The notes under the pieces: model-generated
Told to the model about the DNA's origin: nothing
Database searches by the model: none
Seen by the model: the letters and a program-made list of their open reading frames with translations, nothing else
Translations under genes and position numbers: made by a program
Part shown: one piece after another, positions 1-64,000 of the stretch
Numbering within the stretch: the first letter of the stretch is position 1
Layout: every line of letters begins with the position of its first letter
NCBI GenBank assembly: GCA_947184155.2
Contig: CAMXCT020000446.1
Span: 62,001 to 126,000, forward strand
Source of the DNA: Cladocopium goreaui
Taxonomy: Eukaryota; Sar; Dinophyceae; Suessiales; Symbiodiniaceae
Direction: 5' to 3'
DNA: 64,000 nucleotides

Positions 1-890
1 TTTTTCCCCCTTTTTGTAAACATGAATCTGAAAACTGCAAAACCCAAAATTTAATGGCAAATTCCAGGTTTAACTGCATAGAAAATGTGAATGCTGAACA
101 CCCCAAGTCATTGTTTGTTTTTACTCGCATTTTTTTTGGCATAAATGTCAAGGATGGAGAGCCCCAGGTGATTGTTAATCTTTGTGTTGGTTTTCTGATA
201 TCGAGGGCTGGAGGCCCTTTAGTGATTGATCAAGTCTGGGCTGGATTGGCCGTTTAGTTTTTTGCAAAAAAAAAATGAATACAACCAATCCTCACTAGGA
301 CTTTCTTCATTTTTTTGGCCGACCACTGCTTTTGACAAATGACAGGCCATCCAGTCTTGACAGTTTGTCTTTATAAAACTACTGCTGCCCGAACTGGTTT
401 CAAAAAAGGCCCCTCCAAAACCCTTGGATTGCCGATAATTCAAGAAAAAAATCAGCCCAGGGCTGGGACCTCCATCTCAAGTTCATTCTTTTAAGTTCAA
501 AGAAAGTGGATGGCAGCAAAACAAAACGACAAACAAACAAAAACACATGAACACCCATACACACGCATGAACAACCATGTACATCCATGGACACCCATGA
601 GCACTTGAGCGCGCATGAGCACCCATGAACTCACATGAATTCGTGTTTTTCCAAATACAATGCAGCTGGCAAATTACTTGTTGAACCATATGTCTCACAG
701 TTTTTGAACTTCTTATTTTGGGTTGTTGGCTATGTGAGTTTTTGATTTAATTATTCTTTTCTTGAACTGAACATTAGTTTTATTTTTATGTTTTATTTGT
801 TTTTGTTTTGTCCTGTGGTGGCTTCGCGCCCCGACGAAGAAGATCCTTGCTGATTTTTGCAAAACATGATTTGTCATTTTTATATTTTTA
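1..890. other. AT-rich stretch without a convincing gene
   Basis: All six readings give only short unconnected open frames and no family motif that I recognise. Homopolymer T and A runs are frequent. A degenerate repeat at about 535-650 is listed separately. I see nothing else to annotate here. Confidence 0.5.
535..650. repeat. degenerate ~12 bp tandem repeat
   Basis: The phrase ACACCCATGA and variants such as ACAACCATG and GAGCACCCATGA recur about every 10-14 bases across this stretch. The array is short and diverged. It has no visible coding role. Confidence 0.5.
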
Positions 891-894
891 AAAC

Positions 895-1055
895 TATCTA
901 TATATAGTTATTTATTTATTCAAATTTATTTATATATATATACATATGTATATGTATATATTAATATATATTTGCATATATGTGTATATATATATATATG
1001 TGTGTGTGTGTAAATTTATGTATTTATATATATATATATAAAAGTGTGTGTGTGT
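895..1055. repeat. AT and TG microsatellite
   Basis: Runs of TATATA alternate with TGTGTG tracts. This is simple sequence only. Confidence 0.8.
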
Positions 1056-1064
1056 GTGGGGGGT

Positions 1065-1140
1065 TGTCTCAAAATGAGGTGTCCTTTTTTCCTCTCAACG
1101 AACCCTTTTTGGAACCAAAAAGACACCTCGTTTTGAGACA
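1065..1140. repeat. 19 bp inverted repeat (foldback)
   Basis: The arm at 1065-1083 (TGTCTCAAAATGAGGTGTC) pairs with 1122-1140 with one mismatch, leaving a 38-base loop. It may be a small foldback element. No coding sequence is attached. Confidence 0.75.
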
Positions 1141-1458
1141 TATCCATGTATATACAATATATTTATTTTTTGACATGTGTTTTTTTGTTTCTATCCTGTG
1201 CTGGTTTGTCCCATCCAAAATATATGGTTTTTGTTTTTCTTTTGTATGTAGTTTTTTCAGCATCATTTTATCGGAAAAAATGTATCAAATCAAAAAATGT
1301 TTCATTGGAGATTGCAATATAGATAGATATTTTTATATAAAAATAAAACGAAGTTTTTCCAAAAAAAGGTGCCAAAACAGGTTTTTCATATAAATAACCT
1401 ATAAGAAAAAAAGGTTATTCATATAAATAACCTAAAGAAAAAAATGTTATTTGATCAT

Positions 1459-1524
1459 TCTGACTATTAGGTAAAACAGTTGTTTTACCTAATAGGTAAA
1501 AACAAAATTTAACTAATAGTCAGA
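1459..1524. repeat. nested perfect inverted repeats
   Basis: An inner hairpin has a perfect 12 bp stem, 1466-1477 against 1482-1493 (ATTAGGTAAAAC), with a four-base loop. An outer pair, 1459-1469 and 1514-1524 (TCTGACTATTA and its complement), encloses it. The nesting suggests a small cruciform-forming element. Confidence 0.75.
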
Positions 1525-1573
1525 AAACAAGATATAACCTAATAGATAGAATTTAGCCTAACCAGAGCTTTTG

Positions 1574-2115
1574 GGTATGGAAAAACATAGGGTTTCGTGC
1601 ATCTGCTATCTCTCAAAAACGCATTTCGTGCGAGACTTCCTCCAAAACTCCATCGGCAACTCCTCCACCAGCACCACTTGCAATCCCATTTACAGTGAGG
1701 GAACGATCCTAGAGTTGCAAATCACAATGGAATTCCATCAGAAACTCATCCACCAGCACCACTTGCAACCCCATTTACAATGCGGGAACGATCCTACAGT
1801 TGCAAATCACAATGGAATTCTGTCGACCACAAATGCACGAAACACAGGTGACACCCCATTTACAATGCGGAAACGATCCGAGAATGATCCGAGCATGATC
1901 CGAGAATGATCCGACCACACACGAGACCGTCTCGCAACCGTCGCACCGCAGAGGTAGATCATCGAGGTTCGGGGACGGACTTTGTATGGAAACACATAGG
2001 CTTTCGTGCATCTGCTATCTCTCAAAAACGCATTTCGTGCGAGACTTCCTTCAAAACTCCATCGGCAACTCCTCCACCAGCACCACTTGCAATCCCATTT
2101 ACAGTGAGGGAACAA
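1574..2115. repeat. duplicated ~130 bp unit with internal ~100 bp repeats
   Basis: The segment 1574-1705 recurs at 1984-2113 with only a few differences. Between them, units carrying CACCACTTGCAA, CCCATTTACA and CAAATCACAATGGAATTC recur about every 100 bases. The phrase CATTTCGTGCGAGACTTCCT inside the unit reappears near 60.55 kb, so this is part of a dispersed repeat family. A frame is open on each strand, but I regard it as a by-product of the repeat. Confidence 0.7.
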
Positions 2116-3085
2116 TTTCTTTGCTAACTCTTTCTGTGACTAACTCTTTTCCTCACTAACTCTTTCTTTGACTAACTCTTTCCCTCACTAACTCTTTCTT
2201 TGACTAACTCTTTCCCTGACTAACTGTTTCTTTGCTAACTCTTTCTTTGACTAACTCTTTCTTTGACTAACTCTTTCCCTCACTAACTCTTTCTTTGACT
2301 AACTCTTTCCCTGACGAACTCTTTCTTTGACTAACTCTTTCTTTGACTAACTCTTTCCCTCACTAACTCTTTCTTTGACTAACTCTTTCTGTGACTAACT
2401 GTTTCTTTGCTAACTCTTTCTTTGAATAACTCTTTCCCTCACTAACTCTTTCTTTGACTAACTCTTTCCCTGACTAACTGTTTCTTTGACTAACTCTTTC
2501 TTTGACTAACTCTTTCCCTCACTAACTCTTTCTTTGACTAACTTGTTTCTTTGAATAACTCTTTCCCTCACTAACTCTTTCTTTGACTAACTTGTTTCTT
2601 TGCTAACTCTTTCTTTGACTACCTCATATATCCTGACTAACTCTTTCTTTGACTAACTCTTTCCCTCACTAACTCTTTCTTTGACTGACTCTTTCCCTCA
2701 CTAACTCTTTTTTTGACTAACTCTTTCCCTCACTAACTCTTTCTTTGACTAACTCTTTCCCTGACTAACTGTTTCTTTGACTAACTCTTTCTTTGACTAA
2801 CTCTTTCCCTCACTAACTCTTTCTTTGACAAACTCTTTCCCTGACTAACTGTTTCTTTGCTAACTCTTTCTTTGACTAACTCTTTCCCTCACTAACTCTT
2901 TCTTTGACTGACTCTTTCCCTCACTAACTCTTTCTTTGACTAACTCTTTCCCTCACTAACTCTTTCTTTGACTAACTCTTTCCCTGACTAACCGTTTCTT
3001 TGACTAACTCTTTCTTTGACTAACTCTTTCCCTGACGAACTCTTTCTCTCACTAACTCCTTCTGTGACTAACTCTTTCCCTGACA
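2116..3085. repeat. ~1 kb satellite of CTAACTCTTTC units
   Basis: About sixty copies of a 15-17 bp unit, mainly CTAACTCTTTCTTTGA and CTAACTCTTTCCCTCA, often alternate to give a 31-32 bp higher-order unit. A few units are shortened or mutated. Nothing inside looks coding. Confidence 0.95.
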
Positions 3086-3119
3086 TTCTAAAAGTCCGTA
3101 ACACGGAAGTTTCTCCCCC

Positions 3120-3590
3120 TAAACTTCCTTTGATTATTACTACTATTATTATTATATTATTATTATTTATTATTATATATATATGTATGGTGTGACAGCC
3201 GACATGGAAACACAAAACTGGAAAACATGCAGCACAAAACTGGAAAACATGCAAGCAAATACAAAACTGGAAAACTGGATGGTCACCGGTCTCCTTTGGC
3301 GTACCTTTGTGCCCATATATATATATATATGTATATATATATGTATATATATATATATATGTATATATATATGTCTATGTATATATATGTATATATATAT
3401 GTATATATATATGTATATGTATATATATGTATATATATATATGTATATATATATATATGTATATATATATATGGGTTAAGTTCTGTCTATGCATTATGTT
3501 TCATTTGAGGCGATCGGCCCATACCAGCCCATCACAAGCAATGTATATATATATATATATATAGTCACATTTAGATAGATTCACTCATGG
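3120..3590. repeat. simple-sequence cluster
   Basis: The stretch holds ATT triplets (3130-3180), three imperfect copies of ACAAAACTGGAAAAC (3222-3280) and long TATATG/TATA arrays (3315-3475 and 3540-3562). Tyr/Ile-rich open frames here are microsatellite artefacts. Confidence 0.85.
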
Positions 3591-3924
3591 ACACTTCCTT
3601 CACTGTCAATGCCTGATGGCTAATGGTTGCAGAAGGACACAGCGAATTGGAGCATGTAACATGACTTATGAACAAGTTCAAGTATGCAATTATATATATA
3701 TATATTATTATCCCCTGAATATGGTGCGCCATCTTTGCAACCTAGTAATCTCTATATTTGTTAAACAGGTCAAGTATACAAGTATCAAACCCCTAAATCC
3801 TGTATACCCCATTTTTGCTGTCTTTTTAAGCTTAGATTGCATTTTTGATGTTTTTTTTTACATATGCCAACTATTCATGGGTCCCTATATATATATATAT
3901 ATGTGACTTTTATGACCCATTCCC

Positions 3925-4045
3925 AGCCATCAAAATTGGGTTCCTGGGTGAGGCCAGCTGCAATGGCGGCAGCCTGTGCGACAGCTGAGATCTTGATGAT
4001 GAGTTCCTGGATGGTGATTTTGGTTTCTTTTGTAGATGACGATAG
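3925..4045 (-). CDS. isolated exon-like segment, unknown protein
   Basis: The minus strand reads a smooth peptide containing KETKITIQELIIKISAV and then AIAAGLTQEPNFDGWEW. The other frames of this stretch look random. The GC content rises against the AT-rich flanks, as in other exons of this window. I do not recognise the family and cannot connect it to a neighbouring exon. The nearest sequences are microsatellites and foldbacks. Confidence 0.35.
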
Positions 4046-4103
4046 TAATCATTGTGATATCATCTGGAATGAGTGAGGTCTTTTCCTATTTTCATCACAA
4101 GAT

Positions 4104-4286
4104 CTTTCTAGATGATCAACCCAGTTTTCTTGAGTGATTCATCTATAGGTGAAAACTGGATTGATCATCTAGAAAGGTCAGTGATTACAATATGGGATGT
4201 AATCAACTATCCTGATGATTACTTTATATGAGGTGATAGTGCAATTTTTCTAGGTGAGCCATCAACCCTGGTGATTACATCCCATA
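4104..4286. repeat. two adjacent foldback elements
   Basis: The first foldback pairs 4104-4129 with 4151-4176 (26 bp arms, one mismatch; arm begins CTTTCTAGATGATCAACCCA). The second pairs 4191-4205 with 4272-4286 (TATGGGATGTAATCA, perfect). They lie 15 bases apart and do not match the larger palindromic family that starts at 4412. Confidence 0.75.
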
Positions 4287-4411
4287 TCCTGCAGGATACA
4301 CTCTCCTCAGTTTCAAGGTGGCTACTGCGGACCATGCAGGTCTCCTAGGAACTCAAGGTGGGTACTGGTGCCAGGTCTCAAAGTTTATGGCAATGTCAAT
4401 AAGACACACGA

Positions 4412-4529
4412 TACCCGGCCTGGTAAACGTTTACATCACGAACTGGAAAATCTTAATTTTTAATGGGTAAATCAACTATTTCGACTGGGCCATTTTCAAT
4501 AGCTTTTTGTAATAAATTACCAGAGGATA
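4412..4529. repeat. palindromic element, copy 1 (divergent)
   Basis: The copy begins TACCCGGCCTGGTAAACG and ends ATTACCAGAGGATA. Its core resembles the other copies (AACTGGAAAAT, TTAATGGGTAAATC, GGGCCATTTTCAATAGC). The two ends belong to different subtypes, so this copy looks like a mosaic. Confidence 0.65.
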
Positions 4530-5079
4530 ATCTAGATGATCAACCGGAGCGGATTTTCAGGGCTACCCGACGAGCGAGTTTTCTCAAATGAGACTTGGGA
4601 ATTGCGAAGCTAGGGGCTTCCAAACTGATCAAAATGAACGGAGCACTATTTCTGTCGACTGTTGGCGGACCACTCTACTGAATGCTTTATATGTTCTTGA
4701 CTGTATAGCTTGATGACCTCTCCAAACAAAACACATATTCAAAACCATTATTCTCCTAATAAAGAATGTTCTAGCAGAACAAAGCCTCACCAATCCCACA
4801 AAACACGAAAAGGCCTGGGCTGCCCATCACCAATATTTTTCCACAGAATTCCTTCAATCTTTTGCACGCACTTAAATAGCCCGTTTTCTGTTTCCTAGTC
4901 ATCTGGGTGATGTTTGGTTCTTGGCAGCAAGCGCCTATAGTAAACTCCCCAATCTTGGTGCCAAGCGGCTCCCGAATTATGGTTTTTGGCGCACTGAAGC
5001 CACTTGGGGGTTATACCATGGTTATGTCCAAACCAAATTGTTAGGAAACCATGGCAAATTATGGTTATACCGTACCGAT

Positions 5080-5225
5080 ATGATGATGGATGATGGATGA
5101 TGGATGATGGATATGATGATGATGATGATGATGATGATCAATGATCGATGATCCATTGACGAGGCAGACAGGAAGACATTCAGGTCGACAGACAGACAGG
5201 TAGATAGATAGACAGACAAATGGAT
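5080..5225. repeat. GATG and GACAGACA microsatellites
   Basis: GATGATGG/ATGATG arrays (5083-5140) are followed by GACAGACAGGTAGATAGATA. This is simple sequence only. Confidence 0.8.
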
Positions 5226-5687
5226 AGATACCTAGATCTACAATCGATGGCATAAAGTGGTAAACTTGCGGATTGGCCCTCTTTTTGGCAAATCGACTTG
5301 TTCTGGGGTGCACTTGGGCAATTTGACCAAAACGACCTGAAGTGACCAAATCACATGATAACTTACCAAATCCATCCCATTCACATGTTTCTGTGCACCT
5401 TGTTGCGCACCATGGCCGCATTTGTGGGCCTCTCTTCCAGGCTTTACCCCCTTGCCCGGCTCTTTCTTTTTCGACTACTTGTCAACGATTGTCAGATTCA
5501 CTGCAGCCGTGAAACGCACTCCTGCTCTTTGGGCAAGCCCTGGCTCACACCATGATTCATCATTGCATTTTGGTCCGTTGGTTCAGGATTGGCAATGGTA
5601 ATTACCATCCATGCAAGGATGCCTACTAGCGAAATGGTAAAACCACCTAAGATCTTCAAGTACAAGAAAATAGATGTATCTGTCAAG

Positions 5688-7313
5688 TCTTGCCCAAGAG
5701 TGGGAGGGGAGTTGGGAACTTCGCCGGAGGGCCGACAAACTCAGCCTTGTTGCCTGGCCTCGGGTGTTTGTGCTGACGCAGGGGGCCTGAGATGGAAGCA
5801 AGTGAAGTATGCTCGCGGCCTTCATAGTATGAATGCAAAAATATGATTGGTTTGCAAACACTCAGGCTCAGGTTTCCATTGTTGAGAAGCCCATGACCCG
5901 GAACATTCTCAAGGAGAACAAACTCCGGCATGCCATCAGTGATTTGGGCTTGAGGGTGTCGGTCCCAACTTGCCAAGTGCATGTAGAGGAGTTGCATGCT
6001 GACAACGCGTAACTTTACTATCTTACTATGCTGTGTTGATGTGGCACTCCACCTTCAATTTGTTGGGGGACGCATTGTGCAAAAACTGGGAAATTGGCGA
6101 AACAACTTATGTCATGTCATGATTTAAGCGATCCATGCGTTCATGCATCGTCATGTGCATGTTTCATCTACACATCGTATTTTCAGATCAAAATCGGATC
6201 CGACCAGCTTAAGTACAAACTTCAGCATGGCTGGGCTTTAGGAAAACTGACTGGGTTGCAAGACTGTCGAAAAGCATGCCCGATCAAAGTTCCACATTGG
6301 TGGCAATCTTCGCTTCGCGGTCAGATTCTTGCGGTCTTATCAATATTCCCGCAGTATTTATCTGTTACATGCATAGGTGCAATGGAGTCACTCATCAATG
6401 TCTGATCACATAATATGCATATCACCTTTTAACCCACGATTTCTCATCGTGTCCCTTTATTTGTGCCATCAGCTGACTCAGCGATCTATACAAAGACCAC
6501 ATGTGTTCATTCCGCATCTTACTGGACATGCATTACTAAAGTCCGTCATATTTTATTTGATGTCAATCCTGACCTGTTCGCCATCCCCGCATCCATGTGT
6601 ACCCACTGCTTGGAGCGCAGGCCAGCAATCAAAGTTATTCGTACCCTGCACGGAGATGGAGCGGTGGGCTTGCCGGGAGATGTCAAAGACTGGTCATCAT
6701 GGCATGGGTTATATAAACTTTGCAAATTCATGTGAGTGAACATCCTTTATTTTTCAAATAGCCTGAATGTATCTACGTATGCTGTACCAAAGTTGTTGGC
6801 CCAATCCACTTAGCAATATTTTTGCGCGAGGGCGTGCTGTCATGCCTCACCATCGTTGGGAGTTGGCCATCCCCAATCTCACGCAGCTTCAAGCACCCAA
6901 GGCCAGGTCATAACCTGCCAGTACCTGTGCGCAGGTCTTCATGGCCAACGTTCTGGCTTCAAATTTCAAGTCATGTAAGACGGGCAAGTCTTACGACCTA
7001 GCAGCATGTAACGAGATTTTATGGTAATTACATTTTTCTGAATATTTCTGAGGTGTATTTATGCATGCGATTGAATGATTGACTTGCCCCATCCGACCAT
7101 GTCTTCCCACTTTGGCCCTCTTTTGCCAGGGTAGTCCTCTTGCTGTTGACCACCTTGGCGATGCACGGGGTGTTCTGTGTGGAGCAGCCCTCATCATCCT
7201 TGCTGATGAGGAATGACCGCATGGTGCGGCTCCGAGAATTGATGGATGAACTTTCCATGAGGGACCCCGAGCAATATTACCTTCAGGGAAGTTTTGCCCT
7301 TTGACATGCTGTT
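5688..7313 (+). CDS. multi-exon gene or gene relic, unknown family
   Basis: Several plus-strand stretches read as coherent protein separated by broken sequence. They lie at about 5688-5787 (AQEWEGSWELRRRADKL), 5864-6008 (VEKPMTRNILKENKLRHAIS), 6185-6330, 6440-6733 (a Cys-containing stretch with CTHCLERRPAIKV) and 7129-7313. The last has a good acceptor (CCCTTTTGCCAG) before VVLLLLTTLAMHGVFCVEQP, then RMVRLRELMDELSMRDPEQY. From memory, the MHGVF..EQP..SLL motif recurs in uncharacterised dinoflagellate proteins. Exon borders are estimates, and some pieces may be decayed. No function is assigned. Confidence 0.4.
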
Positions 7314-8150
7314 AGAGTGGTATTTTCTGTCATCCCTTAGCTTACTGGTTCTTTGGGTTCGAACCAATGCACAAGCCCGACCCCGGCCTTGGCTCGCGCG
7401 CGGCTTCAAACCTGTGGACCTGATCTGCGATCGCAGATCGTCCGCAGATGCATTTGCGATGCGCCCCGTCCTGCAGTCAAGAAAAAATGCAGGTTGCTGT
7501 GAACTACCCTGGTGGTAGTTTCGCAGTGTCCGACCGCTGCGGCGACAGATCAAGACAGAGTGCCACCAGAACTACTGCGCAATCCAGGTGGACACTGATT
7601 GAAACATGCTGGCTGCTGTTAAGAATTTCAGACCCCTCTAAATTCATCGTTTTAACATTGACATGCACAGTTTGTCTTCTACTGAGCCCCGTGGATGACA
7701 AATGCGCTGGAATGCAACAACATGTCTAGCGCGCCTTGCGCGGGCAGGTGGCGTGGTGATCTTGGTCGAGCAGACGTTGGAGAATTCCGCTCTTAACTTC
7801 CGACGGCACCTGCTGGCAGCTGGCATTTCACGGAAGCATGACCACGATTTCATGAAGCACACTCTCCATTCAAAAGTTTCAACTTCACTTGGCTGCCAAA
7901 CACTGCAACGAATGCGGCACACAACAATGTTATCCTTCCAATTCTTCCCTGCGGCCTCAGGTTGGTCTGGATCCCAGTTCAGCTGCAGCCTGTCATTGCC
8001 TGGGCCCAGCCATTGCAAACACAGACACCAGCTGGAGCAAATGGCAACTGCTGGCCTTGCAGACCAGAACTCTTAATGACGGCCACAAAAAGCACTAGCA
8101 ACCCAACCTTCCAACTGTGAATCCCTGCGTTCAAGCATTAATTACTTCCG
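7314..8150. other. unassigned, moderately GC-rich interval
   Basis: Both strands have frames of 60-125 codons here, none clearly more protein-like than its opposite. It may contain further exons of the plus-strand series to the left or of the minus-strand TIR-like gene to the right. I could not decide. Confidence 0.3.
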
Positions 8151-8423
8151 TCAAGATAAGTTGGTTTCAACAAGGGTCACCGTGTATCTGACTGCGATTT
8201 GGGAGCGCCGCAAGACCCCTGCCCAACACATTGCAGCTAAGTTGCTAAAAAGCTGTTGAGCAAGGGCCTGCTCAAAATCTTCCTCCGGACGGAGCATCCG
8301 CACCAAGATGGCATCGCGTCTATTCCTCAGGTAGGCCCAAGTGCTGCAGGTTAAATACGTATCTTTCGCCCTGGCCACTTTAGAAGCGCACCGGTATCGA
8401 TTTTTGGACGCAGTATGCCGCAT
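8151..8423 (-). CDS. exon-like segment downstream of the TIR-like gene
   Basis: The minus strand reads a coherent segment including AYLRNRRDAILVRMLRPEED, FEQALAQQLFSNLAAMCWAG and VLRRSQIAVRYTVTL. It lies downstream of the TIR-like exons on the same strand, so it could be a later exon of that gene. I recognise no domain. The borders are those of the open frame, not of confirmed splice sites. Confidence 0.35.
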   Translation of the reverse strand: MRHTASKNRYRCASKVARAKDTYLTCSTWAYLRNRRDAILVRMLRPEEDFEQALAQQLFSNLAAMCWAGVLRRSQIAVRYTVTLVETNLS

Positions 8424-8869
8424 GACAATGGTCTTGACCAGTTGATCATGTCACTGGCGCAATGTGGCGTAATTCTATCGATTCAGATTGGCACTTTCCT
8501 TACCTTGTCTCCTTTGATTCACGGAAACAACTTTTCCACCAGGTTCATCAATCACCTCAAGACCGCAAAAGGACCACCAGGACCGGAAATCCAAGCCAAA
8601 TGATTCACCACCCTAATGGCTACATGGGCTGGCCATGGAACTACCCGCGCATTCTTTGGCGTTCGAAGCTGTCGCCCGCATGGCTGTAAGTATAAATTAT
8701 AACCCAACCCGGTTTATCCAACATGGCTTGTGTGATGGCAGGTTACCACCCAAATTGCGAACGGGTCCCAGGGTCATCCCTCAAGTGCAAGACCAATTGA
8801 TCACCTTTAGAACCTTCGGGCTCTCCCCTTTCAAAGTCGATGCGTCAAATCGTGTCTCATTGTTGTATG

Positions 8870-9936
8870 GTGTCTCGTAGTTGTATGTCCCACAGCTGAA
8901 AGACCAGGTTCTCCTGCCACCACTTTGCCTCGAAGTGGGTGGAGACCTTGCACTTGGTCTTCTCGCCATATGTGCAAGTGCCCAGAACCACAAAGAAGTC
9001 AGCTTCCTGCAGCTGCTTCTTCGTCTCTCCTAAGTTCACAAGGTGGACCAATGAAGGTGGAAGATGCAGCCAACCCAAAATACATGGCCACTGCAGTTGG
9101 TGAACATCCGTTGGGTCTTGCCATGGGCCCCAACTAGATTGCAGAGGGTCCGCTGGCATTTGGCTAAGGTGGAAGGACCCAAATGACCCCATTGACTGAT
9201 ATTGACTGTGCTTTGATTTCGCCAGAAGGCGCCTCCCTGGAGAACATCCTGCCTCAGCCTCCTGTCATGGCCGAGTTGCTCCCAATGGATTTTCCGGCCG
9301 AGGTATTCACGATCTGGGCCTCCACCCTGTAGCCTCAATTGCAGGGCTCCCATGGAGGGCAGGTGGCTTCCATGGTCACAAGCTACCCCAATATAAACGA
9401 GCTAAGCCGGGAAGCCCCTCAAGTACTTGCGCAAGAGTTTCGCTTGACGGAAGGCCGCGCCATGCCCTACGAACCGCAAGCTGAGGAACACCTCAGTCAG
9501 GGTCCAATCGTTTTCATAAAAACTTCATCGGTCCATAATGTCTTCACAGGGGTTCGAATGTCCTCAGGTCCGTCTGTGCATACCTGTCCTCTCCACAGGT
9601 GCTGACAAAAGGGCTTCACCTCCGGTCTTCGGGGCGCCCTTTTTCGGCTCTTTGCCGGGCGCCTCGTTGGGCTTCGCCCCCGCTTTGCTTGCTTGGCATG
9701 CCATGGCCCAAACAACGCCAGGAGGATGAGGGCACACGCACAAGCCACAGCAAGCGCGGCATTCTGCCGCCAATGCAGGGCTTCATCCAGCGCGCTCTGC
9801 AAATCGGCAGCTGCTCGAAGGAGCTCACCTGCGCACTGCCGCTTTATCACCGCTAGGAAGTCGAAATGTTTGCGCTGATAAAGACCTGTACCGCCGATAC
9901 CGCCTATGCGGGCTGTAAGGCGCTAATGGAAAAGTG
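8870..9936 (-). CDS. membrane-anchored TIR-like domain protein, multi-exon
   Basis: Three minus-strand pieces fit together. The first (about 9936-9610) reads ARIGGIGGTGLYQRKHFDFL, then a hydrophobic helix ALAVACACALILLALFG followed by a Lys/Arg-rich stretch, as expected for a single membrane anchor. The second (about 9535-9418) reads TEVFLSLRFVGHG, like the opening strand of TIR domains. The third (about 9060-8870) reads ADFFVVLGTCTYGEKTKCKV and then HFEAKWWQENL, matching a TIR-like core that I remember from dinoflagellate proteins. TIR domains act in signalling or NAD cleavage; neither activity can be read from this sequence. The start is unknown: the frame is open from a stop just above 9936. 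A further exon may lie within 9160-9350. Confidence 0.5.
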
Positions 9937-9939
9937 CCA

Positions 9940-10130
9940 GCGCCAAATGAACTATGAACTCTCCATTCTCACGTTTTGCTATCAGCTCCCCCTCTGAAAT
10001 GGCCAGGTGTTTCCATGAGTTTCTCACATTTTCCTGAGTGCTCCCCCTCTTAAATGGCCGCTCGATTACTGTGACTTTGATTCAATTAATATGGTGATTT
10101 CAAAACTCCTGATGGCCATCATCATGACGA
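9940..10130. other. short intergenic stretch
   Basis: The phrase GCTCCCCCTCT.AAATGGCC occurs twice (about 9987 and 10042). I see nothing coding. Confidence 0.4.
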
Positions 10131-10135
10131 TCACA

Positions 10136-10189
<54 letters not shown>

Positions 10190-10263
10190 GTGATGACCGT
10201 CAGGATGCGAGAGAACTTTAAGGATAAGGGTTGTTGATGATGATGATTAAGATGATGATGGTG

Positions 10264-10295
<32 letters not shown>

Positions 10296-12020
10296 CTATG
10301 ATGATCCATGATGATATATGATGATGTATGATAATCTGTGATCATTATAATGATAATGATGATATAGGATGATGATCTAAAATGATAATGATAATGATAA
10401 CGATGAAGATGGCAACCATGATGTTAATCGTGTTGATGATGGTGATGATGATGATGCCAACAATGACGACCATAAAGACTACAATAAGAATGATAATCAT
10501 GAAATGATGATGATGATGATTATGATGATGATAACTATTATAGTATAATGATAATGATAGAAATGGTGATATGGTGCATGATTATGACAATCAAAGTCCC
10601 TGATGGTGATGACGATGATGATGATCACGATGGTGCAAATGATCATGATGACGGTTACTATCATGATTTGTTACTATTATGATGGTGACTACTATCATGA
10701 TGGTTATTGCTATCATGATGATGACAATCGCAACGATAAAGAAACCATGATAATGATGATGACACTGGCAATAGTGATGATGACCATGACGACGGGGATG
10801 AACAAGAACAGGACGAAGATTACAATAACGAGGAAGAAAATAATGATGATTACAATGATGATGACAATACTAATGAGAAGGAAAATAATGATGATCATGA
10901 TAACGATGGTCATGCTAATTACTGATGATAATGATGATGATGACTAGGATTAAAAAACAATGATCATGATGATGATGATGATGATGATCGCAATGATGAT
11001 TACAATGATGATGACAATACTAATGAGAAGGATTGTAATGATGATCATGATAACGATGGTCATGCTAATTACTGATGATAATGATGATGATGACTAGGAT
11101 TAAAAAAAAACAATGATCATGATGACGATAATGACGATGATGACGACGATGATGATGATGATGATGATGTCTGATGACGATGATGATGATGACGAGGATA
11201 ATAATAATGATATGTAATGATGGCATCACCGATGATGACGACCACGATGGTGATTTGGATAATGATGATAATGATGATGATGATGATGGTTATTAATGAT
11301 AATCATGACGCTGGTGATGGTGATGACACCGTAATGATAAGTACGATGATTGATGATGATTGATTGGTAATGATGATGATGATGATAATGATGATGGTGA
11401 TTGATTGGTGATGATGATAGTGATTAAACGAGGCAGGAGGAGAGCTGATGATAATAATGCTGATACATACTGGTTACTGATCATGATGAGGGTTGATGAT
11501 AAGGGTTGATGATGATGACAATGATGATCATAATGATGATGATACTGATGGTGATAATGACGACAAGCGTAATGACAGCGAAAACGACACAAACATAATT
11601 AATAATAACGATACATAACGATGATTGGTGATGATAATGATGATGACGATTGTGATGATTGATGTGTGATGATGATGGTGGTGAGGATAACGATGATCAT
11701 GTTGATAACGTTAATGATAGCCATGATAACCATGATGATGGTGATGACGCCGTGATGATGATGACAATGCTTAATGGTGATTGATTGGTGGTGATCATGC
11801 TGATGATGATGGTGATGAAAATGATGGTAATGCTGATGGTGATGATAATGGTAATGATGATGATGGTGGTGATGATGAAGAGGAGGAGGAGAAGGAGAGC
11901 TAATGATGATGATGATGCTGATGATGATGGTGCTTGATAATGATTGGAGATGTTATTGATGATGTTGCTGCTGCTGCTGGTGATGATGATGATGATGCTG
12001 ATAATAATGTTAACAATAAA

Positions 12021-12059
<39 letters not shown>

Positions 12060-12370
12060 CATGATGATGATGATGATGATGATGATTATCATTATTATTA
12101 TCATTACTATTATGATTATTATTATTATGATGGTGATGGCGGTGATGATGATGATGATGATGATGTTGATGATGAGGATGATGATGATGATGGTGATGAC
12201 AGTCAGGATGCGAGAGAACTTTAAGGAGAAGGATGAGGGTAAAAACAATGGTTGCTGATGATAAGTGTGATAATGACACGACGACGACGACGACGACGAC
12301 GAAGACGACGACGACGACGAAGACGACGGCGACCACAACGACGACGACGAGGACGACGACGCGAGGCGGA
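10130..12370. repeat. 2.2 kb imperfect GAT/AAT triplet repeat
   Basis: GATGATGAT, interrupted by AAT, GGT and GAC, fills the interval, and a (CGA)n tract closes it (12,275-12,365). Inside is a near-exact ~110 bp duplication (10,844-10,957 and 10,995-11,108). A non-triplet phrase beginning GTCAGGATGCGAGAGAACTT is present at both 10,199 and 12,202. Poly-Asp, poly-Ile, poly-His and Arg-rich frames here are artefacts of the repeat. Confidence 0.9.
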
Positions 12371-12379
12371 CAGTGAGTT

Positions 12380-14060
12380 GGACAACGACGGACAATAATG
12401 AGGCGAGGTGTGTGAAAAACAACAGCGGGGATCTCTCCATGAGATTGCAGCTGAGGTTCTGTCGAGGGCAATGGGGAGCAAAGTTGCCAGATGTTCGTTC
12501 AGGCCTCGGTGCGAAATACGCCAGGTGCCCGCGGCAACCTCTCTACTGCAGCGCTGCAAACAAATCCACAAGCCAACCGTGGTCGTCAAAAGTTGAACAT
12601 CTCTTACCCAACGGTTTGTCTTCAAGCCAAGGAACTTAGGGAAGGCAAAAAGACGCAGGTGTAAGACACGATCCAGCAGAGAACCTGGCGATTGGACAGA
12701 CATTTGGCCGTCGTAAAGGTAAAGTTTTCTTAACAAGGGGCAACAACAAGCCCACACCTGCGGGAAGTGCCGGCCGCGGAGGGCAGCCCACAACTTAGTG
12801 GCCGGGCTCAGCCAGGACGACGCAAACGACTAGGCAAAATCTAGACCAAGTATGTGCCCAATAGGTGCCAGTGGAAGGCGGATGCCAGCTGGCATTAATT
12901 CTGCCGTTTCCCCACTTACAGTGCAAACATGTGTACACTGCACACTGCTGAGGACCAGAAGAGATATCACTTTATGCTTGCATTGTGAAGTGCGTAAGTC
13001 TGAGAACCACCAGAGGTGGTTTAAACCAACCCACCTACCCCAAAGAAAGCCCGAGCCCCGCAGTGCTTGGGCAAGGATCCACAGCGCCGGTGACCAAAGG
13101 AAACGCCGTGGTGGTGCCGGTCATCACCTGGCCACTTCTGTGTTGAGGCGGGTCACCCACTCACACATGCCCCTCGATGCTGAACACAGGAAACAACACA
13201 CTGATCCGTTTCCAACTTCTGGCTCTTCCACCCCCCCAACCTGGTCGCCATTGTGCTGAAGCGGGCCATCCGCCAAACGCATCATGGCGCCGGGCCAAAG
13301 AGGGAGGTGCGGGAGAAGTTGTTCCACAGGTTCCCTGGGCAGCCATTAGCCATCCATCATGAGCTACCTTGTATTAATCATCCATCACCATGACTTAACC
13401 AGTAGCTATTATCCGGCTGGCCTAATACATCATGGTCTCAAACCACTCTCATACCCAAAGGAACTTACTTTGATGATTATTGCGTCATTTTTTTGTGGCC
13501 TCACTTTTGCACCTGCTGCACGAAAACAACTTTTGTGAGCAAAGCTAAGCTACAATGGTGTTCATGTCTTTTGGCGATAGCTGGTGTCCAGCCCTTGCAG
13601 GCTAGAATCTGGTTCCAAAGGTTGGGTTTGAACACAACACATGATCTGCCTTTTCCATCACTGGATAATGTCAAGCACCTAATTAGGAAGTGTTCCTACG
13701 ACGTTGAAGCTGATTGAAGCTGCTAGATGGCATCAAGCTGAGACCGCTATCTTACGATCTGGCCAGGTACATGCTATGCGGACTTGGTTTCATCACCGTT
13801 TCTCACATTCGTTGAACCTGTTTTCTGACAAAATCGTGCCAGTGATATTGTTGCTGTGGTGCTTATCCTGCTAGTGGTGCTAGAGCTGCTGTGGGTGGTG
13901 GTCCCGTAGGGCGTGGGGTCGAGTCAGTTTGACACGAGGCACGTTGACCTTGAGCACAAATGCAATGTCAAGATGGTCAGTATGAGCTTCTGACGTATTG
14001 ACCGCACAAGGCGGTGGCGGACGTTTCCAGAAGAGGTAGCCAATGGGAAGGGCAGGTGAA
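12380..14060. other. unassigned GC-richer interval
   Basis: A minus-strand frame at 12,370-12,793 outside the CGA tract (for example LLDRVLHLRLFAFPKFLGLK) and a Cys-containing minus-strand frame at 13,124-13,327 (NGSVCCFLCSASRGMCEWV) are possible exons. No splice sites, family match or neighbouring exon supports either. 13,370-14,060 shows nothing recognisable. Confidence 0.3.
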
Positions 14061-14069
14061 ATGAGATAA

Positions 14070-14225
14070 TGTGATGGTGTGAATGATGATGATGATGATG
14101 ATGATGAAGATGATGATGATGATGGTGATGATGGATGATGGATGATGATTAATGATGATGATGATGATGGTGATGATGGATGATGATGATGATGATAATG
14201 ATGATGATGGATGATGGATATGAGT
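14070..14225. repeat. GAT/GGATGAT microsatellite
   Basis: Imperfect GATGATG arrays resemble the large tract at 10-12.4 kb. Confidence 0.85.
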
Positions 14226-14766
14226 TATACCCTATTTATAGCTCCCTAATTATGGTTATACAGTTATATCCTATTTCCAGACAAAGCCATATTTCACCAT
14301 GGCCTCCGAAGTCAGCTGATTCAACTGATGCTGTGTGGCAGAGCTGCCGCTGCCCATGGCAGGCCGCAAGTCTCAAGGTTCGTTTCAGTGATTGGCTAAG
14401 AATCAACATCTTTGGTCCAAAGAAAACTCCGAAAAAAGAAGGAACTGCTGGGGATTCATATGGATTCATGCTACCTTCTATTATAAGCTGCTGGGGAAAG
14501 CATGAAAAAACACGGGCGACTTTGCATTGGAGTTCGTGCCTTGAAGGATACTGTCCTTGCGGATCAAATTACCTTGAAGACATGCGCAACAAACGGCAAT
14601 CAGTAGTTCCAGTCTAGTTGAGATGACATTGCAATTGCTTTTGGCAGTCGTTCAATGCTTGCGGTGCTGAAAGTGCGACATGGAGCATGTGAGAACTGAA
14701 TAGGTCTCTTCAAAGATGGCTAAGATCTTTCCAGTGAGCTATATTCCTCATTTGAGAGTACAGTAG

Positions 14767-14870
14767 TACCCTCTGGTGAACTAACATAGCAATTGAAAAT
14801 GGCCATTTATAGTGGATTTTCCCATTAAAAATGGTGATTTTCCATTGCTATGTTAGTTCACCAGAGGGTA
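14767..14870. repeat. palindromic element, copy 2
   Basis: A 104 bp near-perfect palindrome with termini TACCCTCTGGTGAACTAAC and its complement. The centre is ATGGCCATTTATAGTGGATT. The whole element is arm plus arm, with no coding capacity. Confidence 0.9.
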
Positions 14871-15287
14871 GACAATTTTCTGAGCGGTTACATGGTCGAT
14901 TCCTGTCGTGTCCTCTTAATTCACAGCAGAACAATAACATAATAACAACATTATGACATGTTCATAATTGTGGGTAAATAATCACTATAACTATATGTAT
15001 AAATCATATTCGTTTATTTCTGTTGGTGATAATATCCCAATATGTTTTCACAACATCCCCATAACATCAGATCCTCAGTAGCCTATGGTAATCCCCATGG
15101 CTCCCTGGCCAATTTCGCTACCACTTTTCTCACGTGACCGCGCAGAGGTTGCAAGCCGCCACCGCTACGCACAGCAAACCTCAAGCCCAAAAAAAATCCC
15201 AAGAAAAGTCGGAAAGTTGGGAAAATCATAGGAAAACCATAGGAAAACCATAGGAAAATGGTGGTTGAATGGGATTTAATGGGATTT

Positions 15288-15401
15288 TACCCTCTGGTAA
15301 TTTGTTACATAGCGAACTGGAAAGATCCACCATGCTATTAATGGGAAAATCCACTATTTCTATGGCCATTTTCAATAGCTATGTTAAATTACCAGAGGGT
15401 A
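15288..15401. repeat. palindromic element, copy 3
   Basis: Termini are TACCCTCTGGTAATTTG and TTAAATTACCAGAGGGTA. The left arm carries the alternative core GAACTGGAAAGATCCACC. Confidence 0.85.
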
Positions 15402-16418
15402 TGGTTTATGGTACGCAAATAACTATAGTTAATGAGGTTTATAAACCAACAAACATCACTGGGGGGCCTCACATTGTAGGAAAGTACCATCCTTCAGTAG
15501 TGGTCAATTCCTTGTCTATCCTTTCGTGGCTTACTCTAAATTTGTAGGATGAATCATCTCGATCCATGGGTTTAAATCTTCTAAATGTTCCAACGTTAAG
15601 GAAGACTCCAGATGATTGCTGGTTTCACCGGTAGTTTCCTTTTGATCATCCACCACTAATGTGTTGATGCAATGCAATAAATATATATATATATATATAT
15701 AAATATATATTAATATATCATATGGCATGTTGACATAAAGATTACCTGCGATTTTGACACAGAATAGCTACCTGGTCGCAAATGATCTGCAAAAATCATG
15801 TCTTCACCCCTGAAATTTGAGGTCCAGCACCCAAAAGAAATGTTATCTGATCATTTGGCTTCCAGGTGTGACCCTGACCAACGAGGCGACCCTCGTTAAT
15901 TTGCCATGTTCAATGGGAAAATATCATCTTCCAGACAGAAACTTTGGATAACTTTGGGGTTCCATGCCAGTTTTGAATTTCAGGCATACATATAGACAGT
16001 ATACATATACGTGACCATGGTATTTATGGAGGTTTCCTAAAATGGCGATACTCCAAAACCATTGGTTTCTAAAATAGTCCATGTGCCTTAGCAATATCCT
16101 ACTAGATCCTAATTGTTCATAAAGCATCATAAAGCCATGTTTGGTTACTCAAATAGACTTATTCAGAAGAAACCCTTAGCAGTATTGTTGGTTAACCCCC
16201 CCTGTGTTGATGAAAACAATGAAAGTGTGGTTTCATTTGATCAGTTCCCAATCTTTGTTGGTGAAGACACTTTGTTTTCTTGGTAAAGTCACTATGTTGG
16301 TTAACTCTCATTTTCCACGTGAAATCACCATTTCTTGTATTGTTCACGAATCAATCTATGTTTTGTCAACTGAAAGGACCCAAAAAAAACGGCCCACAAT
16401 GTTTAGATCATTTAAATC

Positions 16419-16525
16419 TACCCTCTGGTTATTTAACATAGCCATGGAAAACGGCTCATTTATAGATGGTTTACCTATTAAAAATGGTGGATCTTTCCAT
16501 GGCTATGTTAAATAACCAGATGGTA
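16419..16525. repeat. palindromic element, copy 4
   Basis: Termini are TACCCTCTGGTTATTTAAC and TTAAATAACCAGATGGTA. The arms include ATAGCCATGGAAA and its complement. Confidence 0.85.
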
Positions 16526-17036
16526 TTTATTATTCAACATGGCCCCTTGATGCCGGTCTAGGAAAACCATCCAAATCCCATGGGATTTTTTTTCGGTGAA
16601 GTCCCCGAAATCCAGATCTTTCCCGCGGTGCCAGGTGACAGGTAGGTGCCAGCTGCTGTACACTGCGGCAACGCTGCAAACCTCGAGGGATTTGCATCGT
16701 TTCTGTTGTGGAAATCCCTGTTTTTGTTCAAGGATTTACTGGAATCTAATGGGACTTCATCCGATTTGATGAAATTTCATTGGCATTTAATGGCATTTGA
16801 TGGCAATTTATGGCATGTTTTTACGAGATTGTTTTTTTTTTACCATGTTTCACCATCAATGGGGATTTACATGGATTTTTCAGAGGATTTCATTGAAACC
16901 TCTGGTGATTTTCCACTTTGCCATGGAAAGATTCACCATTTTACGGTAAATGGGCCAGTTCATCCAGAGCCAGTGTTGAGGTGAATCAACGTATAAACTG
17001 ATGGGGAAGTAGGAGATAAACTGGAGAAAATGCAGA

Positions 17037-17141
17037 TACCCTCTGGTTATGTCAAAATAGCTATTGAAAATGACCATTTATAGTGGATTTTCCCATTAAA
17101 AATGGTGATTTTCCATAGCTATGTTAGTTTACCAGAGGGTA
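17037..17141. repeat. palindromic element, copy 5
   Basis: Termini are TACCCTCTGGTTATGTC and TTAGTTTACCAGAGGGTA. The central sequence is nearly the same as in copy 2. Confidence 0.9.
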
Positions 17142-19496
17142 AATGGAGACTTTAATGATTTTTCATGGAACCTATTATACTGAAAGGGATTGAACAACAT
17201 CAAAAGGAGAAAATCATAGAAGAACCATCATAGGTATTGGTAGGCAATAAATGCTAAGCACCCAGAAATATGGAAGAGACAAGGAGAGCGTAAATGAGCT
17301 TGAACCTGAACTTTGGAACTAAACATCCAGTGCTCATCTCCGTGCTTTTAGCTTCGGACGCTGCAAGTCAATGTCAGGAGTCAATGCCTGATCGGATTCG
17401 GATGCTGTCTGGCTGGTCCAATAATGCCCTTTTGGGGAGTCTTTACCCAGAGACCATGTTGTCCCTTAAGGTGTTCCCTTCAAAATGTCCCGTAGACCAA
17501 TTCAGCCGGCAGCCTCAAGAAAGTACGGATATATGTCATGGAGGCGCAAACGACAACACCAAATTTGCATGGCACTTTCAACCTGGGAGGGAAAAAACAC
17601 AGCCACATTGGATGACCATGAACAATAAGGATGGACATATTAAGAACAACCTGTGAACACAAATAATCAAACCAACCAAAGCGCGGCATCTTTATGAACT
17701 GCGCCTTCACAGAATCATGAACCAAAGTGTTGTAGACATGGCGCAAAATTATGAAGCACCAAACATGGAGGCTCTTGTATTAAAAACATACCAATTAACT
17801 GTGGTTCCATAGCCATGCCCATTTACAGTTTTTTGTTTTTGTAGATGGCATAAAACAAACCATTTTCTGGTTGGTGGTATACCTACCCCTCTGAAAAATG
17901 ATGGAGTGAGTCAGTCGGGATTAAATTCTCCCCAATTAATATGGAAAGTCATAAGATTCCATGGTTCCAGTCACCAACCAGACATAAATCAACATTTTCC
18001 ATATATTATCCATATATTAATGGGAAAATCCACTATAAATTACCATGTTCAATGGGAAAATCACCATTTTTAATGGGAAAATCACAATTTTCAATGGGAA
18101 AATCCACTACAACTTGGATGCTTCTTCTCATTTTTCTTGGTGAATCCCCTGCGACCTCCACGAAGCGTCGATATCTACTGCGTCTGGGAGGAGAGTCCTG
18201 GTCGTTGAATCCCCGCGCGGAAAACGACGGTGGTATCGAAAAAAATGGTGGGGTTCTGTTGAGTCAATTGAGATACTCCATGTCTATGGTTTTTCTAGAT
18301 TTGAACCTCAATAGAAACCCACAAGACATTGATGTTTAAAAAATTGTATAGCTACGTCCTGTTGCTCCATTTGTTTCTCAGTTGGTTAAATAAGTTTAGG
18401 GGCAGAATGGGAAGAAACATCCAGCGTTGGAAGTGCCAAAAAACCTCTTTCTGTCCAGGACATGGACAATCAACCAGGGAAGAACGGAAAGTCAAATGCC
18501 AACCAGGGAAGAACACCATGCCGCTGGGTCAAAAACAAACAGTACCCTGGTGTTTGCATCAAAATAGGTGAGATTAATGGATCTTCATCCCCGAAGTAAT
18601 GGTATGATAGGTTTTACCCCATCCCCAAACAGGGTTGTCACCACATTTTCAGGGCATGGACAACAAAAAATGTGAATGAAAGCACCAAGGAAACGATTGA
18701 GTGGGCAGGTCGGTTCTTCCCTATATTATGTATGTATATTATAATATATATATATTCTGATATGTATTATTTACTTGTTTATTTATTGACCATTCCCCAA
18801 CTATACACCAACCAATATCATCATAGGCTGCGAATCTTTCATTACTAGTCTCCGGGCAAATCACAGGTGGCATGACCGGCATGACCCATGCCCTTTGCAA
18901 CACGTTTGCAACATCTTTTTGTTGTAGGGAAAGCCTTCAATGTGGTACACCCAATCATAAACTGTCATATTTTAGAATTTATACATTGTCCAAAAATTGA
19001 GAAATGTCAAATAATGGCATTGACATTTCAATGCATTGCATGGAATTTGGGAGGCCAGTACGCTATCTTCAAACAAACCCATACGAGCTTTTTTTACATA
19101 TGACCTATGAAAATCGTGTGGTATTTGCCAAACAACGACGACAATGTTTGTTGTTTAGGTGTGGTATATTATTCTGGGCAAATGATAATAATTCACTAAC
19201 CTGAAATGTTGGGCCATTTTGGGATGATCCCCCTTATTAAACCATGATTCCAGGCTTCGGGAGAACAGGCTTCGGTCGTGATCAAATTTACCCAGAAAAT
19301 GCCACTTTTCCAACCATTCGTTCACCATGAAGTCACCAGTTAACCACTGTTTTTCACCATTATTGGACCATTGTTCCATAGTTTCTCCACCATTAATTCA
19401 CCATTATTAACCACTAATTAGCTATCCAACTTATCCATCCACTAAAAAAACACACATAAATCATCATGATCCTTCCATAAACCATTCCATTAACCA
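17142..19496. other. AT-rich interval, no firm exon
   Basis: It contains isolated halves of the palindromic element (CAATGGGAAAATCCAC repeated at about 18,025-18,110) and one GC-richer patch at 18,140-18,240 that could be an exon on either strand. The rest looks non-coding. Confidence 0.4.
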
Positions 19497-19600
19497 TACC
19501 CTCTGGTAAACTAACATAACTATGGAAAATCACCATTTTCAATGGGAAAATCCACTATAAATGGCCATTTTCAATAGCTATGTTAAATTACCAGAGGGTA
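19497..19600. repeat. palindromic element, copy 6
   Basis: A 104 bp palindrome with TACCCTCTGGTAAACTAAC at one end and TAAATTACCAGAGGGTA at the other. Its right end lies about 40 bases from the RING exon at 19,643-19,701. Confidence 0.9.
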
Positions 19601-19642
19601 AGTATGTTCCCACGGTCACGGACGTCCACCGATCCCTGGCAC

Positions 19643-19701
19643 CTCAACATCCAGCCGTTCCAAGCCATCCGCACCACGGCAGAAGGGGCAGGAAAGGCGC
19701 C
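19643..19701 (-). CDS. RING-finger exon, last Cys pair
   Basis: The minus-strand exon reads RLSCPFCRGADGLERLDVE. CPFC matches the closing Cys pair of RING domains. The acceptor is ACAACGCAG and the donor GAG/GTGCCA. It begins in phase 1 and joins exactly to the exon ending at 20,716 (ACA G + GG CGC), giving DSTGRLSCPFC. Confidence 0.6.
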
Positions 19702-20172
19702 CTGCGTTGTGCGGAACCGTCGCGGAAAGGCGGGGTTTCTTTGGGGGTGTCCAACAATGGGAACATGGGAATATCATCGGAATATCGCCATATCCACCTC
19801 TATAAAATAGTTAGCCATAGTTATTGTCAGATTATAAGTTCCAAAATCAAGATAATGTCCATCCATCTCTCCCATAGTGTCAGATAACATGGGAATATAT
19901 GATGCTAAACCACTGGATGTTTTTTGTTTGGAGTGCCCAATTTTCAGACAAAGCTAGGTCTGGGTCAAAATAGGGCTTGAGCCGCAATCAATAAACCATT
20001 TTAAATAGAGAAAACGATGATGAACTATAAAAACTTGGAGTTCATATTGAGACCTCACACAATTGACCAGTATTTTAAGCGCGTTATTCAAGTTCGTCCA
20101 CTACAACTTCAGCGGCAATCTGAGGACATTAAATTAAGCATTTTTTTCAGTGCCAGTAATACAGGAGAAGGA

Positions 20173-20277
20173 TACCCGCTGGTAATTTAACATAGCTATT
20201 GAAAAAAAAACTTTTATAGTTGATTTACCCATTAAAAATGGTGATTTTCCATAGCTATGTTAAATTATCAGAGGGTA
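20173..20277. repeat. palindromic element, copy 7
   Basis: A slightly degraded copy (TACCCGCTGGTAATTTAAC at one end, TTATCAGAGGGTA at the other). It lies inside the intron between RING exons 20,716 and 19,701. Confidence 0.85.
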
Positions 20278-20715
20278 ATACAGGAGAAGGATATCAGCCG
20301 TGGCACTTCAAAACTTGGGAGATTCGATGGACATGTTTAGCTTCACCAGGGATGTCTCGACTCTAAAATGTGCATATAAACCACACAAGACGACTTGGAT
20401 ATTAACCACCACTGATTTTTGAAGCATCCACTATTTTTGCGGGTGGACACATCCAAATTCTCAATACCATAGTACACGTGTTTTAAAACATAATAAACAA
20501 TTGCCTGTCTGCTGATTTTAATGGCATTTCACGGAACAAAATGAACAAAACATCTGGGAAAGGGTCAAAAGTCAAGACATGGAGTGGGAAACAAAACAAA
20601 ACCTTTGAAATTATATATTTATATATCCCATCAAATCAGATATGTTGATATATTTGTACAGTCAAACATGCCATGATATTCCATATATAGTCTGAAACAT
20701 CTTCTGTCGGGCAGC

Positions 20716-20786
20716 CTGTGGAATCGGTGAGTCGACCATGACACTTCGCGCAGAGGACTTGGAAGCAGCACTTCGTCATGACGGCT
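20716..20786 (-). CDS. RING-finger exon, central Cys cluster
   Basis: It reads VMTKCCFQVLCAKCHGRLTD. The cluster KCC...LCAKC fits the middle ligands of a RING domain, although the usual Cys-x-His is CysCysPhe here. The acceptor is GGTAACAG. The donor is GC (ACAG/GCTGCC). The first base completes an ATA codon with the exon ending at 20,814, so the phase is consistent on both sides. Confidence 0.6.
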
Positions 20787-20813
20787 CTGTTACCTGACCC
20801 GGTGAGTTGTCAC

Positions 20814-20899
20814 ATGGTGTCACGTTGGGGACCCAAAAAAGATGCATTCCTTAAATCCGCTCCGAATGATGGCAGCCCATCCTTAAGAGATTCATCAAT
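20814..20899 (-). CDS. RING-gene exon, spacer segment
   Basis: It reads IDESLKDGLPSFGADLRNAS and then FLGPQRDT. The acceptor is CCTTACCCAG and the donor AT/GTGACA. Reading through the donor meets an immediate stop, which supports splicing here. It would form an insert between the first and middle ligand pairs of the RING. Confidence 0.55.
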
Positions 20900-21179
20900 C
20901 TGGGTAAGGATTATGATAGGCAAACCATGGACAAATCACGAAACCGACCAACAAAAAAGTAGAAGTATATAATATTGGGTGCTTTTGGGGTGACCATTGC
21001 TTTAAAGGGGGCATGAAAAATGTTGGGGTTGTGACCCCCCTACCATCAATGGTAAGAATCTCCTTTGTGCTTGAGCCACTCGATCTGCAGTAGGTCTAGC
21101 TCCAAAAGAATTGACCATTGATCATTCATTATCCACTCAAAACGACAGTGTTGAAGTTTGAGTCGCACCAGCCAGAAGC

Positions 21180-21231
21180 GTCGCCTGCAGTGTAGCTGTC
21201 CACACAAATGGGGCAGTCGACTTCTTTTCGT
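21180..21231 (-). CDS. RING-finger exon, first Cys pair
   Basis: The frame RKEVDCPICVDSYTAGD contains CPIC, the usual first ligand pair of RING domains. The acceptor would be GAGGCTCAG. The donor is uncertain (a GC site after GAC fits the phase). A second, longer open frame overlaps this stretch, so taken alone the exon is weak. Its support is the order CPIC, KCC-LCAKC, CPFC on one strand within 1.6 kb. Together these would make an E3 ubiquitin ligase-type domain. Confidence 0.45.
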
Positions 21232-21239
21232 CTGAGCCT

Positions 21240-23300
21240 CAGCATCGCGGCCCCGGGTGCAGTGGATCTTCAACAAATCCATGAGTTTATCACTCACAGT
21301 GTGGTGAAATAAAAGGTATAAATAGCTAGCTATAAATAGGTATATCCTAGAGGTGATACCAGATATCATGGAACCACAGGTGAGTAGAATCTATGAATAA
21401 CCATGAATATCATGGGTGTTATCATCTAGGTGATTATACCAGGTCAAGGTGACCCATGACGGAAAATGTCACCGGATTTTCACAGTATATCGTGGCATCA
21501 CGGAGCCGCTGGTCCCGGTCATCGCTAGGATCTGCTAGGATTTCCGCATATATCCGCATTGCTCATATTTCTAATCCTATCTCTTGTGGTTAGTTGCAAC
21601 CAACTTTTATCATTACTAATTTAAGTTTCCCAATTTCGCTCCCAATGTGGTTTGGTAATCCCCATATCAGTTGGTGAAATGTGTTTGCTGATGATAACCC
21701 CTCTTTGGGATGATTGTAGTCCCAACATTCGTTGGTCAAATCCACATCTTTTTGCTGGCGATCTGTTGGTTGCAATTTCCCTTCTGAACACCCGGGTTTG
21801 CTGGTGATCATCCCTGTCATGTCTTGCTTATAATCCAAGCATGCTTGTGTGTGTGCATGTTGAATCTTCATCTTTCTCAAATCACAATTGCAATTCGCTG
21901 CTGAAGCAATTCTCCATATCTGCAAGTACCCAGCAAATTCCCCAAATTCCTCTCCGTATAGAATCTCATTATGATTGGGAGTTCCAATCACATTCTCACC
22001 ATGGTAACCTTGACCATCCCAAAGGAAGATACCGATCCCAAGGGGAACCTCACCGTCCCCCTGTTTTGGCCCAAGGACTTTGCCCCACCGGAGCTCCAAG
22101 CAGCAGGCTTCACGGCCTGAACGTTTACCAGGCCGGGTTTTTTGGCATGACCAGAGCTGACAAGTTTTGAGACTGTTCGTATCTAATCCTGGAATGTCTT
22201 AGATACAATTCTTCAACAAGAGAGATCCTAGGCGGCCTTGATTTGACATGTTCGATGCTACTTACAGAAAAAACATATCAAGAAAACTAACCTATGCCCA
22301 CCTAGCATTGTGGTTTATCCAACATTATCCGGTTGTCGTATGTTGTCGTTGTCTCACAGCTTTAATGGGTTATATTCTGATCGTTTGGTTGGGACAATGT
22401 TCGATTTTCCACCACACCATACTCCCAAACAACTCACCCACCATATTCCATCTAACTATGAGTTTGCTTTGGGGAGATATCCATGATTATCCAACCCCTT
22501 TGGGCCACACATATCCCAACCCGATCCAAGATGATCCAAGCATTCCTCATTCACCAACAACTTATTGTCGCGCTGCGATCCGAATTTGATACAGTACCGG
22601 GCAACCCCGTGGTTAGATGGTGAAATCCTACTCCAAATGACGAAAACAATGCTGAAATCTGCTGAATGTGTCCGGTGAAATCCCACTTTTTCCCTATGAA
22701 ATCAATGAAATCCCTATGAAATCTGCTGCTGATCGGTGTTATGGTTTTCACCGTTCCCACCTCCACCACTTTGGTCGGTGCTTCATAGAAACTCTGTAAT
22801 GCAGCCTCGACATCCTGACGATGTCATCAACGAACCAACAGGTTTGGAAGAAATTGGCTCTGAAAATGAATGGTATAGTATACCTCCAAAAGTGATCAAA
22901 AGTGTAATTTCATGGGGGAAACATCAGAACATGAAATACTTGATTAGATTTTTGTGACATTCACTGTGACTATAAAAACAAGTGAAAAACACAGCATTCT
23001 GTCAGATTGAAAATGGTTGGCCGGACCTATTCAGCAACAAATCTATTCTTCACCCGGGGTTGACTCATCTGGTCCCTTACCTGCTTCATCGAACCAGAAC
23101 CCTCGTGTCTAATCATGGCCAATCTTGGATATCTTACACAAAAAACAAAAACAACATCTCTAGTTGTGTCAATTCGGGCACATATTAACATATAATCTTA
23201 ACCTCTTATTTTAAATTATATCAAACTATATATATATATATTGAAATCATTGGGAAACATTCCAAACATTCCAAACATTCTCACAAAGCCATGCTCACCT
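21240..23300. other. AT-rich interval with one candidate exon
   Basis: At 22,054-22,116 the minus strand reads AVKPAAWSSGGAKSLGQNRG between CGTTCAG and a GTGAGG donor. The plus strand of the same patch reads PKGNLTVPLFWPKDFAPPEL, so the strand is undecided. A half copy of the palindromic element (CGTTTACCAGGCCGGG) adjoins at 22,121. The rest shows nothing. Confidence 0.35.
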
Positions 23301-23305
23301 CCCAC

Positions 23306-23392
23306 CAGTTCCCGCTGCGCCATGCTGCGCCGGTCCCAGTCGTTCTTGCTCAGGTAGAGGCAGGCGTCCCGGCAGCGACAACCAGCCACATC
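23306..23392 (-). CDS. exon with a possible UBA-like helix
   Basis: It reads DVAGCRCRDACLYLSKNDWD and then RRSMAQREL. The acceptor is GCCGGAG and the donor CTG/GTGGGAGG; both ends are in phase 0. The spacing ACLYL..NDWD....A resembles the last two helices of UBA-like domains, but the similarity is weak. It follows the exon at 24,106-24,156 in phase. Confidence 0.45.
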
Positions 23393-24105
23393 CTCCGGCA
23401 GCACACCAGGGGATCGGCTCAGTTCCAGTATTTCATGGGGATATTTCACGGGATATCTAATAACTTTGATCTATACATGTTATATATTGTTAGAAGATAG
23501 AATCCGGAACATCTCCGTGTCAATCAATCTTGAGATATGTTTGCCTTTTCCCAACCATCAAGCAATACGTCCTTTCACAACCATCCATTGATCCAGAATT
23601 TTGGGAAAACCCACTTCCGTAACCCATAGGATCCATGTATGGTATATATGCTAACATTTGGGGTATATTGATGGTAAATGTTACCATATATCGCATACAC
23701 GGATCCTATGGGGTAATAAAATCCCTGATTATCCGTTGTTATCTCAGAAGAATGCATCATGGGATCACATGATGTCCTGGTGTGACTGACTTATATAGAG
23801 GACATCTACTTGGAAATCTACTTGAGGGTGCATCCCGAGGTGGTAGAAATCCCCAAGGATTTCTAAGAACCCATATACAATTGGGTTGATTCCATGCAAA
23901 CCACTAGTGACTGGGATGCACATCCTGTTTTAAAATCCAATTAAAATCCAATTAAAATCCACTATTTATTGGATCAATCGCAAATATTGTTGACTAAATC
24001 CCCATGATATTCGCATCAAATATCCATTTTGATCCATTTTATATCCTTGCACCGTTTGGCACCGTCACCGTAACTTGCCGCCGTCGCTTTTGCCGTCGCC
24101 TTCAC

Positions 24106-24156
24106 ACAGAAGATCTTGGCGCTGCGGCTGCCGCGACTGTAATCCTCCACCAGCTC
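24106..24156 (-). CDS. small exon, unknown
   Basis: It reads ELVEDYSRGSRSAKIFC, with acceptor TACGATAG and donor TGT/GTGAAGG, phase 0 at both ends. It joins the exon at 23,392 smoothly. Confidence 0.45.
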
Positions 24157-25016
24157 CTATCGTAACCGAGGTCGTCGGAGGTCGTGGATGATGTGATGGG
24201 AACAATTTCGTATTTGTCACTTAAGTGGTAAATGATGTAAATGATTGTAAATGATTGTAAATGTACCCAAGACAATGATGCTTAATGATGTAAATGGGAT
24301 GATGTGTACCGTCATGGATGTTCGAATGACATTCTTGTGAAACATGGGTGAATGTGGGGCAAAATAACATTTTAACATGATTTTTGAGTGATCAAATAGT
24401 ATTGTATAAATGATGGTGAATTGTGTGTTTGAACAATGGTAAACAAACAAATACGTCATTCCGTGGCAAGCTGATCACTGTATGCACCCCATGGGTGATC
24501 AACCAAGCGACGTTGCACGAATCTTTAGCATTGAAGGTTACGCCAAACAAAACACGGCACGCTTGCCAGTGACAACACATACCTGCTTGCAAACTAATTT
24601 GACTAAACATGACTAAACCTTCACCTGTCAGAAAAGGCGCTTTGCAACCAACAAAACACCGAAAAACCGGAAGGTCGACCGACTTTCGACCCACGTTCGC
24701 GGCTTCTGCAGAGCCCTCCTCCCTTTTTCCATGCAGGACTTGCGCGTCGTAAAATACTGCTGGGGCCATCTCCATGATTTAATCAGGAGGCCCAAGCGAT
24801 ATTTTCTAGCACCGGCTCCAACCGAATCATCGATGAATTGACAGCCTTGAGCTGTCGAAAAGATCTGCCTCACAACAATGCGCCGTTTTCGGCCACGCCG
24901 GCCATACCTCGGTCTCATCATGGGTTAGGGTCACACATCAAACATCATCCTCCAAGAGTCCCAAGGGAAACTGCAGCATCTGTCTATCGTCACGTCTGAA
25001 TATGATCCTCTTTAAA

Positions 25017-25050
25017 TCACATTCTTCATCATCATCATCATCATCATCTC
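25017..25050. repeat. short CAT microsatellite
   Basis: A (TCA)n tract that serves as the polypyrimidine-poor flank of the next exon. Confidence 0.7.
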
Positions 25051-25098
25051 AGTTCCCATCCCTTCATCCAGCCACGGCGCGCAGCGCGCGCTGCTCAC

Positions 25099-25182
25099 TC
25101 AGAGGGTGGAGATCAGCGCCTTCCCTTGGCTCGCCAGCTGCACCTCCTCCAGCTTGGCCACCACCAGTGGCAGCAGCTGCAC
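25099..25182 (-). CDS. coiled-coil exon, possible end of a coding region
   Basis: It reads VQLLPLVVAKLEEVQLASQG and KALISTL, then TGA at 25,099-25,101. The acceptor is CAACCACCAG. An internal GT donor after AKLEE would avoid the stop and join in phase to the exon at 24,156. Whether the gene ends here or continues is open. Confidence 0.45.
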   Translation of the reverse strand: MQLLPLVVAKLEEVQLASQGKALISTL

Positions 25183-25409
25183 CTGGTGGTTGATATCTAA
25201 AAATCACCAAGAGGTGGTTGATAGGTTTTTTTTGGGGTTATGTTTGATGATTGACATGAATCACCACGAGGTGTTAATTGATGATATTGATGTTAATTAT
25301 TTACTTAATGGTTGGTCGATTCGAAAACTCACCAAAACAACCAAAGTGGCAAAACCCATGGCTTCAGCGTTGACATTTTCCCACATTTTCCCGAAAACGA
25401 GCTGCGCAC

Positions 25410-25454
25410 CTTCTTGAGACCCTCGTGTTCCAAGCCCAAACTCTCGGCAATTTC
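25410..25454 (-). CDS. small charged exon
   Basis: It reads EIAESLGLEHEGLKK between acceptor ATGGCCACAG and donor AAG/GTGCGC, phase 0 at both ends. Palindromic element copy 8 lies about 60 bases upstream of its acceptor. Confidence 0.5.
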
Positions 25455-25511
25455 CTGTGGCCATGGTCCCGTGGTACGATGGTGCCGGAACAACATCGGA
25501 ATGACAGGGAA

Positions 25512-25615
25512 TACCCTCTGGTAATTTAACATAGCTATTGAAAATGGCCATTTATAGTGGATTTTCCCATTAAAAATGGTGATATTCCATAGTTATATTA
25601 AATTACCAGAGGGTA
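25512..25615. repeat. palindromic element, copy 8
   Basis: A 104 bp palindrome, nearly the family consensus: TACCCTCTGGTAATTTAAC at one end and TAAATTACCAGAGGGTA at the other. Confidence 0.9.
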
Positions 25616-25885
25616 TTTGAGAGTGAATTTCGGCTCATGAAAGATATGAAATGCATCATATAACAGAATATTTCTCATGAACTCCAAAAATCTCCAAAAT
25701 GTTGGGCAGTGCCACGTCGAGTGGTTGGCCATCTCATTGTTTGAGGTCAGATATTTCTAGCAGTAGCACATCTTTCAACCACCGACTGATCTTTCCGAGC
25801 TCTTCCAAGAGAAGCAGGTTCACATTTCATCATTCGCAGCCTTCAACTACCAAGTTTCCAGAAACAATCAAACATTCACAATATT

Positions 25886-26107
25886 TCAAAGCATGCCCAG
25901 CATATTCCCAGCAAGTTCTGTTTCATCTTTCCCAGCCTTCAATTCTTTGATGTTCATTTTGTTGACATCTTTCTTCACCTCCTCCTGTGTTTCTCCGTTC
26001 TCCGTCTGCTGTGCTGCTTGCACTTCCTCTTCCTTCATCCTTCGCGGAGCCAACCTGCCGCGGCGAAGGCAGGTCTTTCTGCGCCCGAGCAAAATAAAGG
26101 CGGACAT
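25886..26107 (-). CDS. charged exon-like region, frame uncertain
   Basis: Two readings compete on the minus strand. A micro-exon at 26,055-26,078 (KDLPSPRQ, acceptor GGGCGCAG, donor CAG/GTTGGC) is in phase with its neighbours. A longer frame includes MKEEEVQAAQQTENGETQEE and then VKKDVNKMNIKEL. Either may be real. Confidence 0.35.
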   Translation of the reverse strand: MSAFILLGRRKTCLRRGRLAPRRMKEEEVQAAQQTENGETQEEVKKDVNKMNIKELKAGKDETELAGNMLGML

Positions 26108-26346
26108 CTAATGAATGCTGTAAAACTCATGAAAATTGGTGCAATGAACAAACTGCAGCTATCATGGATCTTCATGGGGGATTTCACTCATCCAGTTTAT
26201 GACATGACCTGCTTAGTATTGGACCTGCAAAATATGTGTGTCTGGTATTTTTCTGGTGGGATCGGTTCATATTATGAAGACTCGAAATGGAAAACTGATC
26301 AAACTTCACCAACTCACAAACCAAAACACTGCCGGCAGAGGGACAC

Positions 26347-26394
26347 TGCTGGCAGCTTCGCGGGCAGAATCTTCTCCTCTTTCACTTCTTTCAC
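26347..26394 (-). CDS. small charged exon
   Basis: It reads VKEVKEEKILPAKLPA, with acceptor CCTTGGCAG and donor GCA/GTGTCC, phase 0 at both ends. Confidence 0.45.
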
Positions 26395-26546
26395 CTGCCA
26401 AGGTTGGCCTAAATCCCATGGTTCTATCTGAGTTGGTGATCCAGCTATCCCAATCTTGGGATTTTGTAACATAACCATCAGTTGGATATCCAAAAAAACC
26501 GTTGTTTTTCATCCACGATGGCCATGCCATGCTGTGCCGAGGGCGC

Positions 26547-26621
26547 CTTGGTGCTGAGCTCCAGCATCCGCTCCTCACGCGTCTTTTGTAGCACCGGCAG
26601 CTCGTGTGTTTGCCATGTGGC
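26547..26621 (-). CDS. charged coiled-coil exon
   Basis: It reads ATWQTHELPVLQKTREERML and then ELSTK. The acceptor is CACGCCAG. The donor is GC (AAG/GCGCCC). It continues the exon at 27,048 in phase 0. Confidence 0.55.
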
Positions 26622-27047
26622 CTGGCGTGCCGGCTCGGTCATGGAAACAGGCGCCATGTAGAAACATATATATGACAAGAGAAAAGGCAGCCTGGCATGG
26701 CTAAAAAAAGGCTATATATATATAGTCTATACTCATTGATGTATCTATGATATATAAGATTACAACGGTATTAGTGATGATTAGTCAAAAGATTCTACAC
26801 TAGTATAAAATATGTATATTGACATCAATCTGGGTAAATGATAATATTTCACTAACCTGAATCTTGCGGCCATAAAAGGGGATGATTCCCCTAACATTAA
26901 CCATGATTTCCAGGGCTCGGGAGAACAGGCTTCGGTCGTGATGAAATTTACCCAGATCAATTATATGCTACATCGATGTATCACGGTATCACGATCATTC
27001 CAAGATGGAGTCCATGAAAAACAGCACCAGGCAGCACCGGGGGGCGC

Positions 27048-27143
27048 CTGCATTTCTTTCAGCACGCCAGGCAACTCCAGCGTCTCTGAGACATCTGGAG
27101 CGATCTCTTCCCACTGCTGGGCGCGCATGGCTTGTTTTCGCTC
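27048..27143 (-). CDS. charged coiled-coil exon
   Basis: It reads ERKQAMRAQQWEEIAPDVSE and then TLELPGVLKEMQ. The acceptor is CATTCTTCCAG. The donor is GC (CAG/GCGCCC). Phase is 0 at both ends. The composition rises sharply in GC against its flanks. Confidence 0.6.
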
Positions 27144-27656
27144 CTGGAAGAATGACTTCGACTGGGAAAATGACTATTGGACATGACTTATGAATGACTT
27201 ATGAATTGATAGTTTTGTGGAAGCAGCGTTTATCAATATTCCATATTACCATAAAGATTCCGTAGGAAGGAAATGCTCATCCTAGTGGCTACTGGTTCTA
27301 CTGTAGGATCTTCCAGCTTGAAATTGAAGACCTAGTCGTTCAGGAAACTTCCAGGATTCGGAAGAAACATCTACAAATGCTGTTCATGGATCTTCCAAAA
27401 CCCATAATTAGGATCCATGGTGCTGGGAGAAATTTGCTAACATGACTGGGGTTTTTCTTGATATGATCCATGGAGCACCATTAATCTAGCAGCACCGCAC
27501 CATGGATCCGTCATGGGTAATGCCACGTCAAACACTCTCCGGCAGGATCTGTGGATCTTCACACATGGACCATGGGACATGCAGTTGCAATATTTTTTCA
27601 TGGCAAATGCAGCAAAATCCATAGCATGGTCACTTTTTTCCGTAGCACCAGTCATA

Positions 27657-27763
27657 TACCCTCTAGTAACAAACATAGCGAACTGGAAAATGGCCCATAG
27701 AAAGAGTGAAAAATTACTTATTACGATGGTGATTTTCCATAGATGTGTTACTTCACCAGCTAT
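27657..27763. repeat. palindromic element, copy 9 (degraded)
   Basis: It begins TACCCTCTAGTAACAAAC and ends CTTCACCAGCTATA, with the family core between. It stops 20 bases from the exon edge at 27,783. Confidence 0.7.
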
Positions 27764-27782
27764 ATAGTTATAGAGACAGCAC

Positions 27783-27861
27783 AAAATCCGCGGCTTCGCG
27801 CTTCTCCTCCAGCTTTTTCCGTCGGGTCAAGACCCAGGTGGCGGGAATCGGTTCGTAGGAC
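27783..27861 (-). CDS. charged coiled-coil exon
   Basis: It reads SYEPIPATWVLTRRKKLEEK and then REAADF. The acceptor is GCTAAG and the donor TTT/GTGCTG. The single leading G completes a GAG codon with the two bases left by the exon at 28,893, so the join is exact. Confidence 0.6.
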
Positions 27862-28246
27862 CTTAGCTGCTGGATCAACACGAAAGGCAACCCCATCCGG
27901 TTGCAAACTGATGCTTCATTTGATAAGGTTCCTTGAAGTTCCTTGCTGGTTGGTGGTTTCAACCAACCCCTCTGAAAAATGATGGAGTTCGTCACTTGGG
28001 ATGATGACATTCCCAATATATGGAAAGTCATAAAATTCGTGTTCCAAAGCACCAACCAGTTTGTTCATTTTCTCTGGAAACATCATCTTTTCAACATCTT
28101 CAATATTTAACCACCAAACAATGATTCAATGGATCCGGCAAGAAAGGGAACTACTGCTTGGGTGAAATCACCCTTGGATTCGATGTAGAATATCCTCCAG
28201 AAAAACCCACCAGCCTTTTTTCAACTCCAAATCGCCATCACCACAA

Positions 28247-28370
28247 TACCCGGCCTGGTAAACTTTCACAGTTTGCGAACTGGAAAATGGCCCAGTCAAA
28301 ATAGTGGATTTACCCATAAAAAATGGTGGATCTTTCCATCGTGTTTTGCAAACGTTTACCAGGCCGGGTA
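28247..28370. repeat. palindromic element, copy 10 (GGCCTGG subtype)
   Basis: Termini are TACCCGGCCTGGTAAAC and GTTTACCAGGCCGGGTA, with the core GAACTGGAAAATGGCCCAGT. Copy 1 and the half copy at 22,121 share these ends, so this is a distinct subfamily. Confidence 0.85.
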
Positions 28371-28892
28371 ATTGTTGCAGCCCCTGCCCTCCCTTCGGTT
28401 TAATCCATCAGCGAATCCTCCAGATCAGATTGGTTCAACCTCAATGTTTGTGAAAATTATATAAACCCCCATGTTTGCTTGTAAGGATTGTAAGGTCTCT
28501 GTCTTTACTGACTATTTGGCCCCCCATGTTTGATGGTTACATATATTGACTCACTATCCCTTTATTGACTCACTATCCCTTTCTTGCTGAAATCCTCTAT
28601 CCTTCATGTTTGAATTCCCATGTGCATTCTTAAATTCACCACATGTTCACGGTGAATCCCCACAGTTTCGTTAATTGAACAAACATGTTTGTTATTCTCC
28701 CCACTGTCTGCATGCTTAATTTTTCTTAAATCCCTAGTTTTTCCATGGGTAAACGGTAAAAGTCCATATGCAGCTGAAATTCTCATATATTTCTCACATT
28801 TTCACTTGGTGTTTCCTCATTTTTTCCCCATATTTTCGTGGCACCCGTGGCCATCCTCATCCATCACCGGATATCACCGATCAGCGAGCGTC

Positions 28893-28999
28893 TCCTTGGC
28901 CACCGCGGGCGTCTTAATGCTGCGCGTGCTGGCTTGGCCACGGCCGAAACGTGCCAGGTCGCGCTGGCGTTGCTGTTCCTCCTCCAATTTGGCGATGTC
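28893..28999 (-). CDS. charged coiled-coil exon
   Basis: It reads DIAKLEEEQQRQRDLARFGR and then GQASTRSIKTPAVAK. The acceptor is CGCCCTTAG. A GA donor (AAGGA/GACGCT) is needed to keep phase with 27,861. The region forms a Glu/Gln/Arg-rich helix. Confidence 0.6.
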
Positions 29000-29039
29000 C
29001 TAAGGGCGGAGATAAAGAAAAAGGTAGAGGTTTGTTTCT

Positions 29040-30470
29040 TGGAAAGGACCATTGACCATATATATATAATTATATAGAAAAATGTAGGTTTATGTCTATG
29101 TATTTGTACATATATGCATATATATATAAATGTGGGGAATGATAGCTGATTGCATATGGGGTTCTAAGGCTGGAGATGGCGGTGGAGGTACTGACTATGG
29201 ATGAGATATTGTAGACTATATGTGGGTATGTGTATGTATATATATATATATAAATATGGCTATGCAATTATCCAGCATACATACATAGTTCTTTTGATAA
29301 TATAACATTATATATATATATGCATGCATGCATGCATGCATGCATGCATGTACATATGGATAACAATGTATGTTGTGTATTATCCCACGATCTGTATACA
29401 TACTGGATGGAATAAATTATATAAAGGAATTATATATTGTTGTATATGGAGTTTTATATGTTTGGGTTGGATGGGACGTTGATTGAGAATTGGATTAAGA
29501 CTGAATTCTGTATGTACCATTTATGTATATATATATATATATACAATGTTATATATAATATATTACATATAATACATTATATGTAAAATACTAAATAGAA
29601 TATATTATATATCAAATATTAAATTAAAGTAAATATTAAATTGTAATATATATATATATTATTATATAATATATTAAATATATATTATATTAAATTACAT
29701 ATCTTATCTTATCTTAAATTATATTGCACTATATTATATTATATTATAGTATATTATAGTATATTATATTATATTATATTAAATATGATATGATATTATA
29801 TTATATTGTATTATATTATATTATATCATATTATATTATATATTATATTATATTATATGTTTTGTTTTATATATAATATAATTATATATTATGTAGATAT
29901 GGGTCAGTAAGAAGTGTTGGGGATGTCGTATTGGAAAGGATATGTTGGATGGGATGGGGATAAATGTACTATATCAACACATATGGATGAAGCCAGTGAT
30001 GATCAATGGAGGAATATAACGGATATTGCTGACACCACTACTCTCAAAATCCTACAACAAAATCATCACTGCTTTGTATGACCAAATGCCCAGTATGAAA
30101 CTATCCCAGTTCCTCATCCAGTCAGTTTCCCCCAATAGCAGTGCTCCAACTATCCAAATATCTTCCAACGTTCCAATCATATGCATGTATGCATGCATGT
30201 ATGCATGCATGCATGCATGTATGTATGTATGTATGTACGTATGTATATGTTGTATATGTTGTATATATATATATTGTATATATTGTATAATATATATATA
30301 TATATTGTATATATTGTATAATATATATATATTATTATATTATATTATATTATATATTATATTATATTATATTATATATGTTAAATATTAAATATTTTAT
30401 ATTATATATTGTATATAATTTCAAAATATATATATATTATAACTCCTCCGTCCAACCTCCGCGTTTCATC
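29040..30470. repeat. AT-rich simple sequence with TGCA tracts
   Basis: It contains long TATAT and ATTAT runs. GCATGCATGCATGCATGCAT-type tracts are at about 29,320-29,351, and a mixed GCATG/TATG tract at 30,181-30,250. Tyr/Ile frames are artefacts. One short non-repetitive patch at 29,900-30,180 shows nothing coding. Confidence 0.8.
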
Positions 30471-30518
30471 CGCAATCACCCCAACCATCCAAGGGTCATC
30501 CAAGGTGGGTGGGGGAAT

Positions 30519-30587
30519 CTCCTCCAGCGTGGTGGTGGTGGAGCGAACGGCTTGGTGCAGCCCTTCTTCTTCCAACTTCTTGAGGAC
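30519..30587 (-). CDS. ion-channel gene: possible C-terminal coiled-coil exon
   Basis: It reads VLKKLEEEGLHQAVRSTTTT and then LEE. The acceptor is CTTCCCTCAG. Phase 0 joins the exon ending at 31,435. The frame stays open beyond 30,519 (IPPPTLDDPWMVGVIADE), so the lower border is uncertain. It may be the last channel exon or the first of the coiled-coil series to its left. Confidence 0.5.
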
Positions 30588-31234
30588 CTGAGGGAAGCAA
30601 CGGCACAAGGAGTGGCTATGGTGGGTGAAGCTGACGGACCAACAAAATATGCCCATGACATACTGTATGTAAATATATATATATATATTATATATATATG
30701 TTGTATGTGTGGTTTTTCAATCAAAGGTGTCGAATGAAAAAAACAATGAAACACAACTTATGAAGCCAATGGGAGCTGGAAATGGATGGTTCTTCGAGGT
30801 ATTGTGAAACAAAATAGTTGCGGTTGCAGCAACAATGGCAGACTTTTTCTGCCATTGACTGCAAGAACATAACATTGAGCCTCTGGATAACAGCTAAGGG
30901 GCACGCTTTTTTCATATCTTAGAATTGCTGGAGAATTCTTCGTATCCCAAACATTATTCGGCCCACTGGCTTGGATGCGCTGAAATTTTACGAGGTCGGT
31001 TCCTGCTGATGGGTGTTCTCGAAGGTCACAGAGTCAATTTGAATTTGTTTCTATTGGATCATGCAAATCATGTTGGTTTGATTCCCATATTTCTACGACT
31101 GAACACACCATGGGAGTCACAATCACATTTGGACACATCTGGATTTGTTCAAAATCAAACTCAGATTCCCACGGTTCAAAATGCCTAAAACTCGAGGTTG
31201 TTACACAAAATCATCACATGATGAGTTAATTAAC

Positions 31235-31318
31235 ATGATGGGTACCAGTGATTATTAACCATGATTAACCATCATTAACCATCATTAACAATCATTAACC
31301 ATGATTAACCATCATGAA
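31235..31318. repeat. ATTAACCATC 10 bp tandem repeat
   Basis: About seven copies of ATTAACCATG/ATTAACCATC follow one another. Confidence 0.8.
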
Positions 31319-31434
31319 ACCCCATAGTAAACCAATGTATATCCATGGTATATCCCATTTTCACCCGATAAAAACCATAAAAACCTATAAAAACCATCGT
31401 ATGAATTTCTTAGGTCCCTCACATGGGAACCCAC

Positions 31435-31476
31435 CTCGGCTGTCATCTGCTGCATCTCTACGAGGTTCACATGTGC
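31435..31476 (-). CDS. ion-channel gene: post-EF-hand coil exon 3
   Basis: It reads AHVNLVEMQQMTAE, with acceptor CGGTGCCAG and donor GAG/GTGGGT, phase 0 at both ends. Together with the exon at 32,104 it gives LSLEEAHVNLVEMQQMTAE, the amphipathic tail usual after the EF-hands in this kind of channel. Palindromic element copy 11 starts 50 bases above its acceptor. Confidence 0.6.
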
Positions 31477-31525
31477 CTGGCACCGCCCCGCCGATGGTTT
31501 CCAGTCATCAAGCCACTACATTCGG

Positions 31526-31645
31526 TACCCTCTGGCAAACGTATACAAAAAACGAACTGAAAAGATCCACCATGTTATAGCTGGGGAAACTCACTATTTC
31601 GACTGGGCCATTTTCAATAGCTAACTGTTAAATTACCAGAGGGTA
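31526..31645. repeat. palindromic element, copy 11
   Basis: Termini are TACCCTCTGGCAAACG and TTAAATTACCAGAGGGTA. The two arms carry different internal cores, as in copy 3. Confidence 0.8.
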
Positions 31646-32103
31646 GATCTGGAAAGTCACGGTGTTTAAAAACAAAGAATCACTGATTGTTTGATGGGTT
31701 TATAATTAGTGATATATAATATAGATTAATATAGTAGACCTTTGATCTACCGAATATTATTCTAATCTACTAATACTAGGGATATCATGGGTATAATAAT
31801 ATAGTAGAATAGCAGCATAATACCACTTGATGGGGAGATAATGGGTTTATAATATGATATATAACCAAACATATATGTTTTTGGCTTGTGTCTGAAAATG
31901 GTTCCTATACTAGCCTATACCTTCAAAATGTCATTTTTTTGGTGAACATGGATTTGTTGGCATCAAATACAGATTTATATCTAACCGTTACTAACCATTG
32001 TTTGATGGGTAGATTAACATATATGAACCATTTTAATGGAATGTTAATCGATTTTTCTCATTGGGGGCAACCCCTTAAAATGATGAGCAGAGCCGCTCCT
32101 CGC

Positions 32104-32163
32104 CTCCTCGAGACTCAGCTCGACGTTGGCCAGGGCCTTGTCCACTTTGTTTCCCAAACCTGG
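32104..32163 (-). CDS. ion-channel gene: post-EF-hand coil exon 2
   Basis: It reads PGLGNKVDKALANVELSLEE, 20 codons in phase 0. The acceptor is TCTCCCTCAG. The donor is GC (GAG/GCGAGG). The VDKALANVE phrase is typical of the helical tail that follows the EF-hands in dinoflagellate channels (from memory). Confidence 0.6.
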
Positions 32164-32794
32164 CTGAGGGAGAAACCCTGGGGAATCCATGGTGCTTTTT
32201 GGCTGTTTGGTGACGCGAAATACCCACGTTTGTGTTGCGTGAACAAAGTGAAAGAAAACTTGGAAAACAGGGTCAGCATGAAATGTGTTTCTTTGGGGGA
32301 TACTTAAATGAACATCTTTCACTACAGTGGTAGGTGGGCAAAAACCAGACTTTCTTGGAACATGTTTTGTTCATCATGAAACTTGTGGTTCCGCGTAAAA
32401 CATAAATATGGTTGGAAGTGTTCCTGGATTTCCACAGTGAAACTCAGAAAACATCCATTGTTTATCAACCTCACAAGGCGCCGCATGCTCATTTTGTGGA
32501 ACTTCCGATAGTGGGTGAGATACAAGCAGGAGAATGTTGGTCCCAAGGATCGGCGTTTCCAATTTAAAATTGGTCCAATTTTTTGGAACAGTTTCTGATT
32601 TTTTGTTTCACTACCCAGCCAATGTTGATACCTAAATCGCTATCTTTAATGGCAAAATGACATATCCACGCACCAGGTTTACACATACTCAGATACATGA
32701 CTTACAACATCCCCAGTTAATACATGGTGAATTATCATAAATCATGCCCAAACTCGTCATTTCCGGTCAACTGCGTCACGTGGAAAAGTGACGC

Positions 32795-32912
32795 CAAGGC
32801 GCAGTTTCGGACTTCGTCGAAGCGCGTGTTGAGCTGTTTATTCCGCGACGTGCAGCGCAACATGTCGCGACTCATCGCTACGCCCTGCAGCCGTGTGAGG
32901 CCCAAGCAGAAC
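32795..32912 (-). CDS. ion-channel gene: exon closing the second EF-hand
   Basis: It reads FCLGLTRLQGVAMSRDMLRC and then TSRNKQLNTRFDEVRNCAL. The acceptor is CATGGCGCAG. The leading G completes a GAG codon with the GA left by the exon at 33,656, giving TTEEFCLGLTRLQG, the exact end of an EF-hand loop and its exiting helix. The donor may be GC after CAL (32,795) or GT after FDE (32,813). Confidence 0.75.
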
Positions 32913-33178
32913 CTGCGCCATGGGACGATGGCACTATAACCCATGACGGATCCATGGTGCTGGTATATATGCTGTGCCATGGATCCCATCAATATACCCC
33001 ATTTTTGTTAGCATTAATATACCAGCACCATGGATCCGTCATGGGTAATACATGCAATATCATATATGCATATATATATATATATTATTTTACATATTAT
33101 ATTAATTTCAACTTATCGGGAGAACGTGTTTGGTCGCCCCAATGCAGTTGAACACGAACATTATTAGGGGGCTTGTGA

Positions 33179-33290
33179 AACGTGCACAACTTCTGTGAAA
33201 CGTGCACAACTGCTGGGAAACGTGCACAACATCTCTGACACGTGCACAACATCTCTGACACGTGCACAACATCTCAGAAACGTGCAAATA
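33179..33290. repeat. ~20 bp tandem repeat ACGTGCACAAC
   Basis: Six copies of ACGTGCACAACATCTCTGAC and variants follow in register. They lie in the intron below the second EF-hand exon. Confidence 0.85.
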
Positions 33291-33655
33291 TAGAATACTT
33301 GAAAACACTGGGTGGGGGCGGTGAAACACTTTATGCCCTAAATTATATATATATATATATTATCATTATATATATATTACATTATTATATACTCAGATAG
33401 AATGGAGTGGAAGTAAAAAAGAGTTGAATATCCTTTAGTTTCAATCACCTGTTAAATCTTTGTGCAAATTCAAGGTAGACCAGCGGCAAACATCAAATTC
33501 AATACTCTTTGAGATATTCAGTAACCTTAGAAAAAGCACAAAATCTCTAATGCCTAATCCAAACATGACTTCCATACACTATACCCCCACTTCATCATTT
33601 TCTCCCTCAAACGGCCGTTTTTTACACATCGGTCACGGATAGGTCACCAAGTGAC

Positions 33656-33735
33656 TCCTCGGTGGTGATGGCGCCATTGCCATCGTCCAAAATGTCGAAG
33701 ATGTCCGGCAGCTCCTCCAGGTCGATGTCCAGGAC
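33656..33735 (-). CDS. ion-channel gene: second EF-hand exon
   Basis: It reads VLDIDLEELPDIFDILDDGN and then GAITTEE. The acceptor is TACATGGACAG and the donor GA/GTCACT, starting in phase 0 and ending in phase 2. The loop LDDGNGAITTEE has Leu instead of Asp at position 1, so calcium binding by this hand is probably weak or absent. The upstream partner exon, which ends in FIRQMK, lies at 56,164-56,211, 22.4 kb away. Confidence 0.8.
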
Positions 33736-33890
33736 CTGTCCATGTAAAGTCCATCGGCGAGATGATACGACGATGTTTTTGAGTGTTTGGGATATGGAAC
33801 ACATCGTATCTATGTGATATATAAATATATTATATATATGTTATATATATATGCATACCAGCAGTGTAAGAGTGACCTTTTGATATATCC

Positions 33891-33985
33891 ATATCCCAAA
33901 AGGGTCACTTAGGCAATTATATTCCAAAGGGTCACTTAGCCATTTCCAAAGGGTCACTTAGATATATCAAAGGGTCACTTAGGAT
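33891..33985. repeat. GGGTCACTTAG cluster, left edge of the gene block
   Basis: AAAGGGTCACTTAG occurs four times in 95 bases. The first is preceded by ATATCCC, as in the single copy at 55,242-55,262 on the other side of the block, in the same orientation. Further inverted copies lie at about 45,945-46,050. Confidence 0.8.
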
Positions 33986-34029
33986 TCCTAAATACACCTC
34001 ATGTGGTAGGATCCTTAACATCAAGGGAT

Positions 34030-34095
34030 ATTGTGGTAAACCATAGGGTATCTCCATCCCATCCATCCCATCCATCCCTTCCATTTCCATCGCTG
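34030..34095. repeat. CCATC microsatellite
   Basis: CATCCCATCCATCCCATCCATC is simple sequence just below the stop codon of the gene at 34.2-40.9 kb. Confidence 0.75.
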
Positions 34096-34229
34096 TGCAC
34101 TGATCATCTTGGACGCTGTTGCCTTTGACAACTTTGTGGAGGCGCCATCTCATGGGCTGAGTGGTGGAAAGTGATTCATAAAGCAATTTAAGATCTTTAT
34201 GGTGGGACCCATTGTGGTATAGTATCATA

Positions 34230-37200
34230 TCATTCGAGACGGCGTAGCCAGCGAATGCAACAGTATGCCGAGAGACCACTTTGAAGTAGTGCCAGCAGCC
34301 CAAACCAGATGCGGCACTCAGCGCGGACCACCTTAGTGGTCCTTAGCTGACCAAATTGCCGACTGACATTCCGTCAGCCAGCCACGGACCTTAGTGACCT
34401 GAGTCGGGTCAAGGTGATTAGTGGAAAGAGTCCATCCGAAACGAGCAAGAAACGCACAAGCAGGCTTATCAGGAGCATGGGCAGGGCGACAACTACAAGA
34501 CCAGCAGATGTGATCCCAGTACCCAGCAGATTGGCACCCCCAAGGGCAGAGAGAAGAATGACCGACACCGGAGACGCGATCCCAAGTGGCAGGAGAGAAC
34601 GTGGCACCCAGCCCAACCGAAGCAGCAGGGGCAGAAGAAAGCACCCAAGAACGAACATCATCGATTTGGATGGAACGAAAGAGAGAGGAGGTCAAGGAAG
34701 GGAGAGAAGAAATCTCATGCCGACCCGAAGACGCCCACTCCTGGAAGACCCAAGCACGCCAACCTTGCCGCAGGGCATGACAAGCAGCACCAGACAGAGA
34801 AGGCAGAGTGTGACGAGAAGGGGACAAAGAAGCATCGACAGTGACCGCAGCAAAGGCATGTTGCCAAACCCACGGACGGACCTCAGAAAAGCCCTTGGCC
34901 TTCATCCAAGAACGCAGAGCATTGGAGGCAGTGCCAGAGTGACTCGACCAGACAGGACCAGAACCCTTGGACAGATGGTACCGAAAGACCGCAGAGAGGA
35001 GGCGGGTAGCCCAAACAACATCAAGGTGCAGGTTCCCACCGAGGAAGAGACAGCGGAGCCAAGGACTGCTGTACCGACACCGACGCACAGAAGACCAGAA
35101 ACAGGACCACAGCTGCTTGGAAGAGGTCCAAGTAGGAGCGCGAGCCACCCAACCGAAATTAACCTTAGACAGGGAGAACTGACGGAGATACCGAAGTTGC
35201 AAGGGAAGGGAGAAACCACAGCACCCCAACAACCGAGCACACTTCCGAGCGGCTTCGAAGCGACGAACCTCCGCATCACGATAGGCCCGACGAACCGAGC
35301 AGGACACAGCGCCCAGCACCCGGATGGCAGGGGACACACGAGAAGGATCGAAGACCTGACAAGCATCTTCAGTTTTGCGTTTGCCAACAGCTGAAACTTC
35401 ACATTTTGCCAAGTTTTCACAAAGGCCAACACTAGAACTCCACTGCGACCATGCAAGATAGATCTCATGAAGTTTGACAGCATTTCTAGCAGTACAGGAA
35501 CGATCATCAAGATAAGTCTTAATGGAGATGTCACTTTCGGGTGTCTCACAAGTTTGCAAAACAGTTTGGACCCCAGCTTGAACCCACAGGCTCATGAGCA
35601 GCGGTCCCCAAGGGTCGCCCTGAGGCTGGACTCGACTCGCATCCAAGGTGCTTGAATGGGTATGATGGTCCCATTGCACAAATCGCTCCTGCTGACGCCA
35701 AGTTGCTTCCAATAAATGAATCAGATCAACAGGCCATCCATGAGCACGAAGCAAGCTGCAAGAGAGGTTGCTGTCAAGACAGTCAAAGGCCTTGCTATAG
35801 TCCAAAGTGAGCATGAAACCATGCTTGTGGAAGTTGTCAAAGATCTCAATGATGTTCTCATAAATATCTTCTCGAGAGACGCCACCAACATTCGCCAGAA
35901 GCACAGAACGAAGCCAGGAACGAAGGGAGGTGCTACGACAGACCGATGAGCTCCAAAGGCGCCACCACACAGACATGACGCTGATTGGCCGGGCATCACC
36001 AGCTTTGATACTGTAGTCGTGAACTTTGCCTTCCTTGGGGAGGCAAACCATGCGAGACTGCCGTAGCTGCTTCGGCACATCCCGGGCAGTGGCAAAGGCT
36101 CGAAAGAGCTCAGACACCGTATTGAAGACATCCAGAGGGAGGTACTTCAACTCTTGAGCAGTCCAATTGTCAGGCCCCGCAGCACCGTGGCTGTCTTGCG
36201 CAGTAGCTTGCAACTCAAGACCAGTGGGGAATGGGATGTTAACAGCTTGGACAGGAGCAGGAACACCATGGAGAAGAGCAGCTTCTCGTTGCGAGAAGGA
36301 AGGGATGGACCGACGCAGGTCCGACCAGAAGGATTCCCAAAAGGCCTTGATGGCCTCAGAGCCCTCATGCCAGTTCTCAGTCACCGTGCCATCAGTACGA
36401 ATGACCCCGCTACACATGCTCCATTCTTTGCTGCGAAGCCATTTAGAGACATGCGAAGAACAGCTCTGTAATTTGGTACGCCAGGACATCAGGTTGGAGT
36501 TCTTGGTTTGATCACGAAGTTGACCAAGGTCTGATTGCAGCCTCGCCAGAGTAGCACGAATGTTTTGCCGAGAAGGGATAGCAAAAGATCCAGTGAGCTT
36601 CCAGGTCAGCTGCTGGAACTCATACCGTTGAGACACCGAAAGTTCATCGGTATAGTATTTGGTCCTCAACCGGCTCAGCTCGTACCAACGGGCCAGCCGG
36701 TGGCGCAGTTTGCGCTCACGCATCGGAACAAAGTTGCCAGAGGCAGGCATGGTTTCCTGCCGCACAGAAGCCACCGCACCCTTGTATTTGGAGCGCCGCA
36801 CAGGAGTGAGCGGAGCATGCAAGGCCGTCAAGAAGCAGCAGCGTAGAGTGGCTTGAAAGTGATCCCACTTTTCTTGGACAGACTTACCAGAATCAGCAAG
36901 CACCTGTTCCAAGCCAAGCTGTTCTTTGGCCTGACCCCAGGCCGACGACAACCTGTCGCGCCAAGCGTCAGAAGAGCAGTCTGACGGACAAGTGAACCTG
37001 GGACCTTTGGGAATGACACCACGAAACGGTCGCATCACCGGGAGCTCAACGGTTGTCTCCAAGATACGGTGATCACTCAGAACCATGTCAGGAGAGGTGA
37101 CCCCGCCAACCACTTCAGCACAATTGGAACAGAAGAAATCGATCTCTCTGTTTTCTTCAAACCTCGTAGGCTTACCCAAGCCAGAAATGCTGCCACCAAT

Positions 37201-40200
37201 GGCAGGCATGACTTCAGAAAAAAGGCATGCAACAGTATGCCGCCCATCGCATTAAGACCTGTCGGCCTAACAACTGCCCATTCGCCAGCAGAGCAAATTG
37301 CTTCACCTTTCCCACCTTGGTGAGGGAATGTAAGGGGTGAGATTTTTGACTAGGATATGCTAGCTAAGCCTACGCGTGTGTTTGCAGTATCTGGGGATGC
37401 TGAGAGTTTTGACTTAGAAGTTTAAGCGAGTGACATGTGCGCACACACACAAACACACACCAGCACCAATAAGTACATCAAAGCAACCATGTCCTCGTCC
37501 CCGTAGCACGATGTGTGCATAGGAGAAAACTTTTGCGCTTGATCCATGCAAATATGGTCAAGCCTTGGCTGGGCGACAATCCCTTCCCAGTAGAACCCTC
37601 CCACATCTTTCCATGCTCATTGATGCGGCCAAAGTAGCTTGTGCAGCTTCGGTCGCAACTTCCATAAAAGGCGTTTCTGCTCCAAAGCTTCTGCAGCTAG
37701 ACCTTAGAACAGCACAGAGCGCGTGTGCGCGCACACACACACACCAATGTATTCTTTAAGAATCATATTCTTTAAGAATCATATTACATACTCACACAGC
37801 CCAAGCCAACCATCCCATCCCATTACAAAAAACATAGTGTGCCACTAAGCTACTGTTCAGGGCACTGTGGAAGAGATAGTTTGCACTCTGCAGTTTTTGC
37901 AAGCACTCGGATCCCAGAATGATCCCATGCCGGAGGGAACATGCTTCACGGATTGCAACTGCATTCACAAATAATGCAGCTCGTAACCTAGCCCGAGGGA
38001 TCACCAACTTTCCATGGTGTGTTTCTGAAGTGTTTCAAGTGACATCACACTACAACATACTAGAACCAGTGCAGCTGTGACCCTTACTGTGCGTGTGAGT
38101 CATCCGGACACTTGGCAGCAATTGCCAAAGTGATACCCATAAGCCACCTCGCCAGAATCACAGACTCCTTGGCTAGTAAAACAACAAAGGCACTTTTCAA
38201 TATGTGATATTTTGCAGAATTCACTCACATGCCCCTAGAAAAGGCACATACACTAAGGCGCGATCTGATCCATTGAAATGTTTCTGAGCCAGGGTCGGAT
38301 ACTCTTTTGCACCCTGCATATGTGACCTGAGACTTAATAACTTAAGTACTTATGCAAGCTCAGCGACACCAACACAGAAAAAAAAAACACCTGGCACACA
38401 GTTGCATACCCCAGCACACTTTCCCACCCAGCAGCAACTTGTAGAATTGCCCACGGTTTCCTTGGGAACATGGCAGACAGAGAGTGGTTAGGGTATATAG
38501 TTAAACAAAACCATCAAAACGCGCATATCGTGTCATATTGGGTCCACATGCAAAATGAGATTCGGATCTTGTGAGTCCTGCACAACTTGGTGAATTCAGC
38601 ATAAGCTGTTTGTAAACGATCGTCCACAGTTGATCCTGCGAACAAGCAAACGCTATAGAATGCACAGAAAATTAGTGTGAAACAGTCACACGCAATGCAC
38701 CCCTGACTCACATAATATGCATGCACATAAACACAATCATGCCTGCCCATACTTCATCAGTCTGTGTCAATTCCACCAGAGCCTGCATAGAGGGTATGTT
38801 TCTTTTGATGGGCTAATCACTGCATACGAAAAACATGCATCGACCTTGCATTGACCATGGCATGCACACCCACAATGAAATGCAATCAAGAAACTGAAGC
38901 TGCCGCATCCGGCACAAGTGTGAGATCAAAGACATGGAGTAAATCATATGTCATCACATCCACATGCCACCCCGGCAGTCGCACCCATGGATTGGGCTTG
39001 CACAATTGTATAAAGTCACTGGTTGTTAAGAAGGTTGTTCGATGCTGCGCATTTGGTCCAAAATGGGTATATAACAGACTTGATGTTGACATCCGTGAAG
39101 CCTTGCATGTCCAGCATACCTGTTGAGATAGCCAAGAGACGCCAATGTGGTACGCTTTGGCCAGATACTTCTCGTCACCACGATGGGCGCACAAAACTGC
39201 TCTCCAACCCCCAGCCAACTCCTTCCCTTCCAAACCTTTTCGGCTAGGAACAGTCTCTCCCCATGGTCCTTTGTCCAGATACCTCCCCGACATCAACTCT
39301 ACAAGGGACCACACCATCCAGCTGTCCATGGTGTTCAACGTTTCGTCACACGTTTTGGAGCTGTCCAGACAGTAGCAGAGCAGCCGGGATTCCCACGGTG
39401 AGCTACCTTTGACAAGTAGGGAAGCAAAAGAACAAATCATAAATGACCTTCTTCTGTGACTCTCCGCGTCATCCCCATGCAAGATCAAAGGGACACATTT
39501 CGATAGATTCGTGGCCTCAATGTTGCACATAAACTAACCATGCATACATCCATGGCTCACAGTCTCACCAGCACGTTACACAAGAATGTGCATGCGCCAT
39601 TTTTTGCAGACATGTAGCCGGATCACTCAGAATGGGGTGTTCTTTGAAGAACTCTGTGTCCCGAAAGTGGTTCCAGAATCGCATGATTGCCTTGAGGGCA
39701 TCACAAATCCCTATCATCAATCCCCATCCCACATCTACACGCCCACCACATGCAGTCTATGACAAGTTGCCGACTCATCATCACCTAGAAAACGTTGTCG
39801 GAACAGCTTCTCGTCATAGTGGAAGATAGCCGAGAACCTTGGATCAGCAACAGGCAAACACCCACTCATACACCCCTCGAGTGAACACACAGAAAACACA
39901 CAGACACACACACACACACTCATGCACATATACAATCTTTTGAGCCATGACTCACATCACTGGGTAAGAACATGTGCCATGAGGACATAAAGTACTTGTT
40001 CTCCCGGGACGGATCTTCAAGTACAACTTCCACCCTTAGCTGCTAGCACGGTGTCAAACCAAATTTTGTTTGAACCATATAACAGCTAGCTCATGATGCA
40101 CAGAGTAGCGTTACATACTGTCATTATTGTCAAGACACGTAATCGGGTTGGGGAGCATTCGTCTCCACTGTTGTCTAGATACCCACTGCCAGAAAAGCCT

Positions 40201-40904
40201 CTGTGCATTTTTTTCATCATTCCTCTCCATACGCAACAGGTCTCGCATGTTTGACCTTGGGAGGGTGATTGATAGATGGTATCCTATGAAAAAAAAAGTG
40301 ACAATGAGTATACTCGGAACCTGTGATTCCAATGGCATAGATTGCAGCTGGAGTCACGGTAAAAGCCTTCTTGGGAATCGTCTTCGAATAATATTCAACA
40401 TAGACATGATAGTTTCGACACTGACCTAGGTGTTCATCAACCTTTGAACACAGGTTCATTGGATCATTGGAAACAATCACCAATGGTATACTAATCTAAA
40501 GTTTTTTTTTGCCAAGCCACTTTGCGCCCAAGCTCTAGAAACTCCTCCACCAGATCCATAGTGGTGAATCGCCGAGCTTTCGTTGGAAAGCCACATGGGT
40601 CCCCAGAATTGAGTCAATGCCGGGTTTCCCTTGGATCCCCATAAACGTAATTCAAGTGCGTGTTGTCACTTAGAGGTTTGGTTTATGATCCATTAATGTA
40701 ATCTCCATTTCATATGCCTTATAACTTTTTCGGGGCCAACTTCCATTGTTTTATGTAATAGCCCCACATCATCAACTGTTATATGCCATATATTTTCAGC
40801 TGTATATTCTAAGATATGCATATATACCCCATACCTTTAGAGCCACAAGAGATACACAGCTTGTGAATGCAGGCTGCTTCAGAGGAACCCATCTCAACTG
40901 TCAT
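34230..40904 (-). CDS. member of a recurrent dinoflagellate protein family, multi-exon, interrupted by a retrotransposon
   Basis: Many minus-strand exons form one coherent protein. In order: a possible start at 40,904 (MTVEMGSSEAAC), about 40,600-40,521 (GDPCGFPTKARRFTTMDLVE), 40,480-40,310 (KVDEHLGQCRNYHVYVEYYS), 40,285-40,120 (YHLSITLPRSNMRDLL, LFWQWVSRQQWRRMLP), 40,030-39,955, 39,860-39,765, 39,715-39,615, a large exon near 39,510-38,886 (LILHGDDAESHRRRSFMI, GDEKYLAKAYHIGVSW), 38,640-38,555, 37,989-37,835, 37,690-37,635 (KRLLWKLRPKLHK) and 37,529-37,488 (CYGDEDM). The last exon, 37,315 to 34,230, is split by the retrotransposon; without it the end reads AAYCCIRWLRRLE and a stop at 34,230. 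From memory this family is abundant in Symbiodiniaceae, with no known function. Confidence 0.65.
34255..34270. repeat. target-site duplication, left copy
   Basis: ATGCAACAGTATGCCG is identical to 37,227-37,242. The two copies flank the retrotransposon exactly and lie inside the host coding sequence. Confidence 0.9.
34271..37226 (-). mobile_element. 5'-truncated non-LTR (LINE-like) retrotransposon
   Basis: About 2.96 kb between the two 16 bp direct repeats. It holds one long intact reading frame, a 62 bp 3' trailer (34,271-34,332) and no poly-A tail. The 5' end is cut inside the endonuclease. The identical duplications and uninterrupted frame suggest a recent insertion. It is oriented like its host gene. 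Confidence 0.9.
34333..37224 (-). CDS. retrotransposon endonuclease (C-terminal part) and reverse transcriptase
   Basis: The frame is open from the truncation point; the first ATG is at 37,209 and gives 958 residues. The N-terminus keeps the end of an APE-type endonuclease (REIDFFCSN, then LSDHRILETTV with the SDH motif). The reverse transcriptase follows: MLTLDYSKAFDCLDSN (first catalytic Asp), RVQPQGDPWGPLLMSL and TYLDDRS, where YLDD carries the catalytic Asp pair. The C-terminus has a Cys/His cluster (CPWGC, then HICWSCSC), as in the terminal zinc knuckle of many LINEs. It copies its RNA into DNA at a nicked target. Because the endonuclease is truncated, this copy is probably not autonomous. 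Confidence 0.9.
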   Translation of the reverse strand, partial: LFSEVMPAIGGSISGLGKPTRFEENREIDFFCSNCAEVVGGVTSPDMVLSDHRILETTVELPVMRPFRGVIPKGPRFTCPSDCSSDAWRDRLSSAWGQAKEQLGLEQVLADSGKSVQEKWDHFQATLRCCFLTALHAPLTPVRRSKYKGAVASVRQETMPASGNFVPMRERKLRHRLARWYELSRLRTKYYTDELSVSQRYEFQQLTWKLTGSFAIPSRQNIRATLARLQSDLGQLRDQTKNSNLMSWRTKLQSCSSHVSKWLRSKEWSMCSGVIRTDGTVTENWHEGSEAIKAFWESFWSDLRRSIPSFSQREAALLHGVPAPVQAVNIPFPTGLELQATAQDSHGAAGPDNWTAQELKYLPLDVFNTVSELFRAFATARDVPKQLRQSRMVCLPKEGKVHDYSIKAGDARPISVMSVWWRLWSSSVCRSTSLRSWLRSVLLANVGGVSREDIYENIIEIFDNFHKHGFMLTLDYSKAFDCLDSNLSCSLLRAHGWPVDLIHLLEATWRQQERFVQWDHHTHSSTLDASRVQPQGDPWGPLLMSLWVQAGVQTVLQTCETPESDISIKTYLDDRSCTARNAVKLHEIYLAWSQWSSSVGLCENLAKCEVSAVGKRKTEDACQVFDPSRVSPAIRVLGAVSCSVRRAYRDAEVRRFEAARKCARLLGCCGFSLPLQLRYLRQFSLSKVNFGWVARAPTWTSSKQLWSCFWSSVRRCRYSSPWLRCLFLGGNLHLDVVWATRLLSAVFRYHLSKGSGPVWSSHSGTASNALRSWMKAKGFSEVRPWVWQHAFAAVTVDASLSPSRHTLPSLSGAACHALRQGWRAWVFQEWASSGRHEISSLPSLTSSLFRSIQIDDVRSWVLSSAPAASVGLGATFSPATWDRVSGVGHSSLCPWGCQSAGYWDHICWSCSCRPAHAPDKPACAFLARFGWTLSTNHLDPTQVTKVRGWLTECQSAIWSAKDH
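37227..37242. repeat. target-site duplication, right copy
   Basis: Identical to 34,255-34,270 over all 16 bases. On the minus strand it encodes the end of RWAAYCC of the host gene. Confidence 0.9.
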
Positions 40905-41489
40905 CTTGACAGAGGCCGGGAACTTGGGGTTTGGCACTGGTAGAGGTGAAATTAGATCATCTAAATTGTTTTCTTTCACATGTCAATGTAAGACGACTCC
41001 GCTTCGAAGATTGGTGCACGATCGTTTATTGGATCGTGTTCCCATAAACATATCAGCATCGAACGTGGTAGCTGATATAAACCCCCATGTCAAAACAGCA
41101 CCATCAGCCAACAATATGAATGAAGTTTACAACATCGAACAATTAAATCTTCAGTTTGAATGATACCCATGTGCTGGCTGAAAGTCATCGTTTCTACAAT
41201 TGTCAAGTGCCCATCATCGCTCATTAGAAACAACATATCCAATCAACTCTGAAAAAGATTTCACCTGACAAAATGAATTTACCAATATTTACCATAATTT
41301 GACAGGCACTTGCAGTGACTCGCTCAATGACCACACTTGGGTCAAGTAGGACACACCCATACACATGTATGCTTCCATGGTGGATTTCCCATAAGGAGCG
41401 GATGATGCCATCATTGCGACCTTTGGTGGTATATATGCACAAGTGTTTGTTGATTATGATTATATCATAAAGGGCCAACTTATTTCAAT

Positions 41490-44400
41490 TGCTTAATCAT
41501 CCTCCCCGGAACCACTTGCTTCGCTGCTCTGGACAGGCTCAGTGTCGTCAGCCTGAGCAGCCCTCTTGCGGGGCCCCTTGGCAACTGACACTCTGCGCTT
41601 GCCGTCCCTAAGATCCTGTTCGATCACTGCCAAAAGTGGCTTTTGGGTATCTAGCCAACTATACAAGTCATCGGGATCAGCCTGCGAAACAGGGAGTGAT
41701 GCCTGGTCATTGGCACCATCACAGAGTCGTGGTAAGTCTGCAAAGTGTAGTCCGAGAACACGCACCTAGGCTAGGATTTCCATAAATGATATCACATATA
41801 CTTAAGGGATCGAGTTAAGACCCTATAATATTTTTTCGTGTAATTGGTAGCCATGCAACATTGTGGGATATTGTTGGGTTAGGGTTGGTTCCCATACGCA
41901 ACATGTTATATTTGTGACAAGGCACGAGCTCCTCATAGTTGCGAACCTTGAGATTTGAAAGGTCATCCATGCACTGCGGCACTTCGTTCAGGCATCTCTT
42001 GTACCTTAGGCATCAATAACATCAAGTATGGGCTAGTTGGGACCTTTGAGATATGATGGAAAACCATCCACAGATCTCGACAGTAATTATATTATAGATC
42101 ATAATTGGAATCAGGGTACTTTGTGAGAAGTTGTTTGGCTTCCCCCAAGGCTGTCTGAGCTGGCGTTTTCTCTTTCTTTGCCTTCTTACTTCGAACAACT
42201 CCTGTCTTAAGGTCCATTTGGGACTGGGATTCAAGACTCTCCATTCCAACCTTAAGTTGCTTGGCGATCATCTCTTTCATAGAGGCAGACCTAACTCTGC
42301 CACCCACCCGCATGTCGGTCTCTCCCCTGGTTCCAGTGCTAGTGTTTTCAGCTACTTCACGTAGCACTTTGTACATTTTTGCAGCCTCGTTGTTTGGACA
42401 TTGAGGATGTGGAACTCCAACTTGTCCTTAGCTATATTTGACAATCAACACTTTATATATTTCGATCATCTTCCAACTGGCTGCATCGTATAACATACAA
42501 ATTTAGAGTTCCAGCCAGGATTCCCTTGGTAACTGACTCCACGAAAGCCTTGGCCTCTTTCGAGCGCCCGTAGATTTTGTAGAGTTGCAACTTTGTCACC
42601 TGGGATGGCTTGTGACATGATATTAAATGCATTTCTTAATGGATAGTGCATCCAGAAAACCGTTACGTACTTGTCTGTCCGAAGCTGTTCACACCACTTC
42701 GTGAAGCGCTCTTCAACAGTGATGGAATCGATCTTTCCATCGGATAGAAGCCATTGCTTCAGCATGGACCACCTAGTGGGAAAACTCTGGGGCATATAGG
42801 GGTTGGGGTTTTGAGGTTTAAAAGAATAATACTTTTGATCGATAGATTATATGATTCCTTGATGGCTCGATATATCATATATGATATGTGATCCCGCCCC
42901 CAGTATATAGAAGGGATATGAAGGGATCTCTATGATATATGCAAAAAACTATCTTGACTCCACCATCCCATCCCCACCTTTCCCCATCAGAACTCAAGCT
43001 GAACTTAGCAAGGAGCGCTGGCTCACATGACCTGATCACAGCCCTTCTCAGGGCTGAGTACTGCCGTTTCCGTTCATCATATGGCATATCCTTTGGTGAT
43101 GCCATCTGTTCCAGGGCATCTTTTTGTTCCTGGCTTAACTTTTGGATCCGGGTCTTCTTCTCACCCTTGACACTTGAATCTCCTCCTGGAGTACTTCCCT
43201 GCAATCAGGTTGTGCTAAAAATCATCGGTTGCTTTGGTCCTAAAATTTCTAATGGGTGTGAGTGTTTGGATTATTGGAAATTGACATCAATATCAGGGGA
43301 TGCCAACCCACACCAACAACACCCCTGAGATAAGTTCAAACTGGCCTGGCTTCCCGTCTGACAGGTAGAAGTGGGGCTCAACGCCAGTCCACCAAGAAAG
43401 CTTGGCATGGTCCTCACTCTCTCGATTGGGGGCTTGGGCGAAGCCACATCGGACGGTGGGTCCTGGCAGTCAAGCATGGTCAAACCAAGGGATCTATTTG
43501 ACAATAAGATATACAAGTACCACAGCACTCATAGAACTATCGTCGACCCAACTTGACAAATTTGAAGATGTCCTATAGGCACCCAAGTAACCTGTAACAA
43601 TACTTGTTGACTTAATATATAGTATAGTGATAGTCAAACTCTGAGCCTAGCCTCAGCATCCTCGTCAGAACTTGATTTCGCATCGTCAAACCTGAGCTTC
43701 TTCTTTTCAGGAGAGCAGCCCGTATGGCTACCATTGTGGTCTCGCTTCTCTGCTTTGTCCTGAATTGCCAACGGCTTGGGTCGTTTGACATGCTGGTTCC
43801 CACTGGATGCAGTGGTGGAATCCTCCTTTGTGCTATCTTCTCCCTTTCTCTTGGGTTTCCTTGTTTTTTCGGGTGACACTTCAATCACTTGATCACTGGA
43901 GCAAGCCTCAGCGCCCTCTGGGACACTGGTTCTGCTTTTTGTTTCTGTCACATCTTTCAGAGCTAGAACTGTGGTTGGTGCCTTCTCTGGCTGAGTGGCT
44001 GGTGCTTTCTTGGTCTGGTCGGGCTTGGTGGCTTCTCTTGACTTCTCAACTTCCTCAAGTGCGAGTGGTTTCTGACGTGCCAGTGTTGTGTCGTGTGGAT
44101 TGCCCTTCTGCGTATCAGTATTTTTCTTTTCTTTCTTGTCCTTCTTTGTCTTCTTATGTTTCCTGTCATTCTTGTTGTCCTCCTCGTCGGGCTGCTTCAA
44201 TCCACCAGTCTTGGAATTGTCACCACCTTCCGTCTCACGTGTTTCCTTTTCCTGTTCTACCTCCCTTGCCTCAACTTCAGAGTCATCGTGCTTTGCCTTC
44301 TTTTTTTGAGGCTTTCCACCATCACCCAGTGGTGCTTGCGTTTCCTGCGTCCCCATCTCCTTTGCCTCACCCGCTTTGCCACTCCTGCCCGATTCGTTCT

Positions 44401-45715
44401 TCCTGGTACTCTTAGCATTTTGACCTGCTTTATCATCTTTGCTGGTGTTCTCATGAGCTGCGGTTGCTTCACTCTGCTGAGTAGAACCTGAAGGCTTCTC
44501 CTTTTTCTTCTCCTTTTTCTGTGCTTTCTTGCCAGTCTGTGAATCGCCTTTATTTTCTGCAACCTCACTTGTGTCATCCTTCTGAGGTGTTTTCTTGCTT
44601 GTCTTTGTTTCTACATCAGTGGTCTTTCCAGCTTCATTGGTCTCCTTCTTATCTGCAGATCCTTCTTTGTCGGTCTGCCGTGTCTGCTTCAGAGGCTTCT
44701 CCGCTTTCTTGGTCTGTGATCCCTTTGTATTCTCATCTTGCTTGTGAGCATCAATGTCTTTCTTGCTGCTTTCGCCTCCTTGATCTTTCGCTTTCACCTT
44801 CGTCTCACCTTTCTTCTCAGTGTCTCTACTCTTTGACACCTTAACCTTGGTCGTCTTCTCCTCCACCTTCAGCTCCTCAGTCTTTCCCTCAGGTGCCACC
44901 TTCTGAGTTGTTTTCTTCTTCGCAGCATCTCCTTTCTTTAGATCCTCCTTGGTGTCCTTGTTGCTGTCCTTGTTGCTGTCCTTGTTGCTGTCCTTGTTGC
45001 TGTCTTTGCCTGGTGCCTTCTCACCTTCCTTGTGAGCCACCTTGCTTGTCTTGCATGTGTTCTGGCCTTCCTTCTCTGACTGTGCAGACGCCTTTTCCTT
45101 TTTCTTGCTGCTTTCGCCTCCTTCATCTTTCGCTTTCACCTTCGTCTCACCTTGCTTCTCAGTGTCTCTACTCTTTGACACCTTAACCTTGGTCGTCTTC
45201 TCCTCCACCTTCAGCTCCTCAGTCTTTCCCTCAGGTGTCACCTTCTGAGTTGTTTTCTTCTTCGCATCATCTCCTTTCTTTAGATCCTCCTTGGTGTCCT
45301 TGTTGCTGTCCTTCTTGCTGTCTTTGCCTGGTGCCTTCTCACCTTCCTTGTGAGCCACCTTGCTTGTCTTGCATGTGTTCTGGCCTTCCTTCTCTGGCAG
45401 TGCAGGCGTCTTTTCCTTTTTCTTGCTGCTTTCGCCTCCTTGATCTTTCGCTTTCACCTTTGTCTCACCTTTCTTCTCAGTGTCTCTACTCTTTGGTTCC
45501 TTTGGCTTGTCCTGCTTTGTCTCAGGTGCCACTGCCTTGTTGCCTTTCTTGCTATCTTTCTCAGTCTTTGGGCCATCTGGTGTCACTTCCTTTAGTTTTG
45601 CCTTCTCAGTCTTATTCTTCCGTATGGTCTTCTCATCATCATTCATGAAAGTATCTGCTGAACTTGCAGCAGTAGAAGCCTTACCTTTGTCCTTTGGGGC
45701 TTGTGTTTTTCCCAT
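41490..45715 (-). CDS. Lys/Glu-rich repeat protein, multi-exon
   Basis: The start ATG at 45,715 (MGKTQAPKDKGKAS) follows an AG (CACTGCGCAG) that could serve spliced-leader addition. The first exon, to about 43,640, encodes nearly 690 residues, mostly Lys, Glu, Thr and Ser, with a ~100-residue unit repeated two to three times (KSRDTEKKGETKVKAKD, GQNTCKTSKVAHKEGEKAPG) and variable SNKD micro-repeats. Later exons are about 43,493-43,320, 43,200-42,965 (QKLSQEQKDALEQMA), 42,780-42,480 (MLKQWLLSDGKIDSITVEER, TKWCEQLRTDKYVTVFWM), 42,376-42,110 and 41,765-41,490, ending GSGEDD and a stop. The globular tail recalls other uncharacterised dinoflagellate proteins. The charge suggests a nuclear or nucleic-acid-associated role, which is inference. 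Confidence 0.6.
44760..45490 (-). repeat. coding tandem repeat of ~300 bp
   Basis: Two long near-identical units and a partial third lie in the first exon of the Lys/Glu-rich gene. They differ in the number of 12 bp CTTGTTGCTGTC micro-repeats (SNKD in protein), the mark of recent slippage. Confidence 0.8.
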
Positions 45716-45944
45716 CAGTCCTGCGCAGTGTGATATATATTACTCGAATACACTATTGTATATCGGGTATAGGGCATCCCATGCAGTTTATGATGAATTA
45801 CCAAAAAAAAAACTATAAATTGCATTGGCAATATGATGGTCCTCCACAAAGGCTTTCGTAGGACTTTTCTCAAAATGGCAAAATGCCGTTTTCGAGCCAC
45901 TATTTGACACGCAATTGACACGCTCCCCCCTCGACATAGGCAGT

Positions 45945-46090
45945 GACCTTTTTGATATCAAAGTGACCTTTTTGATATCAAAGTGACCCTTTGAGATTAC
46001 TAAGTGACCCTTTCTTTGATATCAAGTGACCTCTTTTTTGATATCAAAATGTCCCATTGACACGCGATTGACACGCATTGACACGCACCT
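45945..46090. repeat. AAGTGACC and GACACGC short repeats
   Basis: AGTGACCTTTTTGATATCAA and related phrases recur five times, then TTGACACGC three times. AAGTGACCCTTT is the complement of the GGGTCACTT phrase found at the edges of the block. It lies between two genes. Confidence 0.75.
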
Positions 46091-46359
46091 TTTGAAGCCA
46101 AAAACCCAAAAATGCAAAATCAAAATAAACCACCAATTGCCACGCTGAGGTGAATATTATCAAAAAACTGTTTGGTCGGCTTGGGGGCCCAGATCAAATA
46201 GTCGGGAATGGAGCATGCTGGCTTTTTTTTCCTGGATGCCCTTCACACATCTCAAATTTGGTCCAGTGGACCTACCCCTTTAAGATAAACAGAACTATGG
46301 TACGATGGACCACACATTTCAGGTCCACTTGAGTTGTTGACTATGCAAGCCACGTAGCT

Positions 46360-49300
46360 TACTGCCGCTCAGCCAAGTCATCTTCATCAATGTCACATCG
46401 GCAGTCATGCGAGACACCAAGCAAGATGACATATTCCTCCCTGGATGCGAAGTGGGAATTGGATATCGTGCATACACTACAGTGTTTTATTTGTCAAAGA
46501 CCACCCGTATTTGATACAAAATCACTAATTGGTATTGAAATCAGAAACATGTTATGATATTGGTAGGTCGTGTGCCCCGCCTGGGTGGGTATCGTTCAAG
46601 TTGAGGCGCCCAACAGCTAATGCAGATTCTCTCACGGGCGATAGTCAGCAAAAAGTTCATCCATTGCTCTTTGGTCCATTTCTCTCTAGTCATGTTTCTA
46701 ACTTGTATCCTTCTGAGCTTGGAATGGCTTCTTGAAAACTACTACTGAAGAGATACCATATGTCATTGAACAGTGTGGACTATGATCTAACCATCTCAGT
46801 TCCCTGCACTACCTCGTGGGTATGATATGGATTTCAAATGTTTTTGTAGGATTCCAAAACCCCTGAACCCAGCTCCATGGAGACCTCGGTAACCATTCAA
46901 TTTTACCGATGCATCTTTAAATATGTCCTTAATCCCATATCAATTCTTTGGTTTTCCAGAGGGTGCCCAAAGATAAAATTGAATGATCACACATGCATGT
47001 ATGCCACAACTTTTGTCACCGCCCTTTAGCTGTGCCATGAGGCCTCAAAGTTTGCGCCAGTGGCACCGATCAGGGCCTTTCAATAAATCGTCCAGGCAGC
47101 CATCATCATCGCTGTCTGGGTCATCAGCTGTGATGTTGAGGTCCTGGGGCAAGCACACCATAACCCAAGAAAGTAAGGGATCTAGCTGTGCATGCACGTA
47201 TATATGCATGTATAGATCTGGGGTTTATATATATATATATATATATCGGAAAATAACCACCAAATTCAAATGGTCATAGGGGCCCAGGATAATAAAGCAT
47301 GTGTAGTGCATATCAACTACTGTTCACCACCCAACTATATGATTGCCGAATTGTGTAAGCGGTGTATTTGGGTAAGAATATCACCCGACTATACCCGACT
47401 AGTATAGATCCCATAGGTAACAAATGTGGATGAAATGAGTCACATAGGATAATATGGGATAATAACCATGAAGAACTTATGGCTATAGGTTATAGACAAC
47501 CAAATACATTCCACAGTTGCAGGCCCACTGTGGGAACATCTTGCAACCCCCTTATGGTTGTTTAGTTGACTCTTAAAAGTCACAATTGCACGAACAATTA
47601 TCAGTTGGAGATTTTTATATTTTTTTTTAACACCCCATCCAAGCTCACTGAATCATTTAGTGGTGGCTACACTGGCGACAGGATTAAACATGGTTTAAAC
47701 ATATATATATTTTTTGCCAACCCCAGTCCAGTGAAGAAGGTGGCGAATTGGTAGGGGCAAGCAAGGCTGCCAGAGCCAACCCAAACTTAAGAGGGTATTC
47801 CCCTGATCGTTTAAGCTGTTTTGCCTTTCCGTTGACTTTCTTCACACCCGTGGATTGGTCGACATTGACCTCGACCAGCTGGGATTTGCCATGAATCCTG
47901 GACGAAGGGCAGGGCAACTGGAATCATCAGTAACAAGTTCGGCTACCGCGTGAAGGTTGGTTGAACTGCTACTGCTGTGGCGAGATCGGATACTTGAAGG
48001 TGTGACACTGGAGGGCTGTCCCAGCACTCGACATGACGTGCACACTCTGTGGAAACAAGGGACACCTTGAGAAACCCTTGCTCTACACCATGGGATGTGA
48101 AGCTGCTGACATTTCTCAGCAAAACAGAGATGTTCCGATGCTTTGGTTTCATGGAACGATTGCCTTGAAGCCTTGTGGTGGCTGAAGACTTGGCCGAAGA
48201 CTTCATCACATAAATTGGAATGGTTTTCCTAATTTATAGTTGATGTTTATACATGAAAACCCAGATCCCCCCACCAGCTTGCTGACAGGTCCTCTTCAGT
48301 GATTCCTTCAGCATCTGCACATTCAGAGGCCGGTTGAACGAGTCCAACTTTTCGATGGTACCATGAAGCCTTATGAGTGCAATGGCACCACGCAATGGCA
48401 CCACGGTATGTCATTCATGAAATATTTTTGGATCTATGATATATTAAAAAACGTGTTGTTGTCTCAAACCCTTAATGATTCGATGTAGGTCAAAGATATT
48501 GGTATGAACCCAAGTTAGCATAGCCAAGTAGCACTGTCGGTTTTAAGGTGCAGGCACCGAAGTCCCCCATGCAAAACGATACTCTCCTGCATGCATGTAT
48601 GCACACCATGTGGTAAATCGTTTGGAGTAAAGGATAAACACAGAAATTTGACCTGGGACTGATTTATTAGCACTTATCATATGGCACCAAAAATATTCCC
48701 TTTGATAATTTTCAAACCTAAAGACCACAGCCCTGTCCTGCACTGCGCCCAACGAAGAAACTTTCGCACAGGTGGCCACAGCCACATCACCTGAGATCGG
48801 AAGGAGCAAGGGACCAGGTTGTTTACATTGGGTTGCAAGTGCCCATGGCTACGGGTATACATAAAAGGGGGAAATTAAAACATAAGCCGGTAAGATGGGC
48901 GAGACACTGAGGATTGTGGCTGCTCAATCAATATCTTCACACCCCTCTTCACAGCGAAGTAGAGTCTCAGTTCAGACATGCAGAACATCATTTAAGATAT
49001 CATATCATGGGCCCCTCATCCTTATGAAGTTCAAGTAACATATAAAGAAGTCGTCGCACCAGTATATTTGCCAGCTGAACACACTTGCGATCATTGCCAC
49101 CAGGGTTGCTCCATGATCTTCCCGTGATTGAGGAAGAAAGAAAAATCCATAATCCACATGGTGGAGCACATACTAGTAGGCCTCCAACTTTAGTATTGCG
49201 TACCTTGGATGTTCCAATGGGTCCAAATCACACCCGGAATGAACCATTTATAGCAATAGGCTATATAAAACCATATCGCAAATAATATATGCATGGTATA

Positions 49301-49760
49301 ATCGTTCCAATCCATGTAAATGCAGGCAGGTTGCTGCCATCAGGAGTGTAACGAACCCAACAGTTCTCATCAGATTATGGTTGTTCGAGTAAAGTACCTG
49401 AGCTGAAATACAACAAAAGATTCCTGAGGGTTGATGGAAACTATCTCCCAATTATCATGTGGCGCAGCATTGTCAAAAACCATCTGCTGATTATTCCTCT
49501 GGGTTTCCTTTTGATTATTACCCGCGAATAGTAACCAAATATAAGTTTAACCCATGGATTTGTTTTTACGATCATACATTGATCCATTGGTATACCCAGG
49601 CACGTCAAATTCTTTCCCTCTAAATCCACTCATGCGAAGGCCTTTGGAGAGGTTTGCGCGGCCTGCGCATATCTCCACCTGAGGACTTAGGATGGGGCTG
49701 GATGGGTGGAGTCGGGTGAAGTTCATCTGCGAGTTTCATCAACCTTTTTGGGAAAACAAT
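46360..49760 (-). CDS. poorly defined multi-exon gene
   Basis: Separate minus-strand segments read as protein: 49,755-49,630 (LMKLADELHPTPPIQPHPKS), 48,815-48,680 (DVAVATCAKVSSLGAVQDRA, VVFRFENYQREYFWCHM), 48,375-48,265 (HGTIEKLDSFNRPLNVQMLK), a Cys/His/Ser-rich stretch at 48,200-47,900 with uncertain frame, 47,165-47,052 (DLNITADDPDSDDDGCLDDL, then a stop if read through) and 46,445-46,360 (EYVILLGVSHDCRCDIDEDD, then a stop). One gene is the simplest reading, but two are possible. I recognise no family. Confidence 0.35.
47222..47247. repeat. TA microsatellite
   Basis: A short (TA)n tract in an otherwise ordinary interval. Confidence 0.7.
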
Positions 49761-50430
49761 CAATGAACCATATTTGCAACCAGGAAACAAAATCATTCGG
49801 AGCTTCAGGGAGTTGTACTTGCCCAAGAAGAAGTAAAATGGGAAGAAGGTGTGTGGCTCTCATGGCTCTAACCCCGAAGTCTAACCCTTTGAAACTTCAA
49901 TACATCAGGCTGAGCTTTTGCTCAGGTATGGAGCCAAAAACGTTTCTCGATTACATAAATCCAATCCTTTCGCTAATGGTCATGCATAAATCAATCTGAA
50001 TACGCGCATTGACCAGCAACACAAATAATGTTTCATATATCATATGCCAGCGCGTTGCATGACACATATTTTTTTTCGCCAAGTCAAGGTAGACATGTAT
50101 CACTACAGGTATGACACCTGCATGTCGAAAGATGGCAACAGGAAAGCATACAGCCATGCAGGGACATAGATGAGTTGAACCATGTTTGATGACATTAATA
50201 TGGATAAACCAGTGGGGGCCCCTCTATGCACGGCTGTTAATGCAAGTTGCGCCAAACCCCATAGGAATCCCCCTAGTTTGAAGCCACCATGGGCAAAAAC
50301 ACACCTGGACATTTGGCTGCCAGTGTATATGCAGCAAAGGCTTTGATTGAAACAACAACTTGATCAAGTGTCGATGTTTTTTTTTTGGTGGTAAGCTTTC
50401 ATGGAGTTGGGCCCCAAATTCCAACAGCCT

Positions 50431-53400
50431 TTACTCTGCCTTTGACTTCTTCTTTTTAAGTTTCTGGTGACGGGTCTTTCGACCGTCATCTGCAGCAGAC
50501 GCCTTGAATCCAACCTGGACTGCCTTGGCAAGGGAATAGTACTTAGTCCCATGGGGGTCGATAAAGACCTTATAGGTATAGTTTTTCATTTTCCCGCTCA
50601 ATCTCTTCCGTGTCTCGATTTGCCAGCCATCCTGCGCATCAGCAGTTGCAATGACTTCGAACTTCCTTAGTGTTGGCTTACATGTCGAAGTTATTTTGGG
50701 ATCCCCATGGTGCAGAAACACTTATACATTCCAAATTGTATAAGTTAAATAAGACCAAGTTTCCCCCTGTCTTTTGTCTTTCCTTTTTTGGCATTTAGAA
50801 GAGCTAGCTGGTCTGCTGGACATGGAACCTTTGCATTGGCTCTATCCAAAGCTTCTTGTTGAACCCTGGAAATAACCACTTTGTAGGCTGAAAAAGTGAA
50901 GTCCTTGGCATCAACGCACTCCACCACTGAAGTCTTTGCAGAGTCCTGCAAGCTGAGTTAAAAGAACCATGCCGTATATAAATCTGAAGGGATAAGGTGA
51001 TATCCTGGGCCCCATGGCTAGTTCTATGATTCAATGGTGTAGAATGGTGTAGCAGTATCCCACCATAGTATCACTCCCCAGTCAGTATACAATGATAAAT
51101 TATCTGTTTCACTATAGCTGGTCGTGGAATGGGGGTCACACTATTTTTTCTTTAAGCATATTTCCCATGATAGTATCACTACTACCCAGTCGATAAATAT
51201 GATTCTGATAATAATATAATTGATAATGATAAAACATCTGGTTGTGCAATGGCGGCTAGCGGAGGCTCTTCCTCCCTCTTCTTCTTGACAAAAGCCTTCG
51301 AAGGCTTCACCGCAGCTTTGGGTGCTGGCTTCTCGGGAGTCAAGCTTCCTGAGTGGTTGGATGACAGGGTCTGTATCTATATACAGTACTAGGACTGCTG
51401 TTTTTGTTTTTTTAAGATGTACGAAATTGACCATATGCATCCATATGCCATCCATCAGAATTATGATCGAGGCATCATATTTTTTTCCTTGTAGAAAATT
51501 GCTCCAGCATGTTTAAATCGATCCCATCAAATCCCAGTTGAGTATAGTTTAGACCAACTTGTAAAAAAAATGCCAACAAGACTCGAGCACTCTTTGTTCG
51601 ATGTCGGCGCTTCGGGGCCTTTGTCTCCTCCTGTGGCTTTTCATCCTCTTTCTCACAATCCTTCCCAGAGGTAGAGGTAGGAGTTGGTTTTGGGAGTTCT
51701 TTCATCTCAAGCTCCATTTTTGCCAAACATACTGCCTCCTTGCTTGGCATGGCAACTGGCTTAGCAAATCTAGGTCCTGGCGTTGTCCATCTCCGTATGT
51801 TTGATTTGGGAAATTCCTTCCTCACACTCCATGTTCCCGGCTGCACCTCTTTCTTGACCTTCACATCGTCATCCTGCGAGTCATCATTGTCGTCTTCTAT
51901 GTCTTCATCATCATCTTTCTTTCCTGCCTTTTTCTTCACGTTCACCTTTGCCTTCTCTTTGCGGGTGCACGCAGCAGGCTTCTTAGGGGCTGCTTTGCCT
52001 TTGGGTTTCAACCTGCCTTCTTTGTTCAAAGCAATCGCTTGATCTACTTCAGCATCAGACAAGCCCATGGTCGTAAACCCAGCAGCAGCAGCACTGGGAC
52101 GTCCAAGTGGTCTGGCTTGGCTCAGCACTTTTTTTCTTTTCAGATCACGTGTTTTTGACGTTTCATCTTCCTCATCACTGCTGTCATCCTCGCTATTGTT
52201 GCCACTGCTGCTGCCTGTGCTGCTGCTTGAACTAGATGAGCTAGCCTCACTTTTGCTTTTCTCATCAGGACACGTCTCTTTGTCTGATTCTTTCTCAGCC
52301 TCATCTGCCTTTTCATCATCGCTTTCATTTTCATCATCCTTTTTAGCCATCGATTTGTTCTCATCGGGTTCCTTTGTGTCTGCAGGTTGTTCTTTTTCTT
52401 TGTCATCGTCCTCACTTGCCTTTGACTTCTTGTCTCCATCTTGTTCACTTTCAGCGTCACTCGTGTCTGTGCCGCCTTCACTCATCAGCTCCTCGAACAA
52501 TTCCTTGTCGTCGATCACTTCATCCAGGACCTTCTTCATGTCTGCGCGTTTCAACCAGCCAAAGTGAGACCTTCTTAAGTCTTCCTTCGCCTTCTCTTCA
52601 TCCTCAGCATCCTTTGACTTCACCTTCTCCTCAGCCTCTGCTTCGCTTTCCCCTTCTTCACTTTCCTCCTCATTGCTGCTGCCTTCACCTTTGTCTCTTT
52701 GCTCCTCTGCCTCCTCTTCCTCATCTTCAGGCTTTTCGGTGACTTCATCTTCATTACATTCTTCATCTTCAGCATCCTTTGACTTCACCTTCTCCTCAGC
52801 CTCTGCTTCGCTTTCGCCTTCTTCACTTTCCTTCTCATTGCTGCTGCCTTCACCTGTGTCTCTTTGCTCCTCTGCCTCCTCTTCCTCATCTTCAGGCTTT
52901 TCGGTGTCTTCAACTTCATCACATTCTTCATCTTCAGCATCCTTTGACTTCACCTTCTCCTCAGCCTCTGCTTCGCTTTCGCCTTCTTCACTTTGCTCCT
53001 CATTGCTGCTTCCTTCACCTTTGTCTCTTTGCTCCTCTGCCTCCTCTTCCTCATCTTCAGGCTTTTCGGTGACTTCATCTTCATTACATTCTTCATCTTC
53101 AGCATCCTTTGACTTCACCTTCTCCTCAGCCTCTGCTTCGCTTTCGCCTTCTTCACTTTCCTCCTCATTGCTGCTTCCTTCTCCTTTGTCTCTTTGCTCC
53201 TCTGCCTCCTCTTCCTCATCTTCAGGCTTTTCGGTGTCTTCAACTTCATCAAATTCTTCATCTTCAGCATCCTTTGACTTCACCTTCTCCTCAGCCTCTG
53301 CTTCGCTTTCACTTTCCTCCTCATTGCTGCTTCCTTCACCTTTGTCTCTTTGCTCCTCTGCCTCCTCTTCCTCATCTTCAGGCTTTTCGGTGTCTTCATC

Positions 53401-54976
53401 ACATTCTTCATCTTCAGCATCCTTTGACTTCACCTTCTCCTCAGCCTCTGCATCACTTTGGCCATCATCATTGTTGGATTTTTTCGGGGAAGAATCCATA
53501 TTGTCATCTTCTGAGCTCATCTCATCATTCGCTTCCTGGGCTTCATCACCTTCATCTGATGATGATTGCTCTCGACTCTGTGCAGAGGCTTCTTCAGCTT
53601 GTGCAGCTTTCACATCAAAGGTTTCAGCCTCATCACCTTCACTTTCTTCAGTTTGCTCCTCTTCTTCTGCTGTGGGAACTTCTGAGTTGCTTTCTTCTCC
53701 TGCATCCTCCTGCTTCTCCTCAGCCTCGCTTTCCTCGCTCGAACTTGAACTGCGATTGTCTTCATCTTCGTCTTCACTTTGGGGTGCTTTGCGCTTTTTA
53801 CTTCCTTTTCCTTCATCTTCATCGTCCTTGTTGCTTTGTTCCTGCGGAGAGCTGGGATTTGGAGAAATAACCCTAGGAGATGATAGGCTTAAGCTGGAGA
53901 TGGCATTTGGGTGATTGGACTACCCGTAACATATCATTCAACTATTAGCAGGCTGGGTTATTTTCAGCAACTAGTGGTTGGGACAATAATATTGAATGGC
54001 CTCACCGTCATCATCCGGAGTTTCAATGGTGTCCATGGACCCAGAATGCAACCTTGGATATTTGGTACATGAGTGCGAGGGCATGGAATACTATATTAAT
54101 TTGCCTAAGGAACATCTGTTCTGCTTCCAAGACTGAGAAGTCCATTGGCAACGTATCCACTTCATCGGGATTCCTCAGATCCATACAAAAGTGGTGATGA
54201 TCAATGAACATGTTTACACCAAGTGCATGCATGTGTGACATAATAAGTTCCCAGTCACACAGTTGACAGTGATCGGGTTGAGCTGGATGATGAACGGAAG
54301 GACATTTTTTTATGGCGTATCATAACTTTGTGGCACCGCCCAGCCTCAACACATGTACAAATGGTGTGTTAAACCATTTTTTTGCACAATGTTTTTTCAG
54401 AACAAACAAGTTTTCAGCACTTCAGCAATGGGGCTTGTTCTCGTACCCAGGATTCCTTCTCAGTCTTCTTTTTGCAGGGGCCTAAGGATCAAAACAATCC
54501 AACAACAACAATCAGATGAACCTTGTCGTAACAGAATATGCGTTAAACCAAGTTGCATAAATCATGGATAGTGGCAAGCTGGTGGACAACCCTTCTTACC
54601 TCTCCCTCACGAGGAACCCGCTGAAGTTGTGCATATTCAAAGGCATCTCGAAGCCAAGAATTGCCACAGATCCTAATGTCCCCACCAGGAACCAACTCTT
54701 GATCTTCCTTCAGGGTTTCTGGCATGAACTTCTCCATGGATTTGCGAAGTTGCCTGAGATAGTGTTGCTAGATGGGATATGGGATTGGAATATTGAACCA
54801 ACATCCAACCATCCAACCACTTGTGTGCCAATTTTATAGTCCCTATGTTCTAGTTGATAGATCCTGAACAAGAATTTCCCGAGTGACAATTCAATTATGC
54901 CAAGATGCTGGCCCTCATAGGAGAGATTTTTCAACAAAGTCCCAGGGTCATCCAAGGGTTCATCTGTGGATGCCAT
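50431..54976 (-). CDS. acidic-repeat protein with basic linker and MBD-like C-terminus, multi-exon
   Basis: A likely start is ATG 54,976 (MASTDEPLDDPGTLLKNLSY), after a pyrimidine stretch and two AGs suited to spliced-leader addition. Further exons lie at about 54,755-54,594 (ETLKEDQELVPGGDIRICGN; donor GTAAGA) and 54,170-54,045 (NPDEVDTLPMDFSVLEAEQM). The main exon, 53,841-51,600, carries five to six copies of a ~55-residue Glu-rich unit (AEAEEKVKSKDAEDEE, TEKPEDEEEEAEEQRDKGEG), a Ser/Asp tract and a Lys-rich stretch. Smaller exons at 51,340-51,250 (KPSKAFVKKKREEE) and 50,950-50,750 follow. The last, 50,695-50,431, reads DGWQIETRKRLSGKMKNYTY and KVFIDPHGTKYYS, resembling a methyl-CpG-binding (MBD/TAM) fold, then a Lys-rich tail and stop. 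A chromatin role is inferred. Confidence 0.6.
52560..53470 (-). repeat. coding minisatellite, ~165 bp unit
   Basis: Five complete and one shorter unit are nearly identical in DNA. They differ by small in-frame deletions (for example the missing SEEG at 53,300 and VED at 53,400). The repeat makes the acidic domain of the surrounding gene. Confidence 0.9.
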
Positions 54977-55241
54977 GGCTGCAAACTGGCAAAGCCCAAA
55001 GCGGTGGTTGTTGATTGGGTGTTTCTTTTCATTATTCACTGGTCGATGGGGCATCATGTTACATATAGATCGCCATCCCACCAGTTCCCCTGCCGCAACA
55101 TGAATGTCCATTCATGTTCCTCATGTGCCTTCACCTGAGCCGCAGGTGCCAAGAAGAAGCAAGCGGAGCTGCCCTTCACGTCCAATCATCCCCAACATTA
55201 TTAATTCCCCAACTAACCATCATAAAATATCAGAATATAGC

Positions 55242-55340
55242 ATATCCCAAAGGGTCACTTAGTATCACAAGTGACCTTGTTCAGGTCTCAAGTAACCTTT
55301 CGATAAATAATCTCTAAGGGACCTCAATTGGAGGTCACTT
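55242..55340. repeat. GGGTCACTTAG motif, right edge of the gene block
   Basis: ATATCCCAAAGGGTCACTTA (55,242-55,261) matches the first copy at 33,891 except for one A, in the same orientation. AAGTGACC, AAGTAACC and GGTCACTT variants follow. Confidence 0.75.
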
Positions 55341-55629
55341 TGAAGATCCTGGTACATGTTATATATATATTATTTATATGTCACGTGTACATATATGTAT
55401 GTTATATCATATGGAACAATGATATGTTTATACATGATATGAAACATAACTTGTAACATGATAACAGACTTATGTAACATGATTATAAATGATTATGATG
55501 TTCCATATCACAACCTGAATATGATTATGTAAATATCATAAAATATTGGAAATAATATTATATATGATATGGGGTCATATGATGTAGTGATGGAATGCAT
55601 TCTTGTATTATATAAATATCATATTAAGA

Positions 55630-55765
55630 TACCTGGACCCTCGAAGTACTGAAAGTGCAATGATTACTTTGGCGACACAAGATTGGTCAATGCCAATCTC
55701 TTCTCGTACTGACTGTGATGGATAGTTCGATGTCCAAAGAATTAACATAGGTAACACGCTGAAAA
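55630..55765 (-). CDS. exon-like segment with a helix-turn-helix pattern
   Basis: The minus strand reads LWTSNYPSQSVREEIGIDQS and then CVAKVIIALSVLRG after an acceptor ACCATTTTCAG. The pattern EEIGID-S-VAKV...LR is that of a helix-turn-helix, similar in spacing to the N-terminal part of ISXO2-like transposases. It has no neighbouring catalytic domain, so it may be a relic. Confidence 0.3.
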
Positions 55766-55942
55766 TGGTTAAAAGTGTGCATTTACATACATGGATACCT
55801 TTATAGTCCTTTATACAATGATATACACTCCTATCTACATCTCATGAGATTCCAGCAAAACGACAATCCTCAACCTCGGTTGAATGAAATCCCATCCCAT
55901 TATACTGGTTGATAGGCAACCCAATGTAAATTACCGCTGAAT

Positions 55943-55981
55943 CCTGGGGCTACCTGCTTCACTGAAGCAGGTAGCCCCAGG
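55943..55981. repeat. perfect 18 bp hairpin
   Basis: CCTGGGGCTACCTGCTTC at 55,943-55,960 and its exact complement at 55,964-55,981 leave only a three-base ACT loop. It stands alone in AT-rich DNA about 180 bases below a channel exon. Confidence 0.9.
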
Positions 55982-56163
55982 TAGCACAGGCCTTTTTTTG
56001 AATAATCAATAAGCAGTGGCAAATAGTGGCGAATCTATATAAATAAAACATCAAAAAAAACATGTTCCAATAATTTCCAAATCACATCCATGTTATAAAT
56101 ACCATCATAAATCACCAGCATTAAACAAACCCCGCTATTTGTTTATCGTCCAGTCAACCTCGC

Positions 56164-56211
56164 CTTCATCTGCCGGATGAACAAGACATCGTCCAAGACA
56201 TCCGTGAACTC
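56164..56211 (-). CDS. ion-channel gene: linker exon between the EF-hands
   Basis: It reads EFTDVLDDVLFIRQMK, phase 0 at both ends. The acceptor is TGCGCCAAG. The donor is GC (AAG/GCGAGG). Its first Glu is the last ligand of the first EF loop. Its last residues run into VLDIDLEELPDIF of the exon at 33,735. That exact fit, in residues and phase, is the main evidence that the two halves are one gene. Confidence 0.8.
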
Positions 56212-56358
56212 CTTGGCGCACAGGACGGCGCCCGGCGCGTTGAAGATTCATGGGGGGAAGATGTGAAAACAGGCTATGCAAACATGAAATCAATAGTAAA
56301 ATTATTATAAAAAATAGGTTATACATATTATGAATAGATTAAAATAGATTAATGGATA

Positions 56359-56469
56359 TACCATATGGTTATTTAACATAGCCATGGAAAGATCCAGCAT
56401 TTACAATAGGTAAACAATCTATTTCTATGGGCCATGGCTTCCATGGTTATGTTAAATAGCCAGATGGTA
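56359..56469. repeat. palindromic element, copy 12
   Basis: Termini are TACCATATGGTTATTTAAC and TTAAATAGCCAGATGGTA. It is of the same subtype as copies 4 and 14 and lies inside a channel intron. Confidence 0.85.
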
Positions 56470-56849
56470 ACATACGATAAAAATAGATTATGTTTTTTGC
56501 TGATAAAAATCAAGAATATTATAGTTGCCAAGATAATCGTTCTTGCCGCAACACTCGAGGTAATACAATAGGTTTGTAACAGGGTGTTAAATTGATCGAC
56601 AATAAGTCTATTTATAACAATAGGCTACTAATTTGTGATTAATTACACCTATTAATTTACAACCAATAATTACACCTAATATAAATAGTTTGGTCAATTC
56701 TCAGTATATTAATAGATGTAACCCATGCTTGAAAATAAATGCAATTTGTATATGTCTGATTGCCTTTATACCTCTACGGTTTTTTTAATAGGGAAAATGA
56801 TGGAAAACAAAGAGTGGATTTAATGGTAACCCATGTCACATCCATCTAC

Positions 56850-56898
56850 CGATGTCACACCTATCTATCTGTCTAGATATCTACATATCTATCTATCG

Positions 56899-56929
<31 letters not shown>

Positions 56930-57525
56930 TCCTATCTATCCTATCTATCTAAGCTATCTAATCTATCTAATCTATCTAATCTATCTAATCTATCTAATCT
57001 AACCGAATCTAATCTAATCTAGTCTTGTCTTATCTATCCTATCTATCCTACCTATCTGATCTATCTAAGCTATCTAATCTATCTAATGTATCTAATCTAT
57101 CCAATCTATCCAATCTATCAAATCTCTACCCTATCTATCACATATGTAATATCTATCTAATCTATCTAATCTATCTAATCTATCTAATCTATCTAATCGA
57201 TCTAATCTATCTAATCTATCTAATCTGATCTAATCTGATCTAATCTGATCTTATCTTATCTATCTATCCTATCTATCTATCTATCTAACTATCCTATATA
57301 TCCTATCTATCCTATCTATCCTATCTATCCTATCTATTCTATCTATCCTACCTATCTAATCTATCTAATCTATCTAATCTATCCAATCTATCCAATCTAT
57401 CTAATCTATCTAATCTATCTAATCTATCTATCTATCTATGTATCTATCTATCTCTATCTTTCTATCTATCTAATCTAATCTGATCTAATCTTATCTTATC
57501 TTATCTAATCTATCGATCTATATGT
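56850..57525. repeat. CTAT/CTAATCTAT microsatellite, ~0.65 kb
   Basis: ATCTATCTA, ATCTAATCTA and CTTATCTTAT units follow without interruption in the intron between the first EF-hand exon and the linker exon. Leu/Ile/Ser-rich frames here are artefacts. Confidence 0.95.
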
Positions 57526-57640
57526 TCATGAATGTGTACAGATAATTGCAGATATGTTGTAAGTTTCTGTGTGCAACTTGCTTCAACTCTCACATACTGT
57601 ATTTCCCCCCCAGCCCTAGAAGTCCCAGCTCTCGGCAGTC

Positions 57641-57748
57641 CTCACGGGTAAGGGTTCCGCTGCCATCTTCATCCAGCGCGATGAACATGGCGCGCAGATC
57701 CTGCGCGATCTTCGCCTGCTGCTGCACCTGCTGTTGAGCCTTCGCTTC
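57641..57748 (-). CDS. ion-channel gene: first EF-hand exon
   Basis: 36 codons in phase 0: EAKAQQQVQQQAKIAQDLRA, then MFIALDEDGSGTLTRE. Joined to EFTDV of the next exon, the loop is DEDGSGTLTREE, a canonical calcium-binding loop with acidic or oxygen ligands at positions 1, 3, 5, 9 and 12. The acceptor is ACGGCGCAG. The donor is GA (GAG/GACTGC). It follows S6 directly, as in channels gated or tuned by calcium. Confidence 0.85.
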
Positions 57749-58197
57749 CTGCGCCGTGCGATGGCGTCAGCGAACATGACTGGGGTGATTTTCCATTGCC
57801 ATGTTATCATGTTTATGTTTGATTTATGTAGATAGATTCTCCTAAGTATGGTCAAAAATAAGATAGCTTTTAAACATTGCTGGATTCGATTGAGGTTTGC
57901 AAATCTGGGTTGTTCAGCCTGTTTTTCGCACGAAACACAATTAAATCTTTGGGATTTGAGCCCATCATCATGTGGATCACTTTGGGAGCTGCTTCCCAGG
58001 AGCCTTCTAAGCAAATGGTTGTCTCTTCCCATCTTTGGTACAGCTACACTGCTACATGCTCCATGTTTAGTAGCGTTTTGCATGTACCATCATCTACCAA
58101 AAAATTACGCAGTGTTGTAGGATGTTGGTAGCTACATATTGAACAGTATATCAATATACGTATTATAGCACCATTCATGGCTATTCGCAGATATTCC

Positions 58198-58356
58198 CAG
58201 CATTTCCTCATCAGCTTCTGAGGCGTCAAAGGCATTCTTGACCACGATGGCCGTCATCAGGTTAAACAAGACGATACTGGCAATGCCCATGAACAACAAG
58301 AAGATGATGGCTGCTTCCGGCATGGCATAGATGATAGGCCTGCAGCTGGTGATCTT
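58198..58356 (-). CDS. ion-channel gene: S6 exon
   Basis: 53 codons in phase 0. It reads KITSCRPIIYAMPEAAIIFL, then LFMGIASIVLFNLMTAIVV and KNAFDASEADEEML. The hydrophobic helix with FNLMTAIVV is the inner-pore S6 helix of voltage-gated cation channels (PF00520 family). The acceptor is GTTTTTTTCAG. The donor is non-GT (CTGG/GAATAT, one base uncertain). Confidence 0.9.
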
Positions 58357-58514
58357 CTGAAAAAAACAAGATGCAGCCCACGAACCCGAATGCTCACACG
58401 TATGTTAATGGTACAGATGTCAAAACACATGGATATGCAATCACGCAGAACACTTTTCTGCAATAGTTTATTTGAGCGGTGTTCAAAACTTCAATTAAAA
58501 CTGAATGGAAATTA

Positions 58515-58625
58515 TTCATCCTTGCGCGAAATCCTTGCTTGCGCCATCCTTGCGCGACCACAATGAGAGCTTGCGCGCGGACAATTTTTCAAACTGAGCT
58601 TGCGCGACCTTGCGCGAAGATGAAT
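58515..58625. repeat. cluster of CTTGCGCG motifs
   Basis: TTGCGCGA, TTGCGCGC or TTGCGCC occur seven times in about 100 bases at irregular spacing (about 8-35 bases). It is CpG-rich within an AT-rich intron. Confidence 0.75.
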
Positions 58626-58674
58626 TCCTGAGATTTGGTGCATTTTTGCTGTACATATTTCCCCTGTTACCAGT

Positions 58675-59905
58675 CTGCAGTGTGGAGTGTGGAGTGTAGC
58701 ATGCGGAGTGTAAAGTGCAGAGTGTGGAGTGTAAAGTGTGCAGTGTGGAGTGTAAAGTGTAGAGTGTGGAGTGTGGGGTGGAGTGTAGAGTGTGGAGTGT
58801 GGAGTGCGGAGTGCAAAGTGAGGAGTGCGGAGTGTAAAGTGTGGAGTGTGGAGTGAGGACTGTAAAGTGTAAAGTGTGGAGTGTAGAGTGTGGAGTGTGG
58901 AGTGGACAGTGGAAAGTGTAGAGTGTGGAGTGTGGAGTGTAAAGTGAGGAGTGTGGAGTTTGGAGTGTAAAGTATGGAGTGAGGAGTGTGGAGTTTGTAA
59001 ATTGTAGAGTGTGGGGTGTGGAGTGTAGAGTGTAAAGTGTAGAGTGTAAAGTGTTGAGTGTGGAGTGTAAATTGTAAAGTGTAGAGTGTGGAGTGTAAAG
59101 TGAGGAGTGCGGAGTGTAAAGTGAGGAGTGCGGAGTGTAAAGTGTGGAGTGCGGAGTGTAAAGTGTAGAGTGTGGAGTGTGGAGTGTAAAGTGAGGAGTG
59201 TGGAGTGTGGAGTGTAAAGTGTAGAGTGCGGAGTGTGGGGTGGAAAGTGTAGAGTGTGGAGTGTAAAGTGAGGAGTGCGGAGTGTAAAGTGTGGAGTGTG
59301 GAGTGTAAAGTGTGGAGTGTGGAGTGCGGAGTGTAAAGTGTAGAGTGCGGAGTGTGGAGTGTAAAGTGAGGAGTGTGGAGTGGAAAGTGTGGAGTGAGGA
59401 GTGTGGAGTGTGTAAAGTGTAAAGTGTGGAGTGTAGAGTGCAAAGTGTAGAGTGTAAAGTGTAGAGTGTAAAGTGTAGAGTGTGGAGTGTGGAGTGTAAA
59501 GTGTGGAGTGTGGAGTGTATAGTGTAGAGTGTGGAGTGTGGAGTCAGGAGTCTAAAGTGTAAATTGTGGAGTCTGGAATGTGGAGTGTAAAGTGTGGAGT
59601 GTGGAGTGTGAAGTGTAAAGTGAGGAGTGTGGAGTGTAAAGTGAGGAGTGTGGAGTGTAAAGTGTGGAGTGAGGAGTGTAAAGTGTAAAGTCTGGAGTGT
59701 AAAATGTCAAGTGTGGAGTGTAGAGTGTAGAGTGTAAAGTGTAGAGTGAGAAGTGTGGAGTGTAAAGTGTGGAGTGTGAAGTGTAAAGTCTCGGGTGAGG
59801 AGTGAGGAGTGTAAAGTGCAAAGGGTAAAGTTTGGAGGGTAAAGTGTAAAGTGTGGAGTCTAAAGTGTAAATGGTGGAGTGTGGAGTGTAGAGTGTGGAG
59901 TGCGG
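58675..59905. repeat. 1.2 kb minisatellite, AGTGTGGAGTGTAA
   Basis: GAGTGTGGAGTGTAAAGTGTA and variants, built from 7 bp GAGTGTG/AAAGTGT words, fill the interval. The long Leu-His-Thr frames on the minus strand come only from the repeat. It lies in the intron between the S6 and pore exons. Confidence 0.95.
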
Positions 59906-59907
59906 AC

Positions 59908-60580
59908 CTTCCCCCATAGACACGGCGACGCCACAGGAAAACCAGAGACTCGAGACAAGACACATGTATGCAGAAAAACACAAATTTCGTACGAGGCTTC
60001 CTGCAATTTTAACATTTTCGACACGTTAGCAAACAGGTTCGAATGTCACAAAGTGCCACGCCTGCCACGCAAAACGACATTACAACCTGCTTGGAAACCT
60101 TCGGAAAGGAGAGGTTTTGCAGCTTCCCCCATTGACACGGCGACGCCGCAGGAAAACCAGACACACGAGACGAGACATGTGGGTGCAGAAAAACAAGCAT
60201 TTCGTACGAGACGTCCTCCAATTTTGATATTTTCGACACGTTATCAAACAGGTTGGAATGTCACGAAATGCCACACCTGCCACGCAAAAGGACATGACAA
60301 CCTGCTTGGACACATTCGGATAGGAGAGCCTTTCCAGCTTCCCCCATAGACACGGCGACGCCACAGGAAAACCAGCGACTCGAGCCAAGACACGTGGATG
60401 CAGAAAAACCAGCATTTCGTACGAGACTTCCTCCAATTTTCACAGATGGCAACATGACAAAAGGACAAGTTTTGCAGCTTCCCCCATTGACATGGCGAGG
60501 CCACAGGAAAACCAGAGACCCGAGACGAGACAGGTGGGAGCACCAAAACGAGCATTTCGTGCGAGACTTCCTCCAATTTT
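59908..60580. repeat. ~216 bp tandem repeat, about 3.2 copies
   Basis: Units start CTTCCCCCATAGACACGGCG at about 59,908, 60,123, 60,340 and 60,479, the third with an internal deletion. Each contains GCATTTCGTACGAGAC and CACGCCTGCCACGCAAAA. The sequence from 60,580 to about 61,110 holds scattered shorter pieces of the same unit. Confidence 0.85.
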
Positions 60581-61109
60581 CACACTTGTAGCTTCAAAAT
60601 CGACGTTTTCCTACGAGTTTTCCTTAGAACCTGAAAATTTGCAACCTCAAAATCGATGTTTCGTGCGAGGCTTCCGTCAATTTTCAGCACATCGCACCAA
60701 ATGCCACGCCTGCCACGGAATTTGCACCTTGTCGCCACTTGACGCAGCCCTGCCAATGCGATTTGCAATAAACACGCAACACGACACGTCTAAAGTGCTG
60801 CGCCTGCCAGGAAAAATGACGATGGACACGTCCAAAGTGCTGCGCCTGCCACGAAAAATGCAACACATCTTCTGAAAACGTCGCAAAAGTATTGCGCCTG
60901 CCACACAAAACGACTTTCGACACGTTACAGAACGTTGCTGAATGTCACGAAGTGCCACGCCTGCCACGCGAAACGAAGCAACCAGACGTCTGAAACCTCC
61001 AAAAATGATCCCTCCTGCAGAACTTCCCATAGGCACGGCCATACGGTCCTCACACGAACGGTTGCGGACGGTTGCGGACGGTTGCGACCGTGAACGCAAC
61101 GTCGAGCGA

Positions 61110-61380
61110 ACACACCCTCAACCCCCAGACCCCCAGAGTGAAACGGGAACCCTTGCTACGCATTCGGGAAAACACGGCCAGTTATGCCAGTTCTTGGAAA
61201 AATAAACTGCTAACTGCGGCCGGGGCCAGGCTGGGATACTCCAAATATCGCTTGCATTAATTGGTTGAGGACAGAGGTTTAGTCCTCTGATCGATCAACA
61301 TCTAGGAAAAGCTGCGGCCACAATTCTCATGATTTGTCGCTCCACTTCTAGCTGATGGTAAATTGTTTAATCCTCCATCC
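61110..61380. other. unassigned intronic sequence
   Basis: No exon or repeat was recognised. GGTTGCGGAC occurs in triplicate at about 61,061-61,090 just before it. Confidence 0.4.
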
Positions 61381-61381
61381 A

Positions 61382-61665
61382 TTGTATATATATATTATAT
61401 TATTATTATATTATTATTATTGTTATTATTATTATATATATATCATATTATATTATATATTATATTATATATATATTATATTATATTATATTATATTATA
61501 TATATATTATATTATATTATATTATATTATATTATATTATATTATATAGTGTATTATATTATATTATATTATATTATAGTATATTATATTATATTATATT
61601 ATATATTATATATTATATATTATATTATATATATATACATATATTACATATATATATATATATAC
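61382..61665. repeat. TATAT/ATTAT microsatellite
   Basis: TATTATAT runs fill the stretch. Tyr/Ile frames are artefacts. Confidence 0.95.
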
Positions 61666-62207
61666 GTACCAAGCACTCAAGGCCTCTCTGACCTCTGTGC
61701 AACATGGAGATGGGTCGAACTTACAACAAAAATCATCTGAGATGGGACCAAAATCTGAAAATGACCACTTCATCCGTGGTTCCCATGATACATTTGAACC
61801 TATGGGCTCAAAAAATTGGTTCCCAAACATCCACAACTAGCAGCTCTTTGAAAAAAACCAGGGTACCAGAATCTCGACCTGTAGCTATGTGCATTGCCAA
61901 ACCTATGGTTTCCTATCAAAAACCACCATCTGTGCATGATGTTGGGTCCTTCATGGACTCATGGACCACCCCATGAAAATGGGCTTCGGTACCCCAAAAT
62001 CGACTAGTCATTTTCCCAATTCAAGTTCTAGTTTTCTAGGGGTATACATGTATTACTCTGTATCACTACACATGTTCGAACAGATCCAAGTATCAGATAT
62101 CCCATTTTTGCTGTGTTTTCCTGTAAAGTATCCCATGAAATCCATGAACTCCCCATGTGTTTCGCGTTATCAGCCGTCAACTCCAGCTTTTTCGGTCGTT
62201 GCCTTGC

Positions 62208-62283
62208 CACCACCGCCCAGCTGTCAAAGGTCATGAACTGAAAGAGCGTGAACATCGAGTAGGATAAGGAACCAAACATTCTC
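62208..62283 (-). CDS. ion-channel gene: pore-helix exon
   Basis: It reads RMFGSLSYSMFTLFQFMTFD and then SWAVV. FTLFQFMTFDSW is the pore helix and selectivity region of a voltage-gated Ca/Na-type domain. Asp replaces the usual Glu at the selectivity position. The acceptor is CTGGGCTCAG. The donor is GC (GTG/GCAAGG, a GCAAG version of GTAAG). The leading G completes CAG with the previous exon. Confidence 0.9.
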
Positions 62284-62439
62284 CTGAGCCCAGCTGAGTC
62301 ACCAAGACTAGCCGGCTCACTTAAAAACAAAAAACAAGAAAACATCTAAAAAAACGACTTTAAAACATCGATGTAAACATCATTGTCAACCTTAAAAAAC
62401 AAATAGATTGCTTCTCCAACGATTTCGACGCCAGGTCTC

Positions 62440-62531
62440 TGTACCACTTCGTCCTCCTCGAACAAAGGCGACTTGGTGATGGTTTCCATGACCACCACAG
62501 CAGACATGAAATGCACCACCCCAATGATCAC
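62440..62531 (-). CDS. ion-channel gene: S5 exon
   Basis: It reads VIIGVVHFMSAVVVMETITK and then SPLFEEDEVV. The helix is S5, and the acidic run is the outer turret. The acceptor is CTTTCCCAG. The donor is GA (CA/GAGACC), which joins in phase to the pore exon as EDEVVQRMFGSL. Confidence 0.8.
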
Positions 62532-63378
62532 CTGGGAAAGCGTCTGCCAAAAAACGGCCGTTTAACGGGGAAATCAGCAGTTAATGGCAGTATTGGTTAC
62601 AAATCATCATGAACCTATGATATATATATATATTAATGATGATTAATAATTTATGATGAATAATAATGATGAATCACAATGATAAATAATGAATAACTCT
62701 GATTAAATCATGACAGAATTTCTCATGTCTGAAACTAATCTTAGGGGCATCCAATGTTGATCCATACCGGGCTAAGGTAAACAAACGTGGGGAATAGAAA
62801 CGTGGCAACAACAACAAAAAAACGGTTAAACATGTATCATCTACCAACAGACTGTCACTCGTCAAGTGTGTCGAAGAATTTTTGGGATATGGCCATCATG
62901 GGATTGTCTGATGGGATACCGCCAGTATACGGTACGGGGCCCCAAAATCTCATGGATCCATGGATCGTTTCAGGAGATAGCCATGTTGATCCATGGTGCT
63001 ATTGATTCATGGGTCATGTTTTGATCCGCAAAAAAATGGATGTCGAATACCCAGAAATCCAAAACAAGATATATCAAGATATAAAGCAGAAATACTGAGT
63101 TGTATCCTATAAATCTCATATCAACCATGCGACCCTCCAAAACACCTCAAAGAAATGGTATAAAAAGTATATATTACTATTAAAAAAAACACTAAAATAT
63201 ACTAAAAATACCTTTTTTGGGGCTCAAATTCCCAACTACAAACCACAGCCATGAGAGAAGTGAGAATTTTTCAACTTCCCATAAAAAATCGTCCATCATA
63301 AAAGTCCAGAAATTCATTGCCAGCATTTTTTTCGGCGAAACGAAACGACTCTGGATGGAAGCCACCAACCCGAGTTGC

Positions 63379-63436
63379 GAAGGACCAGAAGAGAAGTCGG
63401 GTACACTCCAACACTCCACTGACCAACATCCACAGC
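63379..63436 (-). CDS. ion-channel gene: S4-S5 linker exon
   Basis: It reads LWMLVSGVLECTRLLFWSF. This pattern (LWxLVxG, then a helix with LLFW) is the S4-S5 linker and start of S5 in this channel family. The acceptor is GTTTTTTCGAG. A GC donor (TTC/GCAACT) keeps phase with the S5 exon. S1-S4 must lie beyond 63.5 kb or outside the window. Confidence 0.65.
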
Positions 63437-63596
63437 CTCGAAAAAACGACGCCAGTCGACTGGGTTGTCGCCAGGAGTCTCTACGTCATCCCCGTTGTTT
63501 TCTGCTTGAAATCTGATTGAGTCACACAGATGTAAAAATGGAAAGTCATCTCTTAAATCTATGGTTAAACATGGAAAATCGATGAAACATATAGTT

Positions 63597-63697
63597 TACC
63601 CTCTGGTAAACTTACATAACGAACTGGAACATCACCATTTTCAATGGGTAAATCCACGATTTCTATGGGCCATGGCTTCCAGTTCGCAAACTGTTAG
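63597..63697. repeat. palindromic element, copy 13 (one end altered)
   Basis: It begins TACCCTCTGGTAAACTTAC with the family core. The far end is replaced by CCAGTTCGCAAACTG and lacks the CCAGAGGGTA terminus. Confidence 0.7.
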
Positions 63698-63849
63698 TCG
63701 CTTTTGTAGATCAAACTTCACATCCGTCACCTCCAACTGGGTGCTGCTGGTGCTGTTTTTTGACTACTGGACCTACCTCCTATCACAAGTGGGGTCACCA
63801 ATTCCAATCAGCAAATGGCTAACCAGTTCCCATAATCCCCAAAAATAGG
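63698..63849. other. GC-richer patch, possible exon, strand undecided
   Basis: The plus strand reads SNWVLLVLFFDYWTYLL, and the minus strand reads QLEVTDVKFDLQKRLTV. Neither has clear splice sites. It lies between two palindromic elements, like other exons of the window. Confidence 0.25.
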
Positions 63850-63970
63850 TACCCTCTGGTTATGACATTGCCAGTTCGCCATGGAAAGATCCACCATGCT
63901 ATTAAGAACGGTAAACCATCTATTTCTATGGGCCATGGCTTCCATGGCTATGTTAAATAACCAGATGGTA
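63850..63970. repeat. palindromic element, copy 14
   Basis: Termini are TACCCTCTGGTTATGAC and TTAAATAACCAGATGGTA. The core has both the GAACTGG-like and CCATGGAAAGATCC versions. Confidence 0.85.
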
Positions 63971-64000
63971 ACATATAGTCAATCACTGAAAAAACACCAT

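Follow-up and report, generated by a model that had tools for sequence, protein, structure and literature searches.

A probable multigene DNA transposon in an intron of an EF-hand channel gene of Cladocopium goreaui

An EF-hand channel gene and its largest intron

The window analysed here is a stretch of 64,000 nucleotides from Cladocopium goreaui, corresponding to positions 62,001-126,000 of contig C446 in a 1.166-Gb assembly; positions given beyond the window continue its numbering into the flank. Its minus strand carries an ion-transport/EF-hand channel gene, for which a preliminary description had proposed, from the letters alone, that an EF-hand pair is split by 22.4 kb of DNA. Using the channel tail as query, we found P0011, a 976-aa sequence encoded on a contig of 3,191 bases with 17 member sequences, a length at which it is intronless and cDNA-like. 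When it was mapped to the genome (matches of at least 80% identity on the gene strand), P0011 was distributed over 37 exons from 83,519 to 25,102 on the minus strand with one residue different, all of them ordered along one strand of a single contig. A script resolved 35 of the 36 introns, all with AG acceptors (35/35) and with GC (13), GA (15) or GT (7) donors; the remaining junction has F in the genome versus S in P0011. The two joins proposed earlier, from the exon end at 56,164 (GC donor) to the exon start at 33,735 and from 33,656 to 32,912, are exactly those that P0011 requires. The features that frame the intron are:

56,164-56,211, minus strand: channel exon before the intron (EFTDVLDDVLFIRQMK), exact match to P0011 in residues and splice site, GC donor at 56,163
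33,736-56,163, minus strand: intron of 22,428 bp, from the mapping of P0011 exons
33,656-33,735, minus strand: channel exon after the intron (VLDIDLEELPD...), exact match to P0011, AG acceptor

Across these joins the Effrenium homolog P0014 is identical except for G-D in place of G-N in the loop region, the Symbiodinium channel homologs are close, and two channel paralogs (on contigs C74 and C5109) carry the EF-hand pair within one open frame. A search for upstream channel exons with the long-ORF channel paralogs found none. A candidate end of the channel near 32,737 was rejected, as P0011 has a donor at 32,802 and its exons continue to 25,102; the tail query therefore ends in residues that are not channel sequence.

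The 22,428-bp intron lies between the two EF-hand loops and not within either, so that it splits the pair and cuts neither loop. The other 34 resolved introns of this gene range from 152 to 3,863 bp, the latter being the next largest, with a median of 774 bp over all 35. Once the element and the LINE described below are subtracted, 929 bp remain, a normal size for this gene, near its median and near the genome average of 838.8 bp published in PMC9412976.

Extent, ends and copies of the intronic element

Same-strand coding blocks and a LINE lie within the intron, as had been described; what had been taken for four genes in their own right all belong to a single repeated mobile unit, whose edges, and thus those of the block, are 33,856 and 55,354. 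Gene models A to D are approximate or partial, and leave aside matches within the repeat near 46.0 kb; they are listed here with the other features of the block:

33,856-55,354, minus strand: DNA transposon, 21,499 bp with the LINE and about 18.5 kb without it, delimited by sharp ends against the C5832 copy, the collinear C5086 copy and the terminal pattern
55,333-55,354, minus strand: terminal inverted repeat at the 5' end, TACCAGGATCTTCAAAGTGACC, from the C5832 comparison, the terminal pattern and the comparison of seven copies
50,431-54,976, minus strand: gene A, with an acidic low-complexity exon and an MBD-like last exon (50,434-50,721), from blocks conserved in the C5086 copy and Pfam; exon structure partial
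47,045-49,863, minus strand: gene B, methyltransferase-like, matched exon by exon, first to last residues but with gaps, by the full-length homolog P0054
46,380-46,693, minus strand: possible small fifth ORF between B and C, with blocks conserved in the C5086 copy
45,961-46,031, plus strand: internal AAGTGACC repeats, four exact, just upstream of gene C
41,493-45,715, minus strand: gene C, with a K/E-rich first exon and then conserved blocks without assigned function, from the whole-genome search and the C5086 copy
34,230-40,559, minus strand: gene D, transposase-like, with its last exon split by the LINE, from the mapping of Effrenium P0001 and motifs
34,271-37,226, minus strand: LINE with a reverse transcriptase ORF (RVT_1) and 16-bp duplications, absent from the C5832 copy
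33,903-33,980, plus strand: subterminal GGTCACTT repeats, four exact, with others at 55,253 and 55,333 and an inverted one at 55,269
33,856-33,877, plus strand: terminal inverted repeat at the 3' end, TACCAGCAGTGTAAGAGTGACC, from the C5832 comparison and the comparison of seven copies

Contig C5832 holds a near-identical copy of the unit without the LINE and within unrelated flanks. Identity to the window was 98.7-100% in the pieces compared (33,856-34,270, 37,227-41,028, 48,935-52,185 and 53,827 to the right end), and the similarity ends sharply at both element ends; none of the 19 matches listed for the channel tail fell on this contig. Another copy, on C5086 (17,746 bp), is collinear end to end, its exon pieces being mostly 50-90% identical to the window and its low-complexity exons less so. 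Because the similarity to C5832 stops sharply and C5086 is collinear throughout, we place the element at 33,856-55,354.

The LINE has both a reverse transcriptase ORF (RVT_1, E 3.7e-12, Pfam) and a target duplication, the 16-bp ATGCAACAGTATGCCG found at 34,255-34,270 and 37,227-37,242. It was inserted after the transposon, and it lies in the last exon of gene D, removing the final residues and leaving gene D incomplete here. The view that the block holds four apparently complete genes thus does not stand: the LINE cuts gene D, and complete frames are unproven for A, B and C.

The termini are an inverted TACCAG...GTGACC followed by GGTCACTT-type repeats, and the element reads TACCAG...CTGGTA. 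Genome-wide there are 27 exact matches to the pattern TACCAGNNNNNTCAAAGTGACC, versus 0 to a reversed control pattern. Twelve of the 27 occurrences form inverted pairs 17.7-19.5 kb apart on six contigs (C147, C376, C1169, C2391, C6159 and C5086), three stand singly at known copies (C446, C5832 and C3223) and another 12 are also single ends. The flanks of seven copies all differ from one another and are mostly TA-rich, and in all seven a TA stands outside CCAG/CTGG; this TA is inseparable from the repeat. A TA duplication at insertion is the simplest reading of these ends, and the TA could instead belong to the terminal repeat. At C446 the two flanks share a 15-bp string, ATATATATATAACAT, at distances of 1 and 3 bases from the element ends, and given this string a longer target duplication may have arisen there.

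Pieces of genes A, C and D recur in the same order on many shared contigs in a whole-genome search. When all 37 MBD-like matches were compared with the best 41 of 150 gene D matches, 33 of the 37 were followed on the same strand by a gene D match 9.5-13.9 kb downstream; the exceptions were C78:71,640, C2473, C5820 and C442. Gene D exons are nearly identical among C2391, C6159, C147 and C1169, and flanks differ among C147, C1169 and C6159, the three of these four for which flanks were read; such near-identical exons in different flanks point to recent movement. No empty insertion site was seen among the sequences compared. The copy on C864 may lie within a Na/H exchanger gene. The large element looks like a recently active family that is new to the open papers searched: no description was found in the titles and abstract beginnings of open-access literature.

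Genes carried by the element

The 574-aa Effrenium protein P0001 maps to gene D over nearly its full length and contains the motifs HGDD, KGD (D236), C256/C259, H512/H516 and E536, with C256 twenty residues past D236 and E536 twenty past H516. Among the sequences reaching that region (the retrieved homologs P0001, P0003 and P0006, and the window gene), H(3)H followed by DED is also found in P0003 and P0006, and the spliced window gene reads HKLDH. The resulting order, D-D-C2C-H3H-E, is that of CACTA/Transib/RAG1, with spacings in P0001 that are presumably nearly the same as those of RAG1; the assignment of the catalytic acidic residues is putative. CMCT-clade transposons have C(2)C and H(3-4)H between the second D and the last E, as does P0001, and we infer that gene D encodes a transposase of the CACTA/EnSpm-Mirage-Chapaev-Transib kind. 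P0001 had no Pfam match at E up to 5 and a profile of D homologs no PDB match, so we file the element as working like the CMCT kind and not as a proven member, a membership that only the motif order and the ends suggest. The main D exon is without a stop in 18 of 20 copies; measured against the C446 copy, its pN/pS was 0.27-0.59 over 18 divergent comparisons, with synonymous sites saturated. A protein search gave ten matches to D homologs, those with a named source belonging to Effrenium, Cladocopium and Symbiodinium.

For gene A, the last exon of the C78 copy scores 22.4 for MBD (cut-off 21) and 37.7 for DUF7028 (cut-off 27); the C5086, C446 and C5832 copies score 12.5, 15.9 and 15.9 for MBD, below the cut-off, and none of these three reaches that of DUF7028. 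Gene B contains the motifs VEICAG, APPCGLW and LIEQP, whose PPC and E we take to resemble those of C5 cytosine methyltransferases. Among its homologs P0054-P0057, P0056 alone matched AdoMet_MTase (E 4e-4, below the cut-off) and none matched DNA_methylase at E up to 5, while a PDB search with a profile of B homologs returned just two chance-level matches; gene B had no match to a known DNMT family. The protein search gave five matches to B homologs, the named ones from Durusdinium and Cladocopium. From these similarities, the element may carry DNA-methylation genes in A and B.

Origin of the insertion and relation to known systems

We consider it very probable that a cut-and-paste transposon of about 18.5 kb was inserted at a TA of a channel intron of about 0.93 kb and that the LINE came later. 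Insertion would have taken place within a TA-rich stretch of an otherwise ordinary intron, in the orientation of the host gene, expanding it to 22.4 kb and leaving intact both the neighbouring exons and the GC-AG splice sites, so that the EF-hand pair is still coded. The product of gene D would cut at the inverted ends, acting on the terminal and subterminal GGTCACTT repeats, and insert at TA, the TA at each end being the putative target duplication. Splicing would remove the host intron whole, element included. That one intron contains the entire block is borne out by P0011, in which the exons on either side are joined. The suggestion that a genomic insertion breaks the channel is right as to the insertion, which is however intronic and leaves the coding exons unbroken.

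Separate genes in tandem had also been proposed for the block. In favour of this, Polarella glacialis commonly has nested genes, up to 18-24 per host gene (PMC7245778), and the genes here are multi-exon and conserved. We nevertheless find a true host array highly improbable, as the whole block recurs elsewhere as a single unit with the same ends and unrelated flanks, that is, as one transposon with defined inverted ends at many loci. Its size of 18-20 kb and several genes would also suit an integrated DNA virus or a Polinton-like element. Polintons and Polinton-like viruses have a protein-primed DNA polymerase, capsid and integrase, whereas no polymerase, capsid, ATPase or integrase family was found among the ORFs and gene pieces scanned (part of the element's ORFs), and the element genes are intron-rich; we give this origin very little credence.

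An assembly chimera at the block edges, raised in the preliminary description, could have come about if the near-identical C5832 copy misled the assembler. Both edges are, however, terminal repeats that recur as element ends on other contigs, the C446 flanks differ from those of C5832, and the 37 channel exons stand in order on one strand across both sides, which makes a chimera very unlikely indeed. It is also rather unlikely that the insertion is real and this allele has lost the correct channel mRNA, whether by truncation or because splicing goes astray into exons of the element. With its one differing residue, P0011 may derive from a strain or allele that lacks the insertion; its source strain is unstated, so it is no proof of splicing for this very allele. 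The intron is moreover far longer than its neighbours and contains same-strand splice sites. Against such damage, every coding exon and splice site of the channel gene is intact.

The insertion of a cut-and-paste transposon can be set beside several known systems. CMCT-clade transposons have terminal inverted repeats, which are present here, and target duplications of 2-5 bp; ESTA makes TA duplications, and a short TA duplication is likely in this element too. Most CMCT-clade members end in 5'-CA..TG-3', whereas this element has CC..GG inside TA, or TA..TA; since CA..TG holds only in most cases, CC..GG ends do not exclude CMCT. There is no family-level sequence match between the clade and this element. 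Zisupton (KDZ) is reported to make an 8-bp target duplication (PMC12730594), whereas no 8-bp repeat directly adjoins both ends in any of the seven copies. Some CMCT-clade members carry DNA-methylation-related cargo (TET/JBP, in fungi), for which a methylation role has been proposed in PMC12730594; the cargo here is methyltransferase-like and MBD-like, in a dinoflagellate host. SymbioLINE-Dnmt and SymbioDIRS-Dnmt3 are likewise mobile elements of Symbiodiniaceae with a DNA methyltransferase, which this element may also carry; as described in PMC5890265 they are retrotransposons with intronless methyltransferase ORFs, whereas our element is a DNA transposon whose genes contain introns. Should gene B prove to encode a DNA methyltransferase, these algae would have a methyltransferase-bearing DNA transposon alongside the known retrotransposons of that type.

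Symbiodinium genomes are reported to be mostly CG-methylated (PMC5890265), and genes A and B might, by analogy with the role proposed for fungal TET/JBP genes, act on DNA methylation to the benefit of the element. A position on the host strand would let its genes be transcribed within the unidirectional gene block of the host; in C. goreaui, block-oriented transposon genes are reported as expressed and opposing ones as not (PMC9412976). It is a tentative and, on balance, doubtful extension that Symbiodiniaceae harbour a giant transposon family with a RAG1/Transib-like transposase and its own methylation writer (B) and reader (A), surviving in a heavily CG-methylated genome by self-managed methylation and by same-strand intronic sites at which transcription of the host would express it while sparing the host mRNA.

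Nested arrays have already been published for Polarella (PMC7245778), so the nested architecture is not new. There too several genes lie in introns of one host gene; the published example includes light-harvesting genes, confirmed by full-length transcripts, whereas here the genes belong to one transposon. A puzzling nested array thereby resolves into a mobile unit with defined ends, copies and recent movement, which makes 'nested genes' elsewhere in dinoflagellates worth checking for the same origin. The locus is also a natural test of dinoflagellate splicing across 22 kb of same-strand, gene-bearing DNA.

GA splice donors of the channel gene

Along the ion-transport/EF-hand channel gene (minus strand, window 25,102–83,519, continued into the flank), our script assigned GA donors in 15 of the 35 resolved introns, compared with the 19.8% share of GA donors stated for the whole C. 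goreaui genome in PMC9412976. This difference from the genome-wide share may be due to chance or to an effect of the script.

Repeats and a hairpin in the window

Several repeated sequences were found, as follows.

58,679–60,444: tandem arrays with units of 7 bp and 215 bp, within the channel gene's second-largest intron (58,340–62,202)
14,767–25,615, 56,369–56,474 and 63,597–63,975, both orientations: short interspersed repeats of ~60–110 bp
55,944–55,980: perfect hairpin (18-bp arms, 1-base spacer), seen by eye in the residual channel intron that is left without the giant transposon

The ~60–110 bp interspersed repeats, which are miniature-element-like, are also contained in the flanks of the near-identical transposon copy on contig C5832.

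Transposon gene matches elsewhere in the genome

In the NCBI gene model P0003 (C. goreaui; C864:63,222–78,391), exons of the transposase-like gene D of the C864 copy are joined with Na/H exchanger exons that share their strand and follow after ~8.6 kb in the downstream direction. This fusion represents either a further case of intronic insertion or an annotation fusion.

Genome-wide searches also recovered distant relatives of gene D (~25–37% identity), often single open frames of 600–650 aa with several near-identical copies each, which probably belong to other transposon families. Those of the methyltransferase-like gene B (~30% identity) occurred in many near-identical single open frames of 309–326 aa.

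On contig C78, two MBD-like exons (C78:71,640 and C78:90,015) lie on the same strand, 18.4 kb apart; among the best 41 of 150 gene D matches, one was found within 15 kb downstream of C78:90,015 only and not of C78:71,640.
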